Assembly: GCF_002007605.1 (NCBI RefSeq)
Contig: NZ_CP019799.1
Span: forward strand, 4,008,001 to 4,072,000
Reading direction: 5' to 3'
DNA from: Cellvibrio sp. PSBB023
Lineage (GTDB): Bacteria; Pseudomonadota; Gammaproteobacteria; Pseudomonadales; Cellvibrionaceae
DNA length: 64,000 nucleotides
Below the pieces are notes generated by a model. It was not told where the DNA came from. It ran no database searches and saw only the letters and a program-made list of their open reading frames with translations. A program made the translations under genes and the position numbers. Each line of letters opens with the position of its first letter. The first letter of the stretch is position 1. Positions 1 through 64,000 of this stretch are shown piece after piece.

Positions 1-1
1 A

Positions 2-1285
2 GGGGGCGATTTGCACAACCACATCAGCGGTGCGGTATTGGCGGATTGGTGGTACGACCTGGCACTGGCACAAAAGGAGCACGGCTACCGTTTTTATACC
101 AAAGTGCGCATCAATAATTGCCGCGATTTTGGCAACAATGAATTTGCCCGTCGTCCCTATTTAATGTTGTTCAACAATTTAACGGAGTCTACCTACAATC
201 AATTGCCGGACTGTGAAAAAGCCGAATACAAACGCTTGGAAGAGTTGACCGAGAAGGAAAAAGCCGGTTGGGTACAAAGTGTCATGCTCGATCATGACCA
301 TGAAGGACGCGATGAATTTTTTCAAACCCATTGGCAGCGTTTGGATCAGTTATTACACAGCCCTTATTTAATTGCCGAAGTGCTGTACAAAAATATGAAA
401 GCCTTTGGCGATGAAGGCTTGATCTATTTGGAAGTGATGGTAGAGGCGGGCGGCTATTTTAAACCCGATGGCAGTGCCATTAGCGAAGATGAGGCAGTAG
501 CAATTTTTCGCAAGCGTTTAGCGCAAGCCGATGCAAAAGCCACTGGTGTGACGGTGCGCTTCCAGGATTCCATCCTGCGCTTCGCGCCCAATGCAGAAGA
601 GCAATTAAAAGCTTCTTACGACATAGTGTCGCGCCATCGCGATTTGTATGTGGCGGTGAATATGGTAGGTCGTGAAGACAACGACAAAGGCTACCCGCTG
701 CGCTTTACCAAAACCCTGCGCGAGCTGCGCCAGAAGTACAACAATGTGCGCTTGTCGGTGCATGCCGGTGAAGTGGATGAGCCCAACTATCACATTCGCG
801 ACACCATTATGCTCGGTGCCGATCGTATCGGTCACGGCATTAATTTAATTACCGACAATGATCTGCTGCGACAAATGCGTCACGGCCCCTACCTGATAGA
901 AATCAATTTGATTTCCAATTTATTGCTCGAATACGTGAGCGATTATTCACAGCATCCTTTCCCTGAATATTTGCGCCTGGGCATCCCTGTGGCTCTTTCT
1001 ACTGATGATCGCGGCATGTGGGATTCCAATATCACCGATGAATTTTTTGTTGCGGTGAAGGAATTTAATTTGTCCTGGGAAGAGTTGTTGCTGCTCAGCC
1101 GCAACTCGCTGCAATACAGTTTTGTGGAAGACGATATCAAGCAGCAATTGCTCGATACCTACAACCAACGTGCGGCCCAGTTTGAAAAGCAATTTCGCAG
1201 TAAAGGTGTAGCGGGTTTAAAAGCCAGTGCGCCTGTGTCTTACGGCTTCACCTGTAAACGCTACGCGGTGTGTGATTTGCGTTAA
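2..1285 (+). CDS. Adenosine deaminase family protein (ADGF-like), 5'-truncated by the window edge
   Basis: The reading frame is open to the window edge (G-G-D-L before the HNH motif), so the true start lies outside; the TTG at 11 is not a credible start. Family signatures are visible in order: HNH near the N-terminus (first metal site), HAGE followed by VDEPN (third metal His and catalytic Glu), DRIGHG, and STDD. Family knowledge: these are zinc amidohydrolases that deaminate adenosine. At more than 427 residues, with a long insert after the HNH motif, it resembles the ADGF/ADA2 type more than the roughly 340-residue cytosolic type. Many ADGF proteins are secreted; whether this one has a signal peptide cannot be seen. 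It precedes the TonB receptor gene by about 280 bp. The family is secure; substrate and location are inferred. Confidence 0.85.
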   Translation, partial: GGDLHNHISGAVLADWWYDLALAQKEHGYRFYTKVRINNCRDFGNNEFARRPYLMLFNNLTESTYNQLPDCEKAEYKRLEELTEKEKAGWVQSVMLDHDHEGRDEFFQTHWQRLDQLLHSPYLIAEVLYKNMKAFGDEGLIYLEVMVEAGGYFKPDGSAISEDEAVAIFRKRLAQADAKATGVTVRFQDSILRFAPNAEEQLKASYDIVSRHRDLYVAVNMVGREDNDKGYPLRFTKTLRELRQKYNNVRLSVHAGEVDEPNYHIRDTIMLGADRIGHGINLITDNDLLRQMRHGPYLIEINLISNLLLEYVSDYSQHPFPEYLRLGIPVALSTDDRGMWDSNITDEFFVAVKEFNLSWEELLLLSRNSLQYSFVEDDIKQQLLDTYNQRAAQFEKQFRSKGVAGLKASAPVSYGFTCKRYAVCDLR

Positions 1286-1427
1286 TACCCTGCTGTGCAC
1301 CAAGTTGGCTTTTTATCCTGGTGCATGGCGTCTGTTTTTGCTTCATCAGTGATCGTTATTTTTCCTGCGGTTCTTTGTCTGTATTCCATTTTTTTGATTA
1401 ATGAGCAAGTGAACCGGTTTTTGTTGT

Positions 1428-1457
1428 TTGTAACTAATTGATTATTAAGGATATAAA
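1428..1457 (+). promoter_or_regulatory. Candidate sigma70 promoter for the receptor operon
   Basis: TTGTAA (1428-1433), an 18-bp spacer, then TATAAA (1452-1457). The predicted start of transcription is near 1464, just upstream of the RutR-like palindrome at 1476, an arrangement that suits a repressor. The -35 match is only moderate. Confidence 0.35.
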
Positions 1458-1475
1458 TCATTTTTATCAAAAATG

Positions 1476-1489
1476 TAACCAATCGGACA
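1476..1489. promoter_or_regulatory. RutR-like operator, copy 1
   Basis: TAACCAATCGGACA is an imperfect palindrome related to TGACCA-NN-TGGTCA. The same 12-bp core ACCAATCGGACA recurs at 21969-21980 upstream of the second NUP gene, and a variant lies at 25140. It sits 76 bp upstream of the chosen receptor start. As I recall, the E. coli RutR consensus is TTGACCANNTGGTCAA. The binding protein is not in this window. Confidence 0.5.
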
Positions 1490-1564
1490 GGAAATGGCAC
1501 AGCGCTTGCTAAATCTGGTTTGTTGTTTCAGGTAATCATTATTAGACCTTTGGAGTGTTCCCTC

Positions 1565-4003
1565 ATGATCATGCACAAACGATTCAAACCGAAAGAACTC
1601 GCGTTATTGATCAGCCTTGGTTGCGTTATGGCTGCTCCCGCTGTTCTTGCACAAGAAGCCAAAAAAGATGACGTAGTAGAGTTGGAAACCTACACCGCTG
1701 AAGGTCAGGTAGAAGACACTATGGGTGTTATGTCCACCGAGCCGGTGAAATCTGTATTTGGTTTTGGTAAAACTATTTTGGAAACCCCGCGCGGCGTGAC
1801 TACCGTCAGTGCCGATATGATGGAAAATTTTAGCATCAACGATATTGATGATTTGGTGTTGATTTCTCCCGGCGCGTTTACCCAGTCCTTCTTTGGTGTT
1901 GCCGGTTCTCTGGATGTGCGCGGTACCCCCGGTGAAGTGTATTTCCGTGGTGTGCGCCGTGTGAATAACCCCGGTAACTACCCAACGCCCATTGGTGCGA
2001 CCGACCGTATCGATATTGTGCGCGGCCCGGCATCACCCATTTATGGTCCTTCCAAAATTGGTGGTTACCTCAACTTCGAGCCCAAGTCTGCACGTGCGGA
2101 AACCGGTCAGTACTTGGAAAAACCTGCCGGTGAAATTTCCATGACTCGCGGCAGTTGGGACAAAAACGTATTGAGTGCAGAAGTAGGTGGCCCTGCTTCT
2201 ATCGGCGAAAAAAGTTTGGGTTACTATATTTACGCGGAAACCGAAAACTCTGGTAGTTATTACGAAAACTCCGGTACCGACCAGAATATTTTGCAAGCCT
2301 CCTTCAATATGGATTTGAGTGATAAAACCCGCCTGGAGTTTGGCGGTATGTATCACGAATATGATGGCAACCAAGTGGCCGGTTGGAACCGCTTAACCCA
2401 GGATTTAATTGATAACGGCACTTACATTACCGGTTCGCCCACTTCAGTGGATACTGATGGCGATGGTTACAACTCGATTGCAGAATACAGCGCATGGAAG
2501 GATACCTTTGACAAGAGTAACTTCTTTGTTCCTGCCTCTGGCGCTACTAACAGCAGCATGGACCCAGCCTGGGCATTGCAAAATCCAGGCACCACCAAAC
2601 TGAAGGGCAGCCAAACATTGGTGGCTCCGGAAGACCAATTGGTGACCACCGTACAAACCCTGTATTTCGATGCGATTCACGCAGTGAACGACAGCTTCAC
2701 CATCACCAACAAAATGTTTTATGAGTCACTGGAAAACATCAATGAAAACGCGTATGGATTTTCGCAATTTGTAGATACTTATGCGTTTGAAGATCAATTG
2801 ATTTTTGCATTCAACACTGAGCATGGCTCAGCAATTAAAGCCAACTATCAGATATCGCCAAGCATTCGTTACACCGATTTTAAACAAGGTGACGATTTTA
2901 ATTACGAATATTTTGACCGTCGTGATTTGAGCAAGCCTTCTACCGCAATAGATAGAAAGTTACTGGCAACGGTAACTGATTCCGATTATTCCAATTATCT
3001 GGTAGGTGATTTTACTGACTATGGTCTGGCATTTTTAGCGGACTACACCATTGCTGAAAAGTTGGGTGTGTTGCTTGGCGCTCGCTATGACCTGCTTGAT
3101 ATGACATCAAAATCGGTAGGTGAAAAAATCGAGGGGAATCCTGCTGACTTTACTGCCGAAGATAAAGATGAAGGTGGTTCATGGACTGCAAGCTTGTCTT
3201 ACACCACTGATTTTGGTTTCACTCCTTATGTGACCAAATCAACGCAAACCACCATCGTGATGGGGCAGGGCTCAGAAATTGCACCCGGCTTGATTATGAA
3301 TGCAGATGGCACCGCTGCCGGTAACGCCTTGGCGGATTCGGAATTGGAAGAAGTGGGCGTTAAGGGTAGTTTCTTTGATGACCGTTTGTATGTAGCCACA
3401 GCGTATTTTGAACAAACTCGCAGTAACTACAGTGCACAGGATCAGGTCAGTAATAGCACTACCCAATCAGAAGGTTATGAATTGGAAGCCCGCTTCCTGG
3501 TGACCAGTAACTTCACCTTAACTGCCGCCATGACGCATTTGGAAATTACCAACCTTACAGCTCTGGAAAATGGAACCCAATTTGGTTTTGTCGGCGCTGG
3601 CGATTTAACGGGCGTGACAGATCCATCGTTGTTCTACGGCTATGTGATGCAAGGCCTCACGTTGGTGGGTGACGATAAGGCTGCGCTTAAATCCGGTATT
3701 CCGGAGAATATGTATAGCCTGACGGGTGCTTATGATTTTGGAAATGGCGTTCGTGTAACAGCGAGTACCGTTCATGCTGATGCTACTTACTCCGGTTTCT
3801 CAAGAGGCGTGAAATTGCCGTCATACACCTTGTTGAATGCGGGCATCAGCTACGAAGTGGATGCGTGGAAATTCAGTTTGCAGGGTAAAAACCTGACTGA
3901 CGAGCGCTACTTCCGCGCGAACTTCCCTGACCTGTTTGGTAGCACCATTGTATTACCTGAATTGCCACGCAATTTTGTGGCTTCTGCATCCTTCAAGTTT
4001 TAA
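1565..4003 (+). CDS. TonB-dependent outer-membrane receptor, probable purine/nucleoside uptake
   Basis: An 812-residue protein. I chose the ATG at 1565: GGAG lies about 10 nt upstream, and a signal peptide follows at once (basic MHKRFKPK, a hydrophobic core, cleavage after APAVLAQ). A possible TonB box (VVELETYTA) precedes a plug domain with RIDIVRGPASPIYG. The C-terminus ends in a beta-strand terminating in Phe (SASFKF), as usual for outer-membrane barrels. An EF-hand-like loop, DTDGDGYNSIAE, lies at residues 296-307, probably in an extracellular loop. The gene is the first of a run that continues with its own energiser genes and a NUP protein, and a RutR-like site lies upstream. The family is certain. 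The purine substrate is inferred from context only; TonB receptors of this type also carry siderophores or glycans. Confidence 0.9.
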   Translation: MIMHKRFKPKELALLISLGCVMAAPAVLAQEAKKDDVVELETYTAEGQVEDTMGVMSTEPVKSVFGFGKTILETPRGVTTVSADMMENFSINDIDDLVLISPGAFTQSFFGVAGSLDVRGTPGEVYFRGVRRVNNPGNYPTPIGATDRIDIVRGPASPIYGPSKIGGYLNFEPKSARAETGQYLEKPAGEISMTRGSWDKNVLSAEVGGPASIGEKSLGYYIYAETENSGSYYENSGTDQNILQASFNMDLSDKTRLEFGGMYHEYDGNQVAGWNRLTQDLIDNGTYITGSPTSVDTDGDGYNSIAEYSAWKDTFDKSNFFVPASGATNSSMDPAWALQNPGTTKLKGSQTLVAPEDQLVTTVQTLYFDAIHAVNDSFTITNKMFYESLENINENAYGFSQFVDTYAFEDQLIFAFNTEHGSAIKANYQISPSIRYTDFKQGDDFNYEYFDRRDLSKPSTAIDRKLLATVTDSDYSNYLVGDFTDYGLAFLADYTIAEKLGVLLGARYDLLDMTSKSVGEKIEGNPADFTAEDKDEGGSWTASLSYTTDFGFTPYVTKSTQTTIVMGQGSEIAPGLIMNADGTAAGNALADSELEEVGVKGSFFDDRLYVATAYFEQTRSNYSAQDQVSNSTTQSEGYELEARFLVTSNFTLTAAMTHLEITNLTALENGTQFGFVGAGDLTGVTDPSLFYGYVMQGLTLVGDDKAALKSGIPENMYSLTGAYDFGNGVRVTASTVHADATYSGFSRGVKLPSYTLLNAGISYEVDAWKFSLQGKNLTDERYFRANFPDLFGSTIVLPELPRNFVASASFKF

Positions 4004-4014
4004 TCCATGTTACA

Positions 4015-4034
4015 CGGGGCTCCTGTGAGCCCCG
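4015..4034 (+). promoter_or_regulatory. Intercistronic stem-loop between the receptor and DUF3450 genes
   Basis: CGGGGCTC and GAGCCCCG form a perfect 8-bp stem around a CTGT loop, 11 bp after the receptor stop codon. No U-run follows, so it is more likely an mRNA-stabilising or partial-termination element than a full terminator. It would allow much more receptor than energiser to be made from one transcript. Confidence 0.55.
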
Positions 4035-4054
4035 CAATTTGATTGAGGTTGATT

Positions 4055-4810
4055 ATGGTTTTGCGTAAACCCTTGGGAGCTGCATTGATCGCGGTTACCC
4101 TGCTCGCGCACCCGGCTTTCGCCGTAGAAGATAGCCTGCAAAAGCAGGAAACGATTGATAAAAATGCGGCTGCCAGCCAACAGCGCATTGATAAGCTCGC
4201 CGATCAAACGGTAGATGCGTTGCAAACTTATCGCACCGCCTCCCAGCGGTTGGAAAGTTTAACCATTTACAACCAGCAAATGGAAAAACTGATCGCCTCG
4301 CAAAAAAATGAAATTACCAGCATCAAGCGCCAGACGTCTGAAATCGACATTATTGAAACCGGCGCGCTGCCCTTAATGTTGAAAATGACAAAAACGCTCA
4401 CCGAATTAGTTGATGCGGATGTCCCCTTTTTGAAAGACGAGCGCAAAGAGCGCGTCGCTAATCTGCAAACCTTAATTGACCGCGCCGATGTAACGGCGGG
4501 TGAAAAATATCGCCGCATCATGGAAGCCTATTTGGTGGAAGTGGAATATGGCCGTACCATTGAAGCTTATCGCGGTGAATTAGTGGTGAGCAATGAAGCG
4601 CGCACGGTAGATTTTTTGCGTGTCGGTCGTGTGGGCTTGTATTACCAAACACTGGATGGCAACGAAAGTGGTTACTGGAATACCAAACGCGGTGGGTGGG
4701 AAACACTGGATGCGGGTTATCGCACTGCTGTTCGCGATGGTTTGCGTATTGCGCGCAAACAAACACCGCCTGAGTTGTTGACTCTCCCTGTCAATGTGCC
4801 TGCCCAGTAA
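4055..4810 (+). CDS. DUF3450 family periplasmic coiled-coil protein of the TtpC/TonB cluster
   Basis: About 251 residues starting at ATG 4055, with GAGG six bases upstream. The signal peptide ends near HPAFA. The N-terminal half is heptad-rich coiled coil (residues about 30-100); the C-terminal half carries the family features VGLYYQTLDG and GYWNT. DUF3450 proteins are typically encoded immediately before a TolQ/ExbB protein with a long periplasmic extension, as here, and are thought to act in the periplasm with it. Their biochemical role is not established. The gene ends 12 bp before the ttpC-like gene, consistent with one operon. Confidence 0.85.
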   Translation: MVLRKPLGAALIAVTLLAHPAFAVEDSLQKQETIDKNAAASQQRIDKLADQTVDALQTYRTASQRLESLTIYNQQMEKLIASQKNEITSIKRQTSEIDIIETGALPLMLKMTKTLTELVDADVPFLKDERKERVANLQTLIDRADVTAGEKYRRIMEAYLVEVEYGRTIEAYRGELVVSNEARTVDFLRVGRVGLYYQTLDGNESGYWNTKRGGWETLDAGYRTAVRDGLRIARKQTPPELLTLPVNVPAQ

Positions 4811-4822
4811 GGAATCCTGTTT

Positions 4823-6232
4823 ATGAAACCTACGTTGAAATTCGCTCGTCATATTTTGAGTAACGCAGCAGCTGGCCTGGTGCTGACTGCCAGTGCCGTT
4901 GCGCTTACCGCAGCGGTGAGTGCGCAAGCCCAAACTGGCGATGCCTTAAAAAGCCTGTACCAACAAATTAACAAAGAAGTCACAGCGGAAGCGACCCATA
5001 ACACAGAGCGTGAACAACGTTTCCGTGCAGCGGCCGGTGAGCAGCAAGCCATGTTGGCGGATGTGCAAAACAAATTGGCGGCGCAAGAAAAATTGCGCGC
5101 CGAAATGCAATCCGTATTTGATGCCAATGAAAATGAATTGGCTGAATTATCCACCCAATTGGATAAACGCACCGGGAATTTGGGCGAGCTGTTTGGTGTA
5201 TTTCGTCAAATGGCGGGCGACACCCAACAAATGCTGTTTGATTCGGTTATCTCGGTAGAGCACCCGGAACGCATTGCTTTGTTGCAATCCCTGGCGGAAA
5301 CCAAAGAAGTTCCCACCATCACCCAAATGCAACAGCTGTGGAGTTTGATGCTGCAAGAAGTGTCGCTGTCAGGCACGGTCAGTCGCTTTGAAACCACAGT
5401 AGTAAAACCCAGCGGTGAAAGCTACAAGGCGCCAGTGACTCGTATCGGTACATTCAATATTGTCTCGGGCGATAAATATTTAAATTATGTGTCAGACAGC
5501 CAACAACTGGTTGAATTGGCGCGTCAGCCTAGCGGTTCCATTCGCTCTACGGCGGCTGATCTCAGCAAAAGTTCAGGCGATACCTCTGTCGGTTTTGCAT
5601 TGGATCCTTCGCGCGGCGCGCTGCTTGGATTGTTAGTGCAGTCACCGAGTTTTATGGAGCGTGTAGACCAAGGCCAACAGGTGGGTTATGCGATTATTGC
5701 ACTGGGCATTATCGGTTTGTTGGTGGTGCTTGAGCGCATGATTAAATTGGGCCGTATATCGTCGCTGATGAAGAAACAATTGAAAGACATGGAGCACCCT
5801 GCTAACGACAATCCATTGGGCCGCATGATGCTCGCCTACTACGAAAACAAACACCTGAAAGATTTGGATGTGCTCAGTAAAAAACTCGACGAAGTTATTT
5901 TTAAAGACCTCGCCGAACTGCGCAAAGGTTTGTCCACCATCAAAGTGCTCGCCGCCATTGCACCGCTCATGGGATTGCTCGGTACAGTGACCGGTATGAT
6001 CGGCACCTTCCAGGCCATCACCCTCTTTGGTGCAGGTGATCCAAAACTCATGGCGGGCGGAATTTCGCAAGCGCTGGTAACCACAGTGCAAGGTTTGGTG
6101 GTCGCAATTCCGCTGTTGTTGTCGAGCAATATGCTCAGCAGCCGCGCGCAACAACTCAGCAAAGTCATTGGTGAGCAAGCGTCGGGCATGATCGCTGAAA
6201 AAGCGGTTGATATTGCCCAGTCCAAAGCCTAA
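4823..6232 (+). CDS. TtpC-like MotA/TolQ/ExbB proton-channel protein with long periplasmic domain
   Basis: A 469-residue protein, about twice the length of ExbB. It starts at ATG 4823 behind AAGGAA. The signal-like segment ends near SAQAQ; a largely helical periplasmic part spans about residues 38-270; the C-terminal 200 residues are a MotA/TolQ/ExbB domain with three membrane segments, including LAAIAPLMGLLGTVTGMIGTF. In Vibrio the equivalent TtpC is needed for TonB2-dependent transport and works with ExbB2-ExbD2-TonB2. The gene order here (DUF3450, ttpC, exbB, exbD, tonB, TPR) matches that system. It probably couples the proton gradient to the local TonB and hence to the receptor encoded upstream. 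Confidence 0.9.
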   Translation: MKPTLKFARHILSNAAAGLVLTASAVALTAAVSAQAQTGDALKSLYQQINKEVTAEATHNTEREQRFRAAAGEQQAMLADVQNKLAAQEKLRAEMQSVFDANENELAELSTQLDKRTGNLGELFGVFRQMAGDTQQMLFDSVISVEHPERIALLQSLAETKEVPTITQMQQLWSLMLQEVSLSGTVSRFETTVVKPSGESYKAPVTRIGTFNIVSGDKYLNYVSDSQQLVELARQPSGSIRSTAADLSKSSGDTSVGFALDPSRGALLGLLVQSPSFMERVDQGQQVGYAIIALGIIGLLVVLERMIKLGRISSLMKKQLKDMEHPANDNPLGRMMLAYYENKHLKDLDVLSKKLDEVIFKDLAELRKGLSTIKVLAAIAPLMGLLGTVTGMIGTFQAITLFGAGDPKLMAGGISQALVTTVQGLVVAIPLLLSSNMLSSRAQQLSKVIGEQASGMIAEKAVDIAQSKA

Positions 6233-6249
6233 CGCGGAGATACGCCGTC

Positions 6250-6765
6250 ATGGAATTATTTACATCTCTCGGTGATTTTCTCAACACCGGCGGCAATGTG
6301 CTCTGGGCCATTATGTTCATCAGTTTCTGGTTGTTTTTCCTGATCATTGAGCGCTACTGGTTTTATCTGCGCGAATACCCGGCCTTCCGCGCGCGCAATC
6401 GCGCTGCATGGCAGGCGCGCAGCGATAAATCTTCATGGTTTGCCGAGCAGCAGCGCAAACAGTTGTTGTCGGAGTTGGATTGTTTAATGTTGCGTAATCT
6501 GAAATTAATTCCTGCACTGATTGCACTGCTGCCCATGATGGGGTTACTCGGTACCGTGACCGGCATGATTCAGGTTTTTGAAGTGATGGCTTACCTGGGG
6601 TCAGGCAACCCGCGCGCAATGGCAAACGGGGTGAGTGCGGCCACCATTCCCACCATGGCCGGTATGGTGTTGTCCCTGGTGGGCATTCCCTTTATGACGG
6701 AATTAAATCGTCGCTACCAGCGCGAACTGCGCGAGAACGCGGCGGCAATGCCTCTGTTTCATTAA
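6250..6765 (+). CDS. exbB: ExbB/TolQ-type proton channel subunit
   Basis: 171 residues with three membrane segments; the MotA/TolQ/ExbB signature IALLPMMGLLGTVTGMIQVF spans the second and third. It is shorter than E. coli ExbB (244 residues), as is usual for the ExbB2 type found with TtpC. It starts at ATG 6250, 17 bp after ttpC. It is expected to form the inner-membrane proton channel with ExbD and TonB. The pairing with a dedicated receptor is inferred from the operon. Confidence 0.9.
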   Translation: MELFTSLGDFLNTGGNVLWAIMFISFWLFFLIIERYWFYLREYPAFRARNRAAWQARSDKSSWFAEQQRKQLLSELDCLMLRNLKLIPALIALLPMMGLLGTVTGMIQVFEVMAYLGSGNPRAMANGVSAATIPTMAGMVLSLVGIPFMTELNRRYQRELRENAAAMPLFH

Positions 6766-6793
6766 CGGTCGCCTTTAGACAAGTGAGAATTTT

Positions 6794-7201
6794 ATGAGTG
6801 ACAATCGTTTTTTAATGAATGAAGAAGACGAAGCGCAAATCGATTTAACACCCATGCTCGATGTGGTGTTCATCATGCTGATTTTCTTTATCGTTACCTC
6901 TACGTTTGTAAAAGAATCGGGTGTGGATGTCACACGGCCGCAGGCGGAAACCTCGGTGGTTACTGAATCCAATGCAATTCAAATTGGCATTACGGCCGCG
7001 AATCAAATTTTTATGGATAAGCGTCAAATTGATAAGCGTGCGATTCGCGCCAACGTGGAAAAATCCCTCGCTGAAAACCCCGGTGCGTCCGTCATTATTG
7101 TGGCCGATCAGGATTCCAATACTCACACCTTGATTGATGTTATGGATCAGGCGCGCCTCGCCGGTGCGACATCGGTTTCGGTTGCGTCGGAGAATGACTA
7201 A
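6794..7201 (+). CDS. exbD: ExbD/TolR-type transport protein
   Basis: 135 residues: a short cytoplasmic segment, one membrane helix (MLDVVFIMLIFFIVTSTFV) and a periplasmic ExbD/TolR domain. The Asp of the ID-LTPMLD motif just inside the helix corresponds to the conserved proton-relay residue of the family. The stop codon shares its last base with the ATG of tonB (TAATG, 7199-7203), indicating coupled translation. Confidence 0.92.
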   Translation: MSDNRFLMNEEDEAQIDLTPMLDVVFIMLIFFIVTSTFVKESGVDVTRPQAETSVVTESNAIQIGITAANQIFMDKRQIDKRAIRANVEKSLAENPGASVIIVADQDSNTHTLIDVMDQARLAGATSVSVASEND

Positions 7202-7833
7202 TGCTTGCGAAATACAGCTTCAGCCTGGTGGCAGCCGTAGTGCTTGGGCTGCTGGTGTTTGTCGCCATGCAGGCATTGATTGCGACGGATGGCATGTTTC
7301 AGGAACCGGATAAAAGCCACACCTATTTAAATTTTGTGCGGGTGGATACCAGCAACGACGATGTGAATACCAAGGATCGTCGTTTGCCGGAGCCACCGCC
7401 GCCGCCGGAAACGCCACCGGATGTGCCCGACCTGAGCAATCAGATGATGGCAACCAACACCAATTTAAATATGGATATGCCCAAAATCGGTACGCAAGTC
7501 AGCGGAGGTTCTGGGCCTTTTCTCGGCACTTTATCTGCTGGTGATGGCATGTCCGGTTTTGATACCGATGTGATTCCGGTAGTGCGTGTTCCTCCGGCTT
7601 ATCCGCAGCGCGCCAAGCAAGCAAAACTGGAAGGTAAGGTGACCATGGCGGTAACGATTCGCCCCGATGGTACGGTGGCTGATGTGCAAGTCATTGAATC
7701 CAATCCGCCACGGTTATTTGACCAGGCCGCAATTCAAGCCATGCAGCGCTGGAAATTCCGCCCGAAAATTGTGAACGGTAAACCCGAAGCGCAACGTGCG
7801 CGTCAGACCATTGATTTCAAATTGAGTCAATAG
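7201..7833 (+). CDS. tonB: TonB energy-transducing protein
   Basis: 210 residues. One N-terminal membrane helix (about 7-27) is followed by a short proline-rich stretch (EPPPPPETPPDVP, about 64-77) and a C-terminal TonB domain with PPAYPQRAKQAKLEG, the typical YP motif, and FRPKIVNGKP. The proline-rich spacer is much shorter than in E. coli TonB, as in TonB2-type proteins that act with TtpC. It spans the periplasm to contact the TonB box of the receptor. It directly follows and overlaps exbD. Confidence 0.92.
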   Translation: MLAKYSFSLVAAVVLGLLVFVAMQALIATDGMFQEPDKSHTYLNFVRVDTSNDDVNTKDRRLPEPPPPPETPPDVPDLSNQMMATNTNLNMDMPKIGTQVSGGSGPFLGTLSAGDGMSGFDTDVIPVVRVPPAYPQRAKQAKLEGKVTMAVTIRPDGTVADVQVIESNPPRLFDQAAIQAMQRWKFRPKIVNGKPEAQRARQTIDFKLSQ

Positions 7834-7867
7834 CTTTTACCGCGATGATGAATACACAGGTGTTGAA

Positions 7868-9169
7868 ATGGCAATAAGCAATTCATTAACGAAACCCGCA
7901 ATGAATCCTTTAGCAAGGCAATTGTGGCGCGCCACTAAAATCAGCGCATTTATTGCGGGGCTGGTGTTATCTGCCAATAGCTGGTCTGCCTCCAAATCGG
8001 TGAGTGCGACAACCTTCAAGCAGCTCACCAGCATTCAGGAGCAAATCTCGGCCAACAAAACTACCGAGGCTTTTAATGCATTAAAAAGTTTGCACGGTGA
8101 GGTTGAGGCCGGTTCCATCGATGAGGCTCTGGTGTTGCAAATGCTGGGCTACACCGAAATGGGGCGCAACAATTATGCGCAGGCTATTGATTATTTAAAA
8201 CGCAGCCTAGCGTTGGATATGTTGCCGGAAAATGTGAAATACAACGTGGGCTATATGGTCGCGCAGTTGTACGCCTCACTGGAAAAATACGATGAAGCGC
8301 TGGTGTTTGCCGAAGAGTGGTTTAAAACCATTGCGTCGCCTACACCGGAACAAGCGATTTTCATGGCCAATATTTTTGCCCAAACCGGCAAATACCAGCA
8401 GGCCATTCCCTATGTGAAACAAGCGATTGCTGCCGGTGTGAGCAGCGGCAAAGAGCCGCGCGAAAGTTGGTACCAATTGTATATTGCCTGTAGTTTTGAA
8501 TTGAAAGATTACGTGCAAGCCGCCGATGCGCTGCAAACGGCGATTAAAACCTGGCCGCAAAAATCCGAGTACTGGGAGCAGTTGGCCAGCGTGTACGTGA
8601 TGCAGGGCAAAGAGTTAAAAGGCCTTGCCAGTTTGCAATTGGCGTGGAAGCTGGGGGTATTGCAAAAAGAAGCGTCTATCCGCTCTATGGTGCAGTTGTC
8701 GGTAACCCAGGGCGTACCGGAAGTGGGCGCCCGTTTACTGGAAGCTGCGCTGCAAAAAAATGATGTGCCACGCAATGAAACTTATCTGGATCTGTTAGCC
8801 AATGCCTGGATTGCCGCACGCGAAAGCAAGCAGGCAATTGACGCGTTTGAAGAGCTCGCCAAGGTCACAAACAACGGCGAAGCCCATGTGCGTATTGCCA
8901 ATATTTATATGGAGCAAGCCAAGTGGAAACCGGCAGAGCAGGCGCTGCGCAAAGCGCTTTCTGGCAGTTTAAAAGAACCGGGCAAAGCCTGGTTAATTCT
9001 CGGTATTGTCATGACCGAGCAAACCCAATTTGATCAAGGGTTAGATGCCTTCAAAAAAGCGCGCGCCTATGCCTATACCGAAAAACAAGCGGGTTCCTGG
9101 TTGAAGTACGCGGAGGATTTGCGTCGCCAACACAATTGGATTACGCGCAACCAAGAGAGCGAGAGTTAA
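7868..9169 (+). CDS. Exported TPR protein of the TonB cluster
   Basis: 433 residues. An N-terminal export signal ends near NSWSA and is followed by many TPR-like helical pairs, for example EALVLQMLGYTEMGRNNYAQ and the repeated Y-x-x-A-x-x-Y patterns. Vibrio tonB2 clusters also carry a TPR protein after tonB, reported to help TonB2 function. It lies 34 bp after tonB and 24 bp before the NUP gene, so it appears to link the transport genes to the enzyme genes in one transcript. A periplasmic scaffold role is inferred. Confidence 0.8.
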   Translation: MAISNSLTKPAMNPLARQLWRATKISAFIAGLVLSANSWSASKSVSATTFKQLTSIQEQISANKTTEAFNALKSLHGEVEAGSIDEALVLQMLGYTEMGRNNYAQAIDYLKRSLALDMLPENVKYNVGYMVAQLYASLEKYDEALVFAEEWFKTIASPTPEQAIFMANIFAQTGKYQQAIPYVKQAIAAGVSSGKEPRESWYQLYIACSFELKDYVQAADALQTAIKTWPQKSEYWEQLASVYVMQGKELKGLASLQLAWKLGVLQKEASIRSMVQLSVTQGVPEVGARLLEAALQKNDVPRNETYLDLLANAWIAARESKQAIDAFEELAKVTNNGEAHVRIANIYMEQAKWKPAEQALRKALSGSLKEPGKAWLILGIVMTEQTQFDQGLDAFKKARAYAYTEKQAGSWLKYAEDLRRQHNWITRNQESES

Positions 9170-9193
9170 CTGCTGCATCAATGAGGATTTTTT

Positions 9194-10330
9194 ATGAATA
9201 GAGATAAATTAGCGATGAAAATGCGAGCAGGGTTATTGTTATCCGCCATATGTTTTTCAGTTGTTACACTTACCGCGTGCAACAAACCCGCCACTGACAC
9301 GGCGGCAACTAGTGTCAGTGCGAGTGTGCAAGCACCGGCGCCGATTCCGGTGAAGTTTGTCGTGGTCACTATGTTTGAAATTGGTGAAGACAGCGGCGAT
9401 AAAGCCGGTGAATTCCAGTTGTGGAAAGAGCGCCAAAAACTGGATACCAAATTTGAATTTCCCAATTCCTTTCACGATATTTACATGAATATGGAAACCG
9501 GTGTGATGGGCATAGTGACCGGTATTGGCACTGCGCGCTCCACCGCGGCAACCATGGCGCTGGGTATGGATCCGCGTTTTGATTTCAGCCAAGCCTATTG
9601 GTTGGTGGCCGGTATTGCCGGAATTGACCCGGAAGATGCCTCTATCGGTTCCGCCGCCTGGGCAGAATATTTGGTGGATGGCGACCTCGCCCACGAAATT
9701 GATGCGCGCGAAATTCCGGCCGATTGGGAGACAGGTTATTTTGCGCGTTACACCACCAAACCTTACGACCCGAACAAGCCCGAGCCAACGGGTGAAATGT
9801 TTCGCTTGAATCCCGAGTTAACCGAGTGGGCATTCCAATTAACCAAAGATATTGAGTTACCGGATATCGAAAGCCTGGAAGCTACACGTTCACTCTATGT
9901 GAATCACCCGAATGCGCAGCGCAAACCATTTGTATTGAAAGGCGATCAGCTCGCGGCCATGACGTTTTGGCACGGCGAAATCATGAATACCTGGGCCAAC
10001 AAGTGGACAAAATACTGGACCGAGGGCAAGGGTGAGTTTGTGACCTCGGCCATGGAAGACACAGGTACTTATTTGTCGCTGAGCTATTTGCATAACATCG
10101 GCAAGGCCGATAAAAATCGCCTCATGGTATTGCGTACCGGCAGTAACTACACCATGCCGCCACCGGGTGTCACGGCGGCAGAAAGTTTGCTTGCGGAAAA
10201 TGAAGGTTATGCGGGATTGGATGCTTCGCTCGAATCCGCCTATATTGTGGGAACTGCCGTGATGGACAAGATTTTGGGCAACTGGGATGTTTACAAAGAC
10301 AAAGTACCTGCACCGGCGGATTTGAAATAA
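9194..10330 (+). CDS. NUP-family (purine nucleoside permease-like) lipoprotein, probable periplasmic nucleosidase
   Basis: 378 residues. The signal peptide carries a lipobox (LTAC, lipidated Cys29), and Asn at +2 favours the outer membrane. The body matches the NUP family named after a Candida nucleoside permease, with TMFEIGEDSGDKAGE near the start and WLVAGIAGIDP. There is no membrane helix beyond the signal, so it cannot be a channel by itself. M287-E-D and R314-T-G-S-N318 recall the purine-contact motifs of nucleoside phosphorylases (ME-E-S-A and R-S-G-S-N in the gene at 23163). I infer a periplasm-facing nucleoside-binding or nucleoside-cleaving enzyme. It is the last gene before a palindromic repeat. 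A paralogue lies at 20791. Confidence 0.85.
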   Translation: MNRDKLAMKMRAGLLLSAICFSVVTLTACNKPATDTAATSVSASVQAPAPIPVKFVVVTMFEIGEDSGDKAGEFQLWKERQKLDTKFEFPNSFHDIYMNMETGVMGIVTGIGTARSTAATMALGMDPRFDFSQAYWLVAGIAGIDPEDASIGSAAWAEYLVDGDLAHEIDAREIPADWETGYFARYTTKPYDPNKPEPTGEMFRLNPELTEWAFQLTKDIELPDIESLEATRSLYVNHPNAQRKPFVLKGDQLAAMTFWHGEIMNTWANKWTKYWTEGKGEFVTSAMEDTGTYLSLSYLHNIGKADKNRLMVLRTGSNYTMPPPGVTAAESLLAENEGYAGLDASLESAYIVGTAVMDKILGNWDVYKDKVPAPADLK

Positions 10331-10375
10331 TCGCCGTCTACAAAAACGGGAATAGCTTGTTGTCGCGCCGGCGGA

Positions 10376-10471
10376 GTTCCGGTGTTATTTCTGAGACACG
10401 CCGTGAATACATCCATGTAGGCTCAGCGTCGACATCCATGTCTCCGATGGTCTCAGAAACAACACCGGAAC
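10376..10471 (-). repeat. Intergenic palindromic repeat, family member 1
   Basis: A 96-bp element with 22-bp terminal inverted arms (10376-10397 and 10450-10471, one mismatch) around a 52-bp centre. On the minus strand its 62-bp core aligns without gaps to the element at 16596. It contains CCATGTAGGCTCAGCGTCGA and no gene. It separates the transport part of the locus from the ureide cassette. Confidence 0.8.
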
Positions 10472-10485
10472 CCCTTGGTGAAAGT

Positions 10486-10514
10486 TAGTTGCGAGATTCT
10501 GTTGGTTTTATAAT
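10486..10514 (+). promoter_or_regulatory. Weak candidate promoter for the ureide cassette
   Basis: A perfect TATAAT at 10509-10514 lies 26 bp before the amidase start. The hexamer 17 bp upstream (TAGTTG, 10486-10491) is a poor -35, so an activator or an extended -10 would be needed. The preceding repeat element makes a separate promoter plausible here. Confidence 0.3.
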
Positions 10515-10539
10515 CCTCGCTTTCAAAGGCTTCACATTC

Positions 10540-11721
10540 ATGTCGCTCGATCAACGCGTCTTTGCATGGCGCGGTCACTATGAACATCCCCACGCAAATT
10601 CCGGCAGCCTTGCCGGGCTGCGTTTGGGCGTGAAAGATTTATTCCACATTGCCGGTTTGCCCACGGCGGCGGGAAATCCTGACTGGCTGGCCAGTCACCC
10701 TGTACCGGAACAGACATCACCGGTGGTGACGCAGCTGCTGAACGCGGGCGCTGAGCTGGTTGGCAAAACCCAAACCGATGAACTTGCTTACAGTCTTAAC
10801 GGTTTGAATATTCATTACGGCGCTCCCCTAAACCCCGTTTGCCCCGAGCGCCTGCCCGGCGGTTCTTCCAGCGGCTCTGCCGTGGCGGTTGCAGCGGGCG
10901 ATATCGATATAGGTCTGGGCACCGATACCGGTGGCTCGATTCGTGTTCCTGCGAGCTATAACGGCTTGTTTGGCATTCGCTCCAGCCATGGCCTGATCAG
11001 CACTGAACACATGGTGCCACTGGCGCCCCCCTTCGACACCGTAGGCTGGCTCACGCGCGATGCGCAAACCCTGGCACAGGTCGGCGAGGTATTGCTGCCT
11101 GCCGAGCTTGCCACCGGTTTCCCCCATAAATCCCTGCGTGCGGCGCTGTTACTGCCGCTGCAACAAGGGGTGCTCTGGAGCCCAGAGCATCAGGCCTGGT
11201 TGAAGCAGCAAGCGCTGCTGCCCTCGGTAAAACCCATACTGCTCAATGGCGATTGGTTGAGTCGCGCCAGCCAGTGCTTCCGCACCTTGCAAGGGCGAGC
11301 GATTTGGCAAACCCACGGCGAGTGGATCACTGAACACCAGCCCACCTTTGCGCCGGATATTCATGCGCGTTTTCAGTGGTGTGCAACCCTCACTGACGCC
11401 GACCAAGCAGCAGCGGAAGCAGAGCGCGCCAGCTTGCAGGCGGATATCGACGGCTGGTTTAGCGATGTGGATCTTATCCTGCTGCCCACCACACCTGGCC
11501 CATCGCCCCTGTTGGGTGCCGACAGCCAGTGGATGGACATGTATCGCTCCCAATTAATGGGCCTGACGGCCGCAGCCGGTTTGGCCGGTTTATCGCAAGT
11601 GCATTTACCTGTCTTGCGCGATGAGCAGGGCGCGCCTTACGGGGTATCCCTTTTGGGCCGGCGCGGTGATGACAAAGCCCTGCTGCAATTGGCCATGGAT
11701 TTGTGTGGTGACAGGCTATGA
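10540..11721 (+). CDS. Amidase-signature hydrolase (HpxY/AtzE-like position)
   Basis: 393 residues from ATG 10540. The catalytic triad of the amidase-signature family is visible: Lys in GVKDLF, the cis-Ser of GGSSSGSA and the nucleophile Ser in DTGGSIR. It is short for the family (usually 430-500 residues). It overlaps the next gene by four bases (ATGA), so the two are translationally coupled. In Klebsiella the hpxWXYZ genes pair an amidase of this class with the oxamate hydrolase HpxW, so a role in oxalurate or ureide nitrogen release is likely. The substrate is not visible in the sequence. The long upstream extension to 10489 lacks support as coding. Confidence 0.88.
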   Translation: MSLDQRVFAWRGHYEHPHANSGSLAGLRLGVKDLFHIAGLPTAAGNPDWLASHPVPEQTSPVVTQLLNAGAELVGKTQTDELAYSLNGLNIHYGAPLNPVCPERLPGGSSSGSAVAVAAGDIDIGLGTDTGGSIRVPASYNGLFGIRSSHGLISTEHMVPLAPPFDTVGWLTRDAQTLAQVGEVLLPAELATGFPHKSLRAALLLPLQQGVLWSPEHQAWLKQQALLPSVKPILLNGDWLSRASQCFRTLQGRAIWQTHGEWITEHQPTFAPDIHARFQWCATLTDADQAAAEAERASLQADIDGWFSDVDLILLPTTPGPSPLLGADSQWMDMYRSQLMGLTAAAGLAGLSQVHLPVLRDEQGAPYGVSLLGRRGDDKALLQLAMDLCGDRL

Positions 11722-13328
11722 CCCAGGCTGTTAGCAACCGGCACGCCATCGCCTTTAGTGCACCCCATGCCCAAGCGGCCAACATCGGTTTGGACGTGCT
11801 GCGCGAGGGCGGCAGTGCGGTGGATGCCATGATCGCCGCCGCCGCTGCCATCACCGTGCTTTACCCCCATATGAACAGTTTGGCGGGCGACGGTTTTTGG
11901 TTGATCCATAAACCGGGCGAAGCCCCGCGCGCCATAGATGCCTGCGGCTGTGCGGCGCAATTGGCGAGTATCGATTGGTACAACAGCAAAGGTTTTAACC
12001 AAATTCCCAGTCGTGGTGCACTCGCCACCGTCACTATGGGCGGCACCTTGGCCGGGTGGCAAAAGGCGCGCGACATAGCCGCTGAATCCGCACCGCTATT
12101 ACCCTTGACGCGCTTGCTGGCACCAGCGATAGCGCTGGCCAACAACGGCATTCGTGTTACCCACAGCCTCGAAGCGGCCAGCCGCAAAGTGCAGGCGGAG
12201 TTGGCCGGGCAAGCAGAATACCGGCGGGTATTTATGCCCACTGGTCGCCCCTTGGTGGAGGGAGAAACATTCACAAATCCCGATCTGGCCGTCACCTTGA
12301 ACAGGCTTGCCACACAGGGGCTGGATTCTGCCTATCGCGGCGAACTCGCCGCGCACATCGCCCGTGAATTGGAGCAACTGGGTAGCCCGTTGCGTTTGGC
12401 CGACTTACAAAACTACACCGCGCAGGAAGTAAAACCGCTCGTCGTACAAACTCGCCTTGGCCAGTGTTTTAACTTGCCCGCACCCACCCAGGGCGTGGCG
12501 TCGCTACTGATTTTGGCCATTTACGACCGCCTGTTTAACCCCGAGTGGGATGAAGCCGCGCGGGTGCATGGTTTGATTGAGGCCACCAAACTCGCATTTT
12601 TAGTGCGCGATCGCGAAGTTGCCGACCCGCGTCGCCTGAGCGAGCGCTGGGCGGATCTGCTCAGCGACGGGCATATCGACCAGCTCGCTGCGGTGATCAC
12701 CGAGCAGGCCTTGCCCTGGCCGCAAGTCGCCGAACCGGGCGATACCGTGTGGATGGGCTGTGTGGACGGCAGCGGCACCATGGTCAGTTTTATCCAAAGT
12801 ATTTACTGGGAATTTGGTGCGGGCGTGGTTGTCCCCGGCACCGGGCTGGTGTGGAACAATCGCGGTGTGAGCTTCAGCCTGGACGCCACCCATCGCAATG
12901 CGCTGGCGCCCGGCTACAAACCTTTTCACACCCTCAACCCGGCGTTTGCACTGCTGAGCGATGGCCGTCGTATCAGCTACGGCACCATGGGCGGAGAAGG
13001 ACAACCGCAAACTCAGGCAGCGTTGTTCAGTCGCTACCTTTATGATGGGCGCACACTCAGCGAGGCCATCAGTCGTGGCCGCTGGCTGTTGGGGCGCACC
13101 TGGGGCGACAACAATCACGATTTAAAAATGGAGCAAGATCTAGTGGATTTACTTGGTAGCAATTTACGCGCACGCGGGCACGCCCTTAAGGCGGTTCCGG
13201 CGCACAGCGAAATCATGGGCCATGCCGGTGCGGTGGTCAGTGGCGGTGACGGCAGTGCACTGGCTGCAAGCGACCCGCGCAGCGATGGTGCGGGTTTGGT
13301 CGATATCATGATGGAGTGCGGTCAATGA
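11718..13328 (+). CDS. hpxW: Gamma-glutamyltransferase-family Ntn hydrolase, HpxW-like oxamate amidohydrolase
   Basis: 536 residues with the GGT fold. The likely autocleavage point and nucleophile is Thr343 in GDTVWMGCVDG; it is followed by MVSFIQSIYWEFGAG and GTGLVWNNRG, which I recognise from HpxW proteins rather than from true GGT. There is no signal peptide, whereas true GGT is usually exported. HpxW converts oxamate to oxalate and ammonia at the end of ureide breakdown. It is coupled to the amidase upstream and the exporter downstream by ATGA overlaps, and a ureidoglycine aminotransferase gene follows. The family is secure; oxamate specificity is inferred from motifs and neighbours. Confidence 0.82.
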   Translation: MTQAVSNRHAIAFSAPHAQAANIGLDVLREGGSAVDAMIAAAAAITVLYPHMNSLAGDGFWLIHKPGEAPRAIDACGCAAQLASIDWYNSKGFNQIPSRGALATVTMGGTLAGWQKARDIAAESAPLLPLTRLLAPAIALANNGIRVTHSLEAASRKVQAELAGQAEYRRVFMPTGRPLVEGETFTNPDLAVTLNRLATQGLDSAYRGELAAHIARELEQLGSPLRLADLQNYTAQEVKPLVVQTRLGQCFNLPAPTQGVASLLILAIYDRLFNPEWDEAARVHGLIEATKLAFLVRDREVADPRRLSERWADLLSDGHIDQLAAVITEQALPWPQVAEPGDTVWMGCVDGSGTMVSFIQSIYWEFGAGVVVPGTGLVWNNRGVSFSLDATHRNALAPGYKPFHTLNPAFALLSDGRRISYGTMGGEGQPQTQAALFSRYLYDGRTLSEAISRGRWLLGRTWGDNNHDLKMEQDLVDLLGSNLRARGHALKAVPAHSEIMGHAGAVVSGGDGSALAASDPRSDGAGLVDIMMECGQ

Positions 13329-14149
13329 ATGAATTTTTAAGCCAATGGCTGCCCACCATGATTGCCATGGTGATCACCGGTGCCTTTGCCGGCATCCTCG
13401 CCGGCCTGCTCGGTGTGGGCGGCGGCATTGTCATAGTGCCAGTGCTCTATTTTGTATTGCAGTCCTTTGGGGTTGGCCCTGCGACCGCCATGCTGGTCGC
13501 CACCGGCACCTCGCTGCTGGTTATTGTGCCCACCAGTATTTCCTCCATGCGCGCCCATCACAAACGCGGCAATGTGGATTGGGCGCTCATCAAACGCTGG
13601 TGGCCGTTTATGGTGGTGGGTGTCATTGCGGGCAGCACCTTTGCGCTGCACGCCAAAGGCGAAGTTACCAGCGCGATTTTTGGCGTGGTGGCGTTGTTAG
13701 TCGCCGCCAACATGTTGTTTCGCGCCAAGGCCGCGCCCATCGCCCAGCAATTGCCGGGTATGGCAGGGCAGGGCGCCATGGCCAGCGGTATAGGGTTTTT
13801 CTCGGTGATGATGGGGGTGGGTGGTGGCACCATTGGTGTACCGCTGCTCAACGCCTGTAACTACCCACCGCATCGCGCGGTAGGCACCGCTTCCTTCTTT
13901 GGCCTGTTAATTTCCGTGCCCGGTGCGTTGGCCATGCTGCTGGCGCAAACCCCGGCAGATGCCCCGCAAGGCATGATCGGCATGGTCAACCTGCCCGGGT
14001 TTTTATTGATTGTTCCGCTCACCGTATTACTCGCACCGGTTGGTGCCTGGATCGGCTCCAAGTTGGACGCGGTGATGTTGAAACGGGTATTCGCCGTTTT
14101 CCTGTGCATCAGCGGTGGGCGTATGTTGATGCAGGTATTGGGGTCGTAA
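13325..14149 (+). CDS. TauE/SafE-family membrane anion transporter
   Basis: 274 residues from ATG 13325, which overlaps the hpxW stop (ATGA). About eight membrane helices are visible, with the duplicated family motif GGLLGVGGGIVIVP-like near the start (GLLGVGGGIVIVP) and MMGVGGGTIGVPLL in the second half. Family members export small organic or sulfur anions. Coupling to hpxW suggests export of a ureide-pathway product such as oxalate or oxamate; that is an inference. Confidence 0.85.
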   Translation: MNEFLSQWLPTMIAMVITGAFAGILAGLLGVGGGIVIVPVLYFVLQSFGVGPATAMLVATGTSLLVIVPTSISSMRAHHKRGNVDWALIKRWWPFMVVGVIAGSTFALHAKGEVTSAIFGVVALLVAANMLFRAKAAPIAQQLPGMAGQGAMASGIGFFSVMMGVGGGTIGVPLLNACNYPPHRAVGTASFFGLLISVPGALAMLLAQTPADAPQGMIGMVNLPGFLLIVPLTVLLAPVGAWIGSKLDAVMLKRVFAVFLCISGGRMLMQVLGS

Positions 14150-14214
14150 AAAGAATATTCACGAGCGATTCGTGTTGATGTGTTTTGTTGTTAGCCGTTG
14201 TCAGGAGTTATGAA

Positions 14215-15471
14215 ATGCCCGATCAGTACAGTGTTAGCCCATCGCTACTGCGACCTTTTTCACCGCCGCCCCGATTATTAATGGGGCCGGGGCCCATCAC
14301 TGTTGATCCGCGTGTACTGCGCGCCATGTCCGCGCAACTTGTCGGCCAATATGATCCGGCCATGACGCAATGCATGAATGAAACCATGGCGCTGTATCGC
14401 GGCGTATTCAAAACGGCTAATCAGTGGACATTATTAATTGATGGCACCTCGCGCGCCGGTATCGAAGCGGTATTAATTTCACTGTTGGAACCGGGCGATA
14501 AAATTCTGGTGCCGGTGTTTGGTCGCTTTGGTCATTTGCTGTGTGAAATTGCCGAGCGCTGCGGCGCCGAGGTGCACAAAATCCACAAAGAGTGGGGCGA
14601 AGTATTTACGCCTGACGAAATCGAAACAGCGATTAAACATGTACAGCCCAAAATGCTCGCCATAGTGCAGGGCGATACCTCCACCACCATGTTGCAACCG
14701 CTGGATTATCTCGGCGAAATTTGTGCGCGCCACGGTGTTTTATTTTATTCCGATGGCACTGCCTCCATTGGCGGCAATCCATTTGAAACTGACAAATGGC
14801 AACTGGATGCTGTCTCGGTCGGGTTACAAAAATGTTTGTGCGGTCCTTCGGGCAGCGCGCCTATTACGCTCAGCGAAAAAGCCGTTGCTGCGATTCGCAC
14901 GCGCCGCCATATCGAAGCTGGTATTCGTACCGAAAATCATGTCGAAGGCAGCGGTCGGCGTATCGCCTCCAATTATTTTGATTTAGGCATGATTATGGAT
15001 TACTGGGGCGAAGAACGCCTTAACCACCACACTGAAGCCACCACCATGCTCTATGGCGCCCGTGAATGCGCGCGCATTTTGTTGGAAGAAGGTGTTGAAA
15101 ACGCTATCGAACGCCACCGCATTCACGGCAAAGCCATGGCGCAGGGTTTGGCGGCGATGAATTTAAAATTGTTCGGCGATCAAGCCAACAAAATGCACAA
15201 CGTGGTGGGTGTTTATATTCCCCAAGGCGTTGCCGGTGAAACGGTGCGCAGCAGTATGCTCAATGATTTTGGAATTGAAATTGGCACGTCATTTGGCCCA
15301 TTGCACGGCAAAATCTGGCGCATTGGCACCATGGGTTACAACGCACGCAAAGATGCGGTGCTGCAAACCTTAACGGCACTTGAAGCGGTGTTGCGCCGCG
15401 CCGGGCATTCGCAAACCGCCAACGCGGGTGTGGATGCCGCCATGACCATTTATGCACAAGAAGGCTATTAA
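14215..15471 (+). CDS. hpxJ: Class V aminotransferase, (S)-ureidoglycine-glyoxylate aminotransferase-like
   Basis: 418 residues from ATG 14215, with AGGAG seven bases upstream. The N-terminal LLMGPGPITVDPRVL is typical of the alanine-glyoxylate aminotransferase group. The PLP lysine lies in VGLQKCLCGPSGSAP; the QKCL-x-GPSG form is that of PucG/HpxJ rather than the usual SQK form. PucG moves the amino group of ureidoglycine to glyoxylate, giving oxalurate and glycine. The substrate-producing enzyme (allantoate amidohydrolase) is encoded at 16725 and the product branch by the amidase and HpxW-like genes, which supports this role over a general alanine-glyoxylate transaminase. Confidence 0.82.
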   Translation: MPDQYSVSPSLLRPFSPPPRLLMGPGPITVDPRVLRAMSAQLVGQYDPAMTQCMNETMALYRGVFKTANQWTLLIDGTSRAGIEAVLISLLEPGDKILVPVFGRFGHLLCEIAERCGAEVHKIHKEWGEVFTPDEIETAIKHVQPKMLAIVQGDTSTTMLQPLDYLGEICARHGVLFYSDGTASIGGNPFETDKWQLDAVSVGLQKCLCGPSGSAPITLSEKAVAAIRTRRHIEAGIRTENHVEGSGRRIASNYFDLGMIMDYWGEERLNHHTEATTMLYGARECARILLEEGVENAIERHRIHGKAMAQGLAAMNLKLFGDQANKMHNVVGVYIPQGVAGETVRSSMLNDFGIEIGTSFGPLHGKIWRIGTMGYNARKDAVLQTLTALEAVLRRAGHSQTANAGVDAAMTIYAQEGY

Positions 15472-15498
15472 CAGGCTGACCTGTTCAGGAGAACACCC

Positions 15499-16566
15499 AT
15501 GATTCCCTCGGTAATCGCCCCGGATTTTTCCGGGCTACCTAAACTTGAAGAACTTGCGTCGCGTGAGTTTTTGGCTGGCTTGCCCAAGGCCGAATTGCAC
15601 ATGCATCTCGACGGCGCCTTATCGCCCGCCATGATGTTTTCCCTCGCCCAGCGCAATCAGGTGAAGTTACCCTACACCAGTGTGGAAGAAATTGAAGCGG
15701 CCTATCAATTCAAAAATCTGCAAAGCTTTTTGGATTTGTTATACCAAGGCGCCTCGGTTCTCAAACACGAACAGGATTTTTACGACCTGGCGCGGGATTA
15801 TTTTGCCAAATGCAAAGCCGATAATATTCTGCATACCGAATTGTCCTTTGACCCGCAAACCCATACGGATCGTGGCATCCCCTTTGACACTGTGATCAGC
15901 GGCATTTTGCGCGCGATGGATGATGCCAAAACAGAATGGGGCATCAGCTCAAAACTGGTCATGGATTTTCTGCGGCATTTAAGTGCCGAGAGTGCGATGA
16001 AAACCCTGGAAGAATCATTGCCCTGGAAAGACAAGATTATCGCCGTTGGCTTGGACAGTTCCGAACTTGGTCATCCGCCCAGTAAATTCACCGAGGTTTT
16101 CGCCCGCGCCCGCGCCGAAGGTTATCGCGTAGTCGCCCACGCCGGTGAAGAAGGCCCGCCTGCGTATATTTGGGAGGCGATTGATCTATTAAAAGTCGAG
16201 CGCATTGATCACGGCGTACGCGCCGACGAAGATCCACAACTGCTGGATTATTTGCAAAAAACACAAATCCCGCTCACGGTATGCCCGCTCTCCAATGTGC
16301 GTTTGTGTGTGTTCGACAAAATGGCTGAGCACAATTTATTTACCTTAATGGATGCCGGCTTGCGGGTCATGATCAACTCCGATGATCCCACCTACTTTGG
16401 TGGCTACCTCAACGACAATTATTTTGCCCTCGCCGATGCCTTTCCCTTAACGCGCAAACAGGCGCTATTGCTTGCACACAATAGTTTCACTTCCAGTTTT
16501 ATTAACGATGTTGAAAAACAGGACTTTATCGATCAGCTGAAAAACTATGCTAATAGTTTTCATTAA
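15499..16566 (+). CDS. Adenine/adenosine deaminase (adenine deaminase type of the Add family)
   Basis: 355 residues, full length for the family. Metal and catalytic motifs are complete: HMHLDGAL, H214-A-G-E217 (HAGEEGPP), ERIDHG and [11 protein letters not shown]. The stretch [16 protein letters not shown] and the HAGEEGP form are those of Pseudomonas-type enzymes characterised as adenine deaminases. It would yield hypoxanthine (or inosine) in the cytoplasm. It sits between the ureidoglycine aminotransferase and allantoate amidohydrolase genes. A paralogue at 24024 lacks the HAGE motif. Adenine is more likely than adenosine as substrate, but this is from recalled similarity. Confidence 0.88.
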
Positions 16567-16595
16567 GAAAAAAGAAATACAACTTTAAGCAAGGG

Positions 16596-16689
16596 TGGTG
16601 TTATGTGCTCGGAGACCGCCGGAGCCAAGGATGGCGACGACGAGCCCCCAGGGAAGGGTTTACGGCGAGTCTCCGGGTGCATAACACCA
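16596..16689 (+). repeat. Intergenic palindromic repeat, family member 2
   Basis: A 94-bp element with outer arms TGGTGTTATG and CATAACACCA and inner arms CGGAGA and TCTCCG. Its 62-bp core runs from GAGACC to GTCTC and aligns without gaps to the reverse of the element at 10376. It occupies the leader of the allantoate amidohydrolase gene, and an open frame through it (GTG 16605) is spurious. Confidence 0.8.
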
Positions 16690-16724
16690 GTCGCAGCGCC
16701 ACAATCCCGATTGAGAAAAGCATC

Positions 16725-17960
16725 TTGAACGAAATCAGCACCGAAGCACTAGCAGAAAAAGTCATGCACTGGTGCGATCAACTCGCCGCCATCAGCTCGC
16801 ACCCGGAAAATATCAGCCGATTTTATTTAACGCCAGAGCACAAACGGTGCAACGAATTGGTTGCACAATGGATGCAAGACGCAGGCATGGAGACCTGGGT
16901 TGATGCGGCGGGAAATCTTTGTGGTCGTTACGATGGAAAAAATCCTTGCGCAAAAACCTTAATACTTGCTTCGCATTTGGATTCAATTCCCAACGCTGGC
17001 GCCTATGACGGGATTCTCGGTGTACTGGTTGCAATCGCTGTCGTGGAGCAGTTCTACCAAAACGATATTACACTGCCCTATGCCATCGATATTATTGGCT
17101 TTGGTGATGAAGAAGGCACACGTTTCGGCAGCACCTTATTAGGCAGCCGCGCCGTCGCAGGCACCTGGAATCCCGAGTGGTGGGAGTTAAAAGATCGCAA
17201 CGGAATCAGTTTAAAACAAGCCTTTATCGATTTTGGTTTGGACCCCGACAATATTCACAGCGCTGCACGCAACCCCGACGACTTACTCGCCTACCTTGAA
17301 GTCCATATTGAGCAGGGGCCGGTCTTGGAAAATGAAAACCTGGCGCTCGGTATTGTCACTGCCATCGCCGGTGCGCGTCGTTTTTCGATTGACATAGAAG
17401 GCTACGCCGGACACGCCGGGACAGTGCCTATGCCCATGCGCAAAGATGCACTGGTCGGCGCTGCACTGGGTGTTGTGCTGGTAGAAAATATCGCCAACGA
17501 ATTCGATGTTGTTGCTACTGTCGGAAAAATTGAATGCGGCCCCGGCGCCGTCAATGTCATTCCCGGTCACGCCACATTTACCATTGATATTCGTTCCGGT
17601 GATGATCAGCTGCGTGATCAAGCCTTTGCAAAAATCCAGCATGAACTGGATATGATTTGCCTGAATAGAAACCTTGTGGCGCGCTGGACCGAAATTCACA
17701 ACGCACCAGCAGTAGTCTGCGCGGATTGGATACAAGCATTACAAGCGTCAGTATTGCGCGATATGAATTTACATCCTTACACATTAATGAGCGGCGCCGG
17801 TCACGATGCCATGGCCATGGCCGATATTTGTGATGTGGCCATGTACTTTGTGCGCTGCAAAGGGGGGGTGAGTCACCACCCGGATGAATCAGTCACTGTG
17901 GATGATGTTGCTCTGGCGATTGATGCGCTCAGCAATACATTACAAAAACTGGCGCAATAA
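16725..17960 (+). CDS. M20-family allantoate amidohydrolase (AllC/HpxK-like)
   Basis: About 411 residues from TTG 16725, the usual family length; an ATG at 16764 would cut the first helix (EALAEKVMHWCDQLAAIS) that relatives keep, and the longer frame from 16605 runs through a repeat element. Metal-ligand motifs of the M20 carbamoylase group are all present: HLDSIPNAGAYDG, GDEEGTRFG, EVHIEQGP and GAGHDAMAMA. The family cleaves N-carbamoyl groups; the neighbouring HpxJ-like and HpxW-like genes point to allantoate as the substrate, giving ureidoglycine, CO2 and ammonia. A beta-ureidopropionase role cannot be excluded. Confidence 0.8.
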   Translation: MNEISTEALAEKVMHWCDQLAAISSHPENISRFYLTPEHKRCNELVAQWMQDAGMETWVDAAGNLCGRYDGKNPCAKTLILASHLDSIPNAGAYDGILGVLVAIAVVEQFYQNDITLPYAIDIIGFGDEEGTRFGSTLLGSRAVAGTWNPEWWELKDRNGISLKQAFIDFGLDPDNIHSAARNPDDLLAYLEVHIEQGPVLENENLALGIVTAIAGARRFSIDIEGYAGHAGTVPMPMRKDALVGAALGVVLVENIANEFDVVATVGKIECGPGAVNVIPGHATFTIDIRSGDDQLRDQAFAKIQHELDMICLNRNLVARWTEIHNAPAVVCADWIQALQASVLRDMNLHPYTLMSGAGHDAMAMADICDVAMYFVRCKGGVSHHPDESVTVDDVALAIDALSNTLQKLAQ

Positions 17961-18021
17961 TATTTTCTCGCCATAACAATGATTGAATAAAACGATGGGC
18001 TAACCGCTATAGGTAAACGCA

Positions 18022-18606
18022 ATGGATAAACACTTTATTACCGCCAATGAACTCTTGTTGGATTCATTCAAATTGGGCGAGCAAATCTACCAGCGCGGTT
18101 TTCGTCCGCATTTTATTGTGGGTGTGTGGCGCGGCGGCTCACCCGTGGGCATTGCGGTACAAGAATATTTGGAGTGTGTTGGTGTGCCGACCGATCACAT
18201 CGCCATTCGCACCTCGTCCTATTACGGCATCGACAAACAAAGCAAAGACATTCGTGTACACGGGTTGGATTACATCGTCAAAAATGTGGATGCGGATCAG
18301 GAATTATTAATTGTGGATGATGTGTTCGACTCGGGGCGTTCTATTCAAGCCATCATCAGCGAAATAAAACGCAAGTCCCGTCGCAATACCCCAAATACCA
18401 TCAAAATTGCCTGCCCCTGGTATAAGCCCTCGCGCAACGTCACCGATTTAAAACCGGATTTTTACGTCCACGCCACCGACCGCTGGCTAGTGTTCCCTCA
18501 CGAACTTTGCGGATTAACCCCGCAGGAAATTTTGCAAGGCAAAGGCAGCGAAATTGCCGATACCATTGCACGGGCAACGGATACCAAACAGTTTAAGGAC
18601 GTTTAA
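18022..18606 (+). CDS. Purine phosphoribosyltransferase (hypoxanthine/guanine/xanthine type)
   Basis: 194 residues. The PRPP-binding motif LLIVDDVFDSGRS and the upstream GVWRGGSPVG loop mark a type I phosphoribosyltransferase. A nucleobase-binding C-terminal segment (LKPDFYVHATDRWLVFPHE) resembles xanthine or hypoxanthine phosphoribosyltransferases. It would return bases released by the deaminase and nucleosidases to the nucleotide pool. It is the last gene of the plus-strand arm. Its stop codon overlaps the stop codon of the opposite-strand GGDEF gene. Confidence 0.85.
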   Translation: MDKHFITANELLLDSFKLGEQIYQRGFRPHFIVGVWRGGSPVGIAVQEYLECVGVPTDHIAIRTSSYYGIDKQSKDIRVHGLDYIVKNVDADQELLIVDDVFDSGRSIQAIISEIKRKSRRNTPNTIKIACPWYKPSRNVTDLKPDFYVHATDRWLVFPHELCGLTPQEILQGKGSEIADTIARATDTKQFKDV

Positions 18607-19556
18607 TTGGCGAGCGTTTTTTCATTATCCTGAGCCACAATACAATTACGCCCGTTTTGTTTTGCCTGATAAAGGCGGCGATCCACGGTGTTAATAAAAT
18701 CCAGCAGGTTTTCACTTTGCCCCGGTGTAATCGTACCTACTCCGAGGCTGATGCTCAGCAGTTGGCTGATAGGGGATTTTTCGTGTGCGATTTGTAATTT
18801 GAAAATCGCTTTGCGGCAGCGCTCGGCGACGGCAGCGGCAGCTTCCTCATTGCTCTCGGGCAATATCAGGACAAATTCTTCACCGCCAAAGCGCGCGACA
18901 AAATCCCTGGCGCGCGTGGCAGATTCACTCAGTGCCTGGCTTACGCGTTTCAAGCAGTCATCGCCTTGTAAATGGCCATAGTGATCGTTGTATTGTTTGA
19001 AATAGTCGATATCGACCATGATCAGCGACAAGGGGTGGCGATGGCGTTTGGCATTGAGCCATTCCACGTCCATCACTGAATCAAACATGCGCCGGTTGGC
19101 AACGCCGGTCAGGCCGTCTTTGAAGGATAATTTTTCCAGTTCTTTTTGCAGGTCAATCAGTTTTTGTTCGGTTTGTTTGCGCTCGCTGATATCAAACATA
19201 AAACCAATCAGCGATTCCACTTCGCCCGCCGGGTTGCGCACCACATGCACCACATCGCGAATCCACACGAAGCGGCCATCTTTGGTGAGCGCGCGGTAGT
19301 CAGCTTCGTGATCCACTCCGGCTTGGGATTGGCTTACGCAAAAGTTGACCACGCGCTCCCGGTCTTCTTCGTGCATACGCGCTGCCCAGTCCTGTACGCC
19401 GACCCAACTGCTCGGTTCCCAACCCAATAGCTGTTCTATTTGCGGGCCAATATAGGAGAAGGTCAGAGTATTCCAATCAATTTTCCAGGGGATGGCCTTG
19501 GTGGATTCCAGCAGGGTTTTGTAAACACTCGGGTCGTCGTCCAAGCGGCGGTTCAT
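18603..19556 (-). CDS. PAS-GGDEF diguanylate cyclase
   Basis: 317 residues without membrane helices. A PAS domain with a PAC motif (about residues 20-125, with the hallmark LIGFMFDISERK) precedes a GGDEF domain with an intact active site FGGEEF and the substrate-binding DGLTGVANRR. It is therefore likely an active cyclic-di-GMP synthase with a cytoplasmic sensory input. It is oriented against the purine operon and separates its two arms. Nothing ties it functionally to purine use. Confidence 0.9.
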   Translation of the reverse strand: MNRRLDDDPSVYKTLLESTKAIPWKIDWNTLTFSYIGPQIEQLLGWEPSSWVGVQDWAARMHEEDRERVVNFCVSQSQAGVDHEADYRALTKDGRFVWIRDVVHVVRNPAGEVESLIGFMFDISERKQTEQKLIDLQKELEKLSFKDGLTGVANRRMFDSVMDVEWLNAKRHRHPLSLIMVDIDYFKQYNDHYGHLQGDDCLKRVSQALSESATRARDFVARFGGEEFVLILPESNEEAAAAVAERCRKAIFKLQIAHEKSPISQLLSISLGVGTITPGQSENLLDFINTVDRRLYQAKQNGRNCIVAQDNEKTLAN

Positions 19557-19650
19557 GGCGTATTTCTCGTGGCGGCTAAATCAACCAATATACGCCTGAA
19601 GGAACCTCGCCGCTAATAGAAATCAGCAATGTCACGGCTTTCCTTGCCGG

Positions 19651-20742
19651 TTATTGGTTCAGCGTGTCGCGGAAGGTTTTGAAAATCCGTGCCGGTTCAG
19701 TGGTGCGGCAGACGGTGATGGACGGATAGGTTTTATCCTTTACCAGAGTGCCCGCCGTTTTTGCCTCCAGGTGATTGCGTTTTTTTCCGTCCCAGCGTGT
19801 ATCCGGCATGCTGTTGTCGGTGGTTTGTTGCCAGGGGGTACTAGTGGTTTGATAGTCCACGCGCAGCGATTGCCTGTCGCCGTGGCACAGCGCTGGCTCC
19901 ATAGCAATCATGACGGCAAGGGTGTCCCAAAAATAATACTCATTGCTGGCAATAAACCAGTCATTTTTATCCAGCACGGCATCCCAAAATGCGGCTGAGT
20001 CTGTTGCAACGGCTTGTTTGAAATCGGCTGCGACCTGAGTGGTTACACGCACGGAATTGGTTACATCCAGGCCGACTAATACCATCGGCAGACCGGCGGC
20101 GAACACTTTATCGGCGGCGAGTGGGTCGACAAAAATATTCCATTCCGCCGTGGTGTTGGGGTGACCTTTGGTAAACAGCGGCACAATAATATTGCCCGGT
20201 GCATCTACCGTTCCGCCCATAATTACCAGTTGATCAATCTTGCTTTTGTCATTGGGATAACGCTCCAACCATTGGGCGATATTGGTCAGCGGGCCGGTGG
20301 CGATCAGCGTGACAGGCTCTTTTGCTGAGGCCAGCGCCGTGTGGATTATGTCGGCGGCGTGTTGGTCGCTGGCGACGCGCGCGCTGGGTTTCAGGGGCAC
20401 GCCGGAGAGGGTGTCGGAATCTTTGCGCCAGGCTTCAGGAAACACAAAATAACCATCGAGTGGATAGTCGTCGCCACAGGCAACGGGAATGTGTTTATTC
20501 AACTTGCCGGATAAATCGATCAGCGCATTGGTGTTATCCAGGCCGGGTTTGCAGTGCGATTCGCCGCTTGCAGAAATGGTCACGGCAATTACATCCGCCT
20601 TGGGGTGATGCAATAAATACAGCAGGGCTGCCCAGTCATCAATCGCCATATCGTTATCAAAAATAAGGGGCTTGGCATAGCTGCCCCAACTGGCACTGAC
20701 AAAAAGCATGGCGAGCAAAAAATGTTTCATCATCATAATCAT
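19651..20742 (-). CDS. Exported inosine/uridine-preferring nucleoside hydrolase
   Basis: About 363 residues with a signal peptide ending near GSYA. The calcium-binding signature of nucleoside hydrolases appears as DNDMAIDDWAAL (canonical DxDxxxDD), with the later motif LIATGPLTNIAQWL. It splits nucleosides into base and ribose; with the signal peptide it should do so in the periplasm. The start codon is only eight bases after the U-run of a terminator and has no visible Shine-Dalgarno sequence. Several ATG codons are clustered (20742, 20736, 20733, 20730), so the exact start is uncertain. Confidence 0.88.
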   Translation of the reverse strand: MIMMMKHFLLAMLFVSASWGSYAKPLIFDNDMAIDDWAALLYLLHHPKADVIAVTISASGESHCKPGLDNTNALIDLSGKLNKHIPVACGDDYPLDGYFVFPEAWRKDSDTLSGVPLKPSARVASDQHAADIIHTALASAKEPVTLIATGPLTNIAQWLERYPNDKSKIDQLVIMGGTVDAPGNIIVPLFTKGHPNTTAEWNIFVDPLAADKVFAAGLPMVLVGLDVTNSVRVTTQVAADFKQAVATDSAAFWDAVLDKNDWFIASNEYYFWDTLAVMIAMEPALCHGDRQSLRVDYQTTSTPWQQTTDNSMPDTRWDGKKRNHLEAKTAGTLVKDKTYPSITVCRTTEPARIFKTFRDTLNQ

Positions 20743-20749
20743 CGCGAAT

Positions 20750-20779
20750 AAAAAAACGGCACTCGTCAGGCGAGTGCCG
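20750..20779 (-). terminator. Intrinsic terminator after the second NUP gene
   Basis: On the minus strand CGGCACTCG and CGAGTGCCG form a 9-bp stem with a 5-nt loop, followed by seven T residues. It lies directly in front of the nucleoside hydrolase start and may act as an attenuator for it. Confidence 0.85.
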
Positions 20780-20790
20780 TGTACGTGAGG

Positions 20791-21876
20791 TTATTTCACT
20801 GAGGGTGTGGTGTGTTGATAGTTGTCCCAACCGCGCAGCAGTTCTTGCACTACGCGATTGCCCAAACCATAGGCGGCTTCAATCGCGGGCAAACCTTTAT
20901 CCGGGTAGGGCGCGGTGGTGCTCCAGGCAGCGGTTTTACCCGGTGGCGGGAAGCTGAAATTACTCACGGTGCGCAATACCAATACGCGCTCGGTATCCAC
21001 CAATTTTGCTTTCGCCAAACGATGCAGCGCAGTGAGGCTGCCGTTATCTTCCATATTGGTGGTCATAAAATTGCTGTCTTTGCCGGCATGCAAATGCATC
21101 CAGTCATTGGCCCAAGTATTTAATAATTCGCCGTGCCAGTAAGTGCTGGAGCCGATAGTGTCGCCAATGGTGACAAAGGGTGCGCGCAGCGCGTTGGGAA
21201 AGCCTTGGTATTGTTCGCGAAATTGTTTCATCGCGGGTGTGTCGGCAACCGGGTGATCTTTGGTGAGTTGGTAAGCCCAATCAACCAGTGTCGGATTCAA
21301 GTGGTACACAATGGTATCCACAGTCCAACCGGTGGATTCCTGATTGGGTTCTTTAGCGCCCAGCGGGATCAATCCGTATTTCCAATCTTTGGGAATTTCG
21401 CGGCCATCGATTTCATACAATAAATCGCCATCCACCACGTGTTTTGCCCATACGCCGGTGCCCAGTGATACGTCTAATGGGTCGCCACCACCAATGCCGG
21501 CAATGACCCAATAGGCTTTGGATAAATCAAAGCGCGGGTCGGTGCCCAGCGCCATAATCGATGCGGTAGCGTTGGTAACGCCCCCTCCGGTGCATATCGC
21601 CAGTATGCCTGCCTCATTCATGTGCAAATCATAGGCGCCGAGTGGAAAGGGAAATTGTTTGTTCAGCTTCTGGCGTTCAATCCAGAGTTGATATTCACCC
21701 GCTTCATCCCCGGTGACATCGCCATTTTCAAACATGCTCACTACAACCACTTTCACTGGAATCGCTGCATTTTTTGCGGGTGTAGCCGCATTAGCGCCGG
21801 TTGCGAACAGCATAGTGGCGATGATGAGCAATGCTCGCCCCGGAAAATTAAATAACCACTTTTGTAAAACCAACAT
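20791..21876 (-). CDS. NUP-family exported protein, second paralogue
   Basis: 361 residues. The signal peptide has a hydrophobic core ending near TGANA, without a lipobox, so the protein should be free in the periplasm. It shares with the lipoprotein at 9194 the opening VVVSMFENGD, the GEYQLWIERQKLN segment, the AGIGGGDP loop and the motifs M275-E-D and R302-T-V-S-N306. The last pair recalls the purine-site motifs of the nucleoside phosphorylase fold, but here Val replaces Gly in the RTGSN form. It has no membrane segments, so it is not a permease by itself. A RutR-like site lies 91 bp upstream of its start and a strong terminator follows it. Confidence 0.85.
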   Translation of the reverse strand: MLVLQKWLFNFPGRALLIIATMLFATGANAATPAKNAAIPVKVVVVSMFENGDVTGDEAGEYQLWIERQKLNKQFPFPLGAYDLHMNEAGILAICTGGGVTNATASIMALGTDPRFDLSKAYWVIAGIGGGDPLDVSLGTGVWAKHVVDGDLLYEIDGREIPKDWKYGLIPLGAKEPNQESTGWTVDTIVYHLNPTLVDWAYQLTKDHPVADTPAMKQFREQYQGFPNALRAPFVTIGDTIGSSTYWHGELLNTWANDWMHLHAGKDSNFMTTNMEDNGSLTALHRLAKAKLVDTERVLVLRTVSNFSFPPPGKTAAWSTTAPYPDKGLPAIEAAYGLGNRVVQELLRGWDNYQHTTPSVK

Positions 21877-21966
21877 ACATAACCTCGATAAAAAGCCATC
21901 AAAAAAATAACTGCAAGGCTTCGGTACATACCGCAGCCTGCAGATGTTGGTAATAATGCAAATTGC

Positions 21967-21980
21967 TGACCAATCGGACA
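21967..21980. promoter_or_regulatory. RutR-like operator, copy 2
   Basis: TGACCAATCGGACA; positions 1, 2, 4, 5 and 7 pair with positions 14, 13, 11, 10 and 8 as an imperfect palindrome. It differs from copy 1 at a single base. It lies between the NUP gene it precedes (minus strand) and the stop of the next upstream gene. Confidence 0.55.
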
Positions 21981-22018
21981 GATAAAAAGAAAAGAATTGT
22001 TAGTGGGTTAAATGGAAC

Positions 22019-23062
22019 CTATTTGTAACCACCACGTAAATAGCGGTGAAATGCCAGGTTCACCCAAATCGCCTCAGGTGTTACCGACCATGCCGGGTTG
22101 AGTTGTTGAATCGCCTTTACCAGCGCGGGCGCCTGTGCCGGGAGTGCTAACAGCAGTGCCGTTTCCTTGCCATTGCTTACAGCAATTTGCGTCGCGCTGG
22201 CAAAACCTTCTGCGGCCGTGTGGCTGCGATAAAAGGGTTGCCACCAGGCGCCGCGAATTAAACCGGTTTGATTCGCACTTTCTTTTTTGGCGTAGCGATC
22301 AATCGCGGCAACAAAACGGGTTTTGTCGGCTGCAGAGGGAAATTCAAAATGCAAATCGTATTCGCTGGCTTCAACCAGTCGACGCTGATTACCCAACTCA
22401 ATCAGTGATTGGCTCAGTGTGCCCCAGTCATCGCGGTATAAAAATGCCGATGTTTTGCGCGAAAGCCCAACGCGCGCCTGCAAACCTTCACTGGCCAAGA
22501 GTGCCAGTAATTGCTGCGCATGTTGTATATCGCTGTGCCCATAAATCAAGTGGCGTTCAGTGGCAAATAAGGGCCAGGGCGTGGTGACCAGGTTATAACC
22601 GGTAGCAATTCCCTGCGCGATTAGCTGGCGCAATTCCAGTGCAAAGGATGAGGGTGCTACGGCACTGCTGTTGTACCACTGGGTCGCAATACGTTGATAC
22701 AGCGATGCTTCATTCAGCTGCCCCAAATACGCCGAATCGTGGCGTGAGTAGTGGACGATAAAATCGCGCAGCGCTTGCTCACCATCATTAAGCGGTGCAC
22801 CAATCAATTCCAACACTGCGGCTGCTTGTAATTCCGGCAGTGACAGTTGTTCTTCATTTGCCAGCGAGCTGATTGCCAAGGCTTTGGTGCGACTAAAGGT
22901 TGTTGCCAGTTCGCTGTAGCCCAACTGCGTTACTGCCTGTTGGTAGAGCTTGCTACTTGTCGCTTTATCGACAGGTGCTTTTGCATAACTGCCCATTGCC
23001 CATAACGCGGCACTCATCAACAGGCAGCGAGTGAGAAGTTTGTGGTATTGGTGTAAAAACAT
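22019..23062 (-). CDS. Exported protein of unknown function in the purine locus
   Basis: 347 residues. The N-terminal signal peptide ends near GSYA-KA. The rest is soluble and alpha-helical in character, rich in Ala, Leu and Gln, with no membrane segment, no Cys pairs and no motif I recognise. Features that could help a profile search are PWPLFATERHLIYGHSD, LLALLASEGLQARVG and RGAWWQPFYRS. A terminator lies between it and the nucleosidase gene upstream, but there is no gene between them. By position and predicted location it may serve in periplasmic nucleoside handling; this is guilt by association only. Confidence 0.7.
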   Translation of the reverse strand: MFLHQYHKLLTRCLLMSAALWAMGSYAKAPVDKATSSKLYQQAVTQLGYSELATTFSRTKALAISSLANEEQLSLPELQAAAVLELIGAPLNDGEQALRDFIVHYSRHDSAYLGQLNEASLYQRIATQWYNSSAVAPSSFALELRQLIAQGIATGYNLVTTPWPLFATERHLIYGHSDIQHAQQLLALLASEGLQARVGLSRKTSAFLYRDDWGTLSQSLIELGNQRRLVEASEYDLHFEFPSAADKTRFVAAIDRYAKKESANQTGLIRGAWWQPFYRSHTAAEGFASATQIAVSNGKETALLLALPAQAPALVKAIQQLNPAWSVTPEAIWVNLAFHRYLRGGYK

Positions 23063-23089
23063 AAAAATCCTGCGTTATCAAATGGTCAT

Positions 23090-23111
23090 AAAAAAGCCCG
23101 CAAAAGCGGGC
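23090..23111 (-). terminator. Intrinsic terminator after the nucleosidase gene
   Basis: On the minus strand GCCCGC-TTTT-GCGGGC is followed by six T residues. It closes the deaminase-nucleosidase unit and lies 28 bases before the start of the next minus-strand gene. Confidence 0.8.
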
Positions 23112-23162
23112 AAACTACTACAGAGGAGAACAACATGAAAAAGGTAAAACAACAGGGTTCAG

Positions 23163-24008
23163 TTACAAAAATTTCAGCAAGTGCAATGAAAATTTTGCCG
23201 CTTCGCGCGCGGCAATCGGGCCGAGACGAAGGTAATCATCATTGGGCGCCTCTTGGGCAACATTGCTACCGGAACGCACAATCAAATAAGGGACTCCCAG
23301 GGTTTGGCAGACATGACCCAGTGGTGCAGATTCCATTTCCATAATGTCAGTTTTAAATCTGTTGCGCAGTGAATCAATACGCGCCTGGGTAACACCAAAT
23401 AAATCAGATGATGCCACAACACCGTAGCGCACCTTGTTTTTGTAAGTGCTGCCATTGGCGGTAACGGTTTGCGCTTCATAGCTATCCATCGCCTGCTGTG
23501 CAATAGCCAAAAGAGATGGCGTTGGTTTAAATTCATTTTCAACTTCTTTGCCATCATCCGGACTATTCATGGGGCGATAGACCATGTCATTTTTAGTAAG
23601 GCTGCCGTAATCATGCTCATAAGTGTGGGTAGCAACAATCACATCGCCAGTACGCAATTGTTGGTTAATGCGTGCCCCCGTACCTGTCATCAATACCAAA
23701 CGCGGTTTGAATTCTTTAATAAACAAAGTGGTGGTCATGCCGGTATAGGTTTTGCCAATACCAGTGATGGCAATTACCACCGGTTTACCATGCAATTTCC
23801 CTTGCCAATAAGGAATTCCCCACAGGGATTTTTTCTCTGGATTTTCCAGCGCATTGGTGAGCACAGGAATTTCCTGGGGAACCGCGCCCAGAATAACAAT
23901 GGTATCTGTTGCCTCATAATAAGCAGGTTTTTCTTGTGCAAAACTATTGCTGGTTATGGCGCAGCAGAGGGCGATAAAACCCAGCGCGCGAACAAAAATG
24001 GTCATCAT
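23163..24008 (-). CDS. Exported MTAN/PNP-type purine nucleosidase with Asn in place of the catalytic Asp
   Basis: 281 residues of the PNP/UDP phosphorylase superfamily. A signal peptide ends near NSFAQ, unusual for a family that is normally cytosolic. Family motifs: GAVPQEIPVL, GTGARINQQLRTGDVIV, M223-E-M-E226-S (nucleoside ribose contact) and R245-S-G-S-N249. In E. coli MTA/SAH nucleosidase the last motif is AISD and its Asp donates a proton to the purine; here it is Asn, as in the PNPs that prefer 6-oxopurines. The enzyme is therefore likely to act on inosine or guanosine in the periplasm. It lies 15 bp after the deaminase gene in one operon. Confidence 0.85.
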   Translation of the reverse strand: MMTIFVRALGFIALCCAITSNSFAQEKPAYYEATDTIVILGAVPQEIPVLTNALENPEKKSLWGIPYWQGKLHGKPVVIAITGIGKTYTGMTTTLFIKEFKPRLVLMTGTGARINQQLRTGDVIVATHTYEHDYGSLTKNDMVYRPMNSPDDGKEVENEFKPTPSLLAIAQQAMDSYEAQTVTANGSTYKNKVRYGVVASSDLFGVTQARIDSLRNRFKTDIMEMESAPLGHVCQTLGVPYLIVRSGSNVAQEAPNDDYLRLGPIAAREAAKFSLHLLKFL

Positions 24009-24023
24009 ATTTCTCTCAATAAA

Positions 24024-25037
24024 TTAATGTGTTAAGGCGGAAGCCAAATAATGGTTTAACCGGGTGAGGTAAGTATTTTTCTCTTGTTCTGGCAGCCATG
24101 CCACGCGAAAGGCATTGCCAACCAGCGTGGCAATTTCCTCATTACTGAAGTTGCCTTCACGCTGTAACTCAACCAAATTTTCATTCAGGTAAGCGCGAAA
24201 ATAGGCTGGATCATCAGAGTTAATGGTGGCGAGCATGCCTTTGTCGAGCATGCGACGAATCTCGGCAGAGGTCAGCGACTGCACGACAAAACGGTTGGAT
24301 ACAGGGCACACTGTCAACCCCAGGCCGCGGGCTTTTATCGCGTCGCAGAGCGCATCGCTTTCCAGCGAATTAACACCGTGATCAATACGATCAACTTCTA
24401 TGTCATCCAGACACTGGCCGATATGCAGTAAGGTGTTCTGTTGATTCACATCGCAGTGCATGGTGAGTTTTAAGCCCATCTCCCGCGCTTTTTTAAACAC
24501 CGCTGCAAACTTGACTGGCGGGTTATTTTTTTCATCGGAATCCAGGCCAACACCCACCAACCATGCGCGATAGGGTTCTGCCATCAACAAGTGTTCCATG
24601 GCCGACTCCGCGCTCATATCGCGCAGGAAACACATAATCAATTGGCTTTTAACGCCGAGCTTTGATTCGGCATCTTCCTGGGCGGCGCGAATCCCGCGAA
24701 TCACTACACCAAAATCGACCCCTCGACTGGTGTGCGCTTGCGGGTCAAAAAATAATTCTGCATAAACGGTATTTTGGCTATAAGCCTTGCTCAGGTAATT
24801 CCAGGTGAGCTGATAAAAATCAGCCTCATCCTGCAGGACTTTCATCGCCCCATAATAAATCGTTAAAAAAGAGGGCAGGTCATAAAAGTCATAGGCAGCG
24901 ACCAATTCCTCTGGTGTCGCATAGCCCAGTTCAACATTATTTTTGCGCGCCAGAGCAAAGCTCAACTCTGGCTCAAGGGTTCCCTCAAGGTGCACATGTA
25001 ACTCGGCTTTAGGCATATTTTCGATAAAGGTTTGCAT
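24024..25037 (-). CDS. Adenosine-deaminase-family paralogue with HAGE replaced by HCDV
   Basis: 337 residues from ATG 25037 (GGAG upstream; the longer frame to 25067 is unsupported). Zinc-site motifs HVHLEGTLE, DRIDHG and NSDDPAYF are intact. The catalytic HAGE motif, present in the paralogues at 2 and 15499, reads H194-C-D-V197 here, so the Glu that protonates the purine is absent at its usual place. HCD variants recur in some Add-family proteins in my recollection, so this is probably a true subfamily, perhaps with another substrate. It heads the minus-strand arm behind two RutR-like sites and is followed by the exported nucleosidase. Confidence 0.85.
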   Translation of the reverse strand: MQTFIENMPKAELHVHLEGTLEPELSFALARKNNVELGYATPEELVAAYDFYDLPSFLTIYYGAMKVLQDEADFYQLTWNYLSKAYSQNTVYAELFFDPQAHTSRGVDFGVVIRGIRAAQEDAESKLGVKSQLIMCFLRDMSAESAMEHLLMAEPYRAWLVGVGLDSDEKNNPPVKFAAVFKKAREMGLKLTMHCDVNQQNTLLHIGQCLDDIEVDRIDHGVNSLESDALCDAIKARGLGLTVCPVSNRFVVQSLTSAEIRRMLDKGMLATINSDDPAYFRAYLNENLVELQREGNFSNEEIATLVGNAFRVAWLPEQEKNTYLTRLNHYLASALTH

Positions 25038-25139
25038 CGGCGACTCCACTGCATAAACTGCAATCAATCAAGGTTGTCTGTATATCTCTCATCGCTACAG
25101 CAAGTTCTGTTCCTGATTTACACCAACCCTTTAATTTAC

Positions 25140-25153
25140 TGACCAAAAGGACA
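25140..25153. promoter_or_regulatory. RutR-like operator, copy 3
   Basis: TGACCAAAAGGACA, matching copy 2 at 12 of 14 positions and followed by GGAAAT as in copy 1. It lies 103 bp upstream of the chosen deaminase start. Confidence 0.5.
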
Positions 25154-25168
25154 GGAAATTAAAAATCC

Positions 25169-25182
25169 TGACCAAATGGTGC
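25169..25182. promoter_or_regulatory. RutR-like operator, copy 4
   Basis: TGACCAAATGGTGC. Its centre, GACCA-AA-TGGT, matches the recalled RutR consensus TTGACCANNTGGTCAA over nine defined bases. It is 29 bp from copy 3, close to three helical turns. Confidence 0.5.
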
Positions 25183-25439
25183 TGCAACTGTGCACCACTT
25201 TGTCTCTTGCAATGAGCCTGCTGCGCAAATAGTGTTCATTTTTGTCGGCACTTGCTCTGCGTGGCTCACTGCAAAAAATGCAGCCCACTGTGTTTTGCCG
25301 GGGGTATGCAATGCCTCGCGCAAGGAGCAAAAAGCAGAGGGGATGGCGATGGTGGCGAATAGCAAAAACTGCCCGAATTACAGGCTTGATTGAAAAATAA
25401 TCACCCAGATTGAAAGGCAATTATTTTTAATAATGGCTA

Positions 25440-25468
25440 TTGACTCAGTCCGCCCGAGCGGGTTTAAT
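25440..25468 (+). promoter_or_regulatory. Promoter of the tRNA-Phe gene
   Basis: TTGACT (25440-25445), a 17-bp spacer and TTTAAT (25463-25468), followed by a GC-rich discriminator (GTGCGCC) of the kind seen in growth-rate-controlled tRNA promoters. The tRNA begins about 26 bp after the predicted start. Confidence 0.65.
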
Positions 25469-25500
25469 GTGCGCCTCTTGCAGCACAGCGCAAGCGACAC

Positions 25501-25576
25501 GCCCAGATAGCTCAGTCGGTAGAGCAGTGGATTGAAAATCCTCGTGTCCCTGGTTCGATTCCGGGTCTGGGCACCA
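25501..25576 (+). tRNA. tRNA-Phe (anticodon GAA)
   Basis: 76 nt with encoded CCA. The acceptor stem GCCCAGA pairs with TCTGGGC; the D arm has AGCTCAGTCGGTAGAGC; the anticodon loop is TTGAAAA; the T arm has GGTTCGATTCC. It differs only slightly from the E. coli tRNA-Phe sequence. Confidence 0.97.
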
Positions 25577-25581
25577 TATTT

Positions 25582-25616
25582 AAAACCCGAAGTTCGCAAG
25601 AGCTTCGGGTTTTTTA
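25582..25616 (+). terminator. Intrinsic terminator after tRNA-Phe
   Basis: AACCCGAAG and CTTCGGGTT form a 9-bp stem followed by a T-run. Confidence 0.85.
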
Positions 25617-25667
25617 TTATGCTTTTCTTTTTCTGTCGTTTGCGCACCAACTTCCGGGTGTAATCTC

Positions 25668-26156
25668 ATGACCAACAACGATATTTTGCGTCGCTTGCGT
25701 TTTATTTTTGATTTCAGCGATTCCCAGATGATGGCGTTATTTGCCTCTGGCGGCTTTAATGCGTCGCGCGAGTTGGTGAGCAATTGGTTGAAGACAGATG
25801 ACAAGCCGGATTTTAAAGCCTTGCGCGATGTGCATTTGGCGATTTTCTTAAACGGTTTGATCAATAAAAAGCGCGGTAAGCGCGAGGGGGAACAGCCGGA
25901 ACTGGAGAAAAAGCTCAATAACAATATTATCTTTCGCAAATTAAAAATTGCGCTGGATTATAAAGATGAGCAGATATTGGAAACCATGGTCCTGGCGGGT
26001 TTTCCGCTGAGTAAACATGAGTTGAGCGCATTTTTCCGCAAGCCTGGCCATCAGAATTATCGCGAGTGTCAATCGCAGGTCTTGCGTAACTTTTTAAAAG
26101 GGTTGCAAGTTAAATTGCGTGGTGCGGCGGTTGATGTGAGCGAAACCGGCGCGTGA
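25668..26156 (+). CDS. DUF1456 protein (YehS-like)
   Basis: 162 residues, soluble, made of two similar roughly 65-residue halves: N-D-I-L-R-R-L-R near residue 4 and N-N-I-I-F-R-K-L-K near residue 84, each followed by an FxD/YxD-EQ/SQ helix and a segment ending in a DNA-binding-like basic patch. This duplicated DUF1456 arrangement is the normal full length. The function of the family is not known. It lies between tRNA-Phe and a DUF418 gene. Confidence 0.85.
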   Translation: MTNNDILRRLRFIFDFSDSQMMALFASGGFNASRELVSNWLKTDDKPDFKALRDVHLAIFLNGLINKKRGKREGEQPELEKKLNNNIIFRKLKIALDYKDEQILETMVLAGFPLSKHELSAFFRKPGHQNYRECQSQVLRNFLKGLQVKLRGAAVDVSETGA

Positions 26157-26209
26157 TAGTGCTGTTGTAATGGAATCCGCCCGGACGGCGGTAGTAACAG
26201 GAGGATGTT

Positions 26210-27439
26210 GTGTTGAATGTCGACTCTACCGGGTCAGTGATTGATCGCCCTGAGCCTGCACCGGCGCAAGTGCGGGCACCCGCCTTGGATGTGTTGCGCG
26301 GTGTGGCGGTGCTGGGCATTTTGCTGGTCAATATTTATTCCTTTGCCTTGCCGGAAGTGATGCGTCTTGAGCCTGCATTGTTGCCGCACTACAGTGCCGT
26401 TGAGCAGTTTTGTTGGTATCTCATTTATTGTTTTGTCGATTCAAAATTCATTGCCCTGTTGAGCCTGGCCTTTGGAGCCAGTCTGTGGTTATTTGCGGCA
26501 GATAAACAATCACTCCCCGAGTCCGAACTCAATCATTTGCAGTGGCGTCGCAGCATGTCGTTATTGCTGTTCGGTGCCGCCCATGCCTATTTGTTGTGGG
26601 ATGGTGATGTGCTGGTGACCTATGCGCTGTTCAGTTTTGTAGTGTGGCGTTGGCGGCAGAGGAGTGATCGCCAATTAATACTGGCGGCGATCATTGCGTT
26701 TGCGCTTCAGGTCCTACTCTATGGCGGGATGTTTTGGTTGCCGGCCGAGGTTTGGCAAGAGCTGAGCTATCTGTTTGATGAGGCGGCCTTGGCGGAGGAG
26801 GTTGCGCATTACCAGCAAGGCTGGTGGGAGCAGGCGCCGCGCCGGTTTTCCGATGCGCTAGGCATGCAGCTGATTAGCCTGTTTGGCGGTTGGTTTTCCT
26901 GCTCGATGATGTTGCTCGGGGTGGTGCTGGTGCGACGCGGTTATTTTTCAGCGCAACCACCCGAAGAGGCGACACCCGTGTTGATCTTAGCCCTGTTGGT
27001 CGGCGCCTTCCTGATGTTGGCGGCGCTGCTGAGCAATCGTGTTCAGGGCTTTTCATCCCAGTATGCGCTGACCCTGGGGATGCAACTGCATATGTTTGCC
27101 AGTGGTGTGTTGTCCATTGCTTATGGGTTGCTGATTGCGCGCTGGGCGCGTTCGACGGTAGCTGTAGCGGGGCGTGTGGTGTTGGCGGCAGTCGGGCGAA
27201 TGGCCTTGAGCATTTACATCATGCAGACCCTGATTTTTACCGGCATTTTCTACGGATATGGCCTTGGTTGGTACGGCCAATTAGCGCTGTCGTCGCTGTT
27301 GCTGTTAGTTGCATTTGTCTGGGTGTTCCTGTGTGCTTTTGCGGTGCTGTGGCTGCGCTATTTTTACGTTGGGCCGCTGGAGTGGTTGTGGCGCTGCTTC
27401 GTGTATCAGCGGGTGCAACCATTTCGACGCGCCTGCTAG
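26210..27439 (+). CDS. DUF418 (YeiB-like) membrane protein
   Basis: 409 residues from GTG 26210, five bases after AGGAGG; the ATG at 26205 stops after three codons. The N-terminal motif RAPALDVLRGVAVLGILLVN is the family hallmark, and about ten hydrophobic helices follow. DUF418 proteins resemble membrane acyltransferases, but their substrate is unknown. The gene stands alone between DUF1456 and PilZ genes. Confidence 0.87.
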   Translation: MLNVDSTGSVIDRPEPAPAQVRAPALDVLRGVAVLGILLVNIYSFALPEVMRLEPALLPHYSAVEQFCWYLIYCFVDSKFIALLSLAFGASLWLFAADKQSLPESELNHLQWRRSMSLLLFGAAHAYLLWDGDVLVTYALFSFVVWRWRQRSDRQLILAAIIAFALQVLLYGGMFWLPAEVWQELSYLFDEAALAEEVAHYQQGWWEQAPRRFSDALGMQLISLFGGWFSCSMMLLGVVLVRRGYFSAQPPEEATPVLILALLVGAFLMLAALLSNRVQGFSSQYALTLGMQLHMFASGVLSIAYGLLIARWARSTVAVAGRVVLAAVGRMALSIYIMQTLIFTGIFYGYGLGWYGQLALSSLLLLVAFVWVFLCAFAVLWLRYFYVGPLEWLWRCFVYQRVQPFRRAC

Positions 27440-27544
27440 CTTTGGTTCTAAGGCGAGGGTTCTCTCATGAAAATCCTGTCCTAGCGCGTTGCTTTGCTGG
27501 ATTACACTTTAAAGGTGTCCGAGAACTCCTCCGGTGAATGGCTC

Positions 27545-27961
27545 ATGCGCACATTTATTCGACATCCCACATCAATTCCTATTCAGGTCTGCGCCGGGGG
27601 CGATGAAAGCGCTCGCGTGCGGGTGCGCAACCTCAGCGCTGGCGGTTTGTGTTTTATTACCGACAAGCCGGTCAAGGTGGGGACACGGGTGGAATTTGAT
27701 ATTCCCATTACCAGTCCCGATTACCACGGCAGTGGTGTTATTGTGTGGCGGCGCGAGCAGGGACCGGATAGTTATGAGGTGGGCGTTCGTTTCACCAGTG
27801 ATGATGAGTTTTTCCGCACGCGCATGGTGGAGCAGGTCTGCCAGATTGAGGATTATCGCCAGCGCTTAGCCCTTAAGGGGCGCAACCTGACCAGTGAGGA
27901 AGCGGCGTTGGAGTGGATTGCGCGCTATTCGGCGCAGTTTGACCAGCCGGGCATTCACTGA
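27545..27961 (+). CDS. PilZ-domain protein
   Basis: 138 residues. The two cyclic-di-GMP contact motifs are visible: RTFIR (RxxxR) right after the start Met and NLSAGG (D/N-x-S-x-x-G). The rest forms the PilZ barrel, including GTRVEFDIPI and YEVGVRF. I chose ATG 27545 because the domain begins there; a TTG at 27494 would add 17 residues. It may answer the cyclic-di-GMP made or cleaved by the GGDEF/EAL proteins at 18603 and 42354, though such links are usually dispersed. Confidence 0.82.
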   Translation: MRTFIRHPTSIPIQVCAGGDESARVRVRNLSAGGLCFITDKPVKVGTRVEFDIPITSPDYHGSGVIVWRREQGPDSYEVGVRFTSDDEFFRTRMVEQVCQIEDYRQRLALKGRNLTSEEAALEWIARYSAQFDQPGIH

Positions 27962-27982
27962 TCATTTCACCGTAAGCAGAAC

Positions 27983-28020
27983 CCCATAAAAAAACCGGCG
28001 CTGGCCGGTTTTTTTATGGG
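27983..28020. terminator. Bidirectional terminator between PilZ and MFS genes
   Basis: A perfect 17-bp inverted repeat (CCCATAAAAAAACCGGC and its complement) with a GCTG loop; A-run and T-run flank the GC stem, so it works on both strands of the convergent pair. Confidence 0.93.
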
Positions 28021-28037
28021 CATTTGTGGCTGCCGTA

Positions 28038-29333
28038 TCAATCGTGTTTGTGATGGAACGGGGCAAACCAACAAATGAGGAATGATGGAATTGTCGCTGC
28101 CATCACAAAGATAAAATAACCTACATAGCCCATCGCCTGTTGCAGCACGCCGCTGACCATGCCCGTGAGCATCATACACAGCCCCATAAGCGCGGTACCA
28201 AAGGCGTAGTGAGTGGTGGCGTATTTGCCCGGTGCCAATTGCTGCATCAGGTAAATCATGAAGCCCACAGAGCCAATACCAAAAAAGAATTGCTCGATAA
28301 CAACGCCCGCGCTAATCAGCAAGTGGCTTTCAGGCTGGTAAAACGCCATCAGCAAAAAGGTGATGTTGGGAATATTGACGCAGAAGCAGAGTGGGAAAAG
28401 GGCTTTTTGCAGACCTTTTTTGGCGACATAGGCGCCGCCAATCAGCGAGCCAATCAGCAGTGCAATCAGGCCAAATGTGCCGTAGATAATGCCGAATTCC
28501 TGATTGGTTAAGGCGAGCCCGCCATTTTCGACAGAGTCCTTCATAAACAGCATGCTGGGTGCATTCAAAAAGCCGAAGCTGATGCGGAACAGCAGGGCAA
28601 AGCCAATCATCAGCCAAATGCCTTGTTTCTGGAAAAAGGTAACAAAGGCATCGATCAGGGTTTTGATGGCTTCGGCCGGGGTTTTGGGGGTGTTTTCAGC
28701 GCGCGCACCATCGGGCATGACGCGCCAGTGCCAAGCGGCCATCAACAGCATGAGTACGCCGAGCAAGCCGAAGACGATCTGCCAGGATTTGATCCATTCC
28801 GGGCCGGATACATGAGGGTCAAGGCCAAAATAATGTTCGTGCAGGACGCCGCTGAGCACGACCATCACGCTCATCATCGCCAGCTTGCCCAGGTTCCAGC
28901 TCAGGCTTTGCCAGCCGCAGTAAAGTGCTTGTGACTTGGAATCCAGCGCCGTGACATAAACCCCGTCGGTGGTGATGTCTTGTGAGGAGCCAATAAATGA
29001 AAGTACCCAGAAAAACAGCAGCATCAGGGTGATGTAATTGGGCAGGTTCATCACCAGTGCGACACCGATAAAGCCTACCCCCAGCAATACCTGGCAGAGC
29101 AGTACAAAAAACTTTTTGGTTTTGTACATTTCCAGAAAGGCGGCAAAAAAGGGTTTGATGGTATAGGCAAGACCCAGGGCGCTGGCATAGGCCGCGGCGC
29201 TGGCGTTATCCATGCCGAGGTTGCTGAACATTACTACCGCCGCGGCGGTGAGCATGTTGTAGGTCAGTGCCATCGTAAAATAGCCGGAGGGCACCCAGAG
29301 TAAGGGGTGTTTGGTCGCAGGGGCAGAACTCAT
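28038..29333 (-). CDS. AmpG-like MFS transporter
   Basis: 431 residues, twelve hydrophobic segments, no signal peptide. The loop SSQDITTDGVYVTAL after helix 4 is typical of the AmpG branch (SxQDIxxDA), which imports muropeptides. It could import an oligosaccharide or muropeptide; the cargo cannot be read from sequence. It is monocistronic, ending at a strong shared terminator, and the 264 bp between it and ppa hold no gene I can see. Confidence 0.82.
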   Translation of the reverse strand: MSSAPATKHPLLWVPSGYFTMALTYNMLTAAAVVMFSNLGMDNASAAAYASALGLAYTIKPFFAAFLEMYKTKKFFVLLCQVLLGVGFIGVALVMNLPNYITLMLLFFWVLSFIGSSQDITTDGVYVTALDSKSQALYCGWQSLSWNLGKLAMMSVMVVLSGVLHEHYFGLDPHVSGPEWIKSWQIVFGLLGVLMLLMAAWHWRVMPDGARAENTPKTPAEAIKTLIDAFVTFFQKQGIWLMIGFALLFRISFGFLNAPSMLFMKDSVENGGLALTNQEFGIIYGTFGLIALLIGSLIGGAYVAKKGLQKALFPLCFCVNIPNITFLLMAFYQPESHLLISAGVVIEQFFFGIGSVGFMIYLMQQLAPGKYATTHYAFGTALMGLCMMLTGMVSGVLQQAMGYVGYFIFVMAATIPSFLICWFAPFHHKHD

Positions 29334-29597
29334 AGGAAAATTCCTGATGTTTTTGCTGTTATTGTCTGTGATAACAACCGCCTTTTGCTGTGTAAGGCTT
29401 ATTGGGTGTTACTCACTGCCTCTGGTTTTATTGTTAGCGGCTTAATCCTTGCCGTGTGCAGTCTTTCATCGCGCTCTTGGAACAGAGGCCACGCGGGGTG
29501 ACCTCTGTGATCTCTCTCACCTGATCAAGCGGTTGATGCTGCTAGGTGTTACATTTTTAAGACGATTTTTTTAGGCTGATCGATGGATCAGTCAGGC

Positions 29598-30128
29598 TTA
29601 TTTGCCTGCTTTGTAAGTCTCGGCAGCTTTCAGGATTTCAGCGCGTGCTTCTTCCAGGTCGCCCCAGCCCGCTACTTTTACCCACTTGCCTTTTTCGAGG
29701 TCTTTGTAGTGTTCAAAGAAGTGCTCGATTTGCTTCAGGGTGATTTCCGGCAAGTCTTGCAGGGTTTTCACATTGCTGTAAATAGTGGTGAGCTTATCGT
29801 GCGGTACGGCGACGATTTTGGCATCTTCACCGGCTTCGTCGGTCATTTTCAGCACGCCCAGCGGGCGGCAGCGAATTACTGAACCGGCTTGCACTGGCTG
29901 TGGGAATACTACGAGTACGTCGGCCGCATCGCCATCGCCACACAAGGTGTTAGGGATGTAGCCGTAGTTGCAAGGGTAGTACATGGCGGTGCTGACCAAG
30001 CGATCAACAAACAGCGCATTGCTGTCTTTGTCGATCTCGTACTTGATACCGGAATTCATAGGGATTTCGATAACTACGTTAAAGTCATCGGGCAGGCTTT
30101 TGCCCGCAGGGACAAGTTCAAAACTCAT
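29598..30128 (-). CDS. ppa: Inorganic pyrophosphatase, family I
   Basis: 176 residues, the standard bacterial length. Signature residues are in order: [26 protein letters not shown], and the metal site [11 protein letters not shown]. It hydrolyses pyrophosphate in the cytoplasm and drives biosynthetic reactions. A housekeeping gene on its own. Confidence 0.96.
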
Positions 30129-30203
30129 GGTGCGTTCCTGACGTCGATTGATAAAAAACTCACGGGTGAATAAAGCATTCGTTGTCTTGATAGGCGGCGG
30201 ATT

Positions 30204-31031
30204 CTACCACAACACAAAGATGACGATAGCGATTGCAACAGCGGCCGCTGCCATCAGTACCATCCAGGCCTGCCGTCTCCCCGTGTGATCGACCGGCTCG
30301 ATGCGGTTGCCGGGTGATGTGGGGCGGGTTTTCCAGCGTTTGGGTTCACTGCTGGGCAGTTTGCGCTCGACGGGTTTCAGGGCGTCGATGGGTTTGCGCA
30401 AGCGGGTTTTGGTCTCTTCCAGATCTGGCGCCACAATGCGAAAGGTATAGACATCCAGACGCAAGCGATCGCCATTGTTGGCGGTGGCATTGTCGATTCG
30501 CAGTTCATTAAGGAAAGTGCCGTTGGCCGAGCCAAGGTCTTTGATACGCAGGTGGTTGCCTTCGATGCTGATTTCGGTGTGACGGCGTGAGAGGTGAGTG
30601 CCGGGGATAACAATATCGCACTGGCTGCCGCGCCCAATCACCATGCTGCGCTCCGGCAGCAGGATAAACTGTTTACCCGCGAGCCAACTGCTGTCAGACA
30701 CCAGGCGCCAGGGCAATGCATAGGCATCTTTGGGGCGATCGGCGAGGCTGCGGGGGTCGAGAACGATGATTTCGCTGCGCCCGAGTTTGATAATATCGCC
30801 GGGTAAAATTTCGCGTTGGGTGATGCGCTGGCCATTCACAAAGCAACCCTGCTGGCTATTGTTGTCCTTGAGGTAGTACTTATTGTTTTCCTGCAGGATT
30901 TTGGCGTGGTATTTGTCGACCTCCGGGTCATCCATCACCAGATGGTTATCGCTGGCGCTACCTAAGGCGAATAGCTTCTCAACGACCCACACCGGAGGCT
31001 GGCGATTATCCTTGAAATGGAGTTTAAGCAT
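30204..31031 (-). CDS. Tandem FHA-domain protein with C-terminal membrane anchor
   Basis: 275 residues. The first FHA domain (about 20-95) is degenerate: YHAKI and NNSQQGCFVNG lack the usual Ser before His. The second (about 125-205) is canonical, with IGRGSQCDIVI, HLSRRHTEI and DLGSANGTFLN, and should bind phosphothreonine peptides. A basic, proline-containing linker leads to a single C-terminal helix (MVLMAAAAVAIAIVIFVLW), so the FHA domains face the cytoplasm from a tail anchor. Partners are unknown. Confidence 0.85.
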   Translation of the reverse strand: MLKLHFKDNRQPPVWVVEKLFALGSASDNHLVMDDPEVDKYHAKILQENNKYYLKDNNSQQGCFVNGQRITQREILPGDIIKLGRSEIIVLDPRSLADRPKDAYALPWRLVSDSSWLAGKQFILLPERSMVIGRGSQCDIVIPGTHLSRRHTEISIEGNHLRIKDLGSANGTFLNELRIDNATANNGDRLRLDVYTFRIVAPDLEETKTRLRKPIDALKPVERKLPSSEPKRWKTRPTSPGNRIEPVDHTGRRQAWMVLMAAAAVAIAIVIFVLW

Positions 31032-31168
31032 CGAGGGTTCCGTTTTGTCGCCTTATTCATCCTTTTTAAGCAAGAATGTGTCAGGATTTTGTCTATTTTG
31101 ACGCCGGTGGGTGATCTGAATGACATTACCACCGAATTCTATTAACTCAATACCCAAAGGGCAAACTT

Positions 31169-31498
31169 ATGACTGATATTGCAGCCTCATCCACGCCTGA
31201 ACCGACGATTCCGGTAGCAGGCAACCGGGTGGTGATCCATTACTGCAACCTGTGTCGCTGGATGCTGCGCTCCGCCTGGCTGGCGCAGGAACTGCTCAGC
31301 ACCTTCGACGGCGAGCTGGATGAGGTGGCGCTGCACCCGGGAACCGGTGGCGTATTCCATGTGTGGCTTAACGGTGAGCTGGTGTGGGACCGGGTACGCG
31401 ATGGCGGTTTTCCCGAGGCCAAGGAACTAAAGCAGCGTGTGCGCGATCTACTTTGTCCTGATCGCTCCCTTGGGCACAGCGACGGCCATAAAAAATGA
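31169..31498 (+). CDS. SelW/Rdx-family thioredoxin-fold protein
   Basis: 109 residues with the CxxC redox motif in HYCNLCRWMLR, where eukaryotic relatives often have selenocysteine in the second position. The Rdx fold continues with VALHPGTGGVFHVWLNGE and the G-G-F-P-E loop. A cytoplasmic redox role is likely, but the substrate is unknown. It precedes the MMPL exporter gene by about 150 bp. Confidence 0.85.
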   Translation: MTDIAASSTPEPTIPVAGNRVVIHYCNLCRWMLRSAWLAQELLSTFDGELDEVALHPGTGGVFHVWLNGELVWDRVRDGGFPEAKELKQRVRDLLCPDRSLGHSDGHKK

Positions 31499-31645
31499 CT
31501 GACTTTTGTAATAAATCCCCTTGGTAAAAAACGCTTGATGGCCTTTTTACTGTTTTAGCCGGGGGTGGCTGGCATAATGGCGCCACCCTGTGGCTGGCAG
31601 CACTGGTCACCCTTCCTGAAGGATTCAACTCCACCGGACTATTTC

Positions 31646-34228
31646 ATGCAGACATTGTTACGTTTTCACTGGTATCTCAATCGTTTCTATCGCGCACTGG
31701 TTATCAATCGTCCTTATCACGTATTTACCGGCTTGGTGGTGTTGACCATAGTGGCTGCCTTTGGCATGACCAATTTCAAACTGGATGCCTCGGCCGATTC
31801 GCTGACACTGGAGAACGATACATCCATCGATTATTTGCGTGAAATTTCCAAGCGCTACCAAAGTGGCGATTTCCTGGTGCTGACCTACACACCCAAAGCG
31901 GATATTTTTTCGGACGAGTCCATCAATACCCTGAAGCAATTGCACGATGAACTGGCCAGTGTCGATGGCGTGGCCAGTGTCTACTCCATGATTGATGTGC
32001 CGCTGCTATACAGCCCCATGCGCTCACTGGCGGAGCAAAAAGAATCGACCCGCACCCTGCTGACACCGGGCGTGGACCGCGCCATGGTGAAGCAGGAGTT
32101 TTTAACCAGTCCTATCTACCGCGACATGTTGCTCAGTCCCGATGGCACTACCTCGGCAATCCTGCTCAACCTCAAGGTCAATAACCAATACATCGAAATG
32201 GCGCGTCACCGCGATGCGCTGCGCTTGAAGGCAAAAAATGAAACGCTGAGCGCGGCAGAAGCGCGCGAGTTAGCGCGTGTGTCGGCGGAGTTTTTGGACT
32301 ACCGCACCGCCACTGCCGCACAGGATGCGGCCCGTGTGGAAATCGTGCGCGGCATAGTGGCGAAATATCAGGATCGCGCGCAAATATTCCTCGGCGGCGT
32401 GAGCATGATCACCACCGATATGATTTCCTACATCAAAAGTGATTTGGTGGTATTCGGTGCGGCACTGCTGGCGTTCATGATATTTATGTTGGCATTCCTC
32501 TTCCGCCAGTGGCGATTCGTGGTGCTGCCACTGACTGCGTGTTTAATGTCGGTCACCCTGATGCTCGGTTGGTTGAGCTGGATTGATTGGCGCCTCACGG
32601 TGATTTCATCTAACTTTGTAGCATTGCTATTAATCATGGTGTTTGCTTTCACGATTTATGTGGTGGTGCGCTATCGCGAATTGCACGCGATTGATCCGGA
32701 TCTGGAACAGTCGGATCTGGTGATGCAAACCGTGCGCGATATGGCGATTCCCTGTTTCTATTCTGCACTGACCACCATAGTCGCCTTTATGTCGTTGGTG
32801 ATGAGTGGCATTCGCCCTGTCATCGATTTTGGTTGGATGATGACCATCGGCCTGGTAGTGGGTTTTATTCTGGTGTTTGTGGTGTTGCCGGCGGGATTAA
32901 TGATTCTGCCCAAGGGCGAGCCTAAAGATCGCGGCGATAATTCCGCGGCACTCACCGTGCGTTTTTCCAAATTGGCCGAATTTCACGGCGGCAAAATACT
33001 GTGGGTTTCTCTGTTGGCCGTTGTGCTGAGTGTATGGGGAATCAGTAAACTCGAAGTGGAAAACCGCTTCGTAGACTATTTCAAAAGCGACAGTGAAATT
33101 CACCAGGGCTTGAGTGTTATTGATCGCCAACTGGGTGGTACTGTCACCTTGGATATTATTCTCGATGCCGATAAAAACACGATTGATATTGCAGAGACCT
33201 CATCAGCAGATGACGAAGATCCCTTTGCGGAAGTACAGGGCGATGACGTAGCTGCAGAAGCCTTTGATGAAGACGATCCCTTCGCCGATATGGGTGAAGA
33301 TGATGCCTTTGCCGATGGCACCACAACAGCCAAGGCACCGCCCAGTTATTGGTTTAGTGTTGCCGGGTTGGATCAAATTAAAAAATTACACACCTTCCTC
33401 GAGTCACTGCCGGAAGTGGGCAAGGTGCAGTCACTGGCCACTGTCTACCAATTGGCGCACGACATTAATAAAGGCAAGCTCAATGACTTTGAGCTGAATG
33501 TGCTGCGCAGCATGTTGTCCGATGACATTAAGGATTTCCTTATCAACCCTTATTTGGTGGATGACGTACAGCAAACGCGCATCACCTTGCGTGTTATTGA
33601 AACCACGCCGGATTTAAAGCGCGCCGAGTTGGTTGAGCGCATTCGCAACTATGCGTTAACGGAAGGTGGGTTTAAACCGGAGCAGGTACACTTCACCGGC
33701 ATGTTGGTGCTGTATAACAATATGCTGCAAAGTTTATTTGCCTCGCAAATTTCTACCATCGGTGTGGTGTTTGTATCCATTATGTTGATGATGATGGTGC
33801 TCTTCCGCTCATTCAAAATTGCCTTCATCGCTATTCTGCCCAACATCATCGCCGCAAGTACTGTGTTGGGCGCAATGGGGTTGGTCGGTATTCCATTGGA
33901 TATGATGACTACCACTATCGCCGCGATTGTGGTGGGCGTGGGGGTGGATCAGGCGATTCAGTACTTCTATCGCTTCCGCACGGAATTTTCGTATGATCAA
34001 AATTATGTTGAGGCCATGCACCGCTCGCATGCATCCATTGGGCGCGCTATGTATTACACATCAGTGACGATTGTGGTCGGCTTCTCGATTCTGATGTTGT
34101 CGGAGTTTATTCCCTCGATTTATTTTGGTTTGCTCACCGCATTTGCGATGTTGATGGCCGTCATTGGCTCACTCACGCTGCTGCCTAAACTGATCCTAAT
34201 GCTAAAACCTTTCGGGCCGGGTAAATAG
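31646..34228 (+). CDS. MMPL/RND-superfamily exporter
   Basis: 860 residues from ATG 31646; the 27-residue upstream extension (MAGIMAPP...) looks non-coding. Topology is RND-like: one helix, a periplasmic domain, five to six helices, a second periplasmic domain and five to six helices. Conserved GxxxD-type features appear in VVGVGVDQAIQYFYRF. The second periplasmic domain holds an acidic insert (about residues 521-562) with DEDPFA, DEDDPFAD and EDDAFAD repeats. Relatives export lipids, hopanoids or similar hydrophobic compounds; the substrate here is unknown. A strong terminator follows. Confidence 0.85.
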   Translation: MQTLLRFHWYLNRFYRALVINRPYHVFTGLVVLTIVAAFGMTNFKLDASADSLTLENDTSIDYLREISKRYQSGDFLVLTYTPKADIFSDESINTLKQLHDELASVDGVASVYSMIDVPLLYSPMRSLAEQKESTRTLLTPGVDRAMVKQEFLTSPIYRDMLLSPDGTTSAILLNLKVNNQYIEMARHRDALRLKAKNETLSAAEARELARVSAEFLDYRTATAAQDAARVEIVRGIVAKYQDRAQIFLGGVSMITTDMISYIKSDLVVFGAALLAFMIFMLAFLFRQWRFVVLPLTACLMSVTLMLGWLSWIDWRLTVISSNFVALLLIMVFAFTIYVVVRYRELHAIDPDLEQSDLVMQTVRDMAIPCFYSALTTIVAFMSLVMSGIRPVIDFGWMMTIGLVVGFILVFVVLPAGLMILPKGEPKDRGDNSAALTVRFSKLAEFHGGKILWVSLLAVVLSVWGISKLEVENRFVDYFKSDSEIHQGLSVIDRQLGGTVTLDIILDADKNTIDIAETSSADDEDPFAEVQGDDVAAEAFDEDDPFADMGEDDAFADGTTTAKAPPSYWFSVAGLDQIKKLHTFLESLPEVGKVQSLATVYQLAHDINKGKLNDFELNVLRSMLSDDIKDFLINPYLVDDVQQTRITLRVIETTPDLKRAELVERIRNYALTEGGFKPEQVHFTGMLVLYNNMLQSLFASQISTIGVVFVSIMLMMMVLFRSFKIAFIAILPNIIAASTVLGAMGLVGIPLDMMTTTIAAIVVGVGVDQAIQYFYRFRTEFSYDQNYVEAMHRSHASIGRAMYYTSVTIVVGFSILMLSEFIPSIYFGLLTAFAMLMAVIGSLTLLPKLILMLKPFGPGK

Positions 34229-34250
34229 TGAATGCATTAACTGCAAACAA

Positions 34251-34287
34251 ATAAAAAGGGGGCGCGAATTTCGCGCCCCCTTTTTAT
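34251..34287. terminator. Bidirectional terminator after the exporter gene
   Basis: AAAAAGGGGGCGCGAA pairs with TTCGCGCCCCCTTTTT across a 2- to 3-nt loop, giving a GC-rich stem with A- and T-runs on either side, between convergent genes. Confidence 0.93.
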
Positions 34288-34336
34288 TTGGTGTGTGTGT
34301 TTTCATTCATGTTGTATTTTTTGTCGTCAAAGATTA

Positions 34337-35437
34337 CTACCAATGCATCAGCGCTTTTAGTTGTGGCGCTAAATCTTTTGCCATAGCGGCGTGTTGTGCT
34401 TTGGTGGGGTGAGCATCCTGAACATCGCCCGGATAGTGATTGGAGATCAGTTGATGCACTCGTGCATTGTTTACCCGCGAAATGGTTTCCCGCAGGTAGT
34501 CGATGAGTGCAGCTTTTTTCTCACCATTCAAAATAGCGCCATCAGTCAGTGCGATTTGTGCGTGAGGGTGATTGTGCAATAGCGTGTTAATCAGTGCGAC
34601 ATAAGCTGTCACATACGCTTCTCGCGCTGGAATTCCCTGACTGAAATCATTAGTGCCTATGGCGATGACAATCAGATCCGGCTGATAACTCTTGTGGTCC
34701 CAGCGCACAGCAGTGTTGTTCTCGCCAAGGGCGAATTCATAAAAGTCCGGCAGATTGGCGTCGTCCGTTTTGCCGTTCCAGCTGCGCACTAAACCGCGCC
34801 CGCCCCAGCACACCAGGTGCACTTGCGCGTTTAGCGCGTTGGCCGTGAGCATGCCGTAGGATTCCCGCGCATTCCACCAGTGAGTATTTTTTTCTTCGCC
34901 GGGCACGCGGTCTATGGCCTCGCCGCAGGTCACGGAATCACCCATTACTAATAATTTGCGTTGCGGTAGTGCGGGGGCAGGTAAAAATCTATCGCCCGTT
35001 AATGTCAGTTGTTTCAGGCTCACACTGCCGTGCCAATTTTCCGAGCGATGAATAATCTCCACCGTGTGCTTGCCGGATACAGGGAAATTAAATAATTCAA
35101 CGGTTTGTTGCTGCTGGCCCAGTTTGACCTGGGTGATGTGTTGATGATCCACAACAATATCGATCCAGGAATTGCCCGAGGAGCTTTGCATATCAGCGGT
35201 GAGTGTACGGCCAATGACTTGGGTGCTGAAACTGACACCGGGAAAACCAAAACGATAACTCTGGTCGGCATCAATGTGCGTGCGCCCCATAATGCTGAGC
35301 GGCGCTTGGGTGGCTGGCAGGCTAATCACATTTGTGTCCTGTTGTGAATCTTGGGCGAATTGTTGGGAGTGGGTTGGTGTACAGCCATGGATGATCAGGG
35401 CGGCTAAAAAATAAAATAAGGCGTGAACGTATTTCAT
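34337..35437 (-). CDS. CE2-type carbohydrate esterase lipoprotein
   Basis: 366 residues. A lipoprotein signal peptide ends in IIHGC. An N-terminal beta-sandwich domain (about 45-145) precedes an SGNH hydrolase domain with LLVMGDSVTCGEA (block I Ser), CWGGRGL, IAIGTNDFS and DAHPTKAQH (Asp-His). This two-domain layout matches CE2 acetyl esterases, several of which are known from Cellvibrio; they deacetylate plant polysaccharides. It lies downstream of a second SGNH esterase gene on the same strand, separated by 78 bp, so the two may be co-transcribed. Confidence 0.87.
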   Translation of the reverse strand: MKYVHALFYFLAALIIHGCTPTHSQQFAQDSQQDTNVISLPATQAPLSIMGRTHIDADQSYRFGFPGVSFSTQVIGRTLTADMQSSSGNSWIDIVVDHQHITQVKLGQQQQTVELFNFPVSGKHTVEIIHRSENWHGSVSLKQLTLTGDRFLPAPALPQRKLLVMGDSVTCGEAIDRVPGEEKNTHWWNARESYGMLTANALNAQVHLVCWGGRGLVRSWNGKTDDANLPDFYEFALGENNTAVRWDHKSYQPDLIVIAIGTNDFSQGIPAREAYVTAYVALINTLLHNHPHAQIALTDGAILNGEKKAALIDYLRETISRVNNARVHQLISNHYPGDVQDAHPTKAQHAAMAKDLAPQLKALMHW

Positions 35438-35515
35438 GGTGCTACCTGTCGCTGGTGATGCCAGTAGTCTGTGGGTAGTGGGTGTAGCGCTTGCCCACAG
35501 GCAAGCGCACCGGAT

Positions 35516-36265
35516 TTATTGCAGCAAGTGTTTGATGTCTGGCAGCATGGCATCCGCCCAGACTTGATAACCTTTAGGGGTTGGATGCAGAAAATCTGCC
35601 ATTATCTCTGTGGAGATGCTGCCGTCTTTTTGCAGCAGGGGCGCGCCGTAGTTTTTAAAGAAAATCCGTTTGTCGTCACCCAGCTTGGCGATAATAGCGT
35701 TAACTTTTTTTACCTTGGCGCGCTCGGTTGCGTCAGCCTTTTCTTTAAACGGCAATACACCATTCAGCAAAATTTTGCTGTTGGGCCAGGCCAGTTGCAG
35801 TTGCGTGACAACCGCTGTGACACTCGCGGCAACTTGCTCCGGTGTTTCGTTGTAGAGTGCAAAGTTGTTCACGCCAATTAACAAGACAATCAGTTTGGGC
35901 TGCAGTTGTCCTATGGCGCCATGTTGTAAACGCCAGAGCACATTGGCCGTACCATCGCCACCAATACCAAAGTTGGCGGCATTTAAGGGTTTGAAATGTT
36001 TTTCCCAAAGTTGCCAATCCCAGCCAGCGGTAATGGAATCGCCAACAAAGAGCACATCTACCTGATCGTGTTCGGCGATTAACACATCTTCGGCGTGCAT
36101 CCTGTCCCAGGTGGCAACGGTCATCCACGGATAGTCCATTGTGCGCTTGGCGGGAATGGTGCCCCCAGAGGGCGACTCCGGTGAGAGTGCATGACTCAGG
36201 TGGCAAATGGCGCCCAGTGCAAGAGCACAGGCAATACGAGGTAATGAAAAAGAGCGTGAATGCAT
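35516..36265 (-). CDS. Exported SGNH/GDSL hydrolase (PAF-acetylhydrolase-like)
   Basis: 249 residues with a signal peptide ending near LSHA. SGNH blocks: LFVGDSITAGW (Ser), NFGIGGDGTANVLWRL, LLIGVNNF (Asn) and FLHPTPKGYQVWA (His). The sequence resembles the PAF-acetylhydrolase beta/gamma-like group common in polysaccharide degraders. It is probably a secreted deacetylase; its substrate is not visible. It is followed by the CE2-type gene. Confidence 0.85.
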   Translation of the reverse strand: MHSRSFSLPRIACALALGAICHLSHALSPESPSGGTIPAKRTMDYPWMTVATWDRMHAEDVLIAEHDQVDVLFVGDSITAGWDWQLWEKHFKPLNAANFGIGGDGTANVLWRLQHGAIGQLQPKLIVLLIGVNNFALYNETPEQVAASVTAVVTQLQLAWPNSKILLNGVLPFKEKADATERAKVKKVNAIIAKLGDDKRIFFKNYGAPLLQKDGSISTEIMADFLHPTPKGYQVWADAMLPDIKHLLQ

Positions 36266-36426
36266 AACAAAAAATTCCTGCAGTAGAGTTAAACATCACC
36301 ATCATCGTTGTTGCTTGATGTGGCATAGGTAACGCAGGCTGTGTGTTTTTATGAAGATCGCGCTTGCTGCGCGTTTTATTGTGAACATTTGTCAATCAAT
36401 CTTATCGAGAGCGACAAACGTTTTTT

Positions 36427-37476
36427 TTAATTTCTCAAGCTTAGTCGTTCATTGTGCATATTCAAACTTTGCACGCCAGCAATATTTAATATCAGATCCA
36501 GCAATTCATCCCAAGGCTCGGCGTTGCGCATGCCTTTTACGGCTTTGTCGATACCATTGGCTTTGCGCAACAATTGTTGCAACTGCGCGGGTTTTAAGCG
36601 GCGCAGCGCACTCTGGATTAAGGGCTGCCGCTTGTCCCATACCCCGGCTTGTTTTGCGGCCCATTCAAAATGTTTGCCCTGTGCTACCGCTTGGGATATT
36701 TGAATCAAGGCGCGAATTTCGCGAGTGATGGCCCACAGCACATTAATCGGCTCGGTGCCTTCGGTTTTTAAGCCTTGCAGCGTGCGTACCGCGGCGCGTG
36801 CATCGCCGTGCAGGGCTTTGTCTGTCAAGCCAAATACATCGTAACGTGCGCTGTCGGCCACAACGGAAGCCATCAATTCATAGCTGATGCGATTGTCAGT
36901 GGCGAGTAATTTTAATTTTTCAATTTCCTGCGCGGCGGCGAGCAGGTTGCCTTCAATACGTGAGGCGAGTAAATCAATTGCATCGCTGTCGGCGTGTAAG
37001 CCGGATTGCTGCAAGCGCACGCCAATCCAGCGCGGTAATTGTGCAGGTGTTACAGGCCAGACTTGAATGTGTTGGCCGGCATCTTCAATCGCTTTAAACC
37101 ATTTACTTTTTTGCGTGGCGCCATCGAGTTTTTCGGTGACGATCAGCAATAAATTATCCGGCGCGGGCGATTGCGCGTACTCCTGCAGAATCTTGCCGCC
37201 CTTGTCGCCTGGCTTACCGGTTGGCATGCGCACTTCGATAATTTTTTTCTCGGCAAAAAGCGAGAGGCTGTTGGCGGCGGCGAGCAATTGCCCCCAATCA
37301 AAACTGGTATCGACGTGGTACAGCTCGCGCTCGCTGAAACCATTTTTGCGCGCGGCGGCGCGAATCTGGTCGCAGCACTCCTGAATTAATAGCGGCTCAT
37401 CACCGGACACCAAATAAATGGATGCCAATTGCTTGGTGAGTGCAGCCGATAATTGTTCAGGGCGCAGTTTAGGCAT
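36427..37476 (-). CDS. holA: DNA polymerase III delta subunit
   Basis: 349 residues, near the E. coli length of 343. The N-terminal LRPEQLSAALTKQLASIYLVSGDEPLLIQE is the usual clamp-loader start, and DGATQKSKWFKAIE and RIEGNLLAAAQEIEKL are conserved segments. Delta opens the beta clamp in the clamp loader. It starts three bases after the lptE stop, the typical leuS-lptE-holA operon. Confidence 0.95.
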   Translation of the reverse strand: MPKLRPEQLSAALTKQLASIYLVSGDEPLLIQECCDQIRAAARKNGFSERELYHVDTSFDWGQLLAAANSLSLFAEKKIIEVRMPTGKPGDKGGKILQEYAQSPAPDNLLLIVTEKLDGATQKSKWFKAIEDAGQHIQVWPVTPAQLPRWIGVRLQQSGLHADSDAIDLLASRIEGNLLAAAQEIEKLKLLATDNRISYELMASVVADSARYDVFGLTDKALHGDARAAVRTLQGLKTEGTEPINVLWAITREIRALIQISQAVAQGKHFEWAAKQAGVWDKRQPLIQSALRRLKPAQLQQLLRKANGIDKAVKGMRNAEPWDELLDLILNIAGVQSLNMHNERLSLRN

Positions 37477-37478
37477 AG

Positions 37479-38015
37479 TTATTGAGCAGCGGGTGCAGGT
37501 GATACAGCCGGTGCTTTGTGCGCGAGGCTTTTGGTGCGACGCAGAATGGACTGCGCCAACTCGCGACGCATTTCCTGCAATATTAACTCTTCTTCCTGCG
37601 CGGCACTGTTGGCGTTGTTGACGTTGTAGTCATAACTGCGTGACAGGCTCGCTCTGGTGTTGCGTGGGGTAATGACGCCATTGTCATTGCTGACACTGTA
37701 GTCAATGCTCAGGATAATTTCGTAGGCGCTGGTCAAGGCATCGCTACCCACACCGGCGGTACGCTTATCCATTTTTTCCTGCCCGAGCATCAAACGCAGT
37801 GAATTGGCTGTCGCACTTTTTTGTTCGTTGATCCGGTAGGCGGGCAGCGCCTGACGAACGGCGTCCATCAGCGGTGTATGATCATCGTCGGTCACAATCA
37901 CCAAATCCAGTGGTGCGGTCATGGCCAGCTTATCGCCACCGGCACTGGAGCCGCGCAAGTGCCAACCGCAAGCGGAGAGAGTGAGCATTAATAAACCGGC
38001 GATAACTTTTTTCAT
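37479..38015 (-). CDS. lptE: LPS-assembly lipoprotein LptE
   Basis: 178 residues with a lipobox (LSAC) followed by GWHLRGSS, the recognisable LptE start. It plugs the LptD barrel at the outer membrane during LPS export. Identity is supported by the leuS-lptE-holA order. The C-terminal end is Ala/Pro-rich. Confidence 0.93.
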   Translation of the reverse strand: MKKVIAGLLMLTLSACGWHLRGSSAGGDKLAMTAPLDLVIVTDDDHTPLMDAVRQALPAYRINEQKSATANSLRLMLGQEKMDKRTAGVGSDALTSAYEIILSIDYSVSNDNGVITPRNTRASLSRSYDYNVNNANSAAQEEELILQEMRRELAQSILRRTKSLAHKAPAVSPAPAAQ

Positions 38016-38030
38016 AACAATCTCTTTAGT

Positions 38031-38051
38031 GCCCCCTTTGAAAAAGGGGGC
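38031..38051. repeat. GC-rich intergenic hairpin between leuS and lptE
   Basis: GCCCCCTTT and AAAGGGGGC form a perfect 9-bp stem with a GAA loop, adjoining CTAGGGGGATT. It lies inside an operon and has no clean U-run on the minus strand, so it is likely a dispersed REP-like hairpin or an mRNA-stability element. Confidence 0.55.
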
Positions 38052-38085
38052 TAGGGGGATTCGCTTTTAGGAGTTAATTCCCTGT

Positions 38086-40569
<2,484 letters not shown>

Positions 40570-40811
40570 CTAAGGCCTATCTGAAGTGAGATTTTGGAAA
40601 GGCAGTGATTATAGAGGGATGGCACTGAAAAGGGGTAATAATCGCGCGTAGCATTTCCGTGTCGGGCGCCCTTGTGAATGAGGGCTATACTGATGTCGCT
40701 GTACTATAGATTTTTCGAGGTTTAGATTTATCAGAGTTTGAAAAGGCGGGTAGTGAGGCGGTATACCTGTGTGGATTAATAATCTTGACACCTGAGCAGG
40801 AGTTATTTGCC

Positions 40812-41162
40812 ATGAAGCCGACGGACAACCCAACAAACAAAGTCGCTGATAATCCCTATCACGTCAGCCATGCCGATTTGCCCTTTAGCCCGGAAGAAAC
40901 CGGTGCCTTGGGGGCGCTCAAGCAAGAGGTGGACGAGCTGGTCAAGCTTGAGCTTACTGCCGAGCAGATGCTGGGGCAGGAGGTGGATTTGGCTAAAGCC
41001 TATATTCAGGAGGATGCCCATAGCATCTGGTCGGACTTGAAGTTGGGGCTCTATGAGTGGGAGTTGATTACGGGCGACTGGCTATTGCGCGCTGCTGACC
41101 CGACCCGCGTGGATTGGCAATTGCACCACTGGTGGGGCGACGACGAAACCCATCTGCATTAA
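40812..41162 (+). CDS. Small acidic protein, possibly related to the YbeL/DUF1451 N-terminal domain
   Basis: 116 residues from ATG 40812, with AGGAG about 10 bases upstream. It is acidic and helical, with ELVKLELTAEQMLGQEVD and EWELITGDWLLRAADPTRVDW. The last segment resembles the middle of E. coli YbeL, whose gene also neighbours leuS, but the C-terminal zinc ribbon of that family is absent: the protein ends DDETHLH with no Cys at all. It is divergent from leuS. The relationship is tentative; otherwise it is unknown. Confidence 0.65.
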   Translation: MKPTDNPTNKVADNPYHVSHADLPFSPEETGALGALKQEVDELVKLELTAEQMLGQEVDLAKAYIQEDAHSIWSDLKLGLYEWELITGDWLLRAADPTRVDWQLHHWWGDDETHLH

Positions 41163-41321
41163 TCGTTATTGTGGCATCTGCTACAACATTTGCCGCAACT
41201 GCTATTATCCCTATCGCCCGGCAGTGTACCGGGCGATGTTATCTATAAGGGGCGTTTCCCCGCCATCGGCAGTGGCCAAACTGGTCATCACAATCACCTG
41301 AGTCTGTGACGGAATTATTTT

Positions 41322-42260
41322 ATGCCTGCTTTTGGTCGCCTTTTTTATCGCGCACTGCTGTGTGCCTGTTTATTGTTTTGTGTTGGAGTTAATGCCCAAG
41401 TGTCTGCTGATCAACCCGAGACCCATCGCCCGGTGGGTATATTTTATCTGTGGAATGAAAAACCGCTGGTCAGCCCCGATCGCGAGCATGTGAAAGACCA
41501 GCGGGTATACGCGGTCGATAACGCCTCCATGACGCCCTATTGGCCAGAGGCCGGCAAGGCTAATGGCGCCGCGGTAGTGGTATTTCCAGGGGGCGGTTAT
41601 GTGCGGCTGGCCATCAACCACGAGGGGCATGACATTGCCAAATGGTTTGCCGCGCGCGGTGTGGCGGCGTTTGTGGTCAAGTACCGAATGCAGGAGCATG
41701 GCTTTCCGGCACCTTTGCTCGATGGCTTGCGCGCCGTGCGTCAGGTGCGTCAACACGCGCAGGCCTGGGGGATTGATCCCGCCAAAGTGGGGGTGATTGG
41801 GTTTTCGGCGGGTGGTCATCTGGCGGCCAGTGTCGCCACCCGCTTTGACTTTGCGGCCGATAGCCATGACCCGCTGGCTGCTATCAGTGCGCGCCCTGAT
41901 TTTGCCATTTTGGGATACCCCGTCATCACCCTGGAAGGCGCCGATGCCCATGCCGGTTCGCGCCGGGCGCTATTGGGTGAAAACCCTGATCCACAACTGG
42001 TGCGTGACAACTCTTTACAATTTCAAGTCAGCGATCAGATCCCACCTGTGTTTATGTTACATGGGGTTGGCGATCAGGCGGTGCCTGTCGGCAATAGCCT
42101 GGCCTTTTTTAACGAGGTGCAAAAGCACAACAAGCAGTCTGAATTGCATATCTACAACTCCGCAATTCATGGCGTGGGCATGATTCAAGGGCAGGGCAGT
42201 ATTTCGCTCTGGCCTGAAGCCTTGAATGCCTGGCTGCAGCAGTTGGGCATTATTCACTAG
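41322..42260 (+). CDS. Exported alpha/beta-hydrolase esterase (acetyl-xylan-esterase-like)
   Basis: 312 residues. The signal peptide ends near GVNAQ. The oxyanion segment VVVFPGGGYVRLA and nucleophile elbow GVIGFSAGGHLAAS place it in the BD-FAE/Axe-like esterase group; Asp and His are in HGVGDQAVPVGNS and NSAIHGVGM. These enzymes remove acetyl or feruloyl groups from plant polysaccharides in the periplasm. It stands alone between the small acidic protein and the GGDEF-EAL gene. Confidence 0.85.
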   Translation: MPAFGRLFYRALLCACLLFCVGVNAQVSADQPETHRPVGIFYLWNEKPLVSPDREHVKDQRVYAVDNASMTPYWPEAGKANGAAVVVFPGGGYVRLAINHEGHDIAKWFAARGVAAFVVKYRMQEHGFPAPLLDGLRAVRQVRQHAQAWGIDPAKVGVIGFSAGGHLAASVATRFDFAADSHDPLAAISARPDFAILGYPVITLEGADAHAGSRRALLGENPDPQLVRDNSLQFQVSDQIPPVFMLHGVGDQAVPVGNSLAFFNEVQKHNKQSELHIYNSAIHGVGMIQGQGSISLWPEALNAWLQQLGIIH

Positions 42261-42353
42261 CACCGTTTTGGTTGTGTGAGGAACAGATGGTGGTGTTGCC
42301 GGTCATAGCCAGCTTGGTCACCCTATCTGTTTCTGCCGTATTTAGGAGATGTT

Positions 42354-44372
42354 ATGGCACCCCACTCGTTGTCGCCGGTTTCTGACCTGCAGGGGGAGGT
42401 TCAACTAGCTCGCGAAAAGGCACAGGTGATGTATCGCCAGTTGCCCAACGTGTTGATTTTTACCTTTGCGGCCGCTGCTGCGCTCATTCTCTATTACCGC
42501 GAGGTGCAGCAGTTGTGGGTGTGGTGGGTTGTTATGCAGGTGATCACCCTGGCGCGGCTGGCCTCGTTGATTGTCTGGCGGCGGTACTGGTCAACATCGA
42601 CCGCACCTGCCCATGCCGAGCAAGCCATTCGCCTGTTTATTGGTTTCTCGCTGTTGACTGGTGCCTTGTGGGCAGTGTTTTCCATTACCTTCTTCGGTAT
42701 TTCCAATGGCTCGCAACGGTTGGTGATTGCGATGGTCATGGCGACCGTTGCCGCCGGCAGTGTGAATGTGCTCGCCTTGGTGCCTTGGGCCAGCCGGTTA
42801 TTTATTGCCCTTCTGATTGTCCCCTTGATTGTGTTGTTTGCCACCACTGGCGATATGGATGACCTGGTCATTGCCGGGTTGGGCCTGGTGCTATTCATGG
42901 GGTTGAGCGGTTTTGCCCGGGTCGCCAACGAAAGTGCGGCCCAACTGCTTGTTATGGCGCGGCAGCGCGAGCAGCGTTTGGCCAAAGCCGCCAGTGAGTG
43001 TGATGCGTTAATGCGCGATAAAACGTCATTGGAATCGCGGTTGGCAGAAAAAATCGAAACGCTGGAATTTGAAATCGCATTGCGTGAACGTTATGCCAGC
43101 GAGCTGTCGCGCATCGCCGCACTGGATTCCATGACCGGATTGCTCAATCGCAGTGCCTTTGAGCGCGAGTTGCGGCGCCAGCAGTTGCCCGTGGGCACTG
43201 CATTGCAACAGGCGCCCCTGGTGATTTTTGTGCTGGAAGTCCTGCGCTTTGATGTGTGGGAACTGCAAGGGGTGAGTGTCAGTGAGCAAATTCTGGTGGC
43301 CATCGCCCAGCGCCTGCGTGATCACTGTGGCGAACAGGCGTTAATAGCCCGCTGGGGTGGAGCGGAGTTTGCGCTTGCCCTGCGCAGCGATAATCGGGAT
43401 TGGCCGCAATACGGCGCCACCCTGCGCGCCTTACTGCAAGAGAGTATCGAAACTGATACCGGCCCGCTGCATTTGGATGTCATGGTGGGGGTCGCCCAGT
43501 TCAATGCCGAAGAGCGCGATCTGGAAGCACTTATTTACAGGGCATCGGTCGCCAAGCACAGCCTGCGTCAGCAGGAAGTTGGTGGTGTAAAAGTGTTTGA
43601 TGATGCGTTGGATGTGGTCATTCGCCAGCGCCAGACACTGCGCCGTGCATTACATGCCTCGCTGGAGACCGATGACCTGAAGCTGGTTTTCCAGCCTATA
43701 GAGCCCTGTGAGGCGGGTGTGCCGCGCAAAATGGAGGCACTGCTGCGTTGGAATGAGCCTGAGCTGGGGGCTGTCTCGCCCGCCTTATTTATTCCTGTCG
43801 CCGAAGAGAGTGGCCTGATTGTGCCCTTGGGGCGCTGGGTATTGCGTGAAGCCTGTCGCGCGGCCATGAGCTGGCCATATGGCACGGTGGTGAGTGTGAA
43901 TGTCTCGGTGCAGCAAATCTTGAGCGGGGATCTCCTGCAGGATGTACAGGATGCCCTGGCTTATTCCGGCCTTGCTGCGCAACGACTGGAGATCGAAATT
44001 ACCGAGAGTGTGTTCTCCCGTGATCTCGATCTGGTCTGTCAGGTGCTGGCCGCCCTGCGCGCGCAGGGCATCAGTCTGGCGATTGATGATTTCGGTACTG
44101 GTTATTCATCGCTAGCCTATCTGCGGCAACTGCCGGTGGATGTCATTAAAATAGACCGCTGCTTTATCACCGACCTGGATCAGGGTGCCCGTAAGCTGCT
44201 GCTGGCGATGGTCAGTATGGCGCGTGGGCTGGGGTTTCGTATTGTCGTGGAAGGTGTGGAAACGGCAGAGCAGCAGAATCTGCTGGCAGCCATGGGGGTC
44301 GATTACCTGCAAGGCTATTTTATTGCTCGACCTATGGCTGCGAGCGACGTGGCCGCATGGCTGGCACGCTAA
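42354..44372 (+). CDS. Membrane GGDEF-EAL protein, probable cyclic-di-GMP phosphodiesterase
   Basis: 672 residues. Five to six N-terminal membrane helices (about 35-205) lead through a coiled coil to a GGDEF domain whose active site reads GGAEF, so it is probably not a cyclase. The EAL domain looks complete: MEALLRW (EAL), ITESVF, DDFGTGYSSLAYL, IKIDRCFI and VEGVE. It should therefore degrade cyclic-di-GMP, with the GGDEF domain possibly acting as a GTP-binding regulator. No two-component or operon partner is adjacent. Confidence 0.9.
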   Translation: MAPHSLSPVSDLQGEVQLAREKAQVMYRQLPNVLIFTFAAAAALILYYREVQQLWVWWVVMQVITLARLASLIVWRRYWSTSTAPAHAEQAIRLFIGFSLLTGALWAVFSITFFGISNGSQRLVIAMVMATVAAGSVNVLALVPWASRLFIALLIVPLIVLFATTGDMDDLVIAGLGLVLFMGLSGFARVANESAAQLLVMARQREQRLAKAASECDALMRDKTSLESRLAEKIETLEFEIALRERYASELSRIAALDSMTGLLNRSAFERELRRQQLPVGTALQQAPLVIFVLEVLRFDVWELQGVSVSEQILVAIAQRLRDHCGEQALIARWGGAEFALALRSDNRDWPQYGATLRALLQESIETDTGPLHLDVMVGVAQFNAEERDLEALIYRASVAKHSLRQQEVGGVKVFDDALDVVIRQRQTLRRALHASLETDDLKLVFQPIEPCEAGVPRKMEALLRWNEPELGAVSPALFIPVAEESGLIVPLGRWVLREACRAAMSWPYGTVVSVNVSVQQILSGDLLQDVQDALAYSGLAAQRLEIEITESVFSRDLDLVCQVLAALRAQGISLAIDDFGTGYSSLAYLRQLPVDVIKIDRCFITDLDQGARKLLLAMVSMARGLGFRIVVEGVETAEQQNLLAAMGVDYLQGYFIARPMAASDVAAWLAR

Positions 44373-44470
44373 GCGAGACCAGCCTTCATCGGTGCGTCGG
44401 TACCTTATAGTGGCGTGCGATGCCGCTCTGGATTGGGCTGGCGTGACGAATAAATGACCAAATCACTGCT

Positions 44471-44500
44471 TGCAGTGACTGACGTCATTGGCATACAATC
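44471..44500 (+). promoter_or_regulatory. Promoter of rplU-rpmA
   Basis: TTGCAG (44471-44476), an 18-bp spacer, TACAAT (44495-44500) and a GC-rich discriminator (CGCCGCCCC) typical of ribosomal genes. A leader of about 90 nt precedes rplU. Confidence 0.55.
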
Positions 44501-44597
44501 GCCGCCCCTGAAATCAGGTATACGACGCTAGTCCCAAACGCCAAGGCATGTCGCCCGGCTACTTCGTGTCGTCCAAGCGTTGTTTTTGGAGCAAAGA

Positions 44598-44915
44598 ATG
44601 AGCGCATATGCAATTTTTGAAAGCGGTGGCAAGCAACATCGCGTAGTTGTGGGTGAAACCCTCAAACTCGAAAAAATCGATTTCGCTACCGGTGGCGTTG
44701 TTGAATTCAACAAAGTTTACCTGGTTGCCAACGGTGCAGACGTCAAGATTGGCGCTCCTGTTGTTGAAGGCGCAACTGTAACTGCTGAAGTAGTTACCCA
44801 TGGCCGTGCTGACAAAGTGAAGATCATCAAATTCCGTCGTCGTAAGCACCACATGAAGCGTCAAGGTCATCGTCAGTGGTTCACTGAAGTGAAAATCACT
44901 GCTATCAAAGGTTAA
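44598..44915 (+). CDS. rplU: Ribosomal protein L21
   Basis: 105 residues from ATG 44598 (GGAG about 10 bases upstream). It starts [16 protein letters not shown] and has the L21 signature [19 protein letters not shown]. It binds 23S rRNA in the large subunit. It is followed 16 bp later by rpmA, the usual pair. Confidence 0.97.
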
Positions 44916-44931
44916 TTGAGGAGGCTATAAA

Positions 44932-45192
44932 ATGGCTCACAAGAAAGGGGTTGGTAGTTCTCGTAACGGTCGCGATTCAGAAGCGAAACGCCTTGGTGTT
45001 AAAGCCTACGGTGGCGAGTTGATTTCTGGTGGCAGTATTATTGTTCGTCAACGCGGAACCAAGTTCCACGCTGGCGTAAACGTAGGTCTGGGTAAAGACC
45101 ATACTCTGTTCGCGAAAGTGGACGGTACCGTTAAGTTCGAAATTAAAGGCGCTTTTGGCCGTCAATACGTAAGCATCATTCCTGCTGCTTAA
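44932..45192 (+). CDS. rpmA: Ribosomal protein L27
   Basis: 86 residues starting [20 protein letters not shown], the canonical L27 start whose tail reaches the peptidyl-transferase centre. AGGAGG lies seven bases upstream. A terminator follows, so obgE has its own transcription start or depends on read-through. Confidence 0.97.
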
Positions 45193-45249
45193 TATTGCGC
45201 TAAAAACATAGCCAAGCTTGCTGCTTGCAGTGGGCAAATGAAGAACAAT

Positions 45250-45283
45250 AAAAAAGCCCTGTCGTTAACGATAGGGCTTTTTT
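45250..45283 (+). terminator. Intrinsic terminator after rpmA
   Basis: AAAAAAGCCCT pairs with AGGGCTTTTTT around a TCGTTAACGA centre, itself palindromic, and is followed by a T-run. Confidence 0.9.
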
Positions 45284-45361
45284 ATATTCAGAACGGGCTT
45301 CTGAATAGCGTTATTGAATGTTGTTTTTGAATGATTTTTTGTTTTTATTCCTGTGGAGTGA

Positions 45362-46567
<1,206 letters not shown>

Positions 46568-46622
46568 GGTAATATGCACTAATCACTGGCGATTAGTTTG
46601 ATTGGAAAAATAGTGTAACCTC

Positions 46623-46646
46623 ACGCCCGGATCCCGCGCCGGGCGT
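46623..46646 (+). terminator. Weak terminator-like hairpin between obgE and proB
   Basis: ACGCCCGG and CCGGGCGT form an 8-bp GC stem with an 8-nt loop; the downstream T content is weak (GTTGCATTTT). Partial termination is possible. Confidence 0.5.
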
Positions 46647-46711
46647 GTTGCATTTTGAGCCGGGCATTTTGTATAAAAATTTAACGAATTCTTCTTGAGC
46701 ACATCTCCCTC

Positions 46712-47836
46712 ATGAGCAAAAGAAACATCATTCCCCAAGCGAAACGCTGGGTAGTCAAAATTGGCAGTGCCTTGTTAACCAATGACGGAAAAGGCTTGGA
46801 TGCCGATGCTATCGCCGGTTGGGTGCAGCAAATGGCAGAGCTGCGTTTGCGCGGTATTGAATTGGTGCTGGTATCCTCCGGTGCGGTTGCTGCTGGCATG
46901 CGTCGTTTGGGTTGGGCGGCGCGCCCGACAGAAATTCACCAGTTGCAAGCTGCCGCGGCAGTGGGGCAAATGAGTTTGATCCAAACCTATGAAGTGGAAT
47001 TCCAGCGCTACGGTTTGCTCACCGCACAAGTGCTGCTCGACCACGACGATTTGTCATCCCGCCAGCGCTATTTAAATGCGCGCTCCACCTTGAAAACCCT
47101 GGTGGGATTAAATGTGGTACCGGTGATTAATGAAAACGACACAGTGGTCACTGATGAAATCCGGTTTGGCGATAACGATACCCTAGGTGCTTTGGTTGCC
47201 AACTTGATTGAAGCGGATATGTTGGTGATTCTCACCGATCAAAAAGGCATGTATGACAGCGACCCGCGCCACAATCCTGATGCGCAGTTGCTCAGTGAAA
47301 TTGCCGCTGACGATCCTCGCCTGGAGCAAATGGCGGGCGGTACTGGCGGTGCCTTGGGGCGCGGCGGCATGATCACCAAAGTGCGCGCGGCACGTGTTGC
47401 AGCGCGCTCTGGTGCAGATACCGTGATTGTGGGCGGGCGCATTGAAAACGCACTGCTGCGCATTGCGGCCGGTGAAAACCTTGGTACCTTTTTATGGGCC
47501 GAGCAGCAGCCGCAAGCAGCGCGTAAGCGTTGGATCTCCGGTCAATTGCAAACCCGTGGTGTGGTTGTGCTGGATGAAGGTGCTGCACGTGTTGTGCGCG
47601 AGCAAGGCAAAAGTATTTTGCCTGTGGGTGTTAAAGCAGTGCGTGGTGATTTCACACGCGGTGATATGGTGATTTGTGAAGACCTGAACGGCAAAGAAAT
47701 TGCGCGCGGTTTAATTAATTATCACGCTGATGAAGCGCGCAAAATTATTGGCAAGCCTAGCAGCCAGATTGCCGATATCCTCGGCTATCGCGACGATAAC
47801 GAATTAATTCACCGGGACAATTTGGTGTTGAGTTAA
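46712..47836 (+). CDS. proB: Glutamate 5-kinase
   Basis: 374 residues. The amino-acid kinase domain begins [12 protein letters not shown] and includes [34 protein letters not shown] and [15 protein letters not shown]; a C-terminal PUA domain starts near [13 protein letters not shown]. It catalyses the first step of proline synthesis. The place after obgE is conserved in Pseudomonas and relatives. Confidence 0.96.
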
Positions 47837-47851
47837 GGTTATCTCTTGTGC

Positions 47852-47894
47852 AATAAAAAGCCCGTTCATCTTTTGATGTGCGGGCTTTTTATTG
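47852..47894. terminator. Bidirectional terminator between proB and the PEP-CTERM gene
   Basis: AATAAAAAGCCCG pairs with CGGGCTTTTTATT; the inner CATC and GATG extend the stem around TTTT. It serves the convergent pair on both strands. Confidence 0.9.
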
Positions 47895-47915
47895 TTGATT
47901 TTTTTTTGCGGGTTT

Positions 47916-48512
47916 TTATGTTGGTGAGTGCGGTAATTTCGTGCGTAAAACCAGCATGGCTAGTACGCCAATTAATAACAGCAGGCTTGATGGTTCTGGT
48001 ACTGACGCGCCGTTGACATTAATGTTTACGCCATTAATAGAATCGAGAAATAAGTCATTTCCAGAGGCATCACCCAGAGTATTAGCGGTTAGTGAAAAAT
48101 CGCCACTGCCGATGGCAATAGCATTGAGTAATACGCTAAACAAGGTGAATTCACTTTGTTGTAGTAGTTCTAGTGTTGGCATGTCATCAAACGATAGCTC
48201 AAACAGGTTTAACCAGCCGATGCCGCTGCTGGTGTCCTGCAGGCTGCCAGAGCCAGACAGATCCAATTGATTGCCTTGTGAATCGCCCCAGATGATGGTG
48301 TTGATGCTGAAAAGGCTTGCGTCGTAATTGAAGTTTACATCGTAAGCGCCCAGCGCTAGTTCGCCATCAAGTCCACTAATGCGTACTTGCACCTCAACAT
48401 TTTCACCAATATTAATGGCGGCGTGGTCAGCAATTAAATCAATGTTAATTGCATTGGCGTTAAGTGAAAAGCTCAAGCCCAGTGTGAGTAAGCCTGCTAA
48501 TAAATTCTTCAT
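47916..48512 (-). CDS. PEP-CTERM protein with a cohesin-like domain
   Basis: 198 residues. A signal peptide ends near NANA. The body (about 22-165) is a beta-rich domain with the spacing of cohesins: INIGENVEVQVRISGLDG, LGAYDVNFNYDASLF, then GIGWLNLFELSF and a final strand pair. The C-terminus has VPEPSSLLLL, a hydrophobic helix and a short basic tail (RTK), the PEP-CTERM sorting signal handled by an exosortase, which is not in this window. It follows, on the same strand, a nuclease gene ending in a dockerin-like module. I infer a surface or matrix anchor for that nuclease. Confidence 0.78.
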   Translation of the reverse strand: MKNLLAGLLTLGLSFSLNANAINIDLIADHAAINIGENVEVQVRISGLDGELALGAYDVNFNYDASLFSINTIIWGDSQGNQLDLSGSGSLQDTSSGIGWLNLFELSFDDMPTLELLQQSEFTLFSVLLNAIAIGSGDFSLTANTLGDASGNDLFLDSINGVNINVNGASVPEPSSLLLLIGVLAMLVLRTKLPHSPT

Positions 48513-48575
48513 AAAAAACTCCTGTTAAACATAAATGGCCTTCATAAGTGAAGGCCTTGTTGGTTGCATGATTAT

Positions 48576-51092
48576 TTACAGTGAATTGATTGCGCAGCCA
48601 GGGCGAATGCATTGCAAGGTAAGTGCGCGGGCATCATTAATGTTTATAGCACCATCGCCGTTTACGTCGCGTTGGTCGAATGCCGTTGGTGTGGCTCCGC
48701 GTGCGGCGGTAACGAGTTGGACATCGTTTTTATCCACATCACCATCGCCATCCAAATCAATGATTAAATTGAGCGACACAACTAACGGGTCATGATCGGA
48801 TGAGCGATAGGCATCGGGGCTATAAAAACTTATGTTTTGCGCATCGGATTTAAATTCAGTGTTGTAATCCAGGCTGATGGGTTCATCGGCGTTGATGTGC
48901 CAATCGGAGGTGTACAACACTTGCGGCGTGAGTGAACCGCTTGCGAGGCTGTGATCCAGATAACCAGCTTGACCATCAAATACATAAGAGTAAGCCGTGT
49001 CGCCACCGAATTTATGTATCAAATTGGTGTAGCCTGCATTGATGATGTGAGTGATGGGGTCTTCTTTTGCGTATGCATTTAAATCGCCAATGATCAGGTA
49101 GTCGCGATCATTCACACCGGTTGGGTGAGTGCTTAACCAATTCACTAAGGCATTAGCGGCTTGGGTGCGCGTGATATTGCAATTACCTTGGCCATCGCCA
49201 ATGTCGGTATCACCCACATCATTGCAATCCGAACCTTTGGATTTGAAATGATTAACAACAGCCGTTGCTATTGCACGATTGCCATTGACCCGGAAACTTT
49301 GCGCGAGCGCAGGGCGGTTTTTGGTATCGATAAACTGTGGGTTGACACTGGAGTCGAGGATCGCGGTCTTGCCGATGGCTGTTGCCTTGTCGCTGCGATA
49401 AATAAATCCAACGGCAATTGCGTCGGTGCCGATTTTATTTGTGCCGGGGTTAATGAATTTCCATGCGCTGGTGCCGGTTGCAGAATTCATTGCGGCGGCT
49501 AACTCGGCAATTGCACTGGTGTTGCTGTAACCATCGTTTTCGATTTCAATCAAACCAATTACGTCAGCATTCAAACCAACCAGTGCGCTCACTATTTTTT
49601 CTTTTTGTCGTGCGAACTCTGCTGGATTGTTTGCGCCCCGTGCAGTTGGGAAACCACCGCCAGTGCCATCGCCGTTGAAAAAGTTCAGCACGTTAAAGCT
49701 GGCGATTTTTAAATTCGCGGCCGAATCGATTTCCGGTGCGAGCGGTCGTGCATTGGTGTGAACAAAGTGTGGTGTGCTGGTGGGCAATATGCGATACATG
49801 CCAAAATCGTAAGTGATTACGCCTTGCAAATTCGCTACTGTATCGCCGCTGCGTAAGGTGTTCTCAGCGGATAAGCCGGGAGCAGGGAAAATAACCGGAT
49901 CAGGGTTTTGCAGATTGCTGCCATCATCCATCATCAACTTATTCAAATTGTTTTGCGCTTGCAGTGCATTAGCCGCGGCGCCGGGTTCGACCACATTGGT
50001 TGGTTGCTGCAGGCGGCCATTGGCCAGCAACACTTGTCCGTATCGGCCCAATTGATAGGTTTCATTGACCGTAAGGGTTTGTGCAATCGCCACAGACATG
50101 CCTTCGATATTTTCAAATGCATTCAGTGATACGACGGGCAATGAAATGGTCGCCGGTGTTGGAAGCGGTTGATTGCTCGCACACAGAGTAACGGTAGTGT
50201 TGTTGAGTTGGGTTAATTCGAATGTTTCGGCAACTGTCCCGTTCACGCGTACGCGATCACCGACAGCAACCGGTGTAGTGCTGGCGATATAAATGCCTTC
50301 TGATGTCGCAGGGTTACTATCGCTGTCGGCATCTTCTTCCTGAATAAAAAATCCGCCCAATTGATTGGCATTTTGGAAATCAGCGACCACGATTGCTTCG
50401 AGACTGACGTGATTGCCAAGGAGCGGACTTGCAGCGCCAGTGCCTTGAACGCTTGCGATCCTGGTGGCAGTTTCACCGCAGTGACCGACAGTGCCGCCAC
50501 CATTGTTGCCACCGCCGTTGCTGCTGCCTTGATAGGTGCCAAGGTGATCAAGGGTGTCTTGCGCGTAACCTTCCCACTCAGCGGCAGGGTTAAAGTTGTC
50601 GTTGATGATGGTGTCGCCAGTAGTGATAGCTGTTTTGCGGCGCAGGGTATTGTCAGCGGTGCTGGTAAAACCCGATCCCCATTCGCTGCCAGGATCAACG
50701 CCGACCTGGCCGATGCTATCCAATACAGTATCGCCATGTTTTAACACAATCGCATCGTCACCATTAAACCAGCCTGAGCTGCTGGTTTGATTGGCCTTGG
50801 CCAAAATCGTGGTATTGGCACTGCCGTGTGCAAGCACAAATACACCGTTTGCGGGAATGTTGCCGGTGAGGTTTATCGTCAGGCTGGCAGCAGTATTGCC
50901 GTTGAAGTGCATCTCCACTTTATGGCCTGTTAGATCAACGCTGCTGGCGCTGCTGTTGTAAATTTCCAGTGCTTTGTTGTTGCTACTGCCTTCAATATAT
51001 TCAGAAAAGTAGAGGTCAGCCGCTGCCGGCAGTGCGCTTAAGCTCGCAATGACGGCTGCGAGCATTAACGGTTGGTGAGTTTTGGATTTCAT
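48576..51092 (-). CDS. ExeM/NucH-type extracellular nuclease with lamin-tail and dockerin-like domains
   Basis: 838 residues. Order: signal peptide ending near PAAA; a lamin-tail domain (about 25-135, LYFSEYIEGSSNNKALEIYN); an OB-fold-like region (about 205-330); an endonuclease/exonuclease/phosphatase domain (about 455-765) with KIASFNVLNFF, GLIEIEND, IIGDLNAYAKEDP and SSDHDPLVV; and two calcium-binding loops, DLDGDGDVDKNDV and DVNGDGAININDA, in the C-terminal 60 residues, as in a type I dockerin. The enzyme should cut extracellular DNA. ExeM homologues usually end in a GlyGly-CTERM or other tail, so the dockerin-like end beside a cohesin-like gene is notable. Confidence 0.87.
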   Translation of the reverse strand: MKSKTHQPLMLAAVIASLSALPAAADLYFSEYIEGSSNNKALEIYNSSASSVDLTGHKVEMHFNGNTAASLTINLTGNIPANGVFVLAHGSANTTILAKANQTSSSGWFNGDDAIVLKHGDTVLDSIGQVGVDPGSEWGSGFTSTADNTLRRKTAITTGDTIINDNFNPAAEWEGYAQDTLDHLGTYQGSSNGGGNNGGGTVGHCGETATRIASVQGTGAASPLLGNHVSLEAIVVADFQNANQLGGFFIQEEDADSDSNPATSEGIYIASTTPVAVGDRVRVNGTVAETFELTQLNNTTVTLCASNQPLPTPATISLPVVSLNAFENIEGMSVAIAQTLTVNETYQLGRYGQVLLANGRLQQPTNVVEPGAAANALQAQNNLNKLMMDDGSNLQNPDPVIFPAPGLSAENTLRSGDTVANLQGVITYDFGMYRILPTSTPHFVHTNARPLAPEIDSAANLKIASFNVLNFFNGDGTGGGFPTARGANNPAEFARQKEKIVSALVGLNADVIGLIEIENDGYSNTSAIAELAAAMNSATGTSAWKFINPGTNKIGTDAIAVGFIYRSDKATAIGKTAILDSSVNPQFIDTKNRPALAQSFRVNGNRAIATAVVNHFKSKGSDCNDVGDTDIGDGQGNCNITRTQAANALVNWLSTHPTGVNDRDYLIIGDLNAYAKEDPITHIINAGYTNLIHKFGGDTAYSYVFDGQAGYLDHSLASGSLTPQVLYTSDWHINADEPISLDYNTEFKSDAQNISFYSPDAYRSSDHDPLVVSLNLIIDLDGDGDVDKNDVQLVTAARGATPTAFDQRDVNGDGAININDARALTLQCIRPGCAINSL

Positions 51093-51201
51093 AGTGCGCT
51101 CCCTGATAAACCTGATGGTTTGATGATCGAGGAACGCAGCTTAGGTGGATTTTGTTACGGAGCTGTGGCGGGATTTTGTCGTTTGCGTGATGTTTTTGTG
51201 A

Positions 51202-51732
51202 CTACTCTTTGTGATCGTCAGTTTTCCCCGCGCTGGTTTCGCTGGCTTCTACTCTATCCAGCGAGCCTATATCCAAAAAAGGCGATGCATCGATTGCTTC
51301 GGCATCCATCATTTCTGCTACGCGTTGCAATGACGCGATAATCATGTGCTGCTCCCAAGTGTGCAGTTGATCGAACTTGCGCACAAAGCTGTCTTGTAAT
51401 GGTGTAGGGGCTGTGTCCAGCAGGGCGTTACCGCTGGCGGTGAGCTGTGGGTGGATTTTGCGTTTATCGGTCTGTGAGCGCACTCGCGCAATTAAATCGC
51501 GGCTCTCCAGGCGATCCATGATGCTGGTGACGGTTGCCTGACTCAGGCTCATGGCGTCGGCCAGCTCTTTGACTGTGCCGCCTTGTTGGCTGCGAATCAG
51601 TTGCAGCAAGCGCAGTTGCGGACCGGTGACACTGGCGGTTTTCACCAGTTGGCGCGAGTGTAGGTCAATGGCGCGAATGACGCGGCGCAGTGACGTAAGT
51701 ACCTGATCTATCTGGTTCATGTGATGTGTCAT
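51202..51732 (-). CDS. MarR-family regulator, probable EctR
   Basis: About 176 residues from ATG 51732; a GTG at 51786 would add 18 residues with no clear support. The winged-helix domain includes GPQLRLLQLIRSQ, ELADAMSLSQATVTSIMDRLESR and the wing RVRSQTDKRKIHPQLTASG. EctR-type MarR repressors are commonly encoded divergently from ectoine genes, as here. A dyad similar to the recalled EctR1 site lies between the two genes. It likely represses ectABC at low salinity and perhaps itself. Confidence 0.83.
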   Translation of the reverse strand: MTHHMNQIDQVLTSLRRVIRAIDLHSRQLVKTASVTGPQLRLLQLIRSQQGGTVKELADAMSLSQATVTSIMDRLESRDLIARVRSQTDKRKIHPQLTASGNALLDTAPTPLQDSFVRKFDQLHTWEQHMIIASLQRVAEMMDAEAIDASPFLDIGSLDRVEASETSAGKTDDHKE

Positions 51733-51859
51733 GGGTAATCCGTACGAGTGACTTGGCAGCATGCCTGTAGTTGCGTGGCTTGTCACTATTGCGGCAAGGC
51801 GTTGGGTGTGTCACAAAATTATCACTGGACCTGAAGGGATAAATTTTGTACCATTAAAA

Positions 51860-51887
51860 AATATACTTCGTACACTAAGTATATTTT
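51860..51887. promoter_or_regulatory. EctR-like operator dyad
   Basis: AAATATACTT and AAGTATATTT form a perfect 10-bp inverted repeat with an 8-bp centre. On the minus strand the inner part reads ACTTAGTGTACGAAGTATA, close to the EctR1 site I recall from Methylomicrobium (TATTTAGT-GT-ACTATATA). It lies between the divergent regulator and ectA. Confidence 0.6.
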
Positions 51888-51908
51888 AGCTTAATTAAAT
51901 TCGTGATT

Positions 51909-51945
51909 TATTGAATAAAAAGCTATAAAAAGCGTTTATTCAATA
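51909..51945. promoter_or_regulatory. Second dyad in the ectA leader
   Basis: TATTGAATAAA and TTTATTCAATA form a perfect 11-bp inverted repeat with a 15-bp AT-rich centre. It could be a second operator or a stem in the transcript. No binding protein can be named. Confidence 0.45.
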
Positions 51946-52000
51946 GGTAATGAGCTTAGTTTACTTCTTAAAGCCTTTTGTTCTATTACCTTTTATTTGA

Positions 52001-52016
52001 TTGAAAGGGCTTTCAA
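52001..52016. promoter_or_regulatory. Third dyad in the ectA leader
   Basis: TTGAAAG and CTTTCAA flank GG, 57 bp before the ectA start. A short operator or hairpin; its role is unknown. Confidence 0.35.
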
Positions 52017-52072
52017 CTGATTAGTGTTGTAATAATATTGCCGCTATCAAAGACGCACTATGGAGGTTTTTT

Positions 52073-52663
52073 ATGAACGCCAGAAACGATCTTTTATGGG
52101 ACACCCTGGAGCTGCGCCATCCCCTGCCTACCGATGGTTATGCGCTCAACCAACTGGTTGCTGCCAGCCCACCGCTCGATACCAATTCCGTTTACTGTAA
52201 TTTGCTGCAATGCCAGCACTTTGCGGATACCTCTGTTGCCGCGTTGATTAAGGGGGAATTGGTTGGTTTTATTTCGGCCTATTGCCCACCGAATGACAGC
52301 GAAACCCTGTTTGTCTGGCAGGTGGTGGTGAGTGAGGCCTTGCGCGGCTCAGGTTTGGGCAAGCGCATGCTGACGTGGTTGATTGATCAGCCAGGTACGG
52401 AAAAGGCCCAGCGCCTGACCACCAGTATTACCCCCGGTAATCGCGCGTCCTGGTCACTGTTTGAAAGTTTTGCCCGCGACTGCGGTGCTATCCCCGTAAA
52501 AAGTATGTTGTTTGATCGCCATCGCCATTTTGCAGGTGAGCACGACGACGAATACCTCCTGCAAATTGCCCCTCTGCCCAATCGTCCGGATAAACCAATC
52601 AATCATCATCTGGATGACTTGCGCGCGGGGTTACGTTTTTCCAATCGTCGCTGGTTGGACTGA
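52073..52663 (+). CDS. ectA: L-2,4-diaminobutyrate acetyltransferase
   Basis: 196 residues from ATG 52073, with GGAGG nine bases upstream. GNAT-fold motifs: VYCNLLQCQHFADTS, the acetyl-CoA loop LRGSGLGKRML, and ITPGNRASWSLFESFAR. It acetylates diaminobutyrate, the second step of ectoine synthesis. No dedicated aspartokinase gene (ask) follows the cluster here. Confidence 0.95.
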   Translation: MNARNDLLWDTLELRHPLPTDGYALNQLVAASPPLDTNSVYCNLLQCQHFADTSVAALIKGELVGFISAYCPPNDSETLFVWQVVVSEALRGSGLGKRMLTWLIDQPGTEKAQRLTTSITPGNRASWSLFESFARDCGAIPVKSMLFDRHRHFAGEHDDEYLLQIAPLPNRPDKPINHHLDDLRAGLRFSNRRWLD

Positions 52664-52745
52664 CATCCATAGCGGCAGTGTGCTGGCGATAAACCACCAG
52701 CGCAGTCTGCATACCTGACCCCTAGAGGAATTGCCCCCTCCTGCA

Positions 52746-52766
52746 TGGCGATAGTTTCTATCGCCA
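52746..52766 (+). promoter_or_regulatory. Hairpin in the ectA-ectB gap
   Basis: TGGCGATAG and CTATCGCCA form a perfect 9-bp stem with a TTT loop, followed by AGGGGTTCTTTTA. It may terminate part of the transcripts or protect the mRNA end, in a gap of 173 bp that is long for this operon. Confidence 0.55.
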
Positions 52767-52836
52767 AGGGGTTCTTTTATCTCAAATTTCGCTATTTGCA
52801 TTAACACAAATAATATTCACCAAGAGGATGACGACT

Positions 52837-54111
52837 ATGAAAGTTTTTCAAGAAATGGAATCGGAAGTTCGCTCTTACTCACGTGCATTTCCTGTGGTGT
52901 TTCATCAAGCGCGCGGCAGTTATTTATACGATGAGCAAGGCAAGGCTTATCTGGATTTTCTGGCGGGCGCCGGTTCGCTCAATTATGGGCACAACAACCC
53001 ACTGATAAAAAAAGCCCTGATGGATTACATAGAGCAAGACGGTATTGCCCACGGTTTGGATATGCACACCCACGCCAAGGCGAATTTTTTAACCAGCCTG
53101 CGCGATATTATTCTGGCACCGCGCGGTTTGGATTATCGCGTGCAATTCACCGGGCCGACGGGCGCCAATGCGGTTGAAGCGGCCTTAAAAATTGCGCGCA
53201 AAGTCAAAGGTCGCAGTGGCGTAATTGCCTTTACCAATGGCTTTCACGGCGTGTCGCTGGGCGCGGTAGCGGCAACGGGCAACCAACACCATCGCGGTGG
53301 TGCCGGTGTGCCGTTGAATAATATCGAGCGCATGCCATTTTGCGGTTATCACGGCCGCGATGCAGACACGTTAAAAATGATGGACAAGTTGCTCGCTGAT
53401 CCTTCCAGTGGTGTGGATATTCCGGCAGCTGTGATTGTTGAAGTGGTGCAGGGTGAGGGCGGTTTAAATGTGGCTGCCGATTCCTGGTTGCAGGGCTTGC
53501 AAAAATTGTGTCGCAAACACGACATGTTGTTAATTGTCGATGATATTCAAGCCGGTTGTGGCCGCACCGGCAGCTTCTTCAGTTTTGAAAGCAGTGGCAT
53601 CAAGCCGGATATTATTACCTTGTCAAAATCCCTCAGCGGTTTTGGTTTGCCCTTGTCGGTCGTGTTGCTGAATCCCGCACTGGATCGCTGGTTGCCAGGT
53701 GAACATAACGGCACGTTTCGCGGCAACAATCACGCCTTTATTACCGCGACCGCCGCGCTGGAACTCTATTGGCGCGATCAACATTTTGTGCAGGAAATTG
53801 CGCAAAAGTCACACATAGTGCAGCAGCAATTAAAAGTCATGCTCGATGCCTATCAACCCCTGGCGCTGCGTTTAAAAGGTCGCGGTTTGATGCAGGGAAT
53901 TGAATGCGCCAATGGTGCTATTGCCGACTCGGTGTGTCGCAATGCCTTTGAGCGCGGCTTGGTGATTGAGACTGCCGGTAATCAGGGCCAAGTGGTGAAA
54001 GTGTTTTGTCCGCTCACCATTAGCGAAGAAGATTTACGCAAAGGCCTGCAAGTATTAACCCTGAGTTTTGCTGCCACTATGACGGAATACGCTGCACGTA
54101 AAACGGCATAA
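52837..54111 (+). CDS. ectB: L-2,4-diaminobutyrate transaminase
   Basis: 424 residues from ATG 52837; AAGAGG sits nine bases upstream, whereas the ATG at 52828 abuts it. It is a class III aminotransferase: [15 protein letters not shown], the Asp in [12 protein letters not shown], and the PLP lysine in [14 protein letters not shown]. It makes diaminobutyrate from aspartate semialdehyde using glutamate. Confidence 0.95.
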
Positions 54112-54154
54112 TTTTTTACGCTGTATAGATTATTGAATTAACAAAGAGGTATTT

Positions 54155-54550
54155 ATGATTGTTAGAAAATTATCCGATGCAGGTACACAAGGTCGCACAG
54201 TCAGTGCTGAAGGCTGGGAAAGTCATCGCTTATTGCTCAAAAGTGATGGTGCCGGTTTTTCATTTCATATCACCCGTATTTTTAAAGACGCGGTGTTGCC
54301 TATGCACTATCAAAACCATATTGAATCCGTGTATTGCATTAGCGGGTTTGGTGAAATAAAAGATGTCGCCAACGGTGCGGTGCACAGCATTGAACCAGGG
54401 ACGATTTATATTCTTGATAAGCACGACAAACATATTTTGCGTGCCTTTGAGGAAATGGAATTGGCTTGTGTGTTCAACCCGCCATTAATCGGCCGTGAAG
54501 TTCACAATGCTGAAGGTGCCTATGCACTGACTGCGGAAGCTATCGCATGA
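54155..54550 (+). CDS. ectC: Ectoine synthase
   Basis: 131 residues, full length. Cupin-fold signature [18 protein letters not shown] and [14 protein letters not shown]. It closes acetyl-diaminobutyrate to ectoine. The stop overlaps the next start (ATGA at 54547), tying a TPR protein to ectoine synthesis. Confidence 0.96.
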
Positions 54551-55488
54551 GGCAAGACTCCGCGTTTAAACGCGCCTTTATCCTGCTATTAATTGTGCTC
54601 TTGCCGCTGTTAGTTGCAGCGGGCATCCAGGCGCAAACCCTGCCGGAAGATGGTGCGCGCGAGTCAGGTGCCAAGCAGGCTGAAGACACTGTAGCGCGGT
54701 TGGATGCGCCGCTCTACAGTGCGTTTACCGAGCGTTATATTCTGGATGAATTAAAAGCCCTGCGTACCGATATGGCGGCGCAACGTGTGGAATTTATTCA
54801 GCAAATTACTGATCGCCAAATTGAAGCGGTCGATCGCAGTGTGAGTTACGCCACCAATACGGTTTCCAATTTTTTCTACATCATTGCCGCTGTTAGTTCT
54901 GTGTTGGTGATAGTCGGTTGGACATCCATCCGCGAGATGAAAGAAAAAATGGGCACCTTGGCCGATAAAGAGCTGCGCAAATTAATCGGCGCCTATGAAG
55001 ACCGGCTGCGTGAAATTGAACAGCAGTTGCGTGAAAAATCAACTTACATCGATGAAAACCGCGAAGCGATTGAGCGCACCAAAGAAATTCATGCGCTCTG
55101 GTTGCGCGCCGCGCAAGAGTCAGCGCCTGCTAATAAAATCGCAGTTTACGATCAAATCCTCGCACTCAACCCCCGCGATTGTGAAGCGCTTACCTACAAG
55201 GCCGATGCGGCGCTGGAATCCAACGAGCCCCAGTGGGCAATTAACTTGTGCCAAAGCGCCTTGCAGTTGGATGCATCCAATGCCCATGCGTTTTATCAGT
55301 TGGCCTGCGCCCATGCCGCGCTTTCCCATTTTGATGATGCGATTAATTTTTTAACCAAAGCATTAATCAATGGCGATGCGCGCCTGGATGATTTTGCCAA
55401 AGACCCGGCGTTACAACCTCTGCATCATTTGCCTGCGTTTGAGCAGTTGCTGCTGGATGCGCATCAAACCAAGGGTGAGCACGCGTAA
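54547..55488 (+). CDS. Membrane-anchored TPR protein coupled to ectC
   Basis: 313 residues. A hydrophobic N-terminus (about 9-30) may be a signal peptide or an anchor. A helical part with heptads (about 65-105) precedes a membrane segment ([17 protein letters not shown], about 112-130), a basic coiled coil (about 135-185) and a C-terminal TPR pair ([26 protein letters not shown], about 195-285). If the second helix spans the membrane, the TPRs face the cytoplasm. Translational coupling to ectC suggests a role in osmoadaptation, possibly with the downstream symporter. The precise function is unknown. Confidence 0.8.
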
Positions 55489-55520
55489 ACACCAATACGA
55501 CCTGTAATCCGGACCTTGTT

Positions 55521-56930
55521 ATGTTGATGAGTTTTGTTGTTTGTCTTGTGCTTTTTTTGGTGATTGGTTTGGCATCGGCACGGGTGCGCAAAAACAATGC
55601 GCAGGATTATTATCTCGCCAGTCACAGTGTGCCGCCCTGGTTGGTGGGTTTGTCGGCAGTGGCGACCAATAACAGCGGCTATATGTTTATCGGGGTTATT
55701 GGTTACACCTACGCTGTGGGTCTGTCGGCCAGTTTATTGATGATCGGCTGGATTATTGGGGATTTTCTCGCGTCCTTGTGGGTGCATCAGCGGCTGCGGG
55801 CGCAGGCGTTTAATCACGGCGAGACCAGTTACGTGGGAGTGCTCGCCAGTTGGGCTGGTTTTCCGGGGCGTCGCTTTCGCATCATCGCCGCGGTTATCGG
55901 GCTGATTTTTTTATTGTCCTACGCCGGTGCGCAATTGGTGGCGGGCAGTAAGGCGCTGCAGGTATTGCTGGATTGGCCCGCGTGGCTTGGGGCTGTAATC
56001 GGTGCTGTGTTGGTGATGTTGTATTGCATTGCCGGGGGGATTCGCGCCTCTATCTGGACTGATGCAGCGCAATCGTTGGTGATGATTTTGGCCATGGGGT
56101 TAATGCTGTTTGTTGCAGTGCAATCTCTGGGCGGGATATCTGCCAGTGTGGCTGCCATGAATGATATTCCCGGTTTCCTGTCCTTTGCACCGGCATCGGT
56201 AGTCTTACCCGGTGCAGCGGGAGTCGGCATCTTTTTTGTGGGGTGGCTGCTCGCCGGTTTTTCGGTGATCGCCCAGCCGCACATTATGGTGCGGTTTATT
56301 TCACTGAATGCTACGCAGGGTTTCGTGCAAACGCGCTTGTGGTATTACGCCTGGTTTGTGGTGTTTTACTGCATGGCAACTGCAGTGGGTATGCTGGCGC
56401 GAATTTATCTACCTGAATCAACAAGTTTTGATGCCGAGCTGGCGCTGCCGCAAATGGCCGTGGAGTTGTTGCCGCCGATATTGGTTGGGCTGGTACTTGC
56501 CGGGATTTTTGCCGCGACTATTTCCACCGCCGATTCATTGTTATTGAGCTGCTCGTCCTTTATCTCGCAGGACTTGGCGCCGCGTCTGTTTGTAGCGCAA
56601 AACAGCAACAATATTATCGGTATTAAAATTGCCACCCTGTTGGCCACCTGTGTGGCATTGGGCTGGGCGCTACTGAATCAGCAGTCGGTTTTTGCGTTGG
56701 TGGTCTTGTCCTGGGCGATGCTTTCAGCAGCGTTTGTGCCACTGATTTTATTACTCATCTTCGGTAAAAATATATCGCAAACAGCAGCCTTGTGGTTGAT
56801 GGGGCTGGGTTGTGGCACTGTGTTGGTGTTGCACTGGTGCGGTATCGGCGGTGATTTATATTTGGGTTTACCAGCGCTATTGGTTTCCCTGCTGGCCTAC
56901 GGCCTTATTTCCTACCTGCGACGCCGCTGA
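55521..56930 (+). CDS. Sodium/solute symporter (PutP-like)
   Basis: 469 residues with about thirteen helices. SSS-family features: the early SARVRKNNAQDYYLASHS, SAVATNNSGYMFIG and the sodium-site segment AATISTADSLLLSCSS. PutP-type relatives take up proline, betaine or ectoine. It is last in the ect run, 32 bp after the TPR gene, so it probably recovers leaked ectoine or imports another osmolyte; the substrate is inferred. Confidence 0.88.
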   Translation: MLMSFVVCLVLFLVIGLASARVRKNNAQDYYLASHSVPPWLVGLSAVATNNSGYMFIGVIGYTYAVGLSASLLMIGWIIGDFLASLWVHQRLRAQAFNHGETSYVGVLASWAGFPGRRFRIIAAVIGLIFLLSYAGAQLVAGSKALQVLLDWPAWLGAVIGAVLVMLYCIAGGIRASIWTDAAQSLVMILAMGLMLFVAVQSLGGISASVAAMNDIPGFLSFAPASVVLPGAAGVGIFFVGWLLAGFSVIAQPHIMVRFISLNATQGFVQTRLWYYAWFVVFYCMATAVGMLARIYLPESTSFDAELALPQMAVELLPPILVGLVLAGIFAATISTADSLLLSCSSFISQDLAPRLFVAQNSNNIIGIKIATLLATCVALGWALLNQQSVFALVVLSWAMLSAAFVPLILLLIFGKNISQTAALWLMGLGCGTVLVLHWCGIGGDLYLGLPALLVSLLAYGLISYLRRR

Positions 56931-56982
56931 TTCCCCTGCGACAATTTGTCACTGTTGCATTGGCGCCAAAAACATTAGTGTG

Positions 56983-57011
56983 CCCCTGTTAAAAATCATA
57001 AGTAACAGGGG
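56983..57011 (+). promoter_or_regulatory. Hairpin that includes the receptor Shine-Dalgarno sequence
   Basis: CCCCTGTTA and TAACAGGGG form a perfect 9-bp stem with an 11-nt loop. The right arm contains AGGGG, the only plausible ribosome-binding site for the GTG at 57017 or 57020. When folded it would block translation of the receptor gene. Confidence 0.55.
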
Positions 57012-57016
57012 CTGCT

Positions 57017-59335
57017 GTGGTGACATTTGCAAGACAATCGGTCGCGTTGATCAGCTTGGCGGTGGCTGCCGCTAGCGTTCATGCGCATGAATCGACATTG
57101 AATAAAAAACGCACTTCCAATCCGCAGGTGGAAGAGGTGCGGGTTTGGGGTGAGGCGCGGGACGCGAGTCACGCCGGTTATACCAACCCCACCAGTGTGC
57201 TGACCCAGGAAGACATGGTCAGTATCAATGCGACAACAACAGAAGACCTGGTCAAGTTTGAACCCAGCCTGGTGATTCGCAAACGCTATATTGGCGACTC
57301 CAACGGCACACTGGGGCTGCGTGGTTCCAATATGTTTGCCACCCCGCGCTCCATGGTATTTGCCGACGGTGTGCCGCTGCATTATTTGCTGCAAACCCGT
57401 TGGAATGGTGCTCCGCGCTGGACCATGGTGAGCGCGAGTGAAATTGCGCAGGTGGAAATTCTTTACGGCCCTTTCTCTGCCGAGTACAGCGGCAACGCCA
57501 TGGGCGGTGTGGTGCTTATCGAAACCGCGCTGCCGCAAACCCGTAAAGTACATGTGGATCTGGATTACTTCTCCCAGGATTTCTCTGCCTACGGTTTTTC
57601 AGATCGCCTCACCGGCACCAAAAGCTTTTTCTCCTATGGCGATAAGCTGGGCGATTTAAGCGTTTATTTCTCCTACAACCATCTGGAAAACGAAAGCCAG
57701 CCCCAGTCGTTTTATTACGACTATCGCGCTGCTCCGGCCAATGGTTTTACGCCCGTCACCGGCGCGGTTGTGCAGCGCGATGTCTCTGGTAAGCCCGCCT
57801 ATTACTACGGCGATACCGGCGTAGAACAAGCGACCACCGATAATTTCAAACTCAAACTCGGTTACGACTTTAGCGACGATTGGTCGGCATTGCTGAATCT
57901 CGCCTATGAAGATCGCAATACCCTGCGCGACGCCGCCAACACCTATGTGCGCGATGCCGATGGCAATAAAGTCTGGGCGGGTAATCTGGTGCAAGACGGC
58001 ATCGGCATGAATATCGCGGCCGGGCGTTTGGGTAACAGCGATTTGGAGCGCAAGAGTTTATCCACTGGTTTGCGTGTGAAAGGCAAGCTGAATGATCAGT
58101 TAAGCCTTGAAACCAACCTCAGCGATTTCCGTATTCTCAAAGACAACACCCTCAGCTCCAGCCGCAACCCGCAAGATCCCTTGTTCAATAACACCGGCTT
58201 AACCACCGATTATGACGATACCGGTTGGCAAACACTGGATGCCAAATTGGTGTTGGAAGATGTTGGCCTGGACGGCATGCAGTGGATTGGCGGCCTGCGC
58301 CATGAAGCTTATCGCCTCAATCTGGATCAATATAATTCCGCCAACTGGTTGCAGGGTGACAATGCGGGCTACACCAGCCGCAGTGGTGGCGAAACCAGTA
58401 TCGATGCTGCTTTTGTGCAATTAAATTGGGATATTGCCGAGCGTTGGGATCTAGCGCTGGGTGGCCGCTACGAACAATGGGAAAGTAAAAATGGCTACTT
58501 TAGCCGTCGCAATCCGCAGACCAGTCAGTTTGAATTGATGGATGTGGATGACGTAAGTCGCCATCAATTTTCACCCAAATTTTCACTCGGTTATGTTCCC
58601 GCCGATGAATGGCTGGTGCGTTACTCCGCTGCGCGCGCCTACCGTTTCCCCATAGTGGAAGAACTGTTTTCCCAAAGCCAATCCTATTCCAGTTCCAATG
58701 TGCCGCGCCCGGATTTAAAACCGGAAAATGGCCTGCATCATAATTTGATGTTAGAAAAACAATTTGAAAGTGGTTATGCGCGTATCAATGTGTTTAGCGA
58801 AACTATAGAAGATGCTATCGAATCACAAAACAATTATGCCACGCTGGTTAACACCTTTTCCTCGGTCGATGAAGTGCAAACCGATGGTGTTGAATTTATC
58901 CTCAACTATTCCGGTTTGTTAGTACCCGAGTTGGATGCACGCTTTAATGTCACTTACACCAAGTCAATCATTGAAGATAACAGCACCGCCGAAGGCCCCA
59001 ACCCTGCAACAACGATTGAGGGCAATGACTATCCGCGCATGCCGCGCTGGCGCAGCAATTTATTGCTCACTTATCACCTGAGTGACAAATGGGATCTCAG
59101 CGGCAATTTACAATATGCTGATAAAAGTTATGGCCGTTTGCAAAACGATGATATCGCCGAAGGTGTCATGGGCGCGCAGGATGGCTACACCCGCGTGGGC
59201 TTGAAAACCACTTACGATCTCAGCGAGCAAATTGAAGTCGGGCTCGGCGTGGATAACCTCACCGATGAGCAGAGTTTTGTCGCGCACCCATGGCCGGGCC
59301 GCACAATGTATTTAAGCCTTTCTTACGATATGTAA
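57017..59335 (+). CDS. TonB-dependent receptor, siderophore/metal type
   Basis: 772 residues from GTG 57017 (GTG 57020 is equally possible). A signal peptide ends near SVHAH. A TonB-box-like EEVRVWGE precedes a plug domain with LGLRGSNMFATPRSMVFADG and EILYGPFSAEYSGNAMGG. The barrel ends in SLSYDM rather than in Phe. It is followed five bases later by a PepSY membrane protein, an arrangement typical of siderophore receptors with an inner-membrane reductase. The substrate is probably an iron chelate or other metal complex. Confidence 0.88.
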   Translation: MVTFARQSVALISLAVAAASVHAHESTLNKKRTSNPQVEEVRVWGEARDASHAGYTNPTSVLTQEDMVSINATTTEDLVKFEPSLVIRKRYIGDSNGTLGLRGSNMFATPRSMVFADGVPLHYLLQTRWNGAPRWTMVSASEIAQVEILYGPFSAEYSGNAMGGVVLIETALPQTRKVHVDLDYFSQDFSAYGFSDRLTGTKSFFSYGDKLGDLSVYFSYNHLENESQPQSFYYDYRAAPANGFTPVTGAVVQRDVSGKPAYYYGDTGVEQATTDNFKLKLGYDFSDDWSALLNLAYEDRNTLRDAANTYVRDADGNKVWAGNLVQDGIGMNIAAGRLGNSDLERKSLSTGLRVKGKLNDQLSLETNLSDFRILKDNTLSSSRNPQDPLFNNTGLTTDYDDTGWQTLDAKLVLEDVGLDGMQWIGGLRHEAYRLNLDQYNSANWLQGDNAGYTSRSGGETSIDAAFVQLNWDIAERWDLALGGRYEQWESKNGYFSRRNPQTSQFELMDVDDVSRHQFSPKFSLGYVPADEWLVRYSAARAYRFPIVEELFSQSQSYSSSNVPRPDLKPENGLHHNLMLEKQFESGYARINVFSETIEDAIESQNNYATLVNTFSSVDEVQTDGVEFILNYSGLLVPELDARFNVTYTKSIIEDNSTAEGPNPATTIEGNDYPRMPRWRSNLLLTYHLSDKWDLSGNLQYADKSYGRLQNDDIAEGVMGAQDGYTRVGLKTTYDLSEQIEVGLGVDNLTDEQSFVAHPWPGRTMYLSLSYDM

Positions 59336-59339
59336 CATT

Positions 59340-60656
59340 ATGAATAACACTCTGTCGGCAACCAATAACAACAAAGCGCTCTATCGCACTCTATGGCGCT
59401 GGCATTTTTATGCCGGCGTTTTTTCCATTCCGTTTGTGATTTTATTATCGCTCACTGGTGCGATTTATTTATTCAAGCCTTATTACGAGCACTGGCAAGA
59501 ACGTGATTATCGCGGACTGCAAGTCATGGGCGAAGCACTTGCGCCTAATGATCAAATCAACGCCGCACTGGCGGCGGTCGATGGCGGAAAATTACTGAGC
59601 TATCGCTTGCCGCAAGCCGCCGATGAAGCCGTATTAATTAGTGTGCAGGCAGATACTGTCTGGCGGGTATTTGTAAATCCTTATACGGGCGAGGTGCTTA
59701 CAAAATTCCGCAGCGACGAACAACTGATGAATATTGTTAAAACCATTCACGGTGAATTGCTGCTGGGTAATGTGGGATCAATATTGGTTGAGCTGGCGGC
59801 TTGCTGGGCGATTGTATTAATCATCACCGGTTTATATTTGTGGTGGCCACGCAATGCGCGCGGCATGGCAGGCGTTATTTACCCGCGCCTGCGTGAGGGC
59901 AGCAGAACATTTTGGCGCGACATCCACGCTGTTACCGGCATTTGGATTTCTGTCTTTGCATTATTTTTATTAGTCTCCGGTTTACCCTGGGCGCTAGTGT
60001 GGGGCAGTGCACTCAAAGAAGTGCGTGCAATAGATTTCTCCCAAATTGTACAGGCGGAACAACAGCAGGATTGGACACAAACCAGCCATCAAGAACATCA
60101 AAGCTGGCGCGCGCAAGCCAGCGATGTATTTAATTTAACGCCCGAGGTTCTGGCCGCCGCACAACAATTGCAGTTGCCATCGCCCGTTGAACTCAGCGTT
60201 GCCAACAGTCACCACAATAGCTGGAAAGTCTCCTCACAAACCCCCAATCGCCCACAGCGATCTGACGTATGGCTTAATGGCGACGGCAGCATTGAAAAGC
60301 GGAGCGGTTTTGCCGAGAAAAAATTTCTGGATCGCACCATCGGCATCGGCATCGCTGCTCACGAAGGCTACTTATTCGGCTGGTTTAATTTAGTGCTCGG
60401 TGTACTCACCTGCCTCGGTTTAATCCTCATCAGCGTCAGCGGTTTTATCCTATGGCGCAAACGCAAACCGGAAGCCGTACTGGGCGCACCACCACCCATG
60501 CCTACGCGTGTTGGTTTTGGGGTAGTAGCAATCACTCTTGGCCTTGCAATTTTTCTGCCGCTACTGGCGATTTCGTTGGTTGCGCTTTTGGTTATTGAAT
60601 TTTTTGTGCTACGCCGGTTAAAAGGCGTCAACCGGTGGTTGGGTTTGGGGCGGTAA
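59340..60656 (+). CDS. PepSY-associated membrane protein, probable siderophore-iron reductase
   Basis: 438 residues with about five helices. It starts LYRTLWRWHFYAGVFSIPF, the hallmark of PepSY-TM proteins, with His residues in helices 1 and 3 (TIHGELLLG, WRDIHAVTGIW) and near the fourth helix (IAAHEGYLFGW) that suit heme or iron handling. Relatives encoded next to TonB receptors reduce ferric siderophores at the inner membrane. It lies five bases after the receptor gene. Confidence 0.87.
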   Translation: MNNTLSATNNNKALYRTLWRWHFYAGVFSIPFVILLSLTGAIYLFKPYYEHWQERDYRGLQVMGEALAPNDQINAALAAVDGGKLLSYRLPQAADEAVLISVQADTVWRVFVNPYTGEVLTKFRSDEQLMNIVKTIHGELLLGNVGSILVELAACWAIVLIITGLYLWWPRNARGMAGVIYPRLREGSRTFWRDIHAVTGIWISVFALFLLVSGLPWALVWGSALKEVRAIDFSQIVQAEQQQDWTQTSHQEHQSWRAQASDVFNLTPEVLAAAQQLQLPSPVELSVANSHHNSWKVSSQTPNRPQRSDVWLNGDGSIEKRSGFAEKKFLDRTIGIGIAAHEGYLFGWFNLVLGVLTCLGLILISVSGFILWRKRKPEAVLGAPPPMPTRVGFGVVAITLGLAIFLPLLAISLVALLVIEFFVLRRLKGVNRWLGLGR

Positions 60657-60729
60657 TATTTTTCTGATTGACTAGTTTGTCTTGTCCTTATCATACTCTG
60701 TGACGTAATGAATCATGTGAGTCCAAAAA

Positions 60730-61194
60730 ATGACCTCCTCTCCAGAACTGGTAATGAGTTTCGGCGATGTTGCCCACGCCATTCAGCTTGCGCTTGCGCC
60801 CGTTTTTTTGCTCACCGGTATTGCCGGTTTGCTAAATGTAATGGCCAGTCGCCTTGCGCGGATTATTGATCGCGGTCGCAGCCTTACCGAGCAGGAGCTG
60901 CCATCGCATTTGCAAAATTCGGATGCGCTCCACAAAGAGTTGCACCGCCTGGAGCGTCGCCGCCACTATGCCAGCTTGGCTATTACGGCCTGTACTTGTT
61001 CTGCATTGCTGGTGTGTATGGTGGTGGCGTTTATTTTTTTGCAGGTTTTGTTGCAAGTGGAATTCAAATGGGTGATTAGCTCACTCTTTACGGCATCAAC
61101 CCTGACTCTGATCGTAGGGCTTGCGTATTTTTTGCGCGAGGTGCATTTAGCAACACGCACGGTGCGGATTCAAGTTATCGTCAGGAAAGAATAA
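60730..61194 (+). CDS. DUF2721 membrane protein
   Basis: 154 residues. Three membrane segments are visible (about 15-40, 80-105 and 112-135), with the family motif FLLTGIAGLLNVMASRLARIIDR. The function of DUF2721 is unknown. It stands alone. Confidence 0.85.
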   Translation: MTSSPELVMSFGDVAHAIQLALAPVFLLTGIAGLLNVMASRLARIIDRGRSLTEQELPSHLQNSDALHKELHRLERRRHYASLAITACTCSALLVCMVVAFIFLQVLLQVEFKWVISSLFTASTLTLIVGLAYFLREVHLATRTVRIQVIVRKE

Positions 61195-61308
61195 ATTTCT
61201 AACCTATTAACTCGGTGGTTAAGAAATCATCTTTTACGCTGTTATTATATCGCTGATATTTTTGTGGTGATATTTTTGGTTGGTATTTAACCAAAAAAGG
61301 ATAACAAC

Positions 61309-61620
61309 ATGGACTCTGCGAAAATATCTTCTACTGCTATAGCCAATAAAATAGAAAATAACCCATTCAGCGCGCGGCCTATTTACGGAAATTTCTCATT
61401 GCTGTTGTTGGGAGTGATTTTTATCACAATGCTCCCGCACTATTTCAAATTGTATTCTGCTCCTGCGAATGTGCCTGTTGCCTTTGTTGTACATGGCATT
61501 GTTTATTTTGCGTGGTTTGTATTGTTTGCAGTTCAGTCGAATCTGATTGCGTTAAAAAAATCAGCGATCCATAAAAAACTAGGCTATTTCAGTTTGATTT
61601 TGCTTGCGGCGTTAATCATC
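61309..61620 (+). pseudogene. 5' part of a membrane-protein gene split by an IS3-family element
   Basis: Codes for 104 residues before the insertion, with membrane helices at about 27-45 and 58-80 (VPVAFVVHGIVYFAWFVLFAV). It has a good start (AAGGATAAC then ATG 61309). The frame continues exactly in the fragment at 62886; removing the element and one target copy restores an open frame of about 255 residues (LAALIIISGMQ across the join). The intact protein would be a multi-helix membrane protein of a family I do not recognise. Confidence 0.85.
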
Positions 61621-61683
61621 CGAGTTGCCCACCAATTGTAGACACCCTGTATAGTTAGAAAACCCTATATGGAGGTGCTCACT

Positions 61684-61992
61684 ATGGCACGTAAAAAAAC
61701 ACAAGCTTATACCGAAGAGTTTCGCCGCGAAGCCGTTAAGCGCGCAGAGCAGGAGGGCAATACCACTGCTTCAGTAGCGCGGGATCTCGGTATTAGTGCA
61801 CAGCAAATTTACAACTGGCGCCGTCAGTTTACCCGTCTTTCTGAAAAGCAATTCAATTCGGTGGCGGGGGTCGATTATTCAAAAAATGAAAGTGATGAGC
61901 TGCGTCAATTAAAGCGAAGAAATGCAGAGCTTGAAAAAGAGTTGGCCTTCTTAAAAAAGGCAGCTGCGTACTTTGCGAACCAGCACGAGTGA
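61684..61992 (+). CDS. IS3-family OrfA
   Basis: 102 residues from ATG 61684. A helix-turn-helix (SVARDLGISAQQIYNWRRQF) precedes a leucine-zipper-like segment (LRQLKRRNAELEKELAFLKKA). An AAAAAAG slippery run at 61953-61959 allows a -1 shift into orfB; the orfB frame is open from there to its own GTG. The last base pairs overlap orfB (GTGA). Confidence 0.93.
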   Translation: MARKKTQAYTEEFRREAVKRAEQEGNTTASVARDLGISAQQIYNWRRQFTRLSEKQFNSVAGVDYSKNESDELRQLKRRNAELEKELAFLKKAAAYFANQHE

Positions 61993-62855
61993 AGTACGCA
62001 TTAATTCGTGAGCATCTGGAGGCATTTTCGGTAACGCTAATGTGCCGTGTATTGTCCGTTTCTCGCAGTGGCTTTTATCGCTGGGCTGTTCGGGAAAAGA
62101 GCCAGCGGCAGCAGAAGCGGGAGTGCCGCGAGCGTCAGATTATGGACACCTATGCGACTTACAAAGCACGCTATGGTGCGCCGCGCATCGCCAAAGAGTT
62201 GCAGGCCATAGGTTATCCTTGTTCAGTGAACTTTGTTGCCAATGTGCTGAAACTACAGGGTTTAAAGGCCCACAACGGTAAGGCGTTTAATTATGGAAGC
62301 CATGCCTTGACGATGCACAACGTGTCAGAGAATCTACTCTGGCGTCGCTTTGGCGCGAACAAACCTAATGAGAAGTGGACAACGGATATTACGTATATCT
62401 GGGTTGAAAAGCAGTGGCTCTATTTGGCGGCGGTAATGGATCTATATTCGCGCAGTATTGTCGGTTGGTCGCTGGATACCGGTATGACAGAGGCGCTGGT
62501 CACCAATGCATTACGCATGGCGTTTGAACGTCGGGAAACTCAACCTGGACTAATCATCCACTCTGATCGAGGTGTTCAATATCGGGCGCAAAAATATATT
62601 GATTTTATGGTGCGTCATGGAGCCACTCCGAGTATGAGTAGGAAAGGCAACTGTTGGGATAATGCGCCGATGGAATCCTTCTTTAGTCGCTTGAAAGTAG
62701 AGTTGATTTATACCCAGCAATTTCACTCGATTGATGAGGCTAAATCCAGTATCTTTGAATACATTGAAGTGTTCTACAATCGCTTGCGCCGACATTCCAG
62801 TATTGGTTATGTGGCACCCGCTGAGTTTGAACGAAGGGCAGCGCTAGCTGCATAG
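61989..62855 (+). CDS. IS3-family transposase OrfB (DDE)
   Basis: 288 residues counted from GTG 61989, but probably made mainly as an OrfAB fusion by frameshifting. The DDE core is intact: first Asp in TTDITYIW, second in IIHSDRGVQY, and Glu in GNCWDNAPMESFF. Nothing suggests decay, so the element may be active. Confidence 0.95.
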   Translation: MKYALIREHLEAFSVTLMCRVLSVSRSGFYRWAVREKSQRQQKRECRERQIMDTYATYKARYGAPRIAKELQAIGYPCSVNFVANVLKLQGLKAHNGKAFNYGSHALTMHNVSENLLWRRFGANKPNEKWTTDITYIWVEKQWLYLAAVMDLYSRSIVGWSLDTGMTEALVTNALRMAFERRETQPGLIIHSDRGVQYRAQKYIDFMVRHGATPSMSRKGNCWDNAPMESFFSRLKVELIYTQQFHSIDEAKSSIFEYIEVFYNRLRRHSSIGYVAPAEFERRAALAA

Positions 62856-62885
62856 TTAGAGTGTCTACTTTTTGTGGGTAGGACC

Positions 62886-63341
62886 ATCATTAGTGGTATG
62901 CAAATACTCTATGGCGCGATGAGTAGCTATGATCCGAATTGGGATGCTGGATTTTTGTATTCACGAATTAATTTGATATGGGGCGTTTTACATACATTTA
63001 TCAGTTTTATCATTTTGTGTGGGTTGGGTTTGTTATATCGAAAGCAAATGCATCTGCATAAACGCTTTATGCTAATGGCAGCATTAACCATGATTCCTGC
63101 CTCTGTTACCCGCATTGCCTTCCTTGGCATTATCCCTATAGATGGTACTCTCTTAACGTTATTGACAACCTATATATTATGGTTAACTCCGGTAGTGATG
63201 GATCGTTTGATTTTTAAAGCGGTACATCCAGTTTTTAAATGGGGTGTCCCTGTTTATATAGTGACTCAAGTAATCTGCATAGGATTTATGCCGTCAACCG
63301 GAATCGGTCGTGCTATTGCGTTTCCTTTTGCGCTTCAATAA
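62886..63341 (+). pseudogene. 3' part of the split membrane-protein gene
   Basis: Continues the frame of 61309-61620 for about 151 residues with further helices: INLIWGVLHTFISFIILCGLGLLY, interrupted here for length, then MAALTMIPASVTRIAFLGIIP, and TYILWLTPVVMDRLIF. The ATG inside (62874 frame) is not a native start because it lies in IS sequence. Read alone it cannot make the intact protein. Confidence 0.83.
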
Positions 63342-63535
63342 TTTCCCTAAATTTCTAAATATCGAGCCAAGGCTTTTTAGTTTTCCGGCGTGGCGGATTT
63401 TGCTGGCACCTTGGGCGATGTTGCCTATGCCGTCGGTGAATTTATCGTCGGCAATGAAGGCGGTGATTTCGTTGGCTTCAGCGAATAATTCTTTGGGGTG
63501 CTGCAATCCTTCGCAGGATGGGGGGGGCTTAGATT
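63294..63535 (-). pseudogene. Possible debris of a toxin/Rhs-type gene
   Basis: A minus-strand open stretch without a proper start, containing LFAEANEITAFIADDKF, TDGIGNIAQGASKIR and a basic tail (LLKRKRKRN). It lies directly after the immunity-like gene, includes an eight-C homopolymer (63510-63517 region) and runs into the end of the opposite membrane-protein gene. The style recalls fragments of polymorphic toxins, but I cannot name a domain. Confidence 0.3.
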
Positions 63536-63541
63536 TTTCTA

Positions 63542-64000
63542 CTATTTCCCAAATGCTTTTTTGGCTAAGCTTTTAATGTCCATAATTTCACGTTGTCCCA
63601 TGTTAGCCAGAATTTCTGATTGGATAAAAAAGTCTACCTTGCTAAGTGTTTTTATCGTTTGTTTGCCGCCGAGAAATGGTGCAGGCTCAAAGGCAAACAT
63701 TTCATTTTCTTTTAATGGGCCAAACTTTGTAATTGCTTGTTCAAAAATTGGCTCATCGGTGTCAATATCTTCTAAATCAACGTTTTCTGGCGAGATGACA
63801 CCAAAAAAACCTTTTAGTGAAACATCCTCTCCTTCGGATAGAATACGTTTTTCATCGCTACGCTTAAAAAAAAGTTGTGAGTCAATTATGTCTATTCTCC
63901 AGCTCTGCCCTGTTTTCTTTCCCCATAGTAGCAATGAGCCGAAACCAGTTATAGCTATAACATGAAAGCTGTCGAGGTCTAGTACTCCTGTGCCTTTAAG
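63542..64000 (-). CDS. DUF1851-like (T6SS immunity-type) protein, 5'-truncated by the window edge
   Basis: At least 152 residues; the frame is open to the window end, so the start is missing. Segments I associate with DUF1851 proteins are FGSLLLWGKKTGQSWRIDI, ITKFGPLKENEMFAFEPAPFLGG and a C-terminal Q-R-E-I-M-D-I. Several DUF1851 or GAD-like proteins are immunity proteins for type VI effectors. Base use is AT-richer than in the flanking core genes, which fits acquired DNA. The cognate effector would lie outside the window. Confidence 0.65.
   Translation of the reverse strand, partial: LKGTGVLDLDSFHVIAITGFGSLLLWGKKTGQSWRIDIIDSQLFFKRSDEKRILSEGEDVSLKGFFGVISPENVDLEDIDTDEPIFEQAITKFGPLKENEMFAFEPAPFLGGKQTIKTLSKVDFFIQSEILANMGQREIMDIKSLAKKAFGK

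Follow-up and report, generated by a model that had tools for sequence, protein, structure and literature searches.

A TonB-dependent receptor and its neighbouring TonB set in a probable purine-nitrogen scavenging locus of Cellvibrio sp. PSBB023

What does a TonB-dependent receptor take up when it is encoded among genes for purine breakdown, and does the TonB set beside it serve that receptor? The question is raised by a 64,000-nucleotide stretch of the Cellvibrio sp. PSBB023 genome (hereafter the window), which probably holds the right-hand part of a purine-nitrogen scavenging locus of about 47 kb, equipped with a TonB-energised receptor, periplasmic enzymes, an importer, catabolism and nitrogen control. 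In genome coordinates the locus extends from G000:C1 3985710 to about 4033150. The receptor, the TonB set, the nucleoside enzymes, the deaminases and the HpxW/J/K-type genes named in a first-pass annotation all lie where it had placed them; its description of the locus as complete within 1565-25037 has to be given up, because the catabolic genes from xanthine dehydrogenase through urate oxidase and the HIU-hydrolase-like and OHCU-decarboxylase-like genes to the allantoinase-like gene sit to the left of the window. That 22-kb stretch, which had been missed, also contains genes for a purine ABC importer, a RutR-type regulator and an RNase T2.

The proposed purine/nucleoside receptor (1565-4003, + strand; 812 aa, ATG at 1565) has both domains of a TonB-dependent outer-membrane receptor, a Plug domain (E 7e-12) and a β-barrel domain (E 3e-17), and belongs to a family spread through Gammaproteobacteria (Cellvibrio, Alteromonas, Paraglaciecola, Solimonas, Vreelandella and others). 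Several of its relatives carry siderophore-receptor names in databases, and siderophore receptors are found among its solved-structure relatives by sequence and as its top fold matches. Since BtuB and PqqU also appear in the fold list, the fold is uninformative on cargo. Against each NCBIfam model listed (11, with models for siderophores, heme and B12 among them) the receptor also scores far below the cut-off (best 51.8 versus 884 bits).

Of the 79 related loci, 71 have at least one of 13 purine gene groups no more than 10 kb from the receptor, and 50 have at least three; as controls for this count, 18 of 21 control proteins match no locus and the other three match 2, 3 and 6 loci. A gene of the NUP family lies within the same distance in 69 of the 79 loci. 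In 53 loci its match begins no more than 0.6 kb downstream of the receptor, and in 8 it begins 5.0-5.6 kb downstream, with a TonB set in between. The ADGF query matches 52 of the 79, a figure that counts cross-matches to other deaminases. Across 145 genomes of the order, the receptor occurs in 6, NUP in 8, and both in 4 (P 6e-5). Some genes of this locus are rare near the 79 relatives: the nucleoside hydrolase is near none (it has one match in the order-sample locus L124), the RNase T2 near 1, the chemoreceptor near 2 and the MTAN near 4. No listed purine enzyme lies near the receptor in 8 of the 79 loci, in which Pfam covered 20 chosen neighbours; two of these eight, L048 and L067, have a xanthine/uracil permease gene. 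The purine neighbours, together with the promoter elements described below, strongly support the purine assignment that the first-pass annotation had made, and purine nucleosides appear to be the most likely cargo, with bases or oligonucleotides as the other candidates.

In the receptor promoter, a motif scan identified a RutR-like operator, TAACCAATCGGACA (1476-1489, + strand), and a sigma-54 -24/-12 element, TGGCACAGCGCTTGCT (1495-1510, + strand), is among the 23 exact matches to the pattern in 4.7 Mb. Receptor promoters were kept for 77 of the 79 related loci, L041 and L068 being dropped for too short an upstream region. A sigma-54 score of at least 10 was reached by 61 of these 77 promoters versus 5 of 1540 shuffles, and a RutR-like operator score of at least 9 by 51 of 77 versus 47 of 1540, leaving 16 and 26 of the 77, respectively, below threshold; without the 12 promoters used to discover the motif, the counts are 50 of 65 and 40 of 65. 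The composite of both elements is present in the window and in most but not all relatives, and all 24 receptor composites returned by a strict scan have 19 or 20 bp from operator to sigma-54 element. The composite was found in 0 of 5 receptor loci of the order sample (L122-L126). In addition, an NtrC-like site scoring at least 11/14 lies upstream in 29 of 64 promoters, a score reached in 13 of 3200 shuffles and in 24 of 1260 random windows. The site of this locus itself scores only 10/14, a value that 132 of the 1260 random windows reach. Two more RutR-like operators were picked up by the motif scan, one ahead of the second NUP gene (21967-21980, + strand) and one ahead of the deaminase/nucleosidase genes (25140-25153, + strand). 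Genome-wide, the operator pattern is not commoner than its reversed control (15 versus 22 hits); with a tighter pattern, 3 of 13 places fall in this locus, which is about 1% of the genome. The receptor promoter has no conspicuous Fur box: its best score, 13/19, is also reached by 43 of 500 shuffles, and in the receptor promoters of 12 relatives there is no Fur-like site that keeps its position. The sigma-54, RutR-like and NtrC-like elements, combined with the lack of a Fur box, favour the view that the receptor would be under nitrogen/purine rather than iron control in the cell.

One may argue from the database names and fold matches that the protein serves iron-siderophore uptake and is encoded next to purine genes by chance. 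This is very improbable: a chance association is at odds with the purine genes near the receptor in 71 of the 79 related loci, the promoter is of sigma-54 type with a RutR-like operator and a Fur score at shuffle level, and the fold is shared with the BtuB and PqqU matches while all 11 NCBIfam models stay below their cut-offs. An unlikely but weightier proposal is that the receptor takes up oligoribonucleotides or another large purine conjugate instead of free nucleosides, and that periplasmic enzymes complete the breakdown. TonB receptors usually handle cargo beyond porin size, which counts in favour of this proposal, as does the presence in the locus of an RNase T2 gene whose product has a signal-like N-terminus. 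Nucleosides and bases could already pass through porins, and that a TonB receptor should be needed for them counts against the import of purine nucleosides. Large cargo is, however, hard to square with an RNase T2 match in 1 of 79 related loci, versus 69 for NUP and 52 for ADGF, and with the lack of any phosphatase or nucleotidase, judged by annotation, among the annotated locus genes. Purine nucleosides stay the preferred cargo.

As to the source of energy, the receptor gene is followed by six genes in the order DUF3450-TtpC-ExbB-ExbD-TonB-TPR of the Vibrio TonB2/3 type, all on the + strand: a TtpB-like DUF3450 protein (4043-4810; PF11932, E 2e-89), a TtpC-like long ExbB (4823-6232; MotA_ExbB, E 1e-28), an ExbB (6250-6765; MotA_ExbB, E 1e-19), an ExbD (6794-7201; PF02472, E 4e-32), a TonB (7201-7833; TonB_C, E 4e-25) and a TtpD-like TPR protein (7868-9169; TPR families). 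Such a set is present in 8 of the 79 related loci, whereas the receptors of the other 71, the closest Cellvibrio loci included, have no adjacent TonB set. In a tree of TtpC, the nine purine-locus proteins, that of the window among them, form one clade with support of 100/100, apart from 29 others and from the paralogue in the same genome. A whole-genome search, which covered the genomes of 34 of the 79 loci including all 8 with an adjacent set, found TtpC of 55-74% identity only in those 8, the other matches reaching at most 46%. The single clade, the fixed position and the restricted occurrence support co-inheritance of the TonB set with the receptor, and to this extent the locus may be said, as the first-pass annotation had it, to have its own TonB energiser; since 71 of 79 relatives lack the set, a private energiser is not a defining trait of the system.

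It is also conceivable, though rather doubtful, that the receptor is for purines while the adjacent TonB set is a general one, or that other TonB proteins energise the receptor. The genome contains a second DUF3450-TtpC-ExbB-ExbD-TonB-TPR set at 3.93 Mb, without a neighbouring receptor, and 13 TonB_C matches in total, and therefore the TonB of the purine locus is not the sole TonB of the cell; that most relatives manage without an adjacent set points in the same direction. Set against this are the distinct TtpC clade, found only beside the purine-locus receptor in the genomes searched, and the position of the set, which separates the receptor from NUP in each of the 8 related loci that carry it. 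We consider the adjacent set the more plausible energiser of the receptor in this organism.

The enzymes around the receptor suggest what may happen to its cargo in the periplasm. Signal peptides were judged by eye, and export is a prediction throughout. With that qualification, the four exported nucleoside enzymes and the three deaminase paralogues reported earlier were all recovered. Two proteins belong to the NUP family by scoring over the PF06516 cut-off, namely a probable lipoprotein with a lipobox-like LTAC (9194-10330, + strand; E 4e-116) and a second protein with a signal-like N-terminus (20791-21876, - strand; E 7e-107). The other two, also with signal-like N-termini, are an inosine-uridine-type nucleoside hydrolase (19651-20742, - strand; PF01156, E 6e-57) and an MTA/SAH nucleosidase-type protein of the phosphorylase superfamily (23163-24008, - strand; PF01048, E 2e-38; TIGR01704, 90 bits, cut-off 74). 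The A_deaminase proteins comprise an ADGF-type adenosine deaminase, the C-terminal part of which occupies 1-1285 (+ strand; PF00962, E 6e-39) and whose 499-aa ORF (L003:12787-14286) has a signal-like N-terminus and begins 215 bp before the left edge of the window, an adenosine deaminase in which no signal peptide was seen (15499-16566, + strand; NF006850, 529 bits, cut-off 419), and a second cytoplasmic paralogue (24024-25037, - strand; TIGR01430, 338 bits, cut-off 217). One deaminase and the RNase T2 thus also look exported, beyond the four enzymes first listed. A further probable exported protein (22019-23062, - strand) has no Pfam match and no assigned family, and homologues of it occur in 7 of the 79 related loci.

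Between these genes lies a ureide branch, in which homologues of HpxW, HpxJ and HpxK are all present as had been claimed. An amidase proposed for the oxamate/ureide branch (10489-11721; NF006169, 437 bits, cut-off 391) is followed by an HpxW-type amidohydrolase of the gamma-glutamyltransferase fold (11718-13328; PF01019, E 1e-121), whose best solved match, 5hft, is listed as a gamma-glutamyltranspeptidase and is one that we take to be HpxW. A TauE/SafE-family membrane transporter (13316-14149; PF01925, E 2e-50) adjoins HpxW in each of the 27 related loci in which the transporter occurs. An HpxJ/PucG-type ureidoglycine-glyoxylate aminotransferase (14185-15471; best solved matches 3nnk, 633 bits, and 3isl), an allantoate amidohydrolase of HpxK/AllC type, an M20 protein (16605-17960; NF006775, 609 bits, cut-off 479), and a purine phosphoribosyltransferase-like protein (18022-18606; PF00156, E 1e-11; HGPRTase TIGR01203, 43 bits, cut-off 150) complete this group, all on the + strand.

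The locus may work as follows. Decaying biomass would yield nucleosides, with help from a secreted RNase T2, and the receptor, energised by the adjacent six-protein set, would carry scarce purine nucleosides across the outer membrane, bases or small oligonucleotides being less likely cargo. In the periplasm, the ADGF deaminase, the two NUP proteins, the nucleoside hydrolase and the MTAN-like enzyme would free bases, which a Bmp-type ABC importer would carry inward. Cytoplasmic deaminases, xanthine dehydrogenase, PuuD-type urate oxidase, HIU hydrolase and OHCU decarboxylase could then process the bases, and PuuE-type allantoinase, allantoate amidohydrolase, HpxJ and HpxW/amidase could lead on to ammonia, glyoxylate/glycine and oxamate products, if flux runs in this direction. 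A RutR-family regulator would act as pathway sensor, and sigma-54 with NtrC would turn the receptor operon on at nitrogen limitation. The inner-membrane step may be broken, or another carrier may serve, since the reading of one permease of the purine ABC importer is split over two frames here and the genome yielded no NCS2 permease.

For the receptor family at large, partly annotated as siderophore receptors, we lean, with limited confidence, towards an active, sigma-54 nitrogen-controlled route of purine-nucleoside import across the outer membrane, first described here within the literature covered, in which one old subset has its own TonB engine, an engine lost repeatedly where general TonB suffices. 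If so, the substrates known for TonB-dependent transport would come to include a nucleic-acid building block, a testable function could be given to receptors that in part bear siderophore names, and there would be an explanation of how some bacteria obtain purine nitrogen when it is scarce. The adjacent TonB set is present in some genomes and missing from others, a natural comparison for asking whether an additional TonB system works for a single receptor only. No TonB receptor for nucleosides or purines is described among the open-access titles and abstract openings listed, a collection mostly outside subscription journals, and the words nucleoside, nucleotide, purine and xanthine are absent from the main text of PMC3400609. 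The earlier characterisation of the system as less described is fair, with the reservation that a six-gene TonB set headed by a receptor gene is already known from Vibrio TonB3.

In Vibrio, TonB2 and TonB3 are six-gene systems of TtpB-TtpC-ExbB-ExbD-TonB-TtpD, the TonB3 operon starts with an outer-membrane receptor gene, and TonB2 has a putative Fur box and transports siderophore iron (PMC6957404). The Cellvibrio set has the same six protein kinds, with the DUF3450 protein first and the TPR protein last, and a receptor gene heads the row as in TonB3; the row here runs on into NUP, within a purine locus and behind a sigma-54/RutR-like promoter. The catabolic part resembles hpx, the purine-catabolism system of Klebsiella pneumoniae, in its branch of HpxW, HpxJ and allantoate amidohydrolase (with 3nnk and 5hft as solved relatives), but here it adjoins an outer-membrane receptor, a TonB set and exported nucleoside enzymes and includes a PuuD-type urate oxidase and a PuuE-type allantoinase. 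Polysaccharide-utilisation loci combine a TonB receptor with exported enzymes and a regulator, and the present locus likewise groups receptor, exported enzymes, importer, catabolism and regulator, whereas its cargo class would be purines. RutR of E. coli is a pyrimidine regulator, and the RutR-type regulator here, which has a TetR_C_3 domain as that family does, has RutR as its closest solved relative (best match 3loc). The operator resembles that of E. coli RutR, TTGACCANNTGGTCAA; in contrast to the E. coli case, the regulator is encoded among purine genes, and the three best operator sites in the window end in GGACA, not GGTCA.

Gene calls and family searches recovered in the window (4008001-4072000 of G000:C1, the one contig of this 4.705-Mb genome) every element that the first-pass annotation had named. 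The TonB-dependent receptor gene (1565..4003, +), whose nearest named relatives are from Cellvibrio, starts at 1565 and is followed by the six genes of the TonB set (DUF3450, TtpC, ExbB, ExbD, TonB and TPR; 4043..9169) and by the gene for the purine nucleoside protein NUP (9194..10330), all on the same strand. From the receptor through the six genes, the gene-call coordinates (with the listed start codons) give successive gaps of 39, 12, 17, 28, -1 and 34 bp, the negative value being an overlap, and a further 24 bp lead to NUP. These short gaps and the single strand are as expected for one operon comprising the receptor, the TonB set and NUP.

The association of the receptor with purine genes extends well beyond this genome. 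A profile built from 17 receptors identified 308 relatives in genome contigs, of which the 79 best loci were retrieved together with flanks of up to 10 kb; this best-scoring quarter is non-random, with Alteromonas and Paraglaciecola over-represented. The queries for a tblastn search of these loci (E 1e-10) were 40 proteins of the locus and 21 controls encoded in the window's right part. NUP matched in 69 of the 79 loci and the ADGF-type adenosine deaminase in 52, followed by the first (48) and second (37) deaminases, PuuE (30), the amidase (28), HpxW, TauE and guanine deaminase (27 each), allantoate amidohydrolase (24), HpxJ (23), RutR (21), the xanthine dehydrogenase subunits (10-15), PuuD (9), an unknown protein (7), the phosphoribosyltransferase (5), the MTAN-type nucleosidase (4), the chemoreceptor (2) and RNase T2 (1), while nucleoside hydrolase had no match in the 79; these raw counts overlap for homologous queries, namely the two NUPs, the three deaminases and the two amidohydrolases. 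Among the controls, 18 of 21 had no match and the other three matched in 2, 3 and 6 loci. When the purine proteins were combined into 13 groups, at least three groups were present in 50 of 79 loci and at least one in 71. The TonB set was found in 8 of 79 loci and is absent from the closest Cellvibrio loci. Of the eight loci without a listed purine group, L048 and L067 carry a nearby gene for a xanthine/uracil permease, and the other six are L016, L029, L039, L059, L077 and L083; the sequence of L077 ends at the receptor, and in L029, L039 and L059 the two promoter elements are retained at their normal spacing, 20-21 bp. A further sample, of 145 genomes from the order (receptor threshold E 1e-100), has the receptor in six, NUP in eight and both in four (P 6e-5), 0.5-5.4 kb apart; only two of these four are new, since one is the window's genome and another (G133) seems to be the already counted L066. 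Two genomes from a single genus have NUP but no receptor match, and there NUP adjoins the purine ABC importer.

The purine genes also continue to the left of the window. In chromosome order they encode an amidohydrolase, a RutR-type TetR regulator, a Bmp/PnrA-type binding protein, two ABC permeases and an ATPase (these six on the minus strand), XdhA, XdhB and XdhC, OHCU-decarboxylase-like and transthyretin/HIU-hydrolase-like proteins (both named by eye), a guanine-deaminase-like amidohydrolase, a PuuD-type urate oxidase (PF06181), an alpha/beta hydrolase, a dCache-domain chemoreceptor (L003:7947-9881; a candidate purine chemoreceptor), a cupin, RNase T2, a polysaccharide-deacetylase-fold protein read as a PuuE-type allantoinase, and the start of an ADGF deaminase. 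The best solved matches of the binding protein are 6pi5 ("atrazine periplasmic binding protein") and 3s99 ("basic membrane lipoprotein"), both of which presumably bind purine bases. A genome-wide search for NCS2 xanthine/uracil permeases, the one other carrier family covered, found none, so that the Bmp-type ABC importer is the only base importer found. Its second permease (L008:10103-11229) consists of two overlapping ORFs in different frames, which align consecutively with a single longer protein of L065 or L081; the cause would be a genuine frameshift or an error in the sequence.

A by-eye comparison of twelve promoters revealed TRACCNNNNGGWCA followed by TGGCAY-N5-TTGC, a composite of a RutR-like operator and a sigma-54 element. 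The sigma-54 element scores at least 10 in 61 of 77 promoters (5 of 1540 shuffles) and the operator at least 9 in 51 of 77 (47 of 1540); outside the discovery set of 12, 65 promoters remain, of which 50 reach the sigma-54 score and 40 the operator score. When the related loci, 1.6 Mb in all, were scanned more strictly, 110 sigma-54-like sites emerged, 35 of them preceding the receptor and 55 preceding no listed gene. The same scan gave 28 composites (24 before the receptor, two before the amidase, one before XdhA and one before no listed gene), as against 17 sites and two composites in the reversed sequence, and all 24 receptor composites have a spacing of 19 or 20 bp. Counting against this pattern, the composite is absent from all five receptor loci of the order sample (L122-L126; receptors 47-53% identical). 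In the genome itself, the exact sigma-54 pattern occurs at 23 places (four in the reversed control); two of these are in the purine locus, one by the receptor gene and the other by the gene for the purine ABC ATPase. Operators scoring 10 lie within the window only at 1476, 21967 and 25140, preceding the receptor, the second NUP (20791..21876, -) and deaminase/nucleosidase genes; those scoring 9 lie in the PuuE-ADGF gap, in the ABC/Xdh divergence, before the nucleoside hydrolase and at 10 more sites elsewhere in the window. Upstream of the composite, the top palindrome was GCAC-N7-GTGC, an NtrC type of site (11 of 64, 0.1 expected); AT-rich dyads came next, at 10 of 64 (1.9 expected) and below. 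Scored against the NtrC consensus TGCACCANNNTGGTGCA, a site of at least 11 of 14 is present in 29 of 64 promoters, compared with 13 of 3200 for shuffles and 24 of 1260 for random windows; the window's own receptor promoter reaches only 10. Taken together, the sigma-54 element, the operator and the NtrC-like sites point to control of the receptor genes by nitrogen limitation through sigma-54, most likely with NtrC, and by a purine-pathway regulator of RutR type. A Fur-box comparison gave no support from the promoter for an iron reading. From such genomic evidence we infer the receptor's cargo, its TonB partner and its regulation in vivo.

Where the TonB set is present, it lies between the receptor and NUP in all eight relatives, with TtpC 55-74% identical to the window's TtpC. 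The best long match in 228 other genomes of the class is 47%, and two shorter C-terminal matches of 49% and 53% (G210 and G269) lie outside the tree sample, which comprised nine purine-locus TtpC proteins, 29 general ones and the genome's own paralogue. The nine form one clade (support 100/100, branch 0.76), and the 29 have no receptor or purine match within about 1.5 kb on each side. Whole-genome searches of 34 genomes gave TtpC matches of more than 46% identity in none but the eight with an adjacent set, the other 26 being judged by identity and not by tree. On the receptor tree, built by a quick method, the trait requires three changes, which would fit repeated loss of an old set, or transfer. 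In two of the closest Cellvibrio loci, receptor and NUP are separated by about 1.1-1.2 kb, a stretch that in L009 encodes a 321-aa protein resembling, by eye, an exported phosphorylase. A second six-gene DUF3450-TtpC-ExbB-ExbD-TonB-TPR set (L007:8517-13708, at 3.93 Mb) has no adjoining receptor and adjoins genes that by eye look like thyA and folA.

The first-pass annotation regarded a TonB system of this kind as less described. The TonB2 and TonB3 systems of Vibrio vulnificus each comprise six genes, opening with that for TtpB (DUF3450) and closing with that for TtpD (TPR), two proteins essential to TonB2 function, and TonB3 has an outer-membrane receptor gene at its start (PMC6957404). By gene order TonB3 thus resembles the row in the window, and the layout of a receptor plus six-gene set was already known; the novelty would lie in the purine setting, in the promoter and in how widely the receptor family is spread.

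Several smaller features accompany the locus. Receptor residues 296-307 form an EF-hand-like calcium loop, D-x-D-x-D-G-x-x-S-x-x-E, of a type that 66 of the 80 family receptors have, and may be a calcium-stabilised outer loop. The NUP-amidase gap holds a 25-bp inverted repeat (10373-10474; arms 92% complementary, 52 nt between), with no second copy in the window at up to three mismatches. The TauE/SafE transporter gene (13316-14149) adjoins HpxW in all 27 related loci that have it and occurs without HpxW in L124; its product could export oxamate, oxalate or glyoxylate products. A PAS-GGDEF diguanylate cyclase gene (18603-19556, -) lies inside the purine locus, and GGDEF matches occur in 15 of 79 related loci, several directly after NUP. 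Finally, the gene at 22019-23062 (-) encodes a probable exported protein (signal peptides were judged by eye) for which a Pfam search gave no family; its C-terminal half is conserved, with the motifs YGHS, WWQPF and WVN, and in six of the seven loci with homologues it lies 0.3-3.2 kb before the receptor.
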